A stretch of DNA of 64,000 nt, taken from positions 620,001 through 684,000 of the forward strand of contig JANFAH010000022.1 in the NCBI GenBank assembly GCA_024663395.1, written 5' to 3'. This DNA is from Pisolithus tinctorius (lineage: Eukaryota > Basidiomycota > Agaricomycetes > Boletales > Pisolithaceae). A program made the position numbers and the translations under genes. The stretch's first letter is position 1. Each line of letters starts with the position of its first letter. This document shows positions 1-64,000 of the stretch, in pieces. The notes under the pieces are model-generated. The model was given only the letters and a program-made list of their open reading frames with translations. It was not told the DNA's origin and ran no database searches.

Positions 1-1
1 C

Positions 2-223
2 TTCTGGACGATGGGGAAGGAAGTGGGGGTGGATTATGGACAGGTATACGATGTACCTGCTGAAGGATTCGAGGAGGGGAAAAGGAAGAGAGATGCCGAA
101 CGGGGCGAATTTGAGCGTGACCACGACGGTGGAAGTAGAAGTAAGAGCCTTCTTGCAAAACTTGGTTTGAGGATGGCTACCAGTTCGAGCCGGAGAGGTT
201 ACGAACCACTCAGCCAAGTGTAA
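2..223 (+). CDS. C-terminal end of an unidentified protein, partial at the left edge
   Basis: An open frame enters from the left edge and stops at TAA (221-223). About 73 residues are visible: a charged Lys/Arg/Glu/Asp-rich stretch followed by a Ser/Arg-rich end closing in YEPLSQV. Such tails are common at the cytoplasmic C-terminus of fungal membrane proteins, but no domain is visible and no family is recognised. Codon use is unremarkable and the frame has no decay stops, unlike most of the window. It may be the last exon of a functional gene; the start lies outside the window. Confidence 0.35.
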   Translation, partial: FWTMGKEVGVDYGQVYDVPAEGFEEGKRKRDAERGEFERDHDGGSRSKSLLAKLGLRMATSSSRRGYEPLSQV

Positions 224-724
224 CTTACTTTCCCTATGTTCGCTGGTTTTCTTATGCCTTACGTCCGACGTGTATGCTATCCTGAATTCCTGTCTTATGT
301 AAATTGATCTATAATACTTTTTGTAAACCATGGAGTTTGTGCACCTAGACTATGTAAGGCATGCAAATTCAGGTTTGACATTCTGTACCTGACTGCACAA
401 ATATGCAAACCTCAAGTCATCAGTGCATGACAGACAATGGAGAAGGCTTTGAACTTTGTCTCTCTGAGAATGTTTGTGATTATAATTTCAGAATTTAAGC
501 TGTGGATTTTCTACTACAAGTTCTCCTGTCTTAAATATTATTGGCCATGTGGTGAAACTAACTAGAGGGGATGCTGTTTCCACCATGAAGACAATTGTCA
601 TCTAAATTTGAATCTGTTGAGTTGGCAATCATGATATGACATTGGTCAATCCTTACTAATCACAGGTATTACCACTATTGTTTAGATGCTATGAAATACA
701 AACTCATGTGCTGCAATGTAAAGA
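224..724. other. Intergenic, AT-rich
   Basis: No reading frame of substance and no repeat or transposon terminus was seen. It lies between two genes whose 3' ends converge, so it probably holds both 3' UTRs. Confidence 0.5.
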
Positions 725-3700
725 CTAGGCAGGTAGCTTGAAACATTCATGCCATCTATTGCCATGAGCAGTCTGACTCAAGTCCAACTCTATGCGAGAA
801 CCTCTGGGAATGACTACCCTGGTCCACATTGAGTACCACTGCCCCCAGAAGGTTGGGGGTATCCAAAGTAACAGTCTACCCTTGGGGCCTCTGACCCAGC
901 CATCACCATGCAACTTGACTGGTTCATTCCTCATAACTACATCTTCATACTGAAGTCCATCAAGAAGTTGTGCAGTGTCATGAATTGTATGTGAAGGGTT
1001 TGATGAGAAACATACAAGGCATGCTGCAGCTCCATGCCCCTCCAGAGGACAGCCAACTTGGATACCTCTCTTAGCATCCCAGACCCTCACAGTGTTGTCC
1101 TTTGAGCCTGAGACAATCCTCTTCCCATCAGGGGAGAATGCAACTGAGGTGACTGACTGGGTATGCCCCTGAAGAGGGCTGCCAATTTGGACACCTCTTT
1201 CAGCATCCCAGACCCTCACAGTGTTGTCCCTTGAGCCTGAGACAATCTTCCTCCCATCAGGAGAGAATGCAACAGAGTTGACTCAAACATTGTGCCCCTG
1301 TAAGTAGAGCTGGACAGCTGGCCAATCTTCAAATCCTCCATGAGCAACTTGAACAAGGTTTGAGAATTTTGGTGTGAGCATTTTTGCTACCATGGTATTC
1401 AAAGGGGTAGATGGCAGTGCAGAGATGTAAAGGTGTGGGGCACTGTGTGAGATTGCACTGCTGAAGTTGTGAATGAACTTTATCCCATCTTGTGCCAAAG
1501 CTACAGTCTCATCAAAACCACTTTGTGTCTGAGACTTGACATTAGTTGATATCAGATGTGAAAACTCAATACTCACAAGCAGCCACATTACAGTGCACCT
1601 AAGAGCATCTGTAGCATTTCCCAACACACCAAGAAGGCTTAGAGCCTCTAGCCAGAAGAGTAGCTTTTCACTTCCAAGCACCCCCTCCACCAATTTCGCA
1701 AGTGCCAAGTCAAATGCTGTCCTCTCCAAGTGTTGGGCCCAGAACCTGCATGAGTAAGATAGATGGGGTGGAATATTTTCGTTGATTCTCTTTTCCAAAT
1801 CAGCAACCTCGGAGTTACTCAAGTATGAATTTTCAAGTCCACATATATTGAAATGCAGCTCATTCGAAAGAATCCACAATGAGGCAAATGCAAGGTTGTA
1901 CATCTTGGGTTCACCAACAAAGTATGTCTGACTCCATGCAGGGTCAATCAGGAAGTCATAGAATGGTGCATGTAGTGGTTGGACAGGAGAAGACTGGTCT
2001 GTAATGCCACTCAATAGCAGGGACATGGATTCAAGAATGGCAACCATGTCATGATGGTCCTCATTGGCAGGGAAGTGACTGCACATCTTGCATAGTGCAT
2101 CTATATGCAGAGGTTTGAGTGTCAAAATGATCTGCTGCATGACAGAGCGGAATGGCATGAGTGCGGGCTGGTCATTGGGGATGGCATTTTTGAGGATTGC
2201 TTGGTACATGGCATCTAGTAGTCTGTCAAGTATGGGTTTACCCTCGGAGTGACCAGGCTTCAAGACCGGGTGACAGGGGTTAAGTCCAAGTGGCCAAAGT
2301 CAAGGCCGAGAGACAGGGGCCAAGTCTGGCTGGACCGGAGTCAAGGCCGGAGGTTAGGGGCTAAGTCTGGAGGACCAGACTTAAGGCCGGGAGCTCAGGA
2401 ATAAGGCCAGGAGCATGGGAAACCGACCGGTCTTGGAGTGCGCACAAGGGGAAGCCGGTCCGGGGTTGGATCTACCTCCCTTGGTCTCAGCTTATGTGCT
2501 GTACCCTTATGCAAGCCAGGGAGAGGTCCGGGACAGGGGCTGGGGATAGCTTAAGGCTCAGCCTTAGCTATAGAGTAGTGTCGGGGTGTAGTACAGGAGT
2601 TGAGGGTAATACTTAATTGATATTCTGACTGAGGGTGCTACGAAGTATGTACAGGGGTTAAATACATGAGGCCAGTCCAGGATAATGAACATAGAGCCGG
2701 ACTTGTGAATAAGCTATTAGTGAGATGTTTAGCAAGACAAGGATAGCCACAGTGGCTATGCAGAGGCTAATAGCCAAAGTCTGGGTGACCGGCATAACTG
2801 GGGTCGGACACAGGATTGTACAGTAAGCAAAGTCAGATGAATGGGCTAGACTAAATATAGTACAAACAAAGGGAAACAGACTGGAGTTATGTCCGGGTGA
2901 CCCAGACATAGACCTGGGAGGACCGGGGTGGAGCAGTGCAAGGCCGGGAGGCCGAAATGGACCGGAGATAGGGGTAAAACACCGGACTTAAGTTATTTAG
3001 ACCGGAGTTGGGTTTCCTAGGGCTGGAGTTGAGTTCTCTAGGCCAGAGTTAGGTTTTCTAGGCTGGACTGGGACCAGACTTGACCGGAGATAGGGGCTAG
3101 GGGTCCGGACTGGACTGGGACTGAGTCCGAGAGTCATGGATATGACATAGTCCACCTGATGGAAGAAGCATGATATTGTTGAAGTGTTCCTTGACTGATC
3201 CGTTTTTGACTGTACAACCCAGGTTTACAAGCTCACAGGCCAGACATGCCCATTCAAATAGACCTCCCACCTTCTGGGCAATCCTATAGACTTTGGTGGG
3301 TCCAACATCCTGAAGAGGGCCCAATTTTTTCATCATAAACAGATGGATATCATTTTCTTGTGATGCCACTAGGACGTTGTCCAACAAGGCTGCCCTCACA
3401 TGTGGAGCGGCACTAAGTGCATGCTTGATATCAGGAAATGAGCAGGATGTTATGAGGATGCAAACATTGCAAGGTAGGCCAGCAGCCTGCGCAGATGCAA
3501 GCACTGACAACAGCTCCCTCTGCAATTGTTCTGGACTGCTTTCATCCAATGTGTCGACAATGATGACCACATTCCCAACCACATGACCAAAGACCTTACA
3601 CAATGGTTCTAAAATAAGCTTCTGCCACTGGGGTGCAACATCAGAGGTGGTCTTCAGAGAACCATCCATTGCAAGTGCACCTGCTAAGGCTCGCTGGAAT

Positions 3701-5132
3701 GCAGGATCATGTCCTGCCAAATTGCACATGATGGTTCTGAATATCTTTTCTTTAAGATGCTTGGCCTGCCAGTCACAGGCAAAGCAAAAACAGGACCTGA
3801 CCCCTCCAACATTCTCAAATCACAGAGTGATCATATGTGCAATAGCAGATTTCCCTTTGCCAGCCTGCCCATGGAGCCAGAGAATGCATGGAACATTTTC
3901 ATCAGTGTCATAGATCCAGTCGATAATCTCTGCAAGGATTTCAGTTCTAGTCCCATCAAGGCATTTCTTGGTCCAATTGGGACCTGCACCGCTTGCATGG
4001 ACCAAACCATCCAAGTTCAGGTCTTCAAGTATGCAGAACACATCAACCCAGACCCCCTGATCTTCATGGCACCAGTATTGTTCCATCAGATTGTCTAGCA
4101 CCTGGATGTATGCAATGGAAATGTCTTGTGTCTCGTATTCTACATCTTTCCCTGATCTCTTCCCTGATGCCACATTTCATTAGGCTTGGGTGGTGAGCAA
4201 GTGGGATGGACATACAGAGGTCCTCTGTCATGGAATAATTCTTGATGAACTGCACCACACCACTGGTCATCAATGTGATCTTTGCAAAGGTTTCCCGCAT
4301 CCCAGACATATCCTTGGAGGTAGTTTCTTTCATGAGAAATTTGTACACCTTTCTGATTGTGTCCAGCAGGTGGGACAGGCGCTTGTCCCAGATCTCTTGA
4401 ACTACGAACATCTATGTACAACTATGTAAGATGAGGAGTGCATCCAAGAATGAGCACGTACCTGAGAAAGGGCTGCCAACATTCCCAGCGTCATCTGGGT
4501 GTTGGGATGGATCTGGCACAGACATGCAGTCAGAAGATGTATGTAGAGACATGAGTGCCTACCTTAGTAATGGTGGTAATGACTTGATTGAAATCTCTGA
4601 ATGGTTTTAGATATGTATCAGGAGGGCTTTGAGTCTCAGTGAATGTTGCACTTGCAACACTGGGAAGGTGAATAGCATCTTCATCAGTATTTGACATGGA
4701 ACCCATCCTGAAAGTCGGCTCAATGGCTGACATCTGAATCTGTCCAGTGAGCTCATTCAAAATCTTTGGAATATTAAAAGGGAGTAGATTTCATACTTCA
4801 TGGGTTGCAGCAGCCTGATATTGCCTTTGTTCTCTTTGTTCATAAATCACCCAATCAATATGTGTGTTGGTGCTCTCTCTGGTGGCAGAAGCTGCATAAC
4901 TTGGCTCGGATGGATGAGAGAATGCTGACATTGGACCTTGAGAGATGCTGCCTGATGCTTGAGTGTGAGAGGGTATGTGCCCAGCAGTAATGTGAGATGG
5001 TCCCTGTGACTGATTTTTAGCCAATTGACATATACAATTGGGAGAAAGGAGTAATCTATGTACTGAAGAAGGGTCGAAGTTGGGTTGGTTCATATTGGTA
5101 GTGCGAGGTTTCTTTGACTGCTTACTGGACAT
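725..5132 (-). pseudogene. NACHT-WD40 STAND NTPase (fungal NLR-like), disrupted
   Basis: The family consists of signal-transducing NTPases with an N-terminal effector region, a NACHT nucleotide switch and a WD40 sensor, several of which act in fungal non-self recognition. Reading from ATG at 5132: a low-complexity N-terminus, the helical region with FRDFNQVITTITK and IWDKRLSHLLDTIRKVYKFL, then Walker A (GQAGKGKSA, about 3.84 kb), Walker B (VVIIVDTLDES, about 3.56 kb), a helical linker, two WD40 repeats (0.95-1.28 kb) and the usual family C-terminus (GPKGRLLLW, VIPRG). Introns are visible, e.g. 4164-4215, which joins EDL to WKRSGKD in frame. The gene is broken by a solo LTR at 2224-3147, whose removal restores SGGLLDAMYQ, and by two in-frame TGA codons at 3820-3822 (Trp expected) and 1283-1285. 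Otherwise the frame is intact, so inactivation looks recent. Two WD40 units is very few for this family. Confidence 0.85.
2224..3147 (-). mobile_element. Solo LTR, family E, inside the NACHT-WD40 gene
   Basis: A 924-bp block starting TGTCAAG and ending TATGACA on the + strand, flanked by a perfect 5-bp duplication TAGTC (2219-2223 and 3148-3152). The host frame closes exactly when block and one duplication are removed. Termini and internal landmarks (a segment with GTGCTGTACCC, an ATTGATATTCTGACT segment) resemble the LTR of element F at 49 and 56 kb, so it belongs to a related Ty3/gypsy family. It is rich in CCGG-type motifs. No internal region remains, so it is a recombination product. Confidence 0.88.
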
Positions 5133-5628
5133 TGCAAAGAAATGAGTAACTCGACACATACCATCGACAGAAATGAAAGAGCGCCCTACCAAAGGAGGAT
5201 AAAACCTAGATGAATCCACAGTGCTGAAGAGATGTTTCTTTGTCTGATTGTTATCCATTGAGAAATGGGTAGTTCATATGAGGTTTGTGAGCTTGATTGG
5301 AGAGTGAGTGTCAACAAGGACAGAGTAACTTGAAGGGCTGTGGATGTGCAGATTGCCATGAGGACCAACTAGCACAGCTGACACATGCCAGCCTTGAGGA
5401 AGCAAAAACTTGTACCTTCAGATCCAGGCTACCAAATTTCCCCCTCTCCAGGGCATGTCCACTCTTATGGGAGCACTAGTTGAAGCATCATGAAGCATCA
5501 CAAGAGTATCTCAGGTCAATGAAATATTTCATGTCTTATAGCCTCCCCCACTATCGAAATGACCTTGTAAGACAGCAATTGTTAGGTGTAATTACCATTG
5601 ATGTCCAGTAAACCTCTTACAGGCACAA
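5133..5628. other. Upstream region of the NACHT-WD40 gene
   Basis: The frame of the first exon stays open up to an ATG at 5258, so the start could lie there; 5132 is preferred because MSSKQSKKP is a typical beginning for this family. The rest holds no recognisable gene. It probably contains the promoter; no core element was identified with confidence. Confidence 0.4.
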
Positions 5629-6802
5629 TCAGTGTCACACACCAAAGGTGTTGTGGACATGGTTACAGCTGACTCTGCCTAACTTGTTGACAAGTTGTGC
5701 ACAATGCCCATGCATGCAGATGAAGACTAAAGGCCTCATGTGTAGAAAGACTGCTGGACATTAACAGTCATCCTTCACACAAGAACAAGTTGTCAGTGCT
5801 AAAGAGAAAAGAGGAAGCAAGTTAAGTGCACATTAAAAGGTTTTTAGTGCCCATGTATGGCATTCTGGTTTTCATCATTGTGGGACACAACTTCTGGGAA
5901 GCATGTGACTAAAGTAAGGTTGAAGGGAAAATTGCCTAGGATCATCCCAAGGGGTGCTGCATGGAAGGAGAAGTCAAGAAAGGAACTAGAAGGTGGTGGG
6001 GGAATTCAAGCAAGAGCTGCAGAATTTAATTCTGGACAGATGTAGATGTGTGAGGAACAGCAAGATGGGTATATGAAATTCTGAGAAGCTGATATGTGCC
6101 AGGAGCAGTGTATTTGGAGTGTGGGGGATACAGGATAAGGTGTACAGGACTGGGGGATGCAAGAGACATGAAGACCACTGGAGATGCTGGAGATGCTGTA
6201 GACTCAATATATGCACTTAGACTCTGAAAACTTTCAAACTCGTAGAACACACACTGATGGCAACTCTAAAGGTGGGTGGTATATTTCTGACATCATGGCA
6301 GAATTATATAGTACAGGGAAAGTAGGTATGAGTTGGAGTAAGGTGGGGTGGAAAAACTAAAAGACTGGAAAATAAAGGAAAGGACATCAGACATCAGTGA
6401 AATACAGATGCACATGAAATAGTCCAGTGGTTAGTAGACAAGAGTAAGAACAGGACAATGGTAAGGGGTATCTTCCAACAGAATGAGAGTATGCATACAA
6501 GTGGGAGGTGGAGCTGAGTGGCACAGGAGGGCAGAGCATAGCATACTGGCACAAAGTCCAGCTTGCAGAATTTAGGGCGACAGGGGAAACTGGAGTTTTT
6601 TAGAGGTAAGTGGCATGGATGACTGGTGGCATGGCTACTGAATTCCAGATGACTCTGTGCAAATGAGGAATTTCTGGATCAGTGTTTTGATGATTGAGCA
6701 ACATGTGGAAGGTTGGTAGAAACCCTGAAGGTGACAGGGGTTGGGAGGAAACACAGACACAAGTGGGAAAAATTCCGAAATGGGTTTGTTGTAGAGGCCT
6801 GC

Positions 6803-7252
6803 TGTTATGCTCAACTGAAGTCAAGGTGTAGGGAGAGCTCAAACACAGTCTAAGGTTTCTACTGAGCAACAGCTGCAGTAACCTTCATAAACAACGAAGG
6901 ATTTAGGCAATGCTGGTAAGAGTGGTCCTGGTTAGGGACACTGAGGGTGAAGTTCTGAAGAATGCTGCATATGATTGAGCAGCTCAAGTCTGGGTTTCCA
7001 GGACTTGAGCCAGCAGTCTAAATACTACACAAGAACAGACCATGAGGTGTCTGCATGTAAATGAGGTAACTACACCATTGGTTGAACAATGATGACACAT
7101 GTCTGAAGCATGTTATGAGAATGTATCACTAGTGGTGGAAATAGAGAGCCATCAGATCAGAGGGAAGACAGCTCTAAATGGAAAAGATGTCCAACGGATC
7201 AAACACAAGGTAAACGTACAGTAAAAGGAAAAGCTAGGGGTGAAACGTAACA
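6803..7252 (-). repeat. A1 3' LTR
   Basis: A 450-bp LTR ending GTAACA, followed inwards by the purine tract GAAAGGGGG (read on the minus strand). It differs from the partner LTR at 25106 at roughly twenty sites, many of them TG in one copy and CA in the other. Confidence 0.9.
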
Positions 7253-9661
7253 CTACCCCCTTTCTAAGCATTGAAGTCTCTGACTTCAACTATTCTCCAT
7301 AAGGCTCTCCAGTCATATTGCTGATGGCAGAGTCATCAAAGTCAAAATCATTGTCGTACAGATCATTATCCTCACTCCCAACAAGGGTATGATCATCCAC
7401 CACAGCAGGGGTGGCAATTCTGTCCTGTAAAGGATGACAGGGGCATAACAAAGGACATTGGGCTTGAGTATGCCCAGGACGAGTAGCATGGCAGAGGGGA
7501 CATTCATAGAGTCCACAGTTGACACAAATGTGGCCAAGATGACAGCAGATGTAACATGTCTGGCAATAGCGAGGGTCAGATGGAGTAAGTGGCCTGTCAA
7601 ACTCGGTCATAGTGTTCAGCACAGGGGAAGGAGGTAACTGTGTGAGGGTTTCGACGATGTTTAACATGTAGTCGAGTTCAGCACAGGAAATGCCAAAGGC
7701 AGTTTTGGGATCCACCTCAGACAGAGAGTCATGAGATTCACAGGGTTGGGGATCGGGGCCTGACAGGCAACAGGCATGGGGTCTATCAGCTCTTCGAAGA
7801 GAGCAAGAGGAGTGGGAGGAATGGGAGGACGATGATGGCAATGACACCAGGGGGGAAGAAGACATGGAGGAAACTGGGGGAGATGTTTCAGTCAATGGCC
7901 TTTGAGAGCCAGGAGGAGGGGGTGCAATCAACATAGGGTATTGACGAATGTTAAAAATGAGGTCTGCACCTCCAAGGACATCAAAAAGTTTAAGGAGCAG
8001 GGGAACCTGCTGGACAGTGATTTCATTTAAGATGGTATGTGCTGGGGACAGCAAAGGGTTCTGGCAGTTGATGTATTGGGAAAGTTCCTCAAGCCAGAGG
8101 GCTTGGATAGTGGCGTGATATACAAGATCAAGGGGAGAGTTTTCATCTACTTCATGGTAGATGGTGCCGATGACAGCAGGGTCAGCGATGAAGAGTTGAT
8201 AAGAGGCGATCATTTGATCGCTAGCAGGCTGTTGTTGACGACAAGCAAAGGGGGTGTGGCAATGAGAGGGTTCATGAGGGTAAGTGTAGCGATGAGGGGG
8301 CATTTCGAGAGTGACATTTCTGACAGTACAGGTGGAGCGTCGAGTGGGTTGTTTCTGAGGGGGGAAGTCTTTTGGGAATTGTTTCTTATATGCAGAGAGC
8401 ATATCATCCATGTGTTCAAGGTGTTTCTTTCTGCCATGAGTTTTTGGAAGAAGGGTAACCCTTCCATTTGATTAAGAAGGCGTGTCCATGGCTGGACCTT
8501 TTATGGCCAACTATTGCTTCTACCTTGTACTCTTCTTCTTTGTTGATAAGGTCAGGCAGGGGAGTTGGGAAGTTTGGTCCATGGATGTCATTTTTGTGAT
8601 AGGGCAATAAGAGGGAAGTGTGGAAGATGTTATGAATCTTCCATTGTGCAGGAATTGTGAGGCAATACGTGATCGGAGATAGGATGTCAGAGATGGTGAA
8701 GGGTCCTTCTCGTTTTGGTGTGAGCTTCCTATTTTCATAGGAGCATTTCAAATTTTGGGCTTCCAGCCAAACCTTATCACCTTTTTGGAAAGGGGTGAAG
8801 GGTCGTGATGAGTGGTCTTTCATAGTTTTTTGAGCTAGGTCATGTGCTGTGAGGGCTTCCTCTCTAGCTTTTCAGAGTTCCTTGAGTCTAGACTTGGTGG
8901 TGGGAAGGTGGGTGTCCGCAATCAGGGACAGAAGAGGTTTTGGTTCATACCTGTACATGAGGTAGAATGGTGATTGTTGAGTGACAGAATGAGGTTGGTG
9001 ATTATGTGCAAACTCTGCCATTGGGAGATTGTCCACCCACAAGGCAGGGTCATTCTGGCAAAAGATGTGGAGATAGGTGTCCACTTCTTGGTTCACTCAT
9101 TCTGTTTCTCCATCAGTTTGAGGGTGGTATGCTGTTGACAATGCGAGGGAATATTCCAAAAGGGAAGCAAGTTCTTTTGTGAATGCAAAGGTGAACTGAG
9201 GGCCTCGATCTGATATGATTTTGTCATACAACCTGAAGTGGGAGTAGACTTTCTTGAAAAAGAGTGCTGCAATGTTGGCAGTGGATGCAGTTTTCTTTGT
9301 TGGTGTTAAAATTACCCCCTTTGTAAGCCCATGGTCTACCATGACCAAGAGGGAATCATAACCCTTTGAAAGGGGTAGGTCAGTAACCAGATCGTAAGAG
9401 ATCTGTTGGAAGGGTCAGGTCATGGTGGAGGGGATGGGTGTAAGGGGAGGTGTTGTCAGGTGGGTGTTAACTTTATTCTGCTGGCATGTAGCACAGCCTT
9501 CAACATATTTTCAGATGAAGGACACAAGTCTGGGCCACCAGAACTTGGAAGAGACAAGTTGATGGGTTTTCAAGACACCAGGGTGTCCAGCAGAGGGGTG
9601 GTCATGGTGATTGGATACAACCATCTGTCAGAGGGTAGGATCATCAGGAATGTATACCCAG
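7253..9661 (-). pseudogene. A1 pol, C-terminal part (integrase core, chromodomain, zinc-knuckle tail)
   Basis: Continuation of A1 pol beyond the B insertion. Integrase core landmarks are the segment reading DRGPQF (about 9.2 kb) and YHPQTDGETE (about 9.1 kb); then come the GPF-type module (KREGPFTISD), a chromodomain (YKVEAIVGHKR, FLIKWKGYPSSKNSW), and a tail of about 370 residues with CYICCHLGHICVNC and an acidic end. The frame is broken near 8.41, 8.83 and 9.1 kb. The tail frame 7290-8411 is the longest intact piece. Confidence 0.85.
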
Positions 9662-11461
9662 TGTGAGTCAAAGTGTGGACTGCTGGTATAAACCAAACAA
9701 ATCCAACACCAAAGACAAATAAAGTGCGAGTGGTGGTTTGCCTCCATGGAACCTGGAGTGCAGAAACCTAAGAGGGGGAAACTTCAATGGGAGGGTGCTC
9801 CTAGCACAAGTCGTTGACGAGTTATGCAGGAGAGGATGAATGAATGCTGATTGAGAAGGGGATGCTGAACAAAGCAGGGGTGTTCAGCCGAAAGGACTTG
9901 GGAGTAATAGACTTTGATAGAATATGCTCCTGGCACAAGTCAATGACGAGTTATGCAGGAGTGGAAGAATGACTAAGCAAGAGGTTGCTGACTAAGAGGA
10001 AGCTTCAGATGAATGATGGAGGCAGATAGACTCTTCTGAATGAGCCTCAACTGTCGACGACAAGATATGCTGAGCTGAGCTGACTTCTGGATTGCTTCTG
10101 ATTGCTTCCTGGTAGCTAAGTACACAGGGGTTTATATACTGTGGGGGGAGCACAGCTTGTGACAAACAAGGCACAAACACTTGGTAAGTAATGAGTAAGG
10201 ACTGGGTAATCATGATGAGTAAGTGAGAAATGAAAAGTAAGCAAGCAAAGAAGATTGGTAAGTATTGGCAATGAATGAGTCAAGGATAGTCAAAATATCA
10301 CAAAAAAAGTCAAATAGAATCAGAAACTGAGTAAGCGCACTGATATCACATTAGGGGGTGGCGATGCAAGTTAGATCTCAGCAGAGACATCTCTAGATCC
10401 AAAGACAGCATGACAGATGGATGGTGTTTCCAGATAGGGAAATATTAACTCCAGAATTGAAGGGCATGAGTCAGATGTCAAAAGGGGCTAGGGCATTGGG
10501 GGTCTGTGGGGCAATGAGAGCATATGCAATTGCATCTCCCACCCTTTCATCCTCTCAGCGAAGTTAGCAAAAACTTCATGAATGGGGCTCTGATGGAGGA
10601 GGAGGAGGAGAAGGAGGGACGTCTTCTGCTGGATCTTGCAGTAGGAAGGCAAGATGCATGTCATACTCATCATGAATGCGATCAGGGAGGCTGGAGAACA
10701 GTAGACCATACTGCAGCTGTCGCAATGCAGGAAGAATGATGGACAAGACTGGAATAAAGACAGTGCAGGGAGCAGGGAGGAATGATCCATATGCTTCATC
10801 AACTGGGGAGACTGAAACAACCACATAAGACCTTTCTAACTGAGTGACAGACCTGAGGCGACCAAAGAATGTCCTTCTGGAAGTCATACTGACAAGGAGA
10901 ACACGCTGACCAAGCTGCATGGGATGAGATGGGGCTGACAACAACAGGATGAACCAGGGGGCTTCAGGATGGAAGCTGGTGGGAACGCCTGGCAGATATA
11001 TGTAGCCACTGTCTCTGGCAAATGAGACAAGTGAGATGATCGATGAAGAGGTGGCCATGATTGATGGACTTAGCGAAATGAGCATCTGATGGATGGAGTG
11101 CTGTAGAAATGTGCAGGGTGTGGGGATCCTCTCCAAATTTGGAAGGAAGAATCGTGGGGCTGAGCACTTTAGGCGAGTGTGGGAATGGAGTCGATATCTT
11201 CAGAAATGGTGGAGATATGATGAAAACCAGAATGCTGTACACGGGTGCTAAAAACCTGTAATGTGCGCTTAACTCGCTTCCTCTTTTCTCTTTAGCACTG
11301 AAGACTCGTTCTTGTGTGAAGGATGACTGTTCACGTCCAACAGTCTTTCTACGCATGAGGCCTTTAGTCTTCATCTGCGTGCCTGGGCATTGTGTGCAAC
11401 TTGTCAACGAGTTAGGCAGAGTCAGCTGTAACCATGTCCACAACACCTTTGGTGTGTGACA
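9662..11461 (-). repeat. B 3' LTR, 1.8 kb
   Basis: Long LTR of the full B element. It contains a frame of about 160 codons in U3 (ATG..TGA, 11058 down to about 10578), a TATA box (TATATAAA on the minus strand, near 10.13 kb) and three copies of the palindromic motif described under findings. Confidence 0.88.
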
Positions 11462-11591
11462 TCCACTGGCAAGAAGAAATGCAATCATCCCCAATTGTGA
11501 CCAAGCAGGGAACCCAGGGAAAACAAAAGAAAAATGAAGGAAGGAATGACAGGCAATCAGTATCATAACAAATGAAAAAGACATGAAAAGA

Positions 11592-12419
11592 TCATGAATA
11601 GTCGTCTGAGTCGTAGTCATTATCGTTATTGGTGTCTTTGTTTTCATCATTTGTTTCATCTTCATCATCGTCATCATCATCACTGTTGTCATCGTTACTG
11701 CTGTTATTATCCTCTTCTTCATCTCTTTCTTCTTCCATAATGCTGGGTAAGGGAGTGTGGCAAGAATAATAAGGAATGAGTCGAAATGCTGCGACACCTT
11801 GAGCAGAAACGGTGCCATTGAGTTCTTTAAGGACATAGGAGCCTCCCTTGGTGCGACAAATGACCTCATAGGGACCAAGGTAGTGTGGCTTTGACTTGCG
11901 ATCCAGTTCTTTCTCTATCTGCATGTTGTGAACCAATACCAAATCTCCTGGCTCATAAGCTGACTTCATCAACCGTAAAGCATACCTCTTCTCAAACTGA
12001 CCCTTGGAGTGTAAACGAGACTTCTGTAATGTAGCGAAAGTGGCACTGATATCTTCTTCTCTCCTTTCCAACTGATGAATGCGAAGTGCGAGAAGCTCTT
12101 GAGACGACATTCCAGAGTAGAATCCTTCAACCAGATAGGTAGACTCAAAGAGATCAAAAGGCAGGACAGGATCAAGACCATGTAGCAGGAAGTAGGGGCT
12201 GAATCCAGTGGAGTGACGAGTAGTGACCTTGTCTGCAAAGAACGCATGATGGACCTTGGATGGCCAAAGGGAAAGATCTCCTTCACAAGCCTTGATGATA
12301 GCCTCTCTGATAACAAAGTGACCATGTTCCACAACTCCATTTGCCCTGGAATTATATGGGGAGATGTGAATCTGAGGAATGGAGTAGTGCTTCATGAGTT
12401 TCTCAAAGGTGCCCTTCAC
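11592..12419 (-). pseudogene. B integrase core end and C-terminal acidic tail
   Basis: Second half of the B integrase. It continues the frame above after a single TGA at 12555-12557 (AARDDLS expected). Core landmarks are VVTDNGSE just upstream and the VVEHGH segment carrying the catalytic Glu. Then come the GPY-type module (LGPYEVICRTKGGSYVLKEL) and, instead of a chromodomain, about 50 residues made almost only of Asp, Glu, Asn and Ser, ending DYDSDDYS. The TAG at 11592 is taken as the natural end of pol. Confidence 0.8.
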
Positions 12420-12554
12420 CTCACTGCCATTATCAGTGACAACCTGGGCAATAACACCATAATGACAGAAGACCTCCTCCCAGAAGAACTTAGCAAGACT
12501 GTCTGCATTGGCATGACGAAGAGCATGACCTTCTGCAGCGAGGGAAAGATCATC

Positions 12555-13778
12555 TCAAGCTGCAACAAGATAGCGATAACCACCTGCTTTGGGCATGAGC
12601 ATGATGTCGACGTAGACCTTCATAAAGACTCTTGGGGAAGCAGAAATGGTGATGGGAACCTCTGCTTTACAAGTGCTTCGGATCTGGCATTCATGGCAAG
12701 AGTGGACATGACAGGCGACATCTTGGTACATCTGAGGCCAGTAAAAGCGCTGTCTGACCATATGAAAGACTCCAAAGACTCCACGATGACTGAGTTCTTC
12801 ATGAGCATGACCAAGGATCTGGACATGGAGATGGGGATCGAAAATGACCTTGGCTGGAGGATGGGGACCTCGACGTTTAAAGAGCTGGTCTCCACGAAGG
12901 AAGAACTGGAGGGATCTGCGAATGAAGTGCTTGTGAGCAGTATTGGAAGGGAACAGATGAAGTTCTGTAGTATGAAGGAAGTGTAGGACTCGACATAAAA
13001 GGACATCCTGAGATGTATCATTGGAAAGGAACGAAGGGAGGGTAATGGCATATGCGGACTCGTGCGCAAGTCGTCGACGAGTTGTGCAAACTGAAGATGG
13101 ATGGGCATCTGTGAAAAGAAAACCCTCCAACCACTCATCAGCTTCTTCTGCATCAGCTTCACCTTCTTCATACTCTTCCTCTGTAGGTTGATGTCTGGAA
13201 AGGGCATCTGGGGCTTGGTGATGAACAGCAGGGACATGAATGAGCTTAAAGTCAAAGAGAAGTATACCCTCGATCCAGCAATTGACAGTAGCATTAGGTT
13301 GAAGATCTGGATCATTGAGCATACCTTTGATGTACTTCACATCAACCTCTACCCATAGATGATGAACACCATAGAGATATAGACAGTAGTGATGAAGTGC
13401 TCTGAAGAGACCATAGAGCTCAAGCTTAGGCTGACTGTAGCAAGACTCATGTTCATTGATGGGGAGTGAGCCATAGTGAGCAGGATGTTTGCGACCTTCT
13501 TCATCATACTGAGAGAGAATGAATCCAATGGCGATGTTACTGGTGTCAACAGAAAGAATGACTGGCAGGTCAGATGAGTAGTCAATGGGGCGAAGGGCAG
13601 GAGCAGATGAGATGGCAAGCTTCAAGGCATCAAACGCATCTTGCTGGGGCTGACCCCAAATGAACGGAGCATTCTTGTGATAAAGGTCAACGAGTGGGTG
13701 AGCCAACTGCAAGTAGTTCGCAATCCAGATACAAACAGTACCACAGAGACCTAGGAATGAGTGAACATCTTTGGGCAT
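12555..13778 (-). pseudogene. B RNase H and integrase N-terminus
   Basis: Frame of 407 codons, with an RNase H-type region (VILSVDTSNIAIGFILSQYD) and the integrase zinc-binding region (HAHEELSHRG .. CHECQ). It is continuous with RT but separated from it by a solo G LTR at 13779-14248. Without the insert the join reads LTTPKDVHSFLG in frame. One copy of the palindrome motif (13063-13088) is embedded here in coding sequence. Confidence 0.85.
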
Positions 13779-14248
13779 TGTAGGGAATGAGTTCGAGTTC
13801 CCTAGGAGAAGCAGTCTGGGTCATGAGTTCAGGGGTGGAGAGTTTTCTTTTGTTTTATTTCCTTCTTTTGTTTTTTTTGCATGGTACCACTGGACTTAGT
13901 GGCGAGCAGCTGCGTTGCTGACTAAGCGCATGTGCTGTGTTCGTGCGAGTTCAGTTTACACAACAACCAGTACATGTCACAGGCCCTCAGTAGTAGGGTG
14001 ATCTAGTCTCGCATTTTGGCAAGTGTTCAAAGTTAGATTTATTGCTTTGGGGAGTACCCAAAGTGCCAGGAGGACTGGCAGGGGTTATTAGACAGACAGA
14101 GCTAAGTTTTCCATTTGAGTTCGCATTTTTACACTTTTCACTACACTTTTGTTTCTCCAAAACAGGACCTCCCTTTTGGGTTGAGCACTAAACTTGCCCA
14201 TTACTGACTATTACTATTTCTAGGTACTTCTTTTTACCTATTCCTACA
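13779..14248. mobile_element. Solo LTR, family G (copy G1), in B pol
   Basis: A 470-bp block, TGTAGGG .. TTCCTACA, reverse-complement homologous to 62166-62627. The flanks are GCAT (13775-13778) and GCGT (14249-14252), i.e. a 4-bp duplication GCGT with one CpG decayed. It is the innermost level of the nest. Excision restores the B pol frame. Confidence 0.88.
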
Positions 14249-17200
14249 GCGTAGTGAGCATTGGCCAGTTGACGACCTTCTTCACCTTGTGGTCGTCAGG
14301 AGAGCGACCATGAAGATGGCATGCTTGACCAAGAATGACAACACGAGGCTGGCAGATCTGAGATTTCAAGCCAGAAAACATTCTGCCAGCATGAGCAAAC
14401 CAATGCATGACTCTATGCACATCTACAGCATGTTCCCAAATGAAGTGATGTATGCCAGGATTCTTGGGTAACGTTTCAGCATTGCCATCGGCATCTTCAT
14501 AGCAGGTCGCAGGGCCTTTGGCTGGCAGATCGTCGATGAAAACATTGGCAATGTGAGGGACTTCATCCTGTAGAATAAATGCTGTACAATTCTGAAACTC
14601 CAATGGTGAGTTGGTGTAGCCTTGAGGCATGGCAGTATGGCACAGTAAGCCAAGAGGCGTCATGAAGGATGTCAGATCTTGGCTATCGGGATGGAGTTGG
14701 CATGCATCAAATCCTGAAAATAGATCAAAGACTGTGTAGCATTGACAACCAGCAAATGGCTCCACAAAGTCATCCAGGATTGGTGGAACACCAGCATCTT
14801 GAATTGTAACCTTATTCAGAGGCTGTAGATCATGAATGATATGGATCTTGCCATTCTTTTTCATAACACAGAACCATTTGGAGCGATAGGATGATTGGGC
14901 CGGCTCATAGAGACCAGCAGCAATCTTCTCCTGAAGAAGCTGTATGACACATTCTCGTATGCCAGGGGGAATTGGAATGTTATGAAACTCCCATGGTTCG
15001 TGTGGCAGGACAGGAATGATGTAAGGCAAAAAGTAGTCTGAATGAAAGTTTCCTCTCTCCAACTCATCAAACGCCAAGGCATGCTCATTAAGCTTCATGA
15101 CATGCGAAAAAAGTTTTTCCTCTTCTGGCCAGAGAAAGCCATCAGCATTAATCTTCATGGAGGTAAGGCGCTCTTGAGTAAGCTTCCTTGTGGGAATGAA
15201 CACAGGAGGGTGACATGTGAGAGGTGTGAGTGATGCGAGGGGGTCTTCTGGAAACTGGTGATGGACCCAAGCATCTTCTGGATAGACTCCAGGCACTGGC
15301 TTGACTTTACGATCGATGCGCTTGTATGCTCCATACACTGGCTGACCTGTTTCATTGGCTGAGTCTTCTGTATCCATAGCAAGGCCTTTTCTAGAGTGTA
15401 ACAAATCAAGAAAGTCAGACAGAGAATAGTAAAAATGAAGCTGTTTTTCAGTTTTCTGAATAGGAAGGGGATCTGGTGCTTTTGAAGGATTAGATAACGA
15501 AGAAGAGAAGACATCAAGATAAAAAGAGCTCTGGAAGCTTGAAACTGAAGGAGGCATAGTAAGTGATGTTACAGGAGTATCTGAGCAAAGAAATGATATC
15601 TGTGGGTTTAGGAGTTTAACGACTTCTTGGTCGAAGTGAGCAGATGAAGAACAAGAACAACTATAAGTACAAGAGGGGAAATACAAATCAATCTTCAAAG
15701 AGCTGGAGAAATAAATGATGAGATATGGGAGAAAGTGGAGGAACACATCTGAGAAGATCATTGGACCTGTCTTGAGCTGAACCTGAGGAAGTGGAAGCAG
15801 GAAAGTGGTCTGGGTATGAAACCACTTCGAAAGGGGGAGGATGAGCTGAGGCTGAGGCAAAACTGACTGCACTGGCAAGGATATGAAGACTGGAGTTTGG
15901 GAATGCACCTGTGTCCTCTTCATCCACATCACCTGAATGGTCTTCTGCAGCTTCCTGCAAATGAGCAATCCATCCAGTAGGGGTACAACACATGACAACA
16001 TTGCTGTAAGGCTCTGGCATGGCAACTGACTCTTTGCCAACAGCAGCATTAGACATGGCTTGGGGAGCTGAGGGTAGTAATGGCATAGGAAGAGCTGGAC
16101 TAGATGAATGCTGATGCCTGCATAAGTCGTCGTCAAGTTGTGCAGACTGAAGCAAGGATGGGCTAGGCAGATAGAAGCGAGAGCCAATACTAGTGTTGAA
16201 CATATCAGAGTCGAGTGGCAAAAGTGTGGTGGGTATATCTGGGGATAGACTGGACAAGTGGTGAGACATGCACAACTCATCAACGAGTTGTGTGGACTGA
16301 GAGTCACGACCTATATCTGAGGATGAACCAGGCAACTGCACATGGCTGCACAAGTCATCATTGAGTTGTGCAGACTGATGATGGGTGGATGGACTGGGTG
16401 CATATGGATCCCTGCACAACTCGTCGTCGAGTTGTGTGGACTGAGAGTCATATGGGAAGTAGGGGCAACTGAACTGCAGTAGGAAGTATTGAAGATGGAG
16501 AATGTAGCTTCAGAGTCTGGAGTGACAGTGTCTCTACAGAACAGAAGTGAAGCCTGGTGGGAACCATTGGTGGGCTCTTCTTGAATGATAACCAGATCTG
16601 GGGATGGGGGAGAGGGAGTCTGAGGCAGAGCAGTAACACCATTAGAAAGTACACGTGAAGCAGGTAGACTCGAGTCAGATGGCAGGTCTGGAGGTGGAGA
16701 TGCATTGCTCTGAGTGGGAGATGCCTGTGGGAGTAGACAAGGATAGAACCTGACATAGGCAGAACCTTCAAGCTCATGGTAATGCTCAAGTGGGGCAGGA
16801 ACCTGTCGGACTAAGTGAACATCAAGCATAAGGAAGTCTTGGAAGTAGACTCCTGATTCATCAGTACCTCTTTCTCCAGCAAGTGCATGGTTTGAGTTGA
16901 GATAAAGGGAGGACAGATGGGGAGTGCGATGAGCAAGGCTAGTAAGAAGTGAGACAAGTGACTGGCGCTCTTCTCTTCTGATCTGGCGATGAATCTGGGA
17001 AAGGGTAGGATTATCCTCCAGTCCACTCACATCAGTGGACTGTAACTCCTGGGTAAGCTGACCAACAAACTCCGAAGGAAAGGGACTGGTAGGAGGTGGG
17101 AATGCTGGGACAGGAATGGGATGGAATGCAGGAAAGGCCGAGGCAACATCAAACCCATCTGGGGGCGATTCAGGATACAGCAGAGTAGAATCGAGTGACT

Positions 17201-17603
17201 GAGGGGGTGACTGTGAAGTTGATGGGGGTGGAGCGAAGACCATAGGTGAGACATGATGAGGGGTACCAACTGCTACATCTCTCATAGGTTCATTGGCTTC
17301 TTGCTGAGAATGGACAGGCTCTAGAGTCACCATAAGGGTATCTGCAACAGATCCAAGCTGGCCTTCAGTAACACACATCTCCAGGGGGCAATCTGAATCA
17401 GCTCCAAAGACAACATAAGTTCCAGACTCTCTTTCAACAATGCTAACTGAGTTCCCAAGAGCCCAAGGACGACCAAGGAGGAGATCAAAGCCTGCATTAG
17501 TGTCTGGGGCAACAAATAGATTGGTCCAAGTCTTGGCAGCACCACAGAAGAGAGGGACATCCTGTACCAGACCTTTCAGAGTAGAGATACCTCCTTTTGC
17601 ATC
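14249..17603 (-). pseudogene. B protease-to-RT region
   Basis: After the protease, pol runs through a low-complexity Ser/Pro-rich linker (15.6-17.3 kb) into RT. RT landmarks are FCVMKKNGKIHIIHDLQPLN, VFDLFSGFDACQL, the catalytic motif read as FIDD (14529-14540) followed by LPAKGP, and the thumb/connection. FIDD in place of YxDD occurs in one fungal Ty3/gypsy clade. The linker holds four degenerate units around QLDDELC that coincide with copies of the palindrome. The linker frames overlap and shift near 15.5, 16.4 and 17.4 kb, so the exact path is uncertain. Confidence 0.7.
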
Positions 17604-19608
17604 TCACATATTGATGGTCTGTGACATATCAATGGGCATGCAAATGACCAACTGGGCTATACCAGCACAAACAACATTGAGGGTAGATCCAGAGTCAATG
17701 ACACCTGTTACACGACGACCATTGCAAGTCAGATTGATAGTGATGAGGGGGCTAGAAGTCAAGGCCAAGTAGGAGGATGCAGGAGGAGTTCCTTCAACAG
17801 CAGTAACAGACTTGACTGGCTGAGCCAGGGGCTGTCTCTTGAATCGCATAAGCTCCTGAAGGTGCTGAGAAACATCCCTAGATGATCCAATGACCTCCCC
17901 AACAGATACAGTCAAGGGAGTAGAAAGAATGCGCTCTACAATGGCTTTAGAGTGGGCAGACTGTGAAAGCGATGAAGACAGGGAAGTGGTAGGAGGGGGC
18001 TTGGATTTCTTAGACCTGTCTGCAGAATCAGTGGCTTGACCAGATGGCTTTGGGACAGAGGCATCTTCCATGATAGCATCATCTCTAGTACCATCAAAGA
18101 CAGTGGGATGGATGTCAACTGGTACAAAGGCAGGAGCAAGTGGTACTTTCTGTGGAGCAGGGATGGATGCAGAGGATGAAGGCTTTGGACCCTGACTCTC
18201 TTTCTCCTTGCCATGCGAACGAGGTGGGACAAGGACACTGTCAAAGACAGCCTTTCTCTTCTCTTTAGTAACCTTGTTAGAGCGATCCACAGCAGCAACA
18301 AGGGGTTCTTCTTCCAACTCGTAGATCTCGGCACTAGACTCTTCTTCGGCCTCTTCATGGATAACAAAGCGAACTGCATTGGCAGGCTGAGCAGCAGCTT
18401 TAGTGCACTCATAGGCTTGAAGGATAGTCTCTTCTCCATTCTGATAAATGCGCTGTCCATTAGGGTAGATGACCCGATGGTTTTCATCATGTGCCAAAGA
18501 ACCCTTCTGAATGAGATCATTAATGGCCTGACAACTCTCAACACCATGGCCTTCAACACCACAGCCATAACAAGTGATGGTCCTCCTAGCAGGACAGGTC
18601 TGGGATGAGGAAGTAGCAGCAGGGGCAGTGGATGCAGGAGTAGATGCAGGAGCAGGACGAAGGGAAGGAGCACGAAGCACCTTTGCAGCATCAGGATCCA
18701 TCTTGATAGCACGATAGTAGAGGAGGGAGTAGTCTGGGTCATTGAGTGACATGTGAGAGAGGGACTTGATTAGGGTCTCAACTTCATCCTGTAGGACCTT
18801 CTTTCTCCAAATTTTCAAGGTTTCTTCTGGCTTCATGGGAAGGGAGCAGAGGGAAAACACTGTCATCTCTTCCATCTGAGTGATGAGTAGCATTAGGCTG
18901 GGCCTGAGGAGCAGGGGCAGCACAAGGGCCAAGGAAGTCAAGGTCATCTGCATCAAAGCGATCATGGCGAAGGACCTCTTCAGCTGACTGGCATACATCA
19001 TCATAGGGGAATGGCCTGCTAATGTCAAGGTTGGGATCCTTTGTCCTGAGACGAGTTTCAACCAAGCCATGAAAGACTGGGGACAAACCAGCCCAGAAGT
19101 AGCAATTATATTCATCAACTGAGATCCTTCCTTTATTCTTCAACCAACCTCCAATGCGAATGAAGCCACGGTTGTAAGCCCTAAAGTCTTGAAGAGTCAT
19201 GATGGGCTGCATCCTAGACTCCAAAGCAAAGCTCTTGAGATGCCTTTCAAAGAACCTTTCATCTGATAGATCAGCATCAAAGTACTTGAGGAGATCAGCC
19301 TTCAAGTTAGCCCAATCAGGAGTGTAGTAGTGAGCCATTCCTTCAATAATCTCCCTAACACAAGCATTGCAGTACTGGAGGATTGACTTGACCATTTCCT
19401 GGTCAGAAGTAACATTGTGGTAGGCACAGAGACGTTCATAGTGGTCCAAGAAGGAGTGAACATGGGTATGGTCTCCTTGGAATAATTCAGGGGCAGACTT
19501 CATGCCAAGCAAGGGCATAGTGAGGACAGAGTGAGCAGGGGGAGCAGCCATAGCTGCTGGAACTGTTGATGATGTAGGGGGATAGATAGTGGGGATGGTG
19601 GATGACAT
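17604..19608 (-). pseudogene. B gag and protease
   Basis: Gag starts at ATG 19608 (MSSTIPTIYPP) and contains the capsid-like region (LFQGDHTHVHSFLDHYERL, YFDADLSDERFFERHL). Near 18.84 kb the frame shifts; the continuing frame carries a CX2CX4HX4C zinc knuckle (CYGCGVEGHGVESC, about 18.56 kb), a long charged linker, and an aspartic protease segment GVIDSGSTLNVV (about 17.7 kb). A TGA at 17604-17606 replaces Arg in NMRDAKGG. The shift could be programmed or mutational; no clear slippery heptamer was found. Confidence 0.8.
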
Positions 19609-19693
19609 AGTAATGAGCTATCAAGTGGTTTTTTTTTTTAGAGACAAGTTTCAATAGGCTGAGTGAGCAGGGTTCTTGATCCAGGAATAACCA

Positions 19694-19712
19694 CCCCTCG
19701 CGGTGGGCTCCA
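19694..19712 (-). promoter_or_regulatory. B primer-binding site, tRNA type
   Basis: Two bases inside the 5' LTR the minus strand reads TGGAGCCCACCGCGAGGGG. TGG complements the CCA end of a tRNA, as in classical retrotransposon primer sites. The primer tRNA species was not identified. This contrasts with elements A and F. Confidence 0.65.
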
Positions 19713-19714
19713 GA

Positions 19715-21561
19715 TGTGGGTCAAAGTGTGGACTGCTGGTATAAACCAAACAAATCCAACACCAAAGACAAATAAAGTGCGAGTGGTGGTTTGCCTCCAT
19801 GGAACCTGGAGTGCAGAAACCTAAGAGGGGGAAACTTCAATGGGAGGGTGCGCCTAGTGCAAGTCGTCAACGAGTTATGCAGGAGAGGATGAATGAATGC
19901 TGATTGAGAAGGGGATGCTGAACAGAGCAGGGGTGTTCAGCTGAAAGGACTTGGGAGTAATAGACTTTGATAGAATATGCTCCTGGCACAAGTCGATGAC
20001 GAGTTATGCAGGAGTGGAAGAATGACTAAGCAAGAGGTTGCTGACTAAGAGGAAGCTTCAGATGAATGATGGAGGCAGATAGACTCTTCCAAATGAGCCT
20101 CAACTACCAAGTATACAAATGAAGACAGATAGACTCTTCTGAATGAACCTCAACTGTCGACGACAAGATATGCTGAGCTGAGCTGACTTCTGGATTGCTT
20201 CTGATTGCTTCCTGGTAGCTAAGTACACAGGGGTTTATATACTGTGGGGGGAGCACAGCTTGTGACAAACAAGGCACAAACACTTGGTAAGTAATGAGTA
20301 AGGACTGGGTAATCATGATGAGTAAGTGAGAAATGAAAAGTAAGCAAGCAAAGAAGATTGGTAAGTATTGGCAATGAATGAGTCAAGGATAGTCAAAATA
20401 TCACAAAAAAAGTCAAATAGAATCAGAAACTGAGTAAGTGCACTGATATCACATTAGGGGGTGGCGATGCAAGTTAGATCTCAGCGGAGACATCTCTAGA
20501 TCCAAAGACAGCATGACAGATGGACGGTGTTTCCAGATAGGGAAATGTTAACTCCAGAATTGAAGGGCATGAGTCAGGTGTCAAAAGGGGCTAGGGCATT
20601 GGGGGTCTGTGGGGCAATGAGAGCATATGCAATCACATCTCCCACCCTTTCATCCTCTCAGTGAAGTTAACAAAAACTTCATGAATGGGGCTCTGATGGA
20701 GGAGGAGGAGAAGGAGGGACGTCTTCTGCTGGATCTTGCAGTAGGAAGGCAAGATGCATGTCATACTCATCATGAATGTGATCAGGGAGGCTGGAGAACA
20801 GTAGACCATACTGCAGCTGTCGCAATGCGGGATGAATGATGGATGAGACTGGAATAAAGACAATGCAGGGAGCAGGGAGGAATGATCCATATGCTTCATC
20901 AACTGGGGAGACTGAAACAACCACATAAGACCTTTCTAACTGAGTGACAGACCTGAGGTGACCAAAGAATGTCCTTCTGGAAGTCATACTGACAAGGAGA
21001 ACATGCTGACCAAGCTGCATGGGATGAGATGGGGCTGACAACAACAGGATGAACCAGGGGGCTTCAGGATGGAAGCTGGTGGGAACGCCTGGCAGATATA
21101 TGTAGCCACTGTCTCTGGCAAATGAGACAAGCGAGATGATCAACAAAGAGGTGGCCATGATTGATGGACTTAACGAAATGAGTGTCTGATGGATGGAGTG
21201 CTGTAGAAATGCGCAGGGTGTGAGGATCCTCTCCAAATTTGGAAGGAAGAATCGTGGGGCTGAGCACTTTAAGCAAGTGTGGGAACGGAGTCGATATCTT
21301 TAGAAATGGTGGAGATACAATGAAAACTGGAATGCCGTACATGGGCACTAAAAACCTTTAACGTGCACTTATCTCACTTCCTCTTTTCTCTTTAGCACTG
21401 ATGACTCGTTCTTGTGCAAAGGATGACTGTTCACATCCAACAGTCTTTCTATGCATAAGGCCTTTAGTCTTCATCTGCATGCCTGGGCATTGTGCGCAAC
21501 TCGTCAATGAGTTAGGCAGAGTCAGCTGTAACCATGTCCACAACACCTTTGGTGTGTGACA
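19715..21561 (-). repeat. B 5' LTR, 1.85 kb
   Basis: Partner of 9662-11461. It is 47 bp longer because of a local duplication near 20.07-20.15 kb (two copies of GACAGATAGACTCTTC). The U3 frame (20679-21236) is open. The LTR contains three palindrome copies. Confidence 0.88.
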
Positions 21562-21565
21562 CCAG

Positions 21566-24500
21566 TCCTTATAGAGTAACACTCCATTATCAAACCTCCA
21601 ATCTGAGAGGTGGGACTTGAACAGAAGGGGCATATCGATGTTTTCTATGGCACAAAGTGCCATATGAACAACAGGGTTGTTCATGGAAGAGGATGTGACC
21701 TTCTGGGTGACATTGGTGTTGATAAGGTTGACAAACATCATTTGTGGAAGGAGGGTAATGCCTTTGTTGTTGTCATCACCATCAGGGATGTGGTCAGGTC
21801 GGTGAGAGAGTGCATCAGGTGCTGCCAGGTCTTTGCCTGGGACATGTTCAAGCTGCAGATTGAAGTCTGTGAGACCAAGGAGCCAGCGAGCCTGGCGATG
21901 GTTTAGGTTCTGTGGTGCTTTGAAGTACATCAAGTTCTTATGATCAGTGAAGACCTTGACTGGAAACAAAGAGCCATGGAGATAGTGTCTCCAGGATTTT
22001 AATCCTCAAATAACCCTCAACAGTTCTCTATCATAGATGTTGTAGTTTCTTTCTGCAGGGTTAAATGACTGTGAGATGAAGGCACAGGGTTGCCACTGGC
22101 CATTAGAGTCTTCTTGGAGGAGAACCCCTCCAGTTGCAAACTTGGATGCATCTGTTGTTATTGTGAATGGCCGAGAAGTATTGGGCATTTGAAGTGTTGG
22201 TTGTGCCATAAAGATCCTTTTCAGGAGTTCGAAGGCAGTCTGGCACTTCTTGGTCCACTCCCAAGTGACTGTTTTCTTGGTAAGGTTGATGAGGGGATGA
22301 GCGATGTCTGAGTAATAGGGGACAAATCTTCTGTAGAAATTTGCAAATCCTAAAAAGGATCACACATCCTTGACCTTCTTTGGGATGGGCCATTCTGTGA
22401 TACCCTGGACTTTAATGGGATCCATGGCAATGGTGTTTTCTTTTATGATCATACCAAGGTATTCCACCTCAGTTAGATCAAAATGGCACTTTTCTAGTTT
22501 CAAAGGGAGTGAGAGTTCCCTCATTCTTTCAAGAACATGATGGGTCCATCATTTGTGTTCTTCAGGATTGGTGGAGAAGATGAGGAGGTCATCCATATAG
22601 ATGACCAGCCATCCTTCGGTGATCATGTCTCTGAAAGGGTTGTTCATGAATCACTGGAAGGTGGCAGGAGAATTACACAGCCTGAAGAACATGACCATTG
22701 GTTCAAAGAGTCCTTTGTGTGTGATGAACACAGCTTTCCATTGGTCTCCCTCTTTTATTCAGACATTATTATAGCCCAATCTTACATCCATTTTTGTAAA
22801 GATGGAGGCTCCTTTAAGTTTGTCGACAAGATCTGAAATGAGGGGAAGGGGATAGGCATCCTTTACCATATTTTTGTTCAGATATCGGTAGTCCTGGCAG
22901 GGACGAAGGGAGCCATCTTTCTTTCCTACAAAGAAGAAAGGGGCAGCCTGGGGAGATTTTGAGGGACGGATTTTCCCTTCTTGGAGGTTTTCTTTGATGA
23001 ACTTCTCCACAGATTCTCATTCAGAGAGAGAGAGTGGGTATGCTTTTGCCACTTTGGGGACAAAGTCCTCTACAAGGTTGATGGCATGATCATATGGCTG
23101 TGATGGAGGCAGGAATCCATCAGAAGGTTTCTCAAAAACCGAAGCAAAGTCTTTGTAGTCCTCAGGGAGGATGGCTTTTGGTTTCTTCTTGTGTTCTTCT
23201 TGGGCCAACTCTGTGGCTGTAGTGATCTTCTGAAGAAGACTATTGTTGGGGTTGATCTTCTTGGCTTCTTCAACAAGTTTCCCAACTGACATCATGAAAT
23301 GTGCATGGATGGTTTTGTCTTCTGGTTCTTCGTAATCCATGAACTTGTTTATCCCTTTCTTTTCAACAGGGGAAACAAGGTTCATGGTGGGTTCTTCTAT
23401 GGCAACCAAAGAGATGTTGCACTTCAGTTCTTTAGACCTGTTGGTTTTTTCATCAATGGATAGTGTTCCCATTCTCCAGTCGACGATGGGGTTGTTTTCC
23501 TGCAACCAGGGAAGACCAAGGATGACATTTTCTGTTCCACAGTTGATGACATGGAAGAAGGACTGATGAACAAGTCCTTCTATCTTGAAGTAGAGGGTGG
23601 CAGAAAACAGGATCCTTCCTTTAGAGTTCTGGGTCCCATCAGCATTTTTGGTGAGAATAGGTTCAGTGAGGTGTTGAGTGGGGATTCGATGCTTTCACAC
23701 AAAACCCCAGTTGATGCAGGATATCTCTGCTCCAGAGTCAACTAGAGCAGTGGTGTTGATGACTTTTGAGGTTGTTTCTGATGTGTAAAGGGAAACAGGG
23801 ATCTGCATAGTACATTCCAGTGTGGAGGATACAAGTACAGGGGCAACAGAAACAAGACTGTCCTTAGTTTGGGGAACTTCTGGCATCAACTCAGAGTTCC
23901 CATTTAAAAATCCTTCCCAAGGGCCCTAGCAATGTTTACCAAGGCGACAGAGGGACCAGTGACTTTTTCTTCATCGTTGCTTTCTTTGACTTCCACAATT
24001 TTGTGGATCTTCTTGACTTTCTTCTGGGGAGTCTTCCTTTTCTCTGGACATTCTTGAGAGAGATGTCCTTTGTTTCCACAACCAAAACATCTTCCTTCTT
24101 TGATGTGTCGGTCTCTTTTTTCTTTGGAGAGTCTCATTCCATCCATGTCCATGGTGTTTGGATCTTTTTCTTTGGTGAGTTTGTTCTTTGGGTAGAATGT
24201 TCTCTTCTCTTTTCTCCCAGAGATTTCATTTACTTTCCTCCATTTGGCATTGAACTTTTGTGCCTGAGTATACCACCCTTCGATTTTAGTGGGGGTGGTT
24301 TCCATCATGTGGATTTGATTTGCAATGAAAGGTTTGAGTCCTTGGGAGAAGAACTCAATCAAGGCGACATCCTCTGTGATGGTTGAATCAGTGGTGGCAG
24401 TTCAGAAGTTGGTGATATATTGTTCCACTGAATCTTTCTGTTTGAGGGTCCGCAATTTGGTGATTGCGGTACCAGTGGTGTTGGCAGAAGTAAACGACTC

Positions 24501-25103
24501 TTTGAAGTGTTTTGTAAAATTGGCAAAGGAGCCAAAACTCAGGGGTGTCTTTTCCAGAGATACCTTCTGGAAGGTGGCAGCCCAGGAATGGGTGACACCT
24601 TTCTTCATATACAACAATGCATAGACAACCTTTTTGGTGTTGGTATTGTATAGTTCTTCATTCACTAAGAGGTAGGTCTGTATGGAGTACAGCCAGCTCA
24701 TAGTGTTCTTCTGGTCTCCATCAAAATCAGATGGGGCACCAATCTTTAATTCTGTGGGTTTGACTCCGGCAGTGGTAGTCGTTCCCTTCGACAATGAACT
24801 GGACATTGTAATCTGAGGTGGGGTTGGGGGTGTGGGAAATGTGATGGTGGGTACTGGTGGAATGGGAGTACCAAGCGTGGTGAGAGACTGAGTGAAGAGG
24901 TTCGAGAGGATACCAGAGGTAAAGCCTCTATCCAGTTGCTCTGGTTCATTGGAGGAGGTGTCAGTGACAGTGCTCTCCTGTTCTTTGTCAGATGATGATT
25001 CTTCACAAGTGGGTCACAATGGCACCCAACATCAATTGTTTTGGGGGTTTGTGGTGGTGCACTAAACGGTGACCAATTTGGCCAAAGGCTGTAGACTTGA
25101 GCT
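21566..25103 (-). pseudogene. A1 gag, protease, RT and RNase H part
   Basis: N-terminal part of A1. Gag: MSSSLSKG start near 24.8 kb and zinc knuckle CFGCGNKGHLSQEC (about 24.08 kb). Protease: LVDSGAEISCINWGF (about 23.72 kb). [18 protein letters not shown] and YMDD at about 22.6 kb. RNase H: TTDASKFATGG; connection: FTDHKNLMYFK, APDALSHRPDHIPD. Numerous stops and shifts relative to A2, most at former CpG sites. The frame runs directly into the B 5' LTR at 21.56 kb. Confidence 0.85.
25093..25103 (-). promoter_or_regulatory. A1 self-priming PBS
   Basis: The minus strand reads AGCTCAAGTCT, two bases inside the 5' LTR. It is complementary to AGACTTGAGCT within the LTR just downstream of its TATA box, as in A2. 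Confidence 0.6.
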
Positions 25104-25105
25104 TT

Positions 25106-25555
25106 TGTTATGCTCGACTGAAGTCAAGGCATAGGGAGAGCTCAAACACAGTCTAAGGGTTCTACTGAGCAATGGCTGCAGTAACCTTCATAAATGATGA
25201 AGGATTTAGGCAATGCCAGTAAGAGTGGTCCTGGTTAGGGACACTGAGGGCAAAGTTCTGAAGAATGCTGCATATGATTGAGCAGCTCAAGTCTGGGTTT
25301 CCAGGACTTGAGCCAGCAGTCTAAATACTACATGAGAACAGACCATGAGGCGTCCACATGTAAATGAGGTAACTATGCCATTGGTTGAACAATGATGACA
25401 CATGTCTGAAGCATGTTATGAGAACATATCGCTAGTGGTGGAAATAGAGAGCTGTCAGATCAGAGGGAAGATGGCTCTAAAAGGAAAAGATGTCCAACAG
25501 ATCAAACACAAGGTAAACATACAGTAGGAGGAAAAGCTAGGGGTGAAACATAACA
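25106..25555 (-). repeat. A1 5' LTR
   Basis: 450 bp, partner of 6803-7252, followed by the CCTGC duplication. Confidence 0.9.
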
Positions 25556-27289
25556 CCTGCAGAGTTTAGTGACAGATTCCTGTTCCAGCCTCAGGGAGTA
25601 TATGGCTCCCTACATTGTATCTCCACCATTTCCAAAGATGTTGACTCCATTCTCACACTTGCTTAAAGTGTTCAACCACATGATTCTGCCTTCCAAATTT
25701 GGAGAGGATCCTCACACCCTACCCATTTCTACAGCACTCCATCCATCAGATGCTCATTTTGCTAAGTCCATCAATCATGGCTGCCTCTTTGTCAATCATC
25801 TCGCTTGTCTCATTTGCCAGAGACAGTGGCTATGTATATCTGCCAGGCATTCTCACCAGCTTCCATCCTGAAGCCCCCTGGTTCATCCCATCATTGTCAG
25901 CCCCATCTCATCCCATGCAGCTTGGTCAGCATGTTCTCCTTGTCAGTATGACTTCCAGAAGGACATTCTTTGGTCACCTCAGGTCTGTCACTCAGTTAGA
26001 GAGGTCTTATGTGGTTGTTTTGGTCTCCCCAGTTGATGAAGCATATGGATCATTCCTCCCTGCTCGCTGCACTGTCTTTATTCCAATCTCATCCATCATT
26101 CTTCCTGTATTGTGACAGCTGCAGCATAGTCTACTGTTCTCCAGCCTCCCTGATCACATTCATGATGAGTATGACATGCATCTTGCCTTCTTACTGCAAG
26201 ATCCAGCAGAAGACATCCCCCCTTCTCCTCCATCAGAGCCCTGTTCATGAAGCTTTTGTTAACTTTGCTGAGAGGATGGAAGGGTGGGAGATGTGATTGC
26301 TTATGCTCCCATTGTCCCACAGACCCCAACACCCTAGCCCCCTTTGATGCCTGACTCATGCCCTTCAGTTCTGGAATTAATACTTCCCTATCTGGAAACA
26401 CCATCCATCTGTCATGCCATCTTTGGATCTAGAGATGTCTCCACTGAGATCTGACTTGCATTGCCACCCCCTAATGTGATATCAGTGTGCTTACTCAGCT
26501 TCTGACTCCATTTGACTCATTCTGTGATATTTTGACTGTCCTTGACTCATTTATTGCCAATACTTACCAATCTTCTTTGCTTGCTTACTTTTCATTTCTT
26601 GCTGACTCATCATGATTACTCAGTCCTTACTCATTACTTACCAAGTGTTTGTGCCTTGTTTGTCACAAGCTGTGCTCCCCCCACAGTATAGAAACCCCCA
26701 TGTACTTAGCTACACCCCAAGCAATCAAGCAATCAAGAAGCAATCCAGCAGTCAGTTCAGCTCAGCTCAGCATATCTCATCGTCAACAGTTGAGGCTCAT
26801 TTGGAAGAGTCTATCTGTCATCGTTCATGTCATCTGTAGTTGAGGCTCATTCAGAAGAGTCTATCTACCATCATTCATTATCTGAAGCTTCACCCACACT
26901 TAGTCAGCAGTCCTTGCTTAGTCATTCCTCCACTCCTGCATAGCTTGTCATTGACTTGTGCCAGGAGCACATTTTATTGAAGTCCATCATTCCAGAAGTC
27001 CTTTCAGCTGAACACCTTCACTCTGTCCAGCATCCCCCATTCAGTCATCACTCATTCATCTGCTCTTGTGTAACTTGTCAATGACTTGTGCCAGAAGCAC
27101 CTCCACTTGAAGTCCCCCCCCACATTAGGTTTTTCTGCACTCCAGGTTCTGCAGAGGCAAACCACCACTTGCTCTATATTGGTCTTTGGTGTTGGATTTC
27201 TTTGGTTTATACCAGCTTTCCACACTTTGACTTGCATTGGTGGACCCTTGTCTACATGCTGAATAGTGTCAATGTGCATATATGACCTT

Positions 27290-30200
27290 TACCATATGCA
27301 ACAAGCCATATAAATATGTGATCAATGCAAGGCAGGAAATGGAAGATGGTGACTGTGCCAGTAAACTTAGCTCAGATGACTCATTGATATCAATCTCCAG
27401 TGAGTTCTCTTGTGAGGAGCTTTGATGGTATACAAAGGACATGTTCCAGGATGCAGAGCAGTCCTGGTCTGTTTTCATCTTTTGTTGTGCATGATCATGA
27501 CAGTGTATGGTCCAAAGTCTGATGTGCCATAAAAAGCCTATTTGTTTTTGCTTTCAGATTGCAGTTGTGCATTACTTTGCCATGACAAGTATGTAATGTC
27601 ATCTGCTTGCAAATACATCCCTGTCCCCCTTTCTCCTTTGTCTCCTCACTCCTTGGAATGCCTCTGTCAAGATCTACCATGGCAGAAAATTGAGCACCTC
27701 CTGCCCTTCTCTTGAGGCTTGACCTCAATCACACTGATGATGTTATGATGATAAGTTATGCTAGTTTGTGAGAGAATTACACTTTTGTTGGTTTTTTTGC
27801 AGATGGTGGGAGTTGTGGGGGAGATCATCTTCCACCCTGGACAATGGTCACCCAAGTGAGTTTGTTGAAGGAGTTTGTTGAACAGTATCAGTTTCTTACA
27901 CAAGTTGATTTGTTGGCCATTTGTGATCAGCATTGTATTGCCATTGGTAGTCATTTATGTTTGCAGGGTTTGTGGGACCTCCTTCACCTTCATGCATGTA
28001 CAGAGTGCTGCAGTGTGGCTCCTTATGTTTTCAGGATGTTGAGTTGTCATCATTCTCTTTGCTTTCTGGTCAGTGAAGGTGCTCCTGCCATTCAGCAAGT
28101 GTATCTGGATAATGCTCAGGAGGGAAGTCATTGGCATATGCATGAGACTCAGCAGTGTCATCGAGGCTGTCAAATGGGAGAACTGTTTGACAACAGTGAA
28201 CAGACCACCATCGAGTTTCCTCCTCATCAGTCATTCAATCAGAAAGTGGAAGTCGTGAAGGAATGGCAGCAATGAATGAACCTATGTCACCTACAGCAGG
28301 GTGTGTGTGCTGTTTGTGCACAGTTGTTTTCCAATTGTGATTTGCAGGACATTTTGCTGACTCCAGGTATGTTGAAGCTCCTTTGTAATGATTATTTGCC
28401 ACAAAAGGTATGGCCATGAAGTTATGCCATTGACCTTTATTATGGCACACTTTCGTCTCCCAAGGGTCTGCATAGGTTGGATGATGTGGGCATCATCCAG
28501 ATGTGTGAGTGATGTTGTCATAGTTTGACAGGGAAGAGTCCATTGCAGCCTGTGGATGCCCTTGCCAACTTTCAGTACTATGGTTGGAGTGAACTGCCTT
28601 CTGAAGTAAGAGATGTTTTTCGATCTGCATCACCATTTGAGTTGGCATTGGTATCCTTGGCATGAGCATCTACCATTACACACCACCATCAATTGAAAAT
28701 GGTGCAAGGAGGACATTTGCCTGAAGAAGCTAGTCAGACTTATTCAAGGGGAAACATTGCAATCTTGCCTCAAGATCTCAAGATGTAACAGGGTTGCAAT
28801 GCATGCTGCTGCCTTCCATTGACAACATAAAGGACACTCTCTGTGTTGTATTCTGTGGTGGAAAGTTTAGACCTACTAAAGAAGTGCTCATGCAGTTTCA
28901 TCCCATGTTGGTGTTGAAGAGTAAGGTGGAGATTATGATCAATTTCCTCATTGCTGAAAATCAGTGGTATAAGCTTTGGAGTGTAAGATTTGACTGTGAA
29001 AATTTGGAAAGCCTGCTGTAGGGATGTGAAGACATTGTTCCTGTGCAAGGCATGCAGATCACTCATCTGCCATCATTGTTGTCAGATGTCAATGGAAGTG
29101 ATCACAATTGGCATGATTTATGTGGTGAACTTGTCATGGAGAATGTTGCATATATGATGGGGGATCATTCTTCCCAGAGTTGCCAGACCATGAAGGTGCA
29201 GGCAATGGCATACACACTTGGTCATGGGCAATTTGTGAGTAGCACTTCAGGTTCTCAGCTAGTGAATGACTCTGACCTGTACCTGATGAGTGTGTTGTTT
29301 CCACATTTGGATCCTTGGGGTATAGGGAGCTTTAATCCTCCTGAGAGGTCAAAAGCACAACAAATCCTGCTGGAATGTCAGGTGAGGAATTTGTTGAATC
29401 AGGTTGACTCTCCTTTCATGGGAGACTCCAGTTTTGCATTTGTCTGTTGGAACTTGGTACAGAAGTGAGAAGCTGGAGAGAACATTACATTTTCAATCAA
29501 GTCATGTCATTGCAGTGAGCTCGCATTGCAAATGTGCCAGTTATCTGATTGTGTTTGTGAGTTTGTAAAAAAGTGTTCAATGCGGTCCATTCCAAAGGCA
29601 CTTTCCACAGATGAAAAGAAGGTAATGCATTTGTTTTGTGAATTGACAGTGATTTCCAAAAAATTGCAGGGCAGCACAGGTTATAAGCTTTGTCATAGAA
29701 ATGAAATCCAGTCACTGACCCATGCTTTTGGAATTCCAGTGTTGTTTATTACACTTAATCCACATGATTTGTCTAATGTTCTGGTTGGTCACTTCAGGGG
29801 AAGCAGTGAAGGAGAGTGGCATATGATGTCCTCTTATCAGCAAGCAGCTTTCATTGCATCACATCCAGCTGCTGCAGCCATGGCCTTCCATGAGCAAATC
29901 CAGGCTTTCATACATGTCATTCTTTGATATAACCATGGAAGCAGGTTGTTTGGCAAGTGTTTAGCATACTATAGCATGGTAGAAGCTCAAGGTCATGGCA
30001 GCTTGCACTGTCACATGTTGGTGTGGGTGGGGGGAAATCCTAATCCCAATTGCTTGAGATCAAGAATGCAAGAAGATGGCATTTTTCAATCTCCTGTTAT
30101 ATGTTGGCTGGAAGATACCATCAAATGTGAAATACCTGGGATGACAGACATACTGGGTGTGGAAAATGATTTCCCCCCTTCTTACAATAATGACAATGAT

Positions 30201-32250
30201 GACCTTGATCCTTGTGTCAAATGTCCACCTCAAGTTGAAGAGCTCAACAAGTGAGCATTTGCTACCAAATTTCACAATTTTGTGAGGCAATTGGCTGGGA
30301 AATGTAACTGGCATCAACATACAGCAATGTGTTATAAACTTTTGAAGGCTGGAGAGGTTGCAGGAGATCATAATTGTTGAATGTGAATAGATGGTTCAGT
30401 GCACCCTTTCACAGCCCTTGATCCTGAAACAGGATCTATTTTGTTGTGAAGGCTTCATCCTTGGATCAATAATTTCAATGACATTGTCCTCTTTTTATTA
30501 CAATGTAACATGGACATTAAGTATATTGGTTCTGGACCAGCAGCCAAAGCACTCACTTATTATATTAGTGATTACATTGCTAAGGATGAGCTAAAGGTCC
30601 ATGTCAGTCTGCAAGCTTTACAGAGTGCTATTGAAAGCCATCAGGAACATTTTCACAACAACAACATGTTTTCTATTGAGTTTAGGAATAAGAATCTTCT
30701 TACTAAGACTGTCAATGTCATGATGGGGAGACATGAGATTTCCCATCAGCAGGTAATGAGCCACCTCATAGGTGGTGGTGATCATTATGCAAGTCATGAA
30801 TCCCATACTATACATTTCTACAAGTTTCTTGACATCATTGATCAATCTAACTGTATCAATTGTGATTGGCTGGATCATGTGCAGTGTTGTTCTCCACTGT
30901 ATGGTGCAAGTTGTGTCACCTGACCTGGTGATGGCACATTGACAGTTAACAGTGACACCATTGATTATTGTTTATGACCCACTTCTGACCCCTTTGACAG
31001 AATGTCCTTGTGGCAGTTCATTCAGTGAATGCAAAAAGCCATGAAGCTTAAGACTGGCGACCATGTAAAGAATTATGAAAGGACAGATTGCTTGACCAAA
31101 GTCAGGAATGATGGAAAGCACTCTGAACAAGATTGACCTCCCTACACTCATTGTGCCTGTGCAGAATTTTCAGATTCACATCATCCACAATATCATACTT
31201 ACAATCTCTGTGTTTGAAATTGTGTGGTTGTACCTGTTCTGATAGGTGATGCTATACCTCATCCTGATGGTTCAGAAAGTCATTGTGAAGATTTCTGTAA
31301 AAGCATGCTTATGCTCTTTAAACCATGGCAATGTCCTTGTGATCTTTTAGAGAGTCATCCTAATTGGTCAACAGCTTTCAAAAGCTGCCAGTTTCCTGAT
31401 GATATAGCTTGTTTAATTGAGAACTTTACCATTGAAGGGGAATGTAAAGATGCATGAACCTGTGAGAACATTGATTTGATGGATGCCAAGTGCACCTGAC
31501 AGCTTCCTGCTCCTTCAACACTTGCTGAAGAGAATCTTAATATAGGTCATCTTCATGAAGCCTTGATGGAAGATGCTCAACTTAATCCTGATTTTGATGA
31601 AGTTGACTGTCAGAATTCCCATCAGGAGGACATTCCTGAAGACAAGCAGCAGATAATACAAATGCTGAAGTTGCATCCACAATGGAACCTTTGCACTCCT
31701 GGAAGTGAAGGTAGTCTTGGAAGTGTTCAATGTTTGCAGGAAGGTATTGATGACGAGTTGGCTGTTCATAGCAGCATCATGACCACTGTGAAAAAGAGGA
31801 AAAGACCTGTGAATGCGGAGTGTGAAGAGGACAGAATGGACATTGAATGAGAAGGCATTGATGCATGCAAACTGTCCATAACTGTTCATTCTGTTTATGA
31901 CCAAGACACTTTGATGATGGACAGTAAGCAAACATCTGAAGTTGAGGATCAGGAAACCCATGCAAAGAACATTATAAGCGATTGGTGACTCTGAAAACAG
32001 TGAGCAAGTACATGCATTTAGTATCATAGCAGACCATATGATTGTGGAAAGGGATGACCAATTACTGATGTTCATTACTGGAATTGCAGGATCTGGGAAA
32101 AGCCATGTGATACATGCTATTCAGGATTTTTTTCAATGAATGCACTGCACACATGAACTTTTCTCAAGTGCTCCAACAGAGAGTGCAGCATCACTTATAG
32201 GTGGATACACAATTCATGCATTAACACTTCAGTCAACCCCCCTCGGAGAC
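27290..32250 (+). pseudogene. Helitron replicase (DUF6570, Rep, start of PIF1-like helicase), decayed and truncated
   Basis: Rolling-circle transposase of the basidiomycete Helitron type. In order: traces from about 27.3 kb; a DUF6570-like region (28.5-28.8 kb, LPSEVRDVFRSASPFELALVS); Helitron_like_N with GIPVLFITLNPHDLSN (29.73 kb); the HUH motif in GHGSLHCHMLVW (30.0 kb); NMDIKYIGSGPAAKALTYYI with the tyrosine pair and SDYIAK (30.55 kb); then the helicase Walker A GIAGSGKSHVI at 32.08-32.11 kb. The helicase stops at about 32.24 kb and no further helicase motif follows, so most of that domain is missing. In-frame TGA codons sit where Arg is expected, e.g. before YNHGSRLF and RLHPW. Element ends (5' TC, 3' CTRR hairpin) were not located. 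Confidence 0.85.
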
Positions 32251-32429
32251 CTATTAGGTCTGGAGATTGTGATATAAGTATTAACCTAATAGGTGTCATT
32301 TTGGTGGGAATTCACAACTTTTGGGGATTCTCCACCACCATTCCTGGAGATTCTCCAGAGCAGCAATTTAATAGGGATGGAGAGAATGTTTTCTCCATAA
32401 TATATATATATTATACATCAAATGAAAGG
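32240..32429. other. Junction region after the truncated Helitron
   Basis: The helicase frame ends in a short sequence with inverted motifs (GACCTATTAGGTC, CCTAATAGG) and two copies of the GGGATTCTCC / GGAGATTCTCC words that later build the minisatellite at 33.5 kb. No element boundary could be assigned. Confidence 0.35.
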
Positions 32430-32835
32430 GTAGCTGGGGTTCAAATTGGACTTTCTCCAGGCTAAATAGACCCCCTTTCCAGGTTGATCCTGGGCTTTCC
32501 CCAGGCTAAATAGACCTGCTTTCCAGGTTGAACCTGGGATTTCCCCAGGCTAAATAGACCCACTTGCCAGGGTGAACCTGGGCTTTCCCCAGGCTAAATA
32601 GACCCACTTGCCAGGGTGAACCTGGGCTTTCCCCAGGCTAAAAAGACCTGCTTTCCAGGTTGATCCTGGGATTTCCCCAGGCCAAATAGACCCACTTGCC
32701 AGGGTGAACCTGGGCTTTCCCTAGGCTAAATAGACCTACTTGCTAGGGTGAACCTGGGCTTTGCCCAGGCTAAATAGACCTGCTTTCCAGGTTGATCCTT
32801 GGCTTTCCCCAGGCTAAATAGACCCATTTTCCCAG
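32430..32835. repeat. 44-bp tandem repeat, about 9 copies
   Basis: The word GGCTAAATAGACC recurs every 44 bp (32461, 32505, 32549, 32593, 32637, 32681, 32725, 32769, 32813) with alternating CTTTCCAGGTTGATC and CACTTGCCAGGGTGAAC variants. No coding frame is convincing. Confidence 0.92.
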
Positions 32836-33464
32836 GCCATGGAAAGTTGGAAGCCATTCTTACAGAGTGACACAACTTGAGACCATCAATTATGGCACTT
32901 GCATTGGAATCCTAGGTGATCAGGAGGATTCCTTGAAAGGCAGGGGGGATGGAGGAGAACAGAAAGCAGGTGAGTGGTACAGGGGGAGAAAGGGGCAGGG
33001 CAGATGATAGAGGAAAGGGGAGGTAGAATGACACCTTCTGCATATGACAACAGAATCATCTGGGTGTTAACTCTCAGGAAACATCCCCCTGACCAAACAT
33101 TCCACTCATCCTTATGCACTCAAACTAACCTACCCTGTGCTTTAGCTCACCCTGCCCTTCATGCTGCTCCAACAAGATGATGGAGGACAGTTTGGACACC
33201 AACAAGCTCCCATGATGAAGTCAACAAATATACCATTGAAAAAACCCTGTGATTTTCAGAAGTTGGGACACTACCATCACCTCTTTGTCACCAGGAAAAT
33301 CACACAGCTGTGAGATGATGGAGACAAGGAACATGAAGCAGAGAGTATTGTTCTATGAACAAATGAACTGTTGAGTGGCTCAAACACTAACAACACCACA
33401 AGGTATATCAGCAGTTGGTGTAAAGGACAGAGAAGGTGATCCTCTAAGTGCATACTCCATGTCC
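32836..33464. other. Spacer between the two minisatellites
   Basis: Short unremarkable frames on both strands; nothing recognised. Confidence 0.4.
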
Positions 33465-34320
33465 TGCTGGGGATTGAGTCTATGTCATGTTGGGGATTCT
33501 CCTTGTCAAGTGTGGGGATTCTCCATGTCATGTTGGAGATTACCCATGGCCTGTGGGGGTTCTCCATGTCAACTGTGGGGATTCTCCATGTCAAGGATGG
33601 GGGTTCTCCATGCCATATTGGGGATTCTCCATGGCCCACTGGGGATTCTCCAAGTCATGTTGGAGATTCCCCATGTCAAGGATGGGGATTCTCCATGACC
33701 TGTGGAGATTCTCCATGTCAAGGATGGGGATTCTCCATGCCATGTTGGGGATTCACCATGGCCCACTGGGGATTCACCATGCCATGTTGGAGATTCTCTG
33801 TGGCCTACTGGGGATTCTCCATGCCATGTCAGAGATTCTCCATGGCCCACTGGGGATTCTCCATGTCATGTTGGAGATTCCCCATGTCAAGGATGGGGAT
33901 TCTCCATGTCATGTTGGGGATTCTCCATGTCATATTGGAGATTCTCCATGTCAAGGATGGGGATTCTCCATGGACCACTGGGGATTCTCCATGTCAAGGG
34001 TGGGGATTCTCCATGCTGTGCTGGGGATTCTCCATGGCCCACTGGGGATTCTCCATGTCATGTTGGAGATTCTTCATGTCAAGGATGGGGATTCTCCATG
34101 CCATGTTGGGGATTCTCCATGGCCCACTGGGGATTCTCCATGCCATGTTGGAGATTCTCCATATCAAAGGTGGGGATTCTCCATGGCCCACTGGTGATTC
34201 TCTATGTCAAGGGTGGAGATTCTCCATGTCATGTTGGCTACATGGTCTAGCTGGGCATTCTCCATGGCCCACTAGGGATTTTCCATGTCAAGTTGGAGAT
34301 TTTCCATCCTTGACATGGCA
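33465..34320. repeat. Minisatellite of 21-22 bp, about 39 copies
   Basis: Units begin GGGGATTCTCCATG and end in one of three tails: GCCCACT, YCATGTT (21-bp units) or TCAAGGAT (22-bp units). Reading the 21-bp units in frame gives heptapeptides such as GDSPWPT and GDSPCHV on + and GHGESPT on -, which explains the long frames over this stretch; the 22-bp units shift the frame. It is treated as satellite DNA, not as a gene. Confidence 0.93.
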
Positions 34321-34439
34321 GATCCCTACCCTTGACATCAATCACCTAGCACACCATAAGCCTTCTGGGCATCCCTGGATGCCACCAGTGCCCACCTTGA
34401 TATGGTACATGCAGTACAACAACATCAAGACAAGCATGC

Positions 34440-36060
34440 AAGGAGTGTCATACATATAATTAATGATCATCACAGGTGTGCCTGCAGGTGTAGGAGGTCC
34501 AACCTTTCCTGCTGAGTTCATCATCACCCAGCACAGCCAGCAGCTTCTACATGAGTTGGTGGACTTTGTTGACAATGTATCCTGGTTCAAGGTTGCTAGG
34601 CTTGCAGTGCTCAATGTGGAAGATCTGAACAGCATTGTGAATGATAGTTTACAACTTGACAGGCATGTAGTGGGGAGTAATCAATACCAATCTGCAGAAC
34701 TCCAGCATGGAAGCCACCCTTCTTGCCTGTAACATCAACACAGTACTTGTGCTTGAACTCCCTGCACAATGAGGTAATGTCCAATGGTGGAAGCTGAATG
34801 GTATACACTTTCCTTCCACTCTGCTGCCCAACACAGACAGACATCTGTGAGACATTGATATATGAACATTTTGATCCTGCAGTAACCATCTGCTTGACAT
34901 TGTTGTCCTCCTTCAAGTGCTCCTGCACATATCAACCAGAATGGTCACAATCAAGGTTAAATTCACACTCAACCATACTTTTGAAGGATTCTAGGATAGT
35001 CATGCTAGCCATGGCCTTCAAGCGGTTGTGATATGCATCATCAATAATCTCCTGGACCCTCTGCTTCCTTTCTGCAATTTTCTTTGGTGATGAAGCTTGT
35101 CACTTTCAGTCCAGCAATAGATCACCATTGCTGATACTGAAACCATTATGGAAAAGTCAGTAGTTGATGACCATTTGTATACCAGTGAAGACCTGACACA
35201 TGACAGGACCTTTCTTGCAGAAGACAATATATATCAGACTGCCCTGGGTCACACCAACCATCTCTTTGTACATGAACTGGATGAGGTCACCCAATGGATC
35301 ATGCACCACACTGCCATAGTAGACCATGACATCCTCCAGCACCTTGATGAGACATCATTGGATATAGCCTGTCTCCACCATTGACAACAGTATCAATGAG
35401 AGCTTCTTGACCAACCATGGCATGGAAACAGAACTCCTGCAGGGTCAGCCCACACAGGTATGGTTCTCCATCAATCCACTCACCTCTGAACTGAAGTCAT
35501 CATTGGTAAAGTGAGGTAACATCCAATGGTGGAAGCTAAATGGTATACACTTTCCTCCTACAACTCGGCCACCTGACACAGGTGGATATCTGTCAGACAT
35601 TGATATATGAACCTTTGGGTTCTGCAGTGACCATTCACAAGCAAGGTCAAGTCAGTTTATGCTCAATTGTAAAGTTACAAAATTATGTCTTGCCTACTAA
35701 ACCTAGTGCATGTTTTGATTTGTGTGCATCACCAAGTTTTCAATCATAGGGAATGAGTAGGCACACTGCACAGTCCCCAGACATAGCATGCAGTGGGGGA
35801 GAAATGAAATGTGGACAACAGCTTTTAAGAAATTGGTAAAGCCAGGAGTTGAGAACAGGATGGCTTCATCATCAACCTTTGCTTCTGAATGAACCTTCAA
35901 CTCCAAAGCATCCTGAGAACAAGTGAATTTCAAGGTCAGTAATAGGGGGGAACTGCTCAGTGCCCATCTCAGCCAGGTAGCCAAGCTGAAGACATGTGCA
36001 TCATGTTCATCACTGTGAGACTGCACTAGTACTGGCAAAGAGGACAGCACAAACAAGGGA
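34440..36060 (-). pseudogene. Unrecognised coding traces with a duplicated exon-like block
   Basis: The minus strand holds short frames that look protein-like, the best being 34611-34928, with [15 protein letters not shown] and [16 protein letters not shown] segment of about 125 bp at 34.77-34.90 kb is repeated with decay at 35.51-35.64 kb, the copy containing stops. A further frame at 35703-36056 reads EAILFSTPGFTNFLKAVV. No domain or family is recognised and no full gene model could be built. It could be remnants of a host gene with duplicated exons or cargo next to the Helitron. Confidence 0.35.
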
Positions 36061-36417
36061 TGTAGTCATGCACATCAGCCCCTCTACAAATCATGAATCA
36101 TCAGACACCTCCCAAAAAAACAATGGGCAGGTCAGACCATGCCACAGATATATTGAAACCTATAGGCTACCTCAGTAGGTGTGAAACTACTGAGGGAATA
36201 GTGAAGGGAATGTATCACTATGTATGCCTCTAAGGTGATTATGTAAGCATGGCTGAAGCGCACCTAAGTCACCACCACACTGGCACTTTATAATCTCCAA
36301 CAAGATAGGTGTCACCAGTCCAGCAAAAACACACAGGACAAACCAAATTGCAGACTGGACTTTGAGGCATCCAGCAACACATTATGTAAGGCAACACACT
36401 GTAAGATTAAACAGTCT
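36061..36417. other. Noncoding, nothing recognised
   Basis: No repeat, terminus or credible frame was seen. Confidence 0.4.
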
Positions 36418-36419
36418 TT

Positions 36420-36830
36420 GACTCTGTATCTACAGCATTAATGAATGGGAAGTACAAGGGTAGGAAGGGTATCATTGGCAAACACTGGGCCATGTATAGA
36501 ATTAGTGGGGATGAAGTCATTGACTCTGTATCTACAGTGTTAATAAATGGGAAGTATGAGGGTAGGAAGGGTATCATTGGTGAATGCTGGGCCATGTATA
36601 GAGTCAGTAGGGATGAAGTCATTGACTCTGTATCTACAGTGTTAATAAATGGGAAGTATGAGGGTAGGAAGGGTATCATTGGTGAATGCTGGGCCATGTA
36701 TAGAGTCAGTAGGGATGAAGTCTTCGACTCTGTATCTACAGTGTTAACAAATGGAAAGTATGAGGGTAGGAAGGGTATCCTTGGTGAGCAACTGGGTCAT
36801 GCATAGAATCAGTGGGGATGAGATGGTAAT
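36420..36830. repeat. 102-bp tandem repeat, 4 copies plus a degenerate tail
   Basis: GACTCTGTATCTACAG recurs at 36420, 36522, 36624 and 36726, exactly 102 bp apart (34 codons). Both a + frame (NGKYEGRKGIIGECWAMYR) and a - frame (PMIPFLPSYFPFINTVDTES) stay open through the array. A diverged copy extends to about 37.0 kb. Nothing independent shows that either frame is expressed. Confidence 0.88.
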
Positions 36831-38816
36831 CGAAATGCATATGACATACCTCTGCAGCAATGGCCATGTGGGGTGGTGCTCGCTGAAAGGTAAGGATTGG
36901 TGTCCATAATACTAATGAATGGGGAGGGGGGTATCATCAATGAGCACTGGGTTATGCATGTAATCAGTGAAGATGGGGGTATGTAACATAGGTGTACATA
37001 ATGTACCTCAGTAGTGGATATAATGATTATGGGGGTAGCCATCTTCATCATCAGATGGATAGTGGTGTCTCTTGCATGGGGGGCTCCAATAAACATACTC
37101 AACCACACTGCATTGGGTCAGTATAATGCATTCAGGTCAGACTAACAGCATACCTGTGGTGGGACCTTCCCTGTGATGGGCCTGTGTCATTCTCACTTCT
37201 GTCTTCTGGATATTCTCGATGACGCTTCTGTGATCAGTGGTGGGGATGGCAGTGGAAGTGCAGGGTTGGAGAGTGGCTGTGGGAGGCACCATGTTGTAGA
37301 TGACATGCTACCAGAGCAGGATCATGTGTAGCTCATGGAGGAGATGAGCAAGGTGAGTTGTCAGGTGGTGATGAGGGAGGAAGAGGTGAATACTCGGATG
37401 CTGGAGGGGGTTGACAAGCACTGTGGGTGTTTGGTGCTGCACGGCCTCATGTGCATGGGTGGGGTTGTGCTTTGGCTGGGGGTGGGGGGAGACAAGGGGC
37501 TGCCTCCTGGTCAGGGCCCTTTCGGTGCATTGTTGGGGGGAGCACTTTGACAAATGCTTGCAAGTCGGAAATGAGGGGAAGGGAGTGATGAAGTGTATTC
37601 ACTACTAATGGAATGTCAAAGGCTTTCAGGTCAGCTTCACACAACAGCTGAAGCTGGTCTGAATAATCCATGTTAGTCAGGCCAGCATAATTGTGCAAGA
37701 TCAGTTATACTCACCAGCTGTCCAATGCTTGAGATAAAATGACGAAGCAGGTACTGGCACAAAGTGGTCTTCTTCCTCCTCTGCTGGAGCCTCCAAATTG
37801 TAATCTTGTTCCATCTGCTCTTTCAAAAATGGAACAGTGAGAGCATGGAGCTCGTTGGCATTGAGGCACTTCACATTGAAATCAGGACCAACCGCCAGAA
37901 CTCCAGCTGGCCAATCAACAATGGTATACTTGTGGACAAAGAGCAGGTCTAGCAGCACCTTCCATGGAATGTTCTTCTGCCCACACTTGATCTCAGCTTC
38001 ATCTGTGGGGCTTCAGCTAGTAGATCAGATAGAGATAGTTGTAGTGACTTATGGAACTTCTGTGAGATCATCAGGGGTAGGATACACCGATTTTGATCGT
38101 GTCTGACTTCCTGGGATTGTAATGCAAGAGTGCAGTCATATGACTTTTGCGATAACAGGGCAAAGTTGGGTAGCAGGACAGAAGCAGCAGAGTCAAGGAT
38201 CTTATATCTAGAGTAAATTGTCAGTGTAAACCCGACCTGCAATGATTGTACTCACTTGATAATCATAGAGAGAAAATCCAATAATTTCGCAACATCTGTC
38301 TGCCTCTCACTTGCAAGTTGCATGCAGAGCAAAGAGCCAGCAAAGACACCTTGAGCTTGGTGTGCAGCTTCATCATTTCCACTATAAATGACACATCCAA
38401 AAACATGGATGCCCTCCACATTACTCCATGTTTGCACCTGCATGAAGATATAATTATACCATGAATCAGAAAAAAAAAAACAGGGGGGGAGGAAAGGGGA
38501 ACATCACAAACTGATTGTGTGAAGGAATCCCTGCACATCATTACCTGGCTGACCATCGCCTTCGAACTCATGTCCTTGGTACCATTGATACTCTCATTCC
38601 AGAACTTCTGAATTTTTGCCCACAGCTCAGGATGTTCTCCCTCATCTTTATGACTCTCATAATGTTTCATCTGGTGGCTGTAGTAATCATTCATGGATTC
38701 TATGACCAAGTCAGGATTGAGGAGGGAAATGAACACAAAGGTACTCACCATTGGACAATTTAGGGTTGGTACTTGCATACCAAGCCTGATGTATGTTCCA
38801 AACTGATTCAGCCTGG

Positions 38817-40669
38817 TGTCACACACCAAAGGTGTTGTGGACATGGTTACAGCTGACTCTGCCTAACTCATTGACGAGTTGCACACAATGCCCAAGCATG
38901 CAGATGAAGACTAAAGGCCTCATGCGTAGAAAGACTGTCAGACATTAACAGTCATCCTTCACACAAGAACGAGTCGTCAGTGCTAAAGAGAAAAGAGGAA
39001 GTGAGTTAAGTGCACGTTAAAGGTTTTTAGTGCCCATGTACGGCATTCTGGTTTTCATCATATCTCCACCATTTCCAAAGATATCGACTCTGTTCCCACA
39101 CTCGCTTAAAGTGCTCAGCCCCACGATTCTTCCTTCCAAATTTGGAGAGGATCCTCGCACCCTGTGCATTTCTACAGCACTCCATCCATCAGACACTCAT
39201 TTTGTGAAGTCTGTCAATCATGGCCACCTCTTCGTCAGTCATCTCGCTTGTCTCATTTGCCAGAGACAGTGGCTATGTATATCTGCCAGGCATTCCCACC
39301 AGCTTCCATCCTGAAGCCCCCTGGTTCATCCTGTTGTTGTCAGCCCCATCTTATCCCATGCAGCTTGGTCAGCATGTTCTCCTTGTCAGTATGACTTCCA
39401 GAAGGACATTCTTTGGTCGCCTCAGGTCTGTCACTCAGTTAGAGAGGTCTTATGTGGTTGTTTCAGTCTCCCTGGTTGATGAAGCATATGGATTGTTCCT
39501 CCCTCCTCCCTGCACTGTCTTTATTCCAGTCTTGTCCATCATTCTTCCCACATTGCAACAGCTGCAGTATAATCTACTGTCCTCCAGCCTCCCTGATCAC
39601 ATTCATGATGAGTATGACATGCATCTTGCCTTCTTACTGCAAGATCCAGCAGAAGACATCCCCCCTTCTCCTCCTCCTCCATCAGAACCCCATCCATGAA
39701 GTTTTTGTTAACTTCGCTGAGAGGATGGAAGGGTGGGAGATGCGATCGCATATGCTCTCATTGCCCCACAGACCCCCAACACCCTAGCCCCCTTTGACAC
39801 CTGACTCATGCCCTTCAATTCTGGAATTAATACTTCCCTATCTGGAAACACCGTCCATCTGTCATGCCATCTTTGGATCTAGAGATGTCTCTGCCAAGAT
39901 CTAACTTGCATCGCCACCCCCTAATGTGATATCAGTGCGCTTACTCAGTTTCTGATTCTATTTGACTCGTTTTGTGATATTTTGACTATCCTTGACTCAT
40001 TCATTGCCAATACTTACCAATCTTCTTTGCTTGCTTACTTTTCATTTCTCACTTACTCATCATGATTACCCAGTCCTTACTCATTACTTACCAAGTGTTT
40101 GTGCCTTGTTTGTCACAAGCTGTGCTCCCCCCCACAGTATATAAACCCCTGTGTACTTAGCTACCAGGAAGCAATCAGAAGCCATTCACTCAGCAGTCAG
40201 TTCAGTGCCTATCTCATCATTGACAGTTGAGGCTCATTTGGAAGAGTCTATCTGTCACCATCCATCATCCTTGGTAGTTGAGGCTCCATTAAGGGTCTAT
40301 CTACCTTCATTCATCATCAGCAGTATCATCAGTGCTTAGTCAGCAACCTCTTGCTTAGTCATTCTTCCACTCCTGCATAACTTGTCATTGAGTTGTGCCA
40401 GGAGCATATTCTATCAAAGTCTATTACTCCCAAGTCCTTTCAGCTGAATACCCCTGCTCTGTTCAGCATCCCCTTCTCAATCAGCATTCATTCATCCTCT
40501 CCTGCATCACTCGTCAACGACTTGCACTAGGAGCACCCTCCCATTGAAGTTTCCCCCTCTTAGGTTTCTGCACTCCAGGTTCCGTGGAGGCACACCACCA
40601 CTCGCACTTTATTTGTCTTTGGTGTTGGATTTGTTTGGTTTATACCAGCAGTCCACACTTTGACTCACA
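38817..40669 (+). mobile_element. Solo LTR, family B, in gene H
   Basis: A 1,853-bp LTR, TGTCACACACC .. GACTCACA, with TATATAAA at 40138-40145 and a U3 frame at 39220-39699. The flanks CTGG (38813-38816) and CCAG (40670-40673) are the two decay products of CCGG. Restoring CCGG closes gene H in frame as ATRAESVWNIHQ, which supports the inferred target. Confidence 0.9.
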
Positions 40670-41370
40670 CCAGGTAGCTTTAGTAGTGAGCCCAGTGGTG
40701 GCCATAATCGACACAAGTGATTTTCCATATTCATTGGCAATGGCTTGGGCCTCTTAAGTGGTGTGTGCACCAAGTGCCTGTGCCTTCTGTAAGGCATCGA
40801 TGGGGAGCCTACCATGCCTTAAAGTCGGGGGCCCATTCTCTGCAGCAAGCCCATCTTCATCAGATTCAGAGTGTCTACCAACCTTGGGCAGAATACAAGT
40901 AGATTTCCCTTTGCACTTTCTAAGTTCACTGTCAAGTCCAGGCCTACTCCGACCAACTCCGACGCTATATAAGGTCTAGAGAGGGGTTCGGAAGCAAGTC
41001 CGACACAGAAGAACAGAACTCCGACTAGCGGAGTGTTGGCAGGAACGAAGACTGCCGAGACAAAGGCGGAGCGGAGTGAGGGCGTCGGGTTTAGCTCGTG
41101 CGCTACCCCCTTGCATGATCTCAGCCCTCGTATTTCAGAGGGAGAGTACAGATGGAGAGTCGGAGATAACTCCGACAGACAGAATCAGAGGGAGTAGGAA
41201 CTAAGTTGATATTTGTACTGAAGAACAGCGGAGTACAGTACATGCTTTTATACTGCTACAGAGGTACAGTAATCGGAATTGGAACTGACATACAGAGACT
41301 CATAAATTTTCAAGTAAAACTTCCTGGACGACGAATGAAGGGTAGACGGAGGACATACTAACAGGTAACA

Positions 41371-41820
41371 TGTTACGCTCGACCGAAGTCAAAGCGTAGG
41401 GAGAGCTCGAATCGCAGACTAAGGTTTCTACTGAGCAACGGCTGCAGTAACCTCAGTAAACGACTGAGGATTTAGGGCAACGCTGGTAAGAGTGGTCCTT
41501 GTAAGGGACACTGAGGGCAAAGTTCTGAGAACGCTGCGTATGATTGAGCAGCTCAAGTCTGGGTGTCCAGGACTTGAGCCGGCAGTTTAAATACTACACA
41601 GAAACGGACCATGAGGCGTCCGCATGTAACGAGGTAACTACGCCATTGGTTGAACAATGACAACACATGTCCTAAGCATGTAACGAGCCAGTAACGCTAG
41701 TGGTGGGAATAGAGAGCCGTCGGATCAGAGAGAAGATGGCTCAAAAAGGAAACTGAGTCCAACAGATCAAAAACAATGCAAACATACAGTAAAAGGAAAA
41801 GTCAGGGGTGAAACGTAACA
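41371..41820 (-). repeat. A2 3' LTR
   Basis: 450 bp; the purine tract AGAAAGGGGGTAA (minus strand) abuts it at 41821-41833. Confidence 0.93.
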
Positions 41821-41857
41821 TTACCCCCTTTCTAAGCGTTGAAGTCCCTGACTTCAA

Positions 41858-44800
41858 CTACTCTCCATAAGGCTCTCCGGTCATATTGCTGATGGCGGAG
41901 TCGTCAAAATCAAAGTCATTGTCGTACAAGTCGTTGTCCTCGCTCCTGACGAGGGTACGATCATCTACCAAGGCGGGGGTAGCAATTCTGTCCTGTAAAG
42001 GACGATGAGGGTGTATAGAAGGGCATTGGGCCTGAGTATGCCTGGGACGAGTGGCATGGCAAAGGGGACATTCGTATAGTCCACAGTTGATGTGGATATG
42101 GCCGAGACGGCAGCAGACATAACACGTTTGACGATAGCGTGGATCAGATGGAGTAAGAGGCATGTCGAACTCGGTCAAGGCATTCAGCACAGGGGATGGT
42201 GGTAGCTGTGCAAGGGTTTCGACGATGTTTAACGTGTAGTCGAGTTCTGCATGGGAGACGCCAAAGGCAGTCTCAGGGTCTACTTCAGACGGGGAGTCAT
42301 GAGACTCGCAAGGTTGTGGGTTGGGGCCTGATAAACAACAGGCACGAGGTCTATCGGCTCTACAGAGAGAGCGAGACGAGTGGGAGGATGACGACGATGA
42401 TGGAGCTGGGGGGGAGGACGATGCAGAGGAAACTGGAGGGGAAGTTGCAGTTGAGGGTCTTCTAGACCCAGGAGGGGGAGGAGCGATCAACGTAGGGTAC
42501 TGGCGAACATTATAGATGAGGTCTGCACCTCCAAGGACATCAAAGAGTTTAAGCAAGAGGGGAACTTGCTGGACAGCGATTTCATTCAAGATAGTACGAG
42601 CAGGGGACAGAAGGGGGTTCTGGCGATTGACATAACGAGAAAGTTCTTCAAGCCGAAGGGCTTGGATAGTGGCATGATACACAAGATCAAGAGGGGAGTC
42701 TTCATCCACCTCATGATAAATGGTGCCGATGACGGCGGGATCAGCAACGAAGAGTTGGTAGGAGGTGATCATCTGATTGCTAGCGGGTTGTCGTTGCCGA
42801 CGAGCAAACAGAGTGTGGCGATGGGAGGGTTCACGAGGGTAGGTGTAATGGCGAGGAGGCATTTCGAGAGAGATGTTTCTGATAGTACGGGTGGAGCGTC
42901 GAGTGGGTTGTTTCTGGAGGGGGAAGTCTTTGGGGAACCGTTTCTTATAGGCAGAGAGCATATCGTCCGCATGTTCAAGGTGTGACTCTTTCTGCCACGA
43001 GTTCTCGGAAGAAGGGTATCCCTTCCATTTGATTAGGAAGGCGTGTCCGCGGCTGGACCTTTTATGGCCGACTATCGCCTCAACTTCGTATTCTTCTTCC
43101 TCGTCGACTAGGTCAGGTGGTGGAGCTGGGAAGTTCGGCCCGTGAACGTCATTTTCGCGATAGGGTGATAAGAGAGAAGCATGGAAAATGTTATGAATCT
43201 TCCATCGCGAGGGAATCATGAGGCAATACGTAATCGGAGATAGGACGTCGGAAACTGTGAAGGGTCCTTCTCGTTTGGGTGCTAGTTTCCTATTTTCATA
43301 GGAACATTTCAAATTGCGTGCTTCTAGCCAAACCTTGTCACCTTTTTGGAATGGGGTGAAGGGTCGTGAGGAGCGGTCTTTCATAGTTTTTCTTGCCAAG
43401 TCGTGGGCTGCTAGGGCTTCCTCTCTAGCCTTTCGGAGTTCCTCGAGTCTAGACTCAGCGGCGGGAAGGTGGGTTTCTGTGATCAGGGATGGAAGGGGTT
43501 TTGGTTCATATCCGTACATGAGGTAGAATGGAGATTGATGAGTGACGGAGTGTGGGCAATGGTTATGCGCGAACTCGGCCATTGGTAGGCTGTTCACCCA
43601 TGAGGTGGGGTTGTTCTGGCAAAAGATGCGGAGATAAGTCTCCACTTCTTGATTCACCCGTTCAGTTTCTCCATCGGTCTGAGGGTGGTATGCCATGGAC
43701 AGGGCGAGGGAGTACCCTAGGAGGGAAGCGAGTTCTTTGGCAAAGGTCGAGGCAAACTGAGGACCTTGATCTGAGATGATTTTGTCATACAACCCGAAGC
43801 GGGAGTAGACCTTTTTGAAAAATAAGGCTGCGATATCAGCAGTGGAGGCGGTTTTCTTCGTCAGTGATAAAATTACTCCCTTTGTAAGCCCATGGTCTAC
43901 CACGACCAAAAGGGAATCATAACTGTTAGACATGGGTAAGTCAGTGACCAGATCGCAAGAGATCTGTTGGAAGGGGCGGGTCGAGGTGGAGGGGATAGGC
44001 ACGAGGGGTGGTGTAGTCGGGTGTGTGTTAACCTTGTTTTGCTGGCATACGGCACAGCCTTTGACATATTTTCAGACGAAGGACACAAGTCCAGGCCACC
44101 AATACTCAGAGGAAACAAGCTGTCGGGTTTTCAGGACACCAGGGTGTCCAGCAGAGGGGTGATCATGGTGGTTGGACACAACAGTCCGACGGAGGGTAGG
44201 GTCATTGGGGATATACACCTGGTCTTTGTAGAGTAACACTCCGCTGTCAAATCTCCAATCAGAGAGATGGGATTTAAATGGAAGCGGCATATCGACATTT
44301 TCAATGGCACGAAGTGCCGTTTGGACCACAGGGTCCTTCATGGAGGATGATGCGACTTTCTGAGTGAGATTGGTGTCAATAAGATTGACGAACAAGGCTT
44401 GTGGAAGGAGGGTAACTCCTTTGTTATCTTCATCACCATCGGGGATATGATCGGGTCGGTGGGAAAGTGCATCTGGTGCAGCCAGGTCTTTGCCCAGGAC
44501 ATGTTCTAGTTGCAGATCAAAGTCTGCGAGGTCAAGGAGCCAGCGAGCCTGGCAATGATTCAGATTCTGAGGCGATTTGAAATACATTAGGTTTTTATGG
44601 TCTGTGAAGACCTTAACCGGGAACGGGGATCCATGGAGGTAATGTCTCCAGGATTTCAGTGCTCAAATAACTCCTAGCAGTTCTCTATCATAAATGTCGT
44701 AGTTTCTCTCTGCAGGGTTAAACGATTGAGACAGGAAGGCACAGGGTTGCCACTGTCCATTCGAATCTTCTTGAAGGAGGATTCCTCCTGTTGCATACTT

Positions 44801-46564
44801 GGACGCATCTGTAGTGATTGCAAATGGCCGAGAGGTGTCAGGCATTCGAAGTGTAGGTTGTGCCATAAAAATCTGTTTGAGAAGCTCAAAGGCATCTTGG
44901 CATTTCTTGGACCAACTCCAATCGACCGTTTTCTTGGTGAGGTCGATGAGTGGTCGTGCAATGTCCAAGTAGTAGGGGACGAATCTTCTGTAAAAGTTTG
45001 CGAATCCTAAAAAGGATTGCACGTCTTTGACCTTCTTTGGGACAGGCCAGTCGGCTATGCCTTGGACTTTGACAGGGTCCATGGCGACGGTATTTTCTTT
45101 GATGATCATTCCGAGGTATTCCACTTCGGTCAGATCAAAGTGGCATTTTTCCAACTTTAAGGGAAGGGAGAGTTCCCTCATTCATTCGAGAACACGACGA
45201 GTTCTTTTTTTGTGTTCTTCAGGGTCATTGGAGAAGATGAGGAGGTCATCCATGTAGACAACCAACCACCCTTCTGCGATCATATCTCTGAAAGAGTCGT
45301 TCATGAATCGCTGGAAGGTGGCAGGGGAGTTACAGAGGCCGAAGAACATAACGGTTGGTTCGAAAAGTCCTTTGTGTGTGATAAACACCGCTTTCCATTG
45401 GTCTCCTTCCTTGATGCGAACATTGTTGTAGCCCGACCTGACATCCATCTTTGTGAAGATGGAGGCTCCCTTTAGTTTGTCTACAAGGTCTGAAATGAGG
45501 GGAAGGGGGTATGCATCCTTCACCGTATTCTTGTTCAGGTACCTGTAGTCTTGGCAGGGTCGTAGGGAACCATCCTTCTTTCCTACAAAGAAGAAGGGGG
45601 CAGCTTGGGGAGACTTTGAGGGGCGGATCTTTCCCTCTCGAAGGTTTTCTTCGATAAACTTTTCTGCGGATTCTCGTTCAGAGGGAGAGAGAGGGTATGC
45701 CTTGGTCACCTTGGGGACGAAGTCCTCTACAAGGTTTATGGCATGGTCGTATGGTCGTGATGGAGGTAAAACCCCATCAGACGGTTTCTCAAAAACCGAG
45801 GCGAAGTCTTTGTATTCTTCAGGGAGGATGGCTTTCAGTTTCTTCTTGTGTTCTTCTTGGGATAGTTTCGTAGCCGTGGTGATTTTTCGAAGAAGGCTAT
45901 TGTTGGGATTAATCTTCTTTGCTTCTTCGACAAGTTTTCCAACCGACATCACAAAGTGTGCTCGGATGGTTTCATCTTCAGGTTCTTTGTAATCCATGAA
46001 TTTGTTTATCCCTCTCTTTTCAGCAGGGGATACAAGATTCACGGTTGGTTCTTCGATGGCAACAGAAGAGACATTGCGTCTTAATTCCTTTGATCTATCG
46101 GTTTTCTCGTCAATAGACAACATGCCCATCCTCCAGTCCACAACAGGGTTGTTTTCTTGGAGCCAAGGGAGACCCAGAATAACATTTTCTGTTCCACAGT
46201 TGATGACATGGAAAAAGGACTGGTGAACGAGTCCCTTGATTTTGAAATAGAGAGTGGCAGAAAACAATATTCTCCCTTTCGAGTTCTGGGTTCCATCAGC
46301 GTTTTTGGTGAGGATGGGTTCGGCGAGACGTTGAGTAGGGATTCGGTGCTTTCGCACAAAACCCCAGTCGATGCAAGAAATTTCTGCTCCAGAATCAACT
46401 AGAGCAGTGGTGTTGACGACTTTTGAGGTAGTGTCTGATGTATAGAGGGAAATGGGAATCTGCATAGTACATTCTGGTGTAGACATTACAAGTACAGGTG
46501 CAACAGAAACTAGACTGTCCTTAGTTTGGGGAACATCTGGCGTCAACGCAGAGTTCCAATTCAA
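41858..46564 (-). pseudogene. A2 pol: protease, RT, RNase H, integrase, chromodomain, zinc-knuckle tail
   Basis: Order on the minus strand: protease LVDSGAEISCIDWGF (about 46.39 kb); RT with [16 protein letters not shown] and YMDD (45245-45256); RNase H TTDASKYATGG; connection FTDHKNLMYFK; integrase zinc finger (KYVKGCAVCQ), core (CDLVTDLP, ISDQGPQF, DGETERVNQE) and GPF module; chromodomain YEVEAIVGHKR .. FLIKWKGYPSSENSW (about 43.0-43.1 kb); then a tail of about 370 residues with a CX2CX4HX4C knuckle (CYVCCRLGHIHINC), a second Cys/His cluster (CPLCHATRPRHTQAQC) and an acidic end. The pol frame is -1 relative to gag, overlapping at 46561-46564. Three TGA codons block full translation. Confidence 0.9.
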
Positions 46565-47460
46565 AAATCCTTCCCAAGAGCCCTAGCGATGTTTACTAAG
46601 GCGATGGATGGGCCAGCGACTTTCTCTTCATCATCGCTTTCTTCAACTTCTATGATTTTGTGGATTTTCTTTACTTTCTTTTGGGGAGTCTTCCCCTTGT
46701 CTGGACATTCTCGGGAGAGATGTCCCTTGTTTCCGCAACCGAAACATCTTCCTTCTTTGATGTGATGGTCTCGTTCTTCTTTGGAGAGTCTCACTCCATC
46801 CATGTCCATAGTGTTTGGATCTTTTTCTTCGGCAAAATTGTTCCTAGGGTGGAACATCTTCTTTTCTTTCTTTCCAAAGGTTTCATTGACCTTTCTCCAT
46901 TTAGCGTCGAATTTCTGCACTTGGGTGTACCACTCAGTAATCTTGGTGGGAGTGGTTTCCATCATGTGAATTCTGTTTGCGATGAAAGGTTTGAGTCCTT
47001 GGGAGAAGAACTTGATTAAGGCGATGTCTTCCGTGATGGTTGAGTCAGCTGCAGCAGTCCAGAAGTTGGTGATATACTGTTCCACCGAATCTTTCTGTTT
47101 CAGGGTTCGCAATTTGGTGATAGCGGTACCTGCGGTGTCGGCGGAGGTAAACGAGGCTTTGAAATCTTTTATAAAATTGGCAAAAGTGCCGAAACTTGGG
47201 GGGTTCTTTTCCAGAGATGTTTTCTGGAAAGTGGCGGCCCAGGAACAGGCGACATCTTTCTTCATATATGACAGGGCATAGACTACCTTTTTGGTGTCAG
47301 TGTCATATAGTTCTTCGTTTACCAAGAGGTAGGTCTGTACGGAGTACAGCCAGCTCATGGCATTCTTCTGGTTTCCATCAAAATCAGACGGAGCACCAAT
47401 CTTCAGTTCTGTGGCTTTGGTGGCATTGCCAACCGGTGCCTTCGACGATGAGCCAGACAT
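46561..47460 (-). CDS. A2 gag
   Basis: Start placed at ATG 47460 (MSGSSSKAPVG), the first ATG conserved with A1. Capsid-like region: LKIGAPSDFDGNQKNAMSWLYSVQ, FKASFTSADTAGTAITKL, EQYITNFW. Nucleocapsid: CFGCGNKGHLSREC, a CX2CX4HX4C knuckle at about 46.73 kb. It ends GKDF at a TGA preceded by five T. The same frame is open upstream of 47460 to about 47.67 kb without ATG, so a longer product by non-AUG initiation or splicing cannot be excluded. Confidence 0.85.
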   Translation of the reverse strand: MSGSSSKAPVGNATKATELKIGAPSDFDGNQKNAMSWLYSVQTYLLVNEELYDTDTKKVVYALSYMKKDVACSWAATFQKTSLEKNPPSFGTFANFIKDFKASFTSADTAGTAITKLRTLKQKDSVEQYITNFWTAAADSTITEDIALIKFFSQGLKPFIANRIHMMETTPTKITEWYTQVQKFDAKWRKVNETFGKKEKKMFHPRNNFAEEKDPNTMDMDGVRLSKEERDHHIKEGRCFGCGNKGHLSRECPDKGKTPQKKVKKIHKIIEVEESDDEEKVAGPSIALVNIARALGKDF

Positions 47461-47746
47461 CGTAATCTGTGGTGGGGGCAGAGGTATAGGGAAGAGTGGT
47501 GGGGGACTTGGCTGGATGGGGGTTCCAAGCGACACAAGTGACTGGGGGAGAAGGTTCGAGAGAATTCCAGAGGTGAAACCTCTATCTGGCTGTTCGGGTT
47601 CATTGGAGGAGGTGTCAGTGACAGTACTCTCCTGTTCCTCGTCAGATGACGATTCTTCACGAGTGGGTCGCAACGGTGCCCAATGTCAGTTGTTTCGGGG
47701 GTTCGTGGTGGTTCACTGAGCAGTGACCGATTCGGCCAAAGGCTGG

Positions 47747-47757
47747 AGACTTGAGCT
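47747..47757 (-). promoter_or_regulatory. A2 self-priming PBS
   Basis: The minus strand reads AGCTCAAGTCT two bases after the LTR end. Its exact complement AGACTTGAGCT lies in the LTR at 47939-47949, starting about 33 bp downstream of the TATA-like TATTTAAA (47975-47982, minus strand), i.e. at the expected 5' end of the transcript. This is the arrangement of Tf1-type self-primed elements. Confidence 0.75.
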
Positions 47758-47759
47758 TT

Positions 47760-48209
47760 TGTTACGCTCGACCGAAGTCAAAGCGTAGGGAGAGCTCAAA
47801 TCGCAGACTAAGGTTTCTACTGAGCAACGGCTGCAGTAACCTCAGTAAACGACTGAGGATTTAGGGCAACGCCAGTAAGAGTGGTCCTTGTAAGGGACAC
47901 TGAGGGCAAAGTTCTGAGAACGCTGCGTATGATTGAGCAGCTCAAGTCTGGGTGTCCAGGACTTGAGCCGGCAGTTTAAATACTACACAGAAACGGACCA
48001 TGAGGCGTCCGCATGTAACGAGGTAACTACGCCATTGGTTGAACAATGACAACACATGTCCTAAGCATGTAACGAGCCAGTAACGCTAGTGGTGGGAATA
48101 GAGAGCCGTCGGATCAGAGAGAAGATGGCTCAAAAAGGAAACTGAGTCCAACAGATCAAAAACAATGCAAACATACAGTAAAAGGAAAAGTCAGGGGTGA
48201 AATGTAACA
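47760..48209 (-). repeat. A2 5' LTR
   Basis: 450 bp, about 99% identical to 41371-41820 by eye. Confidence 0.93.
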
Positions 48210-48956
48210 TAACACAGAACATCCAGAAAAGGAAATAGTCCAGGTGCTGGACCATGCAGTGAGCGCGCTGCGGAGTACCTGACTGCGAAGGTAGTCACAT
48301 GACCCCTCAGAGAACGGACCGCTCGGTCCGGTAGGAGAGTAACACAAGTCCGACAGCAGTCAGAGTGGAGATGGTTCGTAAACAGCAGACGTTGGGCGGA
48401 GTTGGTGCAGAGTGAGTGAACGACCAGCAGAGTAGGGTGCGGAGTGTATAGGGACCTATAATGAATGCACAGTCGTGACATTCACCAGTATCTTCAGTGT
48501 CTGCAGTACCTTCAGTGTCCACAGTATCTTCAGAAGAAGGAAAGTCAAGAGGAGGGGTGGATGGATGAGTGTCGAGGTCATAATTCCCAGCTCAAATTTC
48601 TCTCACTGACTGCTGACATTTAAGGTTGTACCTCATGGTGGTGGACCAGTCACTGTCACTATGTTCATCATCACTGTTGTCTGTTTGCAGTATAAGCACT
48701 ATGTAAATAAAAGTAGTGCCATTAAATACAATACCTGAGGGTTGGTGGTCAACATTGCTTGCATGGTAAACTTCTCTGAAGTCAGCAGGGTCTTCACTAT
48801 GCATAACAACTGCCACCGCTTGCTCATCTTCTTCACTCTCTGTGGACTTGTCATTGTAGGAGACCTTCTGAGGGGTACAGGGCAGGTGATGAGCTGAAGG
48901 GGCATTTGGGGGGTCAGCCTTTAAGGGCAATATGACTTCATAGGATACAAACTTAC

Positions 48957-49480
48957 TGTCAAGTACGGGGTTTCCAGGTTGAGGCTGGACCGGAGACTGA
49001 AGTGGGTGTGAGGCCAAGGGATTGGAGTCAGGGGTAAAGACAAAGGTACAGATGGGTGGACTGGTTGGACTTAGCGACTGAGGATACAGTGCTATTCCCT
49101 TGCGTGAGTCTCAGTCCGAGTCCGAGGCCGAGACGAGGTTATCAGGGTTAACTTAGTTGATTTCAGACTAAGGAGTACAGGCTGAGTATCTACGAGTTTA
49201 TATACCAGAAGTAACTATAGTACGGAGACTGGTAATGCCGGTCTCACAAGGATTGCTAAGATGATTGGTAAGGCAAGGATTACTAACGTATGACTAAGGT
49301 AGTGGAGACTGGGACAGGTGGACCGGAGACAGGACCAGGCAGGACTTAGCCGAAGTGACAGACACTGCAAAGCAGTGTCTACCGCACTAGACCAACTGGA
49401 GATACGGGATTGGCAAGGCCGAGGCCAGACTGAGTGAGCGCGAGGCCGAGTCTGGCCAGAGTTGAGGCACAACTATGACA
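48957..49480 (-). repeat. F 3' LTR
   Basis: 524 bp, TGTCAAG .. TATGACA; differs from the partner at about 25 positions by eye, mostly C/T and G/A. Confidence 0.93.
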
Positions 49481-49600
49481 GTATCCCCCTCTTAGGGGTT
49501 GAACCCATGAGACCCCTGCGAGAGTGGTAGGCTGAGTTTGAAAAAATGATACTTGTGGCTCGCTAAGCCCTTTGCATCTTTCTTTCTCATCCTAACCATC

Positions 49601-50671
49601 ATGTCTGAACTGAGGCTGTCCACCGCAATTGACAACAATGACAAAGGCCGGGTCGTCATCGATTGGACCCAGGTGTCGGATGATGCCATCCGATATGACA
49701 CTGACGACGAGGAGGAGACGATGAGGGCAAAGGCCAAGGAGAGGAAGAGACGAAAGGTGGCTGAACAAGCCTGGTGGGAGGAACAGGCGCAGCTTGAGAC
49801 CGAAAGGGTGGCGAGGGAGCAGGCCGAAGCCAAGAGGGCAGCACAGGAGAGGGCTGAGGCCGAGGCCGAGGAGAAGAAGGTGTGCAAAGAGGAGGAGAAA
49901 CGGGAGGCCGAGCATAAGCGTAAGGCCGGGGCCGGCAAAGGTGATGAGGCCAGTACTAGTGGTGAGGCCAGGGGTGAAGTGAAACGGGTGGTAATGGACC
50001 CTGGGTGAGTATATTTTTGATCTGGTGCGCGTTTTTCTTCTAACCTCCTTTTCAGCTGTACTTGCTGCGCCCGCGCTCAAGTCATCTGCGAGTTTGTCGT
50101 AGACAGCAACAAGAAGCGCGTCGCCTGCATGCGATGCAATCAGTCGAAAGGTAAATGCTGGTGGCCTGGGGATGGCAAGGAAGCCAAGGCCGGTCCCAAG
50201 ATTAAGGCCGACAAAGGGAAGAAGCGGAAGGCTGACGAAGAGACGCCAGAGCCTGGGCCGAGCCAGAAGAAGCAGGCGAAGATGAGTGCGAGGCCAATCG
50301 AGGTCTTGGATCTCGATGAGACCGAGGCCGGTGGGAGTGGAGTGAAGGAGGCCGGCACGGCTAGATACTCGGGCTTGGAGGGCAAGCTCGAGTGATTGAT
50401 CGAGGCCGTGGGGCTGATTGCCAACAACTTGGCCAGCCTCTTCGAACTTCACGAGACCGTGGTCGAAAACTCAGGCCACATCGCCGACACTCTCGAGTCG
50501 TTACTCGATGAATCGTACCGCTTCGGAATGGCGGTGTCCCCCTCGGAATCGGGCTCATCTGAGCTTGATTCCGAAGAGTTGCATGAGGAGGCCGAGTGGT
50601 TGCAGACACACAGCGAAGATGATGAGGAAGAGTCCGAAGGGGAGGATGAGGCCATGGCCAAGACCGAGTAG
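49601..50671 (+). CDS. Antisense accessory gene of element F: Cys-rich, coiled-coil, acidic protein
   Basis: Two exons, 49601-50004 and 50056-50671, with a 51-bp GTGAGT..TTTCAG intron; together 1,020 in-frame nucleotides. Exon 1 encodes a start MSELRLSTAID and a long charged helix rich in Ala, Glu, Arg (likely coiled coil). Exon 2 begins with a Cys cluster (GCTCCARAQVIC, then VACMRCNQSKGKCWWPG), resembling basidiomycete predicted proteins with the same CxxC arrangement, followed by a Lys-rich stretch and an acidic C-terminus. A single TGA at 50393-50395 stands where Arg is expected. It lies between pol and the 3' LTR, opposite to gag-pol. Role unknown; a nucleic-acid-binding or regulatory function is only a guess. 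Confidence 0.7.
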
Positions 50672-50853
50672 TACCTTAGCATAGTGCTCCTGTTGTTCCT
50701 CCTGCAAAAATCATGTCCGGTGTCCAACGTCCGGTTTCGGTCTTGTATAGTAAGTGAAACAGAAGAAAGGGAAAACAAGGTAAGTAAGAGATCAAAGAAA
50801 GCTAGATACTGATAGAAAACAGAAAAGAAACTGAGGCCGGTTGAGACCAGTCC

Positions 50854-53800
50854 TCATTGGTATGGGCCGGGTTTACCGGGATAGCTGGAGTGAAACTCTT
50901 GGACAAGTTCAGAAGCATTGTCAAGCTCTGTAGCGAGTACCCAAGTGGTGTCTTCATCGGTCCCCTCGTAGCCGGTCCACCGGACTAAGTACTGAAGCCA
51001 ACACTGGCGACGCCGGTCGACCTTAGAGTCGAGGATTTCTGCTACCTTGAACTCTAGGTCACCATCGACTTCGACTGGTGGGGGTGGTGGTTGAGTCCGG
51101 TTCGGGATGGTATTAGGGATGGCCGGCTCGAGCTGGGACACGTGGAAGACCGGGTGGACTGCGCGCATGGAGTCTGGCAGGCGCAGTGTGAATGAATGAG
51201 TACCGGCCTGAGCTATGACTGGGTACGGTCCAAGGTTTTTCTCCGAGAGCTTCTTGGAAGGCTGGGTAGACCAGAAGTATTTGGCTTTGACATATACTTG
51301 GTCACCAACCTTGAAGTCCAGAGCCGGCATGCATTTGGCATCGGCCAGTCCTTGATAGCGCTGCTGTGCTAAGGTCATTTCTTCCCGTAGGTATTGATGC
51401 AGTGAGTCTAAGTCGACTGCATAGTCACGAGCCCGAGTGGAAGTGAGGTCACGCTCCAGGTACACCGAGATGTTAGGGTGGTAGCCCTTATTGGCAAAGA
51501 AGGGTGAAACGCCAGTGGTAGCGCTAGGGGCATTATTATAAGCAAACTCGGCCAAGGGTAATAGGTCGGCCCAGTTGTCCTGTTGGTAGTTACAGTAGAC
51601 TCAGAGGTACTGTTCCAGTGTCTGGTTGGTCCTTTCGGTCTGGCCATCACCCTCAGGGTGATAGCCCGAGGTGAAGTGTAGGTGCATATCTAAGGCCTTG
51701 CCGAGTGACCGGAAGAAGTGTGAGACAAACTCCGAGCCTCGGTCTGAGGTTACATGGGCCGGCACTCCGTGCTTCGAAAAGACATGGAGTAGGAATAACT
51801 TGGCGAGTTCTGGGGCTGTGATAGTGTCATGGGTTGGGATGAATATGGCCTGCTTGGAGAGCCGGTCAACTACTACTAGGATGGCCGTGAAGCCGGTTGA
51901 GGCCAGAAGTTGCTCAATGAAATCCATAGAGATGGAATTCCATGGTTTCTCTGGCACCGGAAGTTGCTTGAGGAGGCTGTATGGCCAATGGCGGGGAACC
52001 TTAGCCCAAGTGCAGGCCATGCAAGACTGGACATAGTCTTTGACGAATGTCCTGAGGCTGGGCCAGGTATACTCACGCCGAATGAGTTCTAAAGTGCAGT
52101 TTTGGCTGAAGTGGCCGGACAGAGGGTGGTCATGCTTAAGGTGCAAGACCCTAAGGCGGAGATCATTTGAGTCCAGCACATAGATCCTTCCATCAAGCCG
52201 AAGGAAGCCGGTGTCATCTACTGACCACCAGGGATCTGATATGTCAGACAGGCGGATTTGTGAGACCGGGTCGTCTGGCAGTGCGGTCAGGATATCATTA
52301 TGAAGCTTCTCTATATCCATCAGTGCAACTGCTCGTAAGACCGGGTACTCGAGGTAGGTTGCGCAAAGGGAGACCGCTAGTTGCTCTTGGGTGAAGACCA
52401 GTCTCAAGTTCTGTGGGTTCACTTGGGCATAGCTGCTATCCCCCTCTTTGGGGTAGGCATCCCATCGTCTAGTTAGGGCGTCGGGCTTAGCCCCGAGCTT
52501 ACCGGGCCTGAACCTGATGATCATATTGAATTGAGACAGGAATTCAGACCAGCGAGCTTGGCGGTGGGTGAGTACTTTGGAGGTAGAGAAGTACTCGAGA
52601 TTCTTGTGGTCGGTAGCAATGTCGACCGGTGAGGCCGAGCCCTCAAGGTAATGGCGCCAGGTCCAGAATGCTTCAAAGATTGCAAGCAGTTCCTTATCGT
52701 GGGTATCATAATTCAATTCCGGGGCCGTCAAGGTCCGAGAGTAGAAAGCGACCAGATGAATCTGGCCGTTGCCGCAAGTAATAGACAGAATGCTGGCGAT
52801 GGCGTAGTCCGATGCATCGGTCTCGATGGTGATAGGGACCCCAGGGATGAAATGAGTTAGGACCAGCGCAGTGGTGAAGGCGGCCTTGAGGTTGTTGAAT
52901 GACCAGCGGCACTCCTCGGAGAAGTTCCAAGGAGCCCCCTTGCGGGTAAGCCGAGTCAGCGGTATGACGATGTCCGAGTAATTAAAGATAGAGTGGCGGT
53001 AGAAATTGGCAAAGCTGAGGAAGGATTGGATGTCCTTGACCTTGCGAGGCTCAGGCCAGTCACAGATGGTCTGGACCTTTTCCTTGGACATTGTGAGGCC
53101 GGCAGGGGAAAGGTGGAATCCGAGGTATTCAACCGAGTCCGAGTGGAACTCGCATTTCTCTGGCTTCGCATAAAGGCCGTGAAGCCAAAGCCAGTGGAGG
53201 ACTTCTCAGACATGCTGCTTGTGAGACTCCTTATCTCCAGAGTAGATTAGGATGTCATCTAAGTAGACGACCATGCAGACATCTAACATATCTGCGAAGA
53301 TAGTGTTGACGAAGCGCTGGAAGGCGGCCGGGGCATTGGTGAGGCCAAAAGGCATCACTAACCACTCGTAGGATCCATACTGAGTCCGGAATGCGGTCTT
53401 CCATTCATCGCCCGGGGCAATCCGGACGAGGTGGTAGGCATGCCGAAGGTCAATTTTAGTATAGATCTTGGCTCAGCTTGGTGAATCCAAGAGGTCGGAG
53501 ATGAGCGGTAGCGGGTATCGGTCCTTCTTAGTGATTTTATTCAGGCCGTGGAAGTCTATGCACAGCCGGAGGGAGCTGTCCTTCTTTTTGACAAAGAGGA
53601 CTGGTGCAGCATAAGGGGAGGAGGTAGGCCGAATGAAACTGGTAGTAAGGTTTTCATCGATGAAGGTCCGGAGAGCTTGCAGCTCAACTGGGGACAGCGA
53701 GTAGATGGTGCCTAATGGCAGGGTTGTCCCTTCTTCGAGCTCTATCTTCAGGTCATACTCCCGGTGTGGTGGGAGTGCCGAGGCCTTGGCCTTGCTGAAT

Positions 53801-54509
53801 ACATCAGCGAAGTCGTGGTACTCTTCCAGTACATTGGGTAAGGCCAGAGGAAGAGAAGCCAAGGCTGATTGGGCTTGAGCTGAGTCCGAGGGGCGGAGCT
53901 GAAGTTGGAACTGGATGGATCCTTCTAGTTTGCAGGCACGCATGAAAGCGGCTGCATTGATTAGGGAAACAAGAGGGGCCTTCAGAGGGGTGCGAGCCGG
54001 GGAGTCGGAGACCGGTACAGATGGCACGAGGCCGGGTTGGTCACTAGGACTGGGGTCAGGAAGGCCGGTGGAGACCAGGCTTACAGGGGGTGTCGACAGG
54101 GTTGGCATTCCTCATGCAGGAGTCCGGAATGTTAGACTGCTCAGTACCCAGTCAATCAACAGATTGTAGCGGGTGAGCCAGTCATGTCCGAAACTATCTT
54201 ACACTCGGAATCCAATGGGGCTAAAAACAGGGTTACCGGTGTGACATCGCCGGACGCGAAGTGAATGTTGACATCTACTGCTTGGGTTATGGTGAAGGTG
54301 GACGTTCCATCGAAAAGCCGGAGTCGGATTGGTGAGACCGAGTAAGGGGTAAATGAACGTTGATTAGCAAATTGATTATCTATGAAACAGTGCGTGGAAC
54401 CGGAGTCCACTAAAGTACGAAGCCAAGGTAAATCTGGGTTTTCTAATGTGACATAGGGGGTTAAAGAGTTCGGACTGGAAAGAGCGGATGCGTTGAGATG
54501 AGCCTCCAA
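50854..54509 (-). pseudogene. F protease, RT, RNase H, integrase and chromodomain
   Basis: Protease LVDSGSTHCFID (about 54.4 kb), reached by a -1 shift from gag. [27 protein letters not shown] at 53254-53265, [15 protein letters not shown]. RNase H: TIETDASDYAIAS. Integrase: zinc finger HDHPLSGHFSQ .. CMACTWAK, core MDFIEQL, VTSDRGSEF, GDGQTERTNQ. C-terminal chromodomain FKVAEILDSKV .. YLVRWTGYEGTDEDTTW (51.0 kb), ending at 50854. Broken by a frameshift near 54.2 kb and TGA at 54112, 53473, 53206 and 51601, each at an expected Arg. Confidence 0.9.
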
Positions 54510-54530
54510 GTTTGCACAACCGGAGTCAAC

Positions 54531-54578
54531 GCAGCTCCCAGATTGTGCGGAGTCCTGGGAGCTGCTACCTATTTTTTT
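54531..54578 (-). promoter_or_regulatory. -1 programmed frameshift signal at the F gag-protease junction
   Basis: On the minus strand gag ends ACA AAA AAA TAG: the canonical heptamer A AAA AAA (54572-54578) directly before the stop. A 6-nt spacer follows, then a perfect 11-bp stem (54555-54565 pairing with 54531-54541) with a 13-nt loop. A -1 shift enters a frame that stays open into the protease. Confidence 0.85.
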
Positions 54579-55945
54579 GTCTCAGGGGTAGAACCCAAGC
54601 CCGAGGCCAGTGTGGCCTCGGTGGTAGCCGCAGTGCGAGCTTTGGCTTTTCTGGCTTTCTTAGGGCATTTGTCAGCAAAATGACCAGACCCTCTGCAGAA
54701 CATGCAGAGGTTTCCGTCTAGGCGACGCTTGTGTTCTTCTGGGGTAAGCTTTCCATCTTTGCTGAGTTTGCCAGGCTCGGGCTTAGATGAATTGCTGTTA
54801 CTATTGTTGCCCGGCTTAGGGGTAGAACCAGAGTTGTTATTGTTGCCAGTCTTGGATTTATCTTGACTGGTCTTAGGCTGGTTGTTATTGCCAGAACCTC
54901 CGGACTTGTTGTTACTAGAGTTGGACGAGCCTTGGTGCTTACTCGCCCACTGGACTTCTTCCTTGCACTCCCAATAGCGCACATCTATCTCCTGGGCGAG
55001 GTGGCGGAGCTCGTGAAGTGTCTGGGGTTTGCCAACTCGACAAACTTCGTCCTTAATCCGGTCTGGGAGTCTGGAGTAGAAGTGGTGGCGCAGCGCACCA
55101 TCTCCGTAGCCTCGGACTTGCGAAGCAAGCCGATTGAAGTCGACTATGTATTTATTGACGCGCTGGCTATCTTTCATGTGCAAGTGGTCGAGTTGACTTT
55201 CGGCGTCAGCAACCGGGTCATGGGGTCCGAAGGTGGTTTGCAATTCTAAGATGAACTCCCTCCAGGAGTCCATCCAGAGAGGCTGGTCATTGGGGTCATC
55301 GAGCCTGAGTAAGTCTGGCTCGAACCACTCTAAGGCCATGCCTTTGAGGTATGACTGGGCGAAGATGACCTTGGCGTGGTCGGTCCTGAAAGCCTGGGGT
55401 CGGTCTTGGAAGTTAAGTTCGCACTGGATGAAGAATGCGCGAAGCTTCTTGGGGTCGGTGCCATCAAAGGTGTCAGGCTCACGTAACTTGGTCCTACTTG
55501 AGGACTCAGGGGTAGTACGGGTGTTGCGAGCCAACAGCTTGATGGCCTTCGCGAGACTGTCGAAGACTGCGACCGCAGGTTCGGTGTCCGGGTCTGGGAA
55601 GTCCAGTTCATCCTCTGGATCATCCTCATCCAGATTATCGTCACCAGGCCCATCATCGCTGGGACCGTTGCCGGGGTCATCATTATCTGGGTTATTATCA
55701 TCATTGTCGCCCGGTCCATCATCACCGGGGTCACCCTCGGGGATGGGAGCAGTGGGACGACGTGGAGTGGGGGTATTGGATGTGTGGGCTGAAAAGCCCC
55801 TGAAAGGACTGACGGGGTCTGGGGAGCACCTAGTGGTGCCCAACGCAGCTAGAGCTGTTTCACGGCGAGCCCCACTGGCTGAAGCGGAGTCGGGATTGGT
55901 GGCAGAGCGGCCACAGGGAGGTTGGAAGCGAGTCTTGGTTGCCAT
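54569..55945 (-). CDS. F gag
   Basis: 458 codons from ATG 55945 (MATKTRFQPP) to TAG 54569. An N-terminal Pro/Asp/Gly-rich acidic stretch is followed by a capsid-like domain (KLREPDTFDGTDPKKLRAFF, FAQSYLKGMALEWFEPDL), an Asn/Ser/Gly-rich linker, and a zinc knuckle CMFCRGSGHFADKC near the end. No interruption; likely the best preserved element gene in the window. The stop is embedded in the frameshift signal. Confidence 0.9.
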   Translation of the reverse strand: MATKTRFQPPCGRSATNPDSASASGARRETALAALGTTRCSPDPVSPFRGFSAHTSNTPTPRRPTAPIPEGDPGDDGPGDNDDNNPDNDDPGNGPSDDGPGDDNLDEDDPEDELDFPDPDTEPAVAVFDSLAKAIKLLARNTRTTPESSSRTKLREPDTFDGTDPKKLRAFFIQCELNFQDRPQAFRTDHAKVIFAQSYLKGMALEWFEPDLLRLDDPNDQPLWMDSWREFILELQTTFGPHDPVADAESQLDHLHMKDSQRVNKYIVDFNRLASQVRGYGDGALRHHFYSRLPDRIKDEVCRVGKPQTLHELRHLAQEIDVRYWECKEEVQWASKHQGSSNSSNNKSGGSGNNNQPKTSQDKSKTGNNNNSGSTPKPGNNSNSNSSKPEPGKLSKDGKLTPEEHKRRLDGNLCMFCRGSGHFADKCPKKARKAKARTAATTEATLASGLGSTPETKK

Positions 55946-55971
55946 GATGTATTAGACCCACACAAGTGGCG

Positions 55972-55981
55972 AGTCTGAAAT
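55972..55981 (-). promoter_or_regulatory. F self-priming PBS
   Basis: The minus strand reads ATTTCAGACT, two bases inside the 5' LTR. The complement AGTCTGAAAT is in the LTR (minus strand of 56187-56196), about 35 bp downstream of TATATAAA (56224-56231), matching the expected transcript start. Confidence 0.7.
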
Positions 55982-55983
55982 AC

Positions 55984-56507
55984 TGTCAAGTACGGGGTTT
56001 CCGGGTTGAGGCTGGACCAGAGACTGAAGTGGGCACAAGGCCGAGGGATCAGAGTCAGGGGTAAAGACGAAGGTACAGATGGGTGGACTGGTTGGACTTA
56101 GCAACTGAGGATACAGTGCTATTCCCTTGCATGAGTCTCAGTCCGAGTCCGAGGCCAAGACGAGGTTATCAGGGTTAACTTAGTTGATTTCAGACTAAGG
56201 AGTACAGGCTGAGTATCTATGAGTTTATATACCAGAAGTAACTATAGTACGGAGACTGGTAATGCCGGTCTTGCAAGGATTGCTAAGATGATTGGTAAGG
56301 CAAGGATTACTAACGTATGACTAAGGTAGTGGAGACCGGGACAGGTGGACCAGAGACAGGACCGGGCAGGACTTAGCCGAAGTGACAGACACTGCAAAGC
56401 AGTGTCTACCACGCTAGACCAACTGGAGATATGGGATTGGCAAGGCCGAGGCCAGACTGAGTGAGCGCGAGGCCGAGTCTGGCCAGAGTCAAGGCATGAC
56501 TATGACA
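55984..56507 (-). repeat. F 5' LTR
   Basis: 524 bp, partner of 48957-49480. Confidence 0.93.
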
Positions 56508-56730
56508 CTTACATTGTTCACAATCATCCTTGTTGCTGGACATGTTCTGAAGGGCATGGGACAAATGCACATCCAAAGGGATATTAGGGGGGACAGCTGG
56601 TAGTGATGTTGAGAAGAGGTATGGTTGCACATAGATACAAACTTACATTGTTCACAATCATCCTCATCATTGGACACACTCTGGAGGCCACGGCGCAGAT
56701 GCGCATCTGAAGTGGTACTGGGGGGGACAG
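56508..56730 (-). repeat. Tandemly duplicated 84-bp exon plus 50-bp intron in gene H
   Basis: Exons 56647-56730 and 56513-56596 are both 84 bp (28 codons), start with a Ser-Val-Pro-Pro segment and end DDCEQ before GTAAGT; the introns are both 50 bp and similar. The preceding exon ends in a related DHCKQ. The unit is thus an intragenic exon duplication that keeps the frame. Confidence 0.8.
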
Positions 56731-57353
56731 CTAGTGGTGATGTTGAGAGGGAATATGGTCGCAAGAGAATACAAACTTACATTGTTTACAATGATCCTCA
56801 TTGTCTGAAGGAGTATTGGAGGGGACAGCTAGCAGCGACACTAAACGATCATCCTCATTGACTATATCCTGCATAGTGATCATGCCTCCACAGAGCTGCT
56901 TGAGGGCAGTACAGCAGTCCAATTTTGTACCATCTTTCAGTGGAACCATCGTCAAGTGAAAGGAATTGAGATACTCTTCTTTGTGCTCCTTTTCTGTCAA
57001 ACCTTGTGAGGGATGCTGTGGACGTGGCTTGTGAGTTGGACATCGAGCTATGCTAGATCTGGCCTCCTGAAAATGAGGGTCAGCAAGCCAAAAAAAAAAA
57101 AGGGACCTAATGCAGCTCTAACCTCAGGACCAGTATCGTGGTTTCTGGTTGGTGCTGCTGGAAGGAGGTTGAGCATGAGCATGGAAGACAGGGTAAATTA
57201 TGCATATGTACTGGGTTTGATGGCACAATGGTGCTTCTTCGCACCTTGCCTGGGTTGGATTTTACCAGGTGATGTTGCAGTACCCTTGATTCTTTTCGAC
57301 CTGTGAACCCCAATGGGGGGGCCAATCTTCGTAGAGGGATCAGAGGGTGACAT

Positions 57354-58259
57354 TTGTGGAGGCACAGTGAGAATCACACAGCAGACACGCAGTCACACAG
57401 TGGGGGAGTTATCTGGAAACACGTAGTCACCTGGTTCCTTGCTGATTCAAATTCAAGCAAGAGTATAAAATCAAATGAAGAGCAAAAAGGAGTGGACATG
57501 GTCAGTGATTCAATGAATGACTGGGGGTAGAAAAAGAGATGAGGAGGAAAGCAAGTTAGTGCCTATTTATGTTTTTTGGCCAAAAGGTGTATGCACCTCT
57601 TTTGAACTGGCACTGGCTTCTTCCTGGCTGACTCATAAAACCTTATGGCCATCAAGGGAAAATGTCAAATGACACAGGGTCAATGGAGTGAATGAACAGC
57701 AATGACACAGGGTTGATGGAATGAAATTTAATAACTGAAAAAAAACATATGAACAAGATTATGAGAAAAGAAAAACTGATGCACTTTGTTAGAAACTCCG
57801 GGCTGATAAGTTAGCTGGTAGAGTGCATGTTTCAAGCTGGAGGGAAGTAATATATGTATATATATATAACAGTCACAGAGCATCTGCTGGCACCTTAACT
57901 TACCCAGATGCAGGTACTACCAGCACCACAGCTACACAAGGGAATGATGACCAAATGATTACATGTTGATGCAAGTGAACAAACTAGTTCAGGGCATGGA
58001 AGCATGGAAGCATGGAAGCATATTTTTGACCCTCTGTTTGGTAAGCAACATCAGTAGACCTGATGAAGACAGATCGTAAAACATATCTATGATAGGAAGG
58101 TATGCTGAAAAGAAACGATGCAGAGACAGAGAGAAACACGTACCACAGATTGTGATGCGAGACAAAGTGTTGTTACCAGTGTAGTTCGAGGAACGGTCAC
58201 ACTGAAGGTTAGTTTTGGCCTCGGTGGTGAACAGCATTGCATGGTAGTTCATAGGCCAG
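57354..58259. other. Noncoding region upstream of gene H
   Basis: Probable promoter region of gene H. It contains an AT-rich microsatellite at about 57848-57867 and a GGAAGCAT triplication near 58.0 kb. No credible gene. Confidence 0.4.
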
Positions 58260-59035
58260 ATCTGATGAACAAGGATAATGATATGATCTACTATATAAAA
58301 TATGTAGGGGAGGTGCATTGGACGGGACAAGTAAACACATACCACTCATTGTATTATGAGACAAAGTGGATAAGATGAGATAAATGTTAGCCAAACAGAA
58401 AATATCAGCACAATGTTCAGGAGAGTAGAAATGGTAAAAGGACTTACCTCTTCTGCATCAATGTAGGCACCACTCCGCTTTAGGATGGCTCTCTCTCTTT
58501 GATATAGTGATACAATCTACTACATACAGTATGTAGAGGAGGTGCGCAGGACAGGGATGACTCGCTCTTTTTGATAATAGTGATACGATCTACTGTATAA
58601 AGTATGTAGAGGAGGCGCATTAGACAGGACGAGTAAATACACACCACTCATTGTAATATGAGATGAAGTGGATAAGATGAGATAAAAGCTAGTCAAACAG
58701 AAAATATCAGTGTGATGTTCAGGAAAATAGAAATAGTAAAAGGACTTATCTCTTCTGCATCAATGTAGGCACCACTCTGCTTTAGGATGGCTCTTTCTCA
58801 TTGTTATAGTGATATGATCTACTATATAATGTATGTAGAGGAGGCGTGTCGGACAGGATGAGTAAACACATACCACTCATTGTAATATGAGATGAAGTGG
58901 ATAAGATGAGAAAAATGCTAGCCAACTGGAAAATATCAGTGAGATGTTCAGGAGAGTAGAAATGGTAAAAGGACTTATCTCTTCTGCATCAATGTAGGCA
59001 TCACTCTGCTTTAGGGCAGTTCTCCCTCTTTGATA
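58260..59035 (-). repeat. Tandem repeat of about 229-302 bp, 3 copies, with exon-like blocks
   Basis: TCTTCTGCATCAATGTAGG recurs near 58449, 58751 and 58980; one unit is longer by an internal duplication of about 73 bp around 58.5-58.6 kb. On the minus strand each unit ends a block reading SGAYIDAEE before GTAAGT or a decayed ATAAGT, and a second block (CAATGAGTG before GTATGT). This looks like duplicated exons of a decayed gene; no full model. Confidence 0.6.
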
Positions 59036-59837
59036 AGATCATGCACACCTCAGGAATATCAGTGAAATTCACAAGAACAGAAAAAGACATGAATACATGG
59101 TGACCTCCATGACATGAAGTCAACTGAATCTGATCAGAAGTGACATGAAGTCAACTTCAAGACGTTTGAGCAGCACGAAGCCAGCTCAGTGGGTAGACCT
59201 ATGGGGTTTCATAACAAAATCGATGGATGGTGGAAGGCGGCAGAGGGAACAGCAGAAGGGCCTTGGAGGTCGACAAAGACAAAAGACGATGCTGAAAAGT
59301 GGTGAGAATGGCAATGAGGTGGAGAACAGTGCCATGGACAGTGTGGACAGCATCCCATGACTTAGGTTATTTTCCCTTGGGAATTCTCCATCCATGTGGC
59401 AATGACTTTCCCAATGGTGACCATGCACACAACAACAACAAACAATTGAGTTCTTCCTTTGTTGTCCTTGCTGCCATTGCCACCACTCCTCAACATTTGT
59501 TCAACGGTGTTTCAGGTGTTGTTTATTTGTTATTACTTGAACTTTGCTTTGACAATTATGTTTTTTAGGTCCTATTTCCGCACTACTGCTCCGATTTCCC
59601 TCTGAGTTGGCTTCATGCCACTTGCTATACTGAAGCTAACTTCGTGTTGCTTCAATCTGCACTCCATTGACTTTGTGTCACTGAGGTCGTGGATTCCTGA
59701 TTGTTAGTGCAGTTCAACGCCTCAAGGACCCGTTTCATACTCGCATTGGTGTGTGCTTTTGTGGTTATATTTCATTTCTTGACCATTTCTCCTCACTGGC
59801 TCTACTTTGACCTTGAAGATTCCCTCAAGTGTCCTCT
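59036..59837 (+). other. Region upstream of the four-exon gene
   Basis: A 71-codon frame (59145-59360) and other short frames are seen; none is recognised. ACATGAAGTCAACT occurs twice near 59.11-59.16 kb. Probably 5' noncoding DNA of the downstream gene. Confidence 0.35.
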
Positions 59838-61939
59838 ATGGCATCTGGCCCAGTCTCTTTCAAACTGTACCTTCAGCCCCAGGATGGTATGTGCTACTTT
59901 TTTTTTTTTCTGGGCTAACTTACATCTGCAGCTACAATTACTTCACTCAATGCGCAAGCAGTTGCATGCAAGGAGAACTGGGTGATCATGTCACCTAACA
60001 TGGATTTTGTTGAAGAACCATATATTTTTGAGGAAGAACTTTGTTGCCATGCTGACGGTCGTCTTGGGGTAGTTGACTGCTTTCAATGGCCACAGACACA
60101 TGAGAAACAATATGAGTATTTGATCTGCATCCCTTGAAAGCACTCCATCCCCACTCTCCAGATTGCATGGTATGATCCAACTCCCAGTGACTTTGTTGTT
60201 CCAACTGGCTCCTGGTTCGCAGTGGGCACACTTCAGAGTGCGAAAGTCATGGCATTCGAAGAGGCACTTCAAAGTTTGCACAGCTGCCACCACACCCTTT
60301 GAGATCGACCCATTGGTCAAGATGCTCTGTGCACTCTGATGCATTTGGCTCAACATGAGGTCATGCGTCTTTGACAACATCCCTTACTTTTCTGAGACCT
60401 CATCATGTTCATTGCACAGCTTCAGTGTAAAATACTTGACATCTACGCATTACTTGAGTATATTGAATATGTCTACCCACTTCTCCTAAACCCTCTGTCA
60501 CACCCTCTGCAAGCCAACTCCACATGGATGGGTTGCTTTGTTAGGGCCACCAAAGTATGCGAAGCTCTGTATTTTGCAGGGGTGCCCATCTGGCTTGTTC
60601 ATAGCAAAGAATATATTCCCCCGACTATGAACATTGTATGCTCGGTATGATTAACATACCCTGACAGTATTGTCAGGTCTATGTATACAGAGAACGGTGT
60701 GGCGAAGCCCTTCCCTTCCATCTGGCGAGGTCCAAGCAACACCCTCCATCAATACCATACTCACCATGGCTATGAAGGTACCCTCGCTGAGGCACCCAAG
60801 CACCTACCCATATCATATCCTTCCTCGTCACGCCCATCCTCTAGTAGTGGGAGACAGCCTGCTACAAGACAATCCAGAACTGCGAGGGACAGAGCCTCTG
60901 CAGGCCCTTCTCGAGGTATGTAATTCTCAGGTCTCCCTTTCCTTGTTTTTGACCGCCCTGCAGCATCGTCATCAGCAGGTGGAGAGTCAAAATGGGAGGA
61001 ACCTAACCTGCCAGATATTCCGAAACCCCATAGTGTGTTTGTGGCTGCTTGGAGAGAAGCTGACAAGAATTTGCAGAGAGTCTCATCTGGTCTCATGGAC
61101 CCAGGCTATCGCTTCCCGAAGCCAACACTTTTTGTCAATGTGTCTATGCTGGAGCGAAAGAAGATTTACCTCTTCAATTGGCTGTCTGCTTGTGCACTCT
61201 GGATTAGTCAGGTTGATCTGTGCTCGCCCTCAAGGTTCCCTTCCCCTCAGATGTGGAGGGACTTTTTGAATACTATTGACACTGACCCTCTCCCCTCAAC
61301 ACAGACCGCGTTAAGGAAGTTGGCTGTACGGGATATTTTGGGGGATGGTATCATTAACTCGGCCCAGGGTTTGGCAGGGGCACCAGAGGAAATTACATGG
61401 CGAGGAATGCAGGTGAATATTACATCTGTACTGGCCCTGTCTCTCTGTATTTATCCATTGTGCAGGTTAAAATTTCATCTCTCTTGAATCCCCCTCTCTG
61501 GTTCATACGGTCCCTTTTGTGGGAACTGTATGAACTCAACTTCCGCTATGAGCTTTATGTGCTCGATCAGGCCTTTGTTCCCAATCTCTGGACTTCATCA
61601 GATGAAATGCAGTTAACCCGCCAGACTCTCCTCTATAGCATCATCCCTGGAGAGTCCAGTCTCGTGATGTGGTCAGAGTCTTTACCGCAGGACTCATGTG
61701 AGTTAGGCCTGTGTGCTACCGATGTGCTGACCACACTACCATACATCAACAAGTTCTGTCACTTGTTGTCTGCATGGCCAGGAGCACCTGCCCATTTGCA
61801 ATACCCAGTCAAGATGAAAGATCAGGACAATAAGGAGGTGTATGCTGTTTTTTCTTTGGCATGCAGATTTTATGTGCAAACTGCATTTGACTTCCACAGG
61901 CAACAACCATCCCTCCCACACATGTTTCAGTTCGTTTAG
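59838..61939 (+). pseudogene. Four-exon gene of a second basidiomycete-specific uncharacterised family, with decay stops
   Basis: Exons 59838-59886, 59932-60915, 60964-61412 and 61466-61939 with introns of 45, 48 and 53 bp (all GT..AG), 1,956 nt in total. Start ATG 59838 (MASGPVSFKLYLQPQD). Recognisable family segments: FIAQLQCKILDIYALLEYIE, FAGVPIWLV, the basic/Ser-rich linker, KPTLFVNVSMLERKKIYLFN, MWRDFL, WELYELNFRYEL. The family is common in Agaricomycetes; its role is unknown. Exon 2 has five in-frame TGA codons (60135, 60300, 60372, 60393, 60648), each likely a former CGA; exons 1, 3 and 4 have none. All splice sites are intact, so the gene was disabled by point decay only. Confidence 0.8.
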
Positions 61940-62165
61940 AATATATTTCTCTGCATGCAGTCTTGGCAATTATGTAATACAATGTTTGGGCTGAATCATA
62001 ATCGATGAAATCATTTTTGGCTGAACCTTGATTCAAATTGTCCCAGATTCATATGCTCACTTTTTTCAGATAGTAACTTGATTCATCTCCATCCATGCCA
62101 TTTGCCTCCAGCAGACAGCTCTCTCTGTTCTTGTCATCACTTATCATGTCCTTGTTCCTGACCGT

Positions 62166-62627
62166 TGTAGGAATAGGTAAAATAGATATACCTATAATGG
62201 TAATAGTCAGTAATGGGCGAGTTTAGTGCTCGACCCAAAAGGGAGGTTCTCTCTGGAGAAAGAAGTGTAGTAAAAAAAGTAAAAAATGCGAACTAGAAAA
62301 AAGATACTTAGCTGTGCCTGTCTAATACTCTTGCCAGTCCTCCTGGCACTTTGGGTACTCCCCAAAGTAATAAATCTATCTTCGAAAACTCGCTGAAATG
62401 CGAGACTAAATCACCCTACTACTGAGGGCCTGTGACATGTACTTGTTGTTATGGTAAACTGAACTCGCGCGAACACAGCACACGCGCTTAGTCAGCGACA
62501 CGGCTGCTTGTCACCAAGTCCAGGGGTACAAACACAAAAACAAAGGCAAGAAATAAAACAAGTCCTTCCACCCCTAAACTCCTGACCAAGACGGATTCTC
62601 CTAGGGAACTCAAACTCGTTCCCTACA
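62166..62627. mobile_element. Solo LTR, family G (copy G2)
   Basis: A 462-bp block, TGTAGGAATAGG .. GTTCCCTACA, with a perfect 4-bp duplication CCGT (62162-62165, 62628-62631). It is inverted relative to G1 and retains more CpG. It separates the preceding gene's 3' flank from the next gene. Confidence 0.9.
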
Positions 62628-62649
62628 CCGTGCACTCATCTTGGCCTAT

Positions 62650-63685
62650 GTTGCTGTCAAATTTTTGTTTCAGCTGTGTAGCCACTCTCCTATTGTAATG
62701 ACCCAGAGTCTGGTGACTTTGGGTCTCAGACACTTAGTAGTGACTTTGAGTCCTGCATATACACTATTGACTTTGTGTCACAGTGTTCAGTTACCAAATG
62801 GGAGTCTGCTGCCCGAAACCTCAGAGGAATTGTGGTGCTTCCTCTTCCCAGCATTGTGCATTGGATGATGGCTCTGACCTTGTAAGTTTTTCTCATTGTT
62901 GTGAACTTCCTTATATTTGTGTTGGCTTATCTTCCTGCAGAGTTCCTCCATCGCATCTCCTTCAACTAGTCAGATGCCCAGTGTCGCACCCCACCCCTCG
63001 ACCTCGTCTGATCATCAGGCTTCATTTCGCTTTCCTCCACCCTCGGTATGTCAGATTTTGTCTGCAAGATATTTTTCTGATCAGTTTGTCTTCCCCACAG
63101 GGCCCCTCTGTTGTACTGGCATCAACTAGTTGGCTGCCCAACATAACTGCACCCCCCCCTGCTTGCTCTCATCCAATAATCAAGCATCCCTTCATATTCC
63201 TTCAGTATTTGGATTTTACTCTGAAAACCAATCTTCACATCAGCTTATCCCTACAGGGTCCCCCTGATGCGTCGGCTTCAACTAGCCAGCTGGAGAGTGC
63301 AGTCTCAAACTCCCTTCCACTGACATCATCATCAGATACTCAGGTGATGCCTAGTCATTTGGTACATCTTTTCCCTCTAGCAGAACTTGCACATACTTAC
63401 ATCTGGCTAGGACCCTCAGTCATTGTTTGTTCCACATCCATCAGCTCATCACCACCAGCCCTATGGTACGAAAGGACTCTACCTCCCTGCACCCCCACCT
63501 CTCTTTGTCCTTCCAGGTTGCCAGCACCTTGCACAAGATGCCAATGCTGTACCAGATCAACATCGCAGCTTGCCTCCTTGCGGGTCTGATGTTTTTGATC
63601 TTGTGGATAGCCTTCATTTCAATGAGGAGGCCGGTTCTCCCTTGGGCCTGAGCAGTTTGCAGAAGCGACAAAACCAATGGTGACG
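62650..63685 (+). CDS. Unrecognised gene with repeated exons
   Basis: Splice-like borders alternate with protein-like blocks: a first block containing AARNLRGIVVLPLPSIVHW, then three related blocks with ASPSTSQMPSVAP, LASTSWLPNITAP and SASTSQLESAVSN, each after a TTCCTGCAG / CCCCACAG / CCTACAG acceptor. A last block reads LPPCGSDVFDLVDSLHFNEE and ends KRQNQW at TGA (63681-63683). Ser/Pro/Thr-rich, no domain recognised. The exon chain was not resolved base by base and the start is uncertain. Confidence 0.4.
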
Positions 63686-64000
63686 GTGGTCACAAGATGT
63701 TATCCCTGCACTTCTGAAGCCCTACCTGTGGTACCTCCAAGCATCACAAAGCCTTCAGGTGGTGGTAGATCCCCCAGCTCACCATCTAAGTGGATGTCCC
63801 ACTTGTGTGGTGCATTCACTCACTGTTTGCTGTCTTTTCTTTGACCGTATGTGACCCCATCATTGTGCTTATGTCATGCTCACACATACCAGGTTTGGAG
63901 GAAATTGAGATAAGCTATTGTGCATGCACCCCAGCTCCTATACACCTCATGGGACATGGTCTATTTGTGTGTTCCCCTATCTCTCCCACTCTTGCAGTTG
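63686..64000. other. Right edge, nothing recognised
   Basis: No frame, repeat or terminus was seen; it may be the 3' flank of the preceding gene. Confidence 0.4.

Follow-up and report, generated by a model that had tools for sequence, protein, structure and literature searches.

CG-centred 4-bp target-site duplications in three LTR-element families of Pisolithus tinctorius

LTR elements and their target-site duplications

The window (the whole 64,000-nucleotide stretch of Pisolithus tinctorius DNA that was analysed) carries eleven LTR-element insertions, and an earlier note on this DNA had described six of them as having 4-bp duplications of the type NCGN and five as having 5-bp duplications without CG. 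We re-read all eleven duplications from the sequence, and each was as the note described. The 4-bp set consists of B full, B outer solo, B solo, C, G1 and G2, and the 5-bp set of A1, A2, E, F and D. The outer solo LTR of family B (plus strand) is split by the C insertion into a left piece at 5633–5878 and a right piece at 25619–27236, with the duplication TCAG at 5629–5632 and TTGG at 27237–27240. C is itself a plus-strand solo LTR split by A1 (pieces at 5879–6802 and 25561–25614), bordered by TCAT at 5875–5878 and TTGT at 25615–25618. Inside A1 sits a full-length B element on the minus strand (9662–21561), flanked by CCAG on both sides (9658–9661 and 21562–21565), its two 1.8 kb LTRs lying at 9662–11461 and 19715–21561 with TG...CA ends. 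The other 4-bp insertions are all solo LTRs: G1 at 13779–14248 (plus strand, 13775–14252 with its duplications GCAT and GCGT), B solo at 38817–40669 (plus strand, 38813–40673 with CTGG and CCAG) and G2 at 62166–62627 (minus strand, 62162–62631 with CCGT on both sides).

The comparison elements, with 5-bp duplications, are A1 (6798–25560, minus strand, CCTGC), A2 (41366–48214, minus strand, TAACA), D (48952–56512, minus strand, CTTAC), E (40925–48485, TTCAC), which looks like a solo LTR that contains A2, and F (2219–3152, TAGTC), also apparently a solo LTR; the integrases of A2 and D carry a chromodomain. An Rfam scan and a tRNA scan of the whole window returned no matches.

Coding capacity of family B

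On the minus strand of the full-length element Pfam places, in order, RVT_1, RNase H, H2C2 and rve, and B is clearly a Ty3/Gypsy LTR element. The reverse transcriptase domain lies in an open frame at 14247–16310, RNase H and the integrase H2C2 zinc domain at 12555–13817, and the end of the DDE core at 11595–12554, followed by a GPY motif (LGPY), an acidic tail and a stop. For Gag, the sole Pfam match in the upstream frames scanned was DUF4100 (open frame at 17607–19139). The B integrase thus contains H2C2, DDE and GPY, a motif named as GPY/F in PMC2836005, and Pfam finds its rve domain without a chromodomain, as the earlier note had read it, which sets B apart from the chromoviruses and from A and D, whose integrases have one. 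A B-type integrase profile run against the PDB found PFV integrase as its best match (E 6e-23), and B shows the 4-bp duplication with a central pyrimidine-purine step of the PFV-like mode. Relatives of the B integrase, among the 120 of 397 matches listed, include named ones from Serpula lacrymans, Somion occarium, Trametes sanguinea and Agrocybe chaxingu; GPY or GPF is present in 19 aligned relatives, and the four scanned with Pfam gave no chromodomain. Three frames of family G gave no Pfam match above the cut-off, with no recognised integrase in the pieces read.

Junctions across the genome

The genome assembly surveyed (92.5 Mb) contains 1,542 exact 5′ ends of the B LTR, 79 of which are element-internal junctions, leaving 1,463 external ends. 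The centre of the duplication is pyrimidine-purine in 1,456 of these, whilst the seven ends outside that class count against a CG rule. An intact CG is present in 466 external ends (32%), so for many copies we infer the CG. The pyrimidine-purine counts take in TA, which is absent from the 100 rows listed for that class. Of the full set of 5′ ends, the 100 listed, all on contig C1, comprise 95 pyrimidine-purine ends and 5 internal junctions, so this listed set is without exception. The first 30 listed flanks, unselected, read 14 CG, 8 TG and 8 CA (L050 and L051 have one flank in common). With background frequencies in the examined sequence of 2.6% for CG and 18.8% for CG, TG and CA together, the chance of all 30 falling in this class is about 2e-22.

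The same class was found in the other two families. For G, sampled at 30 loci out of 218 ends, all 32 external flanks belong to it (19 CG, 8 TG, 5 CA), and the other 15 5′ junctions all carry the element's own internal motif. For C, sampled at 25 of 154 ends, a first set gave 5/5 flanks in the class, two of them sharing one flank, and a second set 16/20; the four remaining flanks have caaaA(YR)T in common and were set aside as probably internal, which brings C to 21/21. The CG/TG/CA class is therefore present at essentially all external junctions of the three families. By comparison, the 5-bp family A had CG at the equivalent place in 0 of 22 ends. Internal ends are included in this small set, and five of the 22 have the flank letters CAG, so that the B pattern is absent there and the estimate is not tight. 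The 91 pyrimidine-purine matches of family D say nothing, since the pattern used for its ends matches internal junctions that finish in TAC as well; the seven readable rows were one CG and six TA.

CpG decay and the ancestral target

The observed/expected ratio of CpG in the window is 0.35, and CG appears to be methylated and mutationally lost in the host genome. Both sides of the duplication were compared in 19 pairs. CG is kept on at least one side in 12/19, five pairs combine TG at one end with CA at the opposite end, so that both central bases differ, and two have CA on both sides; for one of the latter there are uninserted CG homologues, and for the second A2 supplies a homologue with TG. 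The outer bases agree in 17 of the 19 pairs and disagree at one outer base in two.

Retention of CG at the junction follows CpG retention in the element. Copies of C with two or three CpGs in the LTR end have CG in 12/12 flanks, and those with none or one in 0/9 (p 3e-6); this split by CpG count replaced an earlier one by how copies had been picked (10/10 vs 2/11). Flank CG is likewise associated with CpG retention in the LTR in B (p 0.005) and G (p 0.002). Counting against the CG rule, the ten most CpG-rich LTRs of the unselected 30 B copies comprise 6 CG and 4 CA, which means that CpG retention dates B copies poorly or else that CA was the original target at some sites.

Uninserted homologues were found within the 0.36 Mb examined for 44 of 103 distinct junction flanks, a set that includes loci chosen for CG (L009–L038). 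At least one homologue has CG in 27 of the 44 and TG or CA alone in 16, the one exception being AAGT. Within the window, the A2 site homologous to the target of the full B element reads CTGG, as the earlier note had it, and its reading of the C target as TCGT is backed by other, uninserted B LTRs, in which 18 of 44 homologous places read TCGT and the remaining 26 are TG/CA forms. When the 103 flanks are pooled, no position outside the 4 bp approaches the central signal. CCGG is the commonest intact duplication in B and G, with GCGC, GCGG, CCGC and TCGG also used.

We conclude that TG and CA at the junctions are mainly decay products, because of the mismatched duplications, the split between CpG-rich and CpG-poor C copies and the CG in uninserted homologous sites, and therefore that CG was present in the target before insertion.

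A probable 4-bp integration reaction that demands a central CG

The 4-bp duplication, the CG in uninserted sites and its decay are observed directly. Very probably, the integration complex of B, C and G uses a 4-bp stagger and requires a central CG, or almost so, a rule that decay has later hidden. This is the reading of the earlier note, which had proposed integrases that select CpG, and it now has the support of many copies, of CpG-intact copies and of the 5-bp control. The complex would make staggered cuts 4 bp apart in the target and accept a site solely or almost solely if its two central base pairs are CG, favouring C or G outside them and nearly excluding T on the 5′ side. Gap repair would then produce the NCGN duplication, and subsequent deamination, acting separately on the two sides, would convert CG to TG or CA, masking the rule and leaving duplications that look mismatched. 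The best explanation for the enzyme responsible is a non-chromodomain Ty3/Gypsy integrase with these properties. The integrase itself would read the site: the sharply bent target probably has to have a flexible pyrimidine-purine step in the middle, and the clade probably gained contacts that demand C:G pairs. A single related integrase clade may stand behind all three families, the integrase being known here from B.

In the strongest rival, 5-methyl-CpG and not CG is the requirement, whether of the integrase or of a partner, and the element is thereby addressed to DNA that the host has already methylated. Signs of CpG methylation are the CpG depletion of the window and the TG/CA decay at the insertion sites; the 44 of 103 flanks with homologues within 0.36 Mb indicate that many targets are repeats, and repeats of another mushroom, Marasmius oreades, average 0.75–0.76 methylated reads per CpG (PMC9674265). 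However, decay indicates methylation after insertion, not before, and insertions into repeats may survive better than those into genes; we consider this requirement unlikely. In its boldest form, which we hold to be slightly more doubtful still, the integrase itself would read 5-methylcytosine in CG, and the host silencing mark would serve, base by base, as the insertion address in place of the chromodomain found in the neighbouring chromoviruses. If so, nested insertion into silenced repeats would be self-reinforcing.

Far less credible is a simple preference for flexible pyrimidine-purine centres (CG, TG, CA), as in retroviruses with a 4-bp stagger, without CG being required. In its favour, many junctions have TG or CA, CA occurs in 4/10 of the most CpG-rich B LTRs, and retroviruses with 4-bp duplications use a central pyrimidine-purine step on average 63% more often than its 22% background (PMC4422553). 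Yet the CpG-rich C copies are CG throughout, the TG-opposite-CA pairs (5/19) are simply accounted for by an original CG, TA is missing from the 100 listed rows although it too is a pyrimidine-purine step, and CG makes up 466 of the 1,456 pyrimidine-purine ends (32%) against an 11% share in the background. That the CG belongs to the element ends, the real duplication being shorter or absent, would fit its constant distance from the LTR end, but is excluded by uninserted homologous sites in which NCGN already occupies that position (G at L096/L097, compared with the window, is one case), and bases 1 and 4 differ among insertions yet match from side to side in 17/19 pairs. For CG as a by-product of insertion into CpG-rich DNA we found no supporting evidence, and it is excluded by a signal restricted to the duplicated bases, CpG observed/expected being 0.39 in the flanking 56 bp, close to the 0.35 of the window.

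Comparison with known systems

With an LTR element that needs a central CG, nature supplies an example of a PFV-integrase relative that reads its target strictly, and whether an integrase can read DNA methylation becomes directly testable. CpG methylation reportedly affects retroviral integration in vitro, according to one report. The review PMC3185549 instead describes CpG-methylated regions as disfavoured for lentiviral integration. The case also carries a warning for annotation: CpG decay gives true duplications a mismatched look, and filters for identical duplications would therefore drop such elements. The literature covered, from which subscription papers and preprints were mostly outside scope, yielded no report of CpG-specific or 4-bp LTR-element insertion. 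The accessible parts of PMC9674265 and PMC4122921 report no CpG-specific LTR-element insertion, and those of PMC12440569 (Troyka) and PMC12730594 (TET transposons) no such case of CG targeting.

Within the same genome the chromoviruses A and D resemble B in their Ty3/Gypsy-type reverse transcriptase or RNase H and integrase, but have a chromodomain and, in the window, 5-bp duplications without CG, whereas B has no chromodomain; the agaricomycete relatives, with GPY/F in those aligned and no chromodomain in those scanned, are like B. The closest precedents are the Ginger1 DNA transposons and the weak pyrimidine-purine preference of retroviruses with a 4-bp stagger. Retroviral integrases are described as favouring only weakly conserved sites in PMC4422553, where PFV, MoMLV, PERV and XMRV share with B the 4-bp stagger, the central pyrimidine-purine step and a first duplicated base that disfavours T and a last that disfavours A; theirs is a statistical preference, whereas B is pyrimidine-purine in 1,456 of 1,463 ends and points to CG. 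Ginger1 (Bao et al. 2010, PMC2836005) comprises DNA transposons with terminal inverted repeats, reported in that paper from four animal species, with CCGG in 75% and CCGT/ACGG in 24% of duplications and a logo from 112 Hydra elements. It is like B, C and G in its 4-bp duplications with a central CG, and like B in a Gypsy-like integrase with H2C2, DDE and GPY/F; ends of the form TGTNR are a further resemblance. Unlike those transposons, the elements here are LTR elements of a fungus, with LTRs and reverse transcriptase in B, and their outer context is broader (GCGC, GCGG, CCGC and TCGG besides CCGG). CG targeting by B, C and G is far stricter than is usual for LTR elements.

Central CG in the target sites of families B, C and G

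In the LTR families with 4-bp duplications (B, C and G), almost all external junctions read are centred on CG or on its TG and CA relatives. Across the genome (92.5 Mb, 221 contigs) the exact 19-base 5′ end of the B LTR occurs 1,542 times (782 + 760), preceded in exact-match counts by a pyrimidine-purine step plus one base (YRN) at 1,456 ends, by CGN at 466 and by the internal motif GTGGA at 79, the last falling outside the YR set because GTGGA has GG at the tested position. Seven of the 1,463 external ends, which face target DNA, are not accounted for by YR. Among the 100 B ends listed, 95 are in the YR set and five in the GTGGA internal set, and among the 100 YR rows listed every B end is CG, TG or CA. 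The earlier note had proposed comparing central CG in many copies with background; the first 30 unselected B loci (two with one flank in common) have 14 CG, 8 TG and 8 CA, against backgrounds in the analysed sequence of 2.6% for CG and 18.8% for CG, TG and CA together. With 79 internal versus 1,463 external 5′ ends, most surviving B copies seem to be solo LTRs; the solo-to-full ratio is very roughly 17 to 1, assuming one of each end per full element.

For family G, YR precedes 137 of 218 ends genome-wide, the remainder having been read in part. We read 30 loci from these 218 ends: 15 of the 5′ junctions are external, all with CG, TG or CA, and the other 15 all have the element's own internal motif ahead of the LTR, whilst the 3′ junctions comprise 17 external, 11 internal (TCTGG) and two that were not located. 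All 32 external flanks read belong to the CG class (19 CG, 8 TG, 5 CA). From the 154 ends of family C, 25 were read; a first set gave 5/5 in the CG class (two with one flank in common), and in a further 20 there were 16 with CG, TG or CA and four set aside as probable internal junctions for their common caaaA(YR)T, with TG at the centre in three and TA in one.

Family A, which has a chromodomain and 5-bp duplications, served as the control, family D being uninformative in this role. CG stood at the tested place in 0/22 A ends (YR in 10), so the central CG of B is absent there; re-reading the window returned all 11 insertions and duplications as the earlier note gave them, with CG in none of the five 5-bp duplications. 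Five A ends (contigs C3, C28, C38, C52 and C160) have CAG as their common flank and do not differ over the 30 bases of the LTR end; three lie 14-17 kb from a contig start, and the five are perhaps duplicated chromosome ends.

Decay and origin of the central CG

The window is CpG-poor (observed/expected 0.35) with TG and CA in excess, and three tests agree in reading TG and CA at duplication centres as decayed CG. Firstly, in 19 paired duplications (six from the window, 12 from G and one B copy at C1:1640826-1642677, GCGC/GTGC), CG is kept on at least one side in 12, TG faces CA in five and CA occupies both sides in two, whilst the outer two bases match between sides in 17. Secondly, the centre follows CpG retention in the adjoining LTR: C copies with 2-3 CpGs in LTR bases 1-31 are CG in 12/12 and those with 0-1 in 0/9 (p 3e-6), the most CpG-rich third of G has nine CG and one CA and the poorest third CG in 2/10 (p 0.002), and the ten highest-CpG B LTRs have six CG and four CA, the ten lowest no CG (p 0.005). 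These four CA are the weakest point of a CG-only reading for B. At the unselected B loci L039-L068, all six decayed sites in the 20 most CpG-retaining LTRs are CA, and the ten lowest-CpG LTRs are mostly TG (8/10).

Thirdly, 103 flanks were queried for uninserted homologues within the analysed sequence and 44 matched, 27 with at least one CG homologue, 16 with TG or CA only and one other, these counts being of junction sides, with some insertions entered twice and part of the 103 taken from loci picked for CG. Uninserted homologues have CG at the exact site, which shows that CG was present in the target before insertion and not supplied by the element. The decay suggests methylation of the sites after insertion.

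When the 103 flanks are pooled, the bias is confined to the 4-bp duplication, and nothing comparable to its central signal is seen at any position beyond it. The first duplicated base is C in 54, G in 33, A in 12 and T in 4; in the background, the base 5′ of CG is T in 36.5%.

Element structure and window setting

B encodes RT, RNase H, H2C2 and a DDE core, and its LGPY motif is followed by an acidic tail and a stop; it lacks a chromodomain, as the earlier note stated, and A and D each carry one. Among solved structures, PFV integrase is the best match (E 6e-23; Ty3 7e-20) to a profile built from the B piece together with 19 relatives. The named relatives of the B integrase among the matches listed belong to Agaricomycetes, which makes a host from this class probable. 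B and G share the 21 bases adjoining the 5′ LTR, TCTGGAGCCCACCGCGAGGGG (window 19690-19714, minus strand; also loci L073, L082, L085 and others), which suggests one priming tRNA, probably the same primer for both. Two G elements at loci L082-L085, each 6,634 bp between LTR starts, retain intact duplications (CCGC/CCGC and GCGC/GCGC), and the open frames close to their LTRs are identical. These frames, one per side scanned, gave no Pfam family above cut-off, and no integrase was seen in the G frames read, hence G may borrow one.

Elsewhere, tandem repeats spaced at 44 and 21 bases are densely packed in window 32394-34230, and a 339-codon open frame lies at 33440-34459 (plus strand). An open frame at 3100-3819 matches NPHP3_N (E 5.9e-10), and 28000-31000 resembles by eye what we take to be a decayed Helitron helicase region.

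Comparison with known systems

Retroviruses with 4-bp duplications likewise avoid T at the first duplicated base and A at the last, and they prefer a central YR, but with an average excess of only 63% over a 22% background (PMC4422553). A 4-bp-stagger intasome would likely grip bent target DNA, with base contacts likely setting its flexible central step as CG.

Among the papers listed by our literature search on CpG-specific or 4-bp LTR-element insertion, none was found to report a CG rule for an LTR retrotransposon. The target behaviour of B, C and G is like that of Ginger1 DNA transposons, which have a Gypsy-like integrase and duplications of CCGG (75%) or CCGT/ACGG (24%) (PMC2836005). B, C and G are not Ginger1, however, because they are LTR elements.
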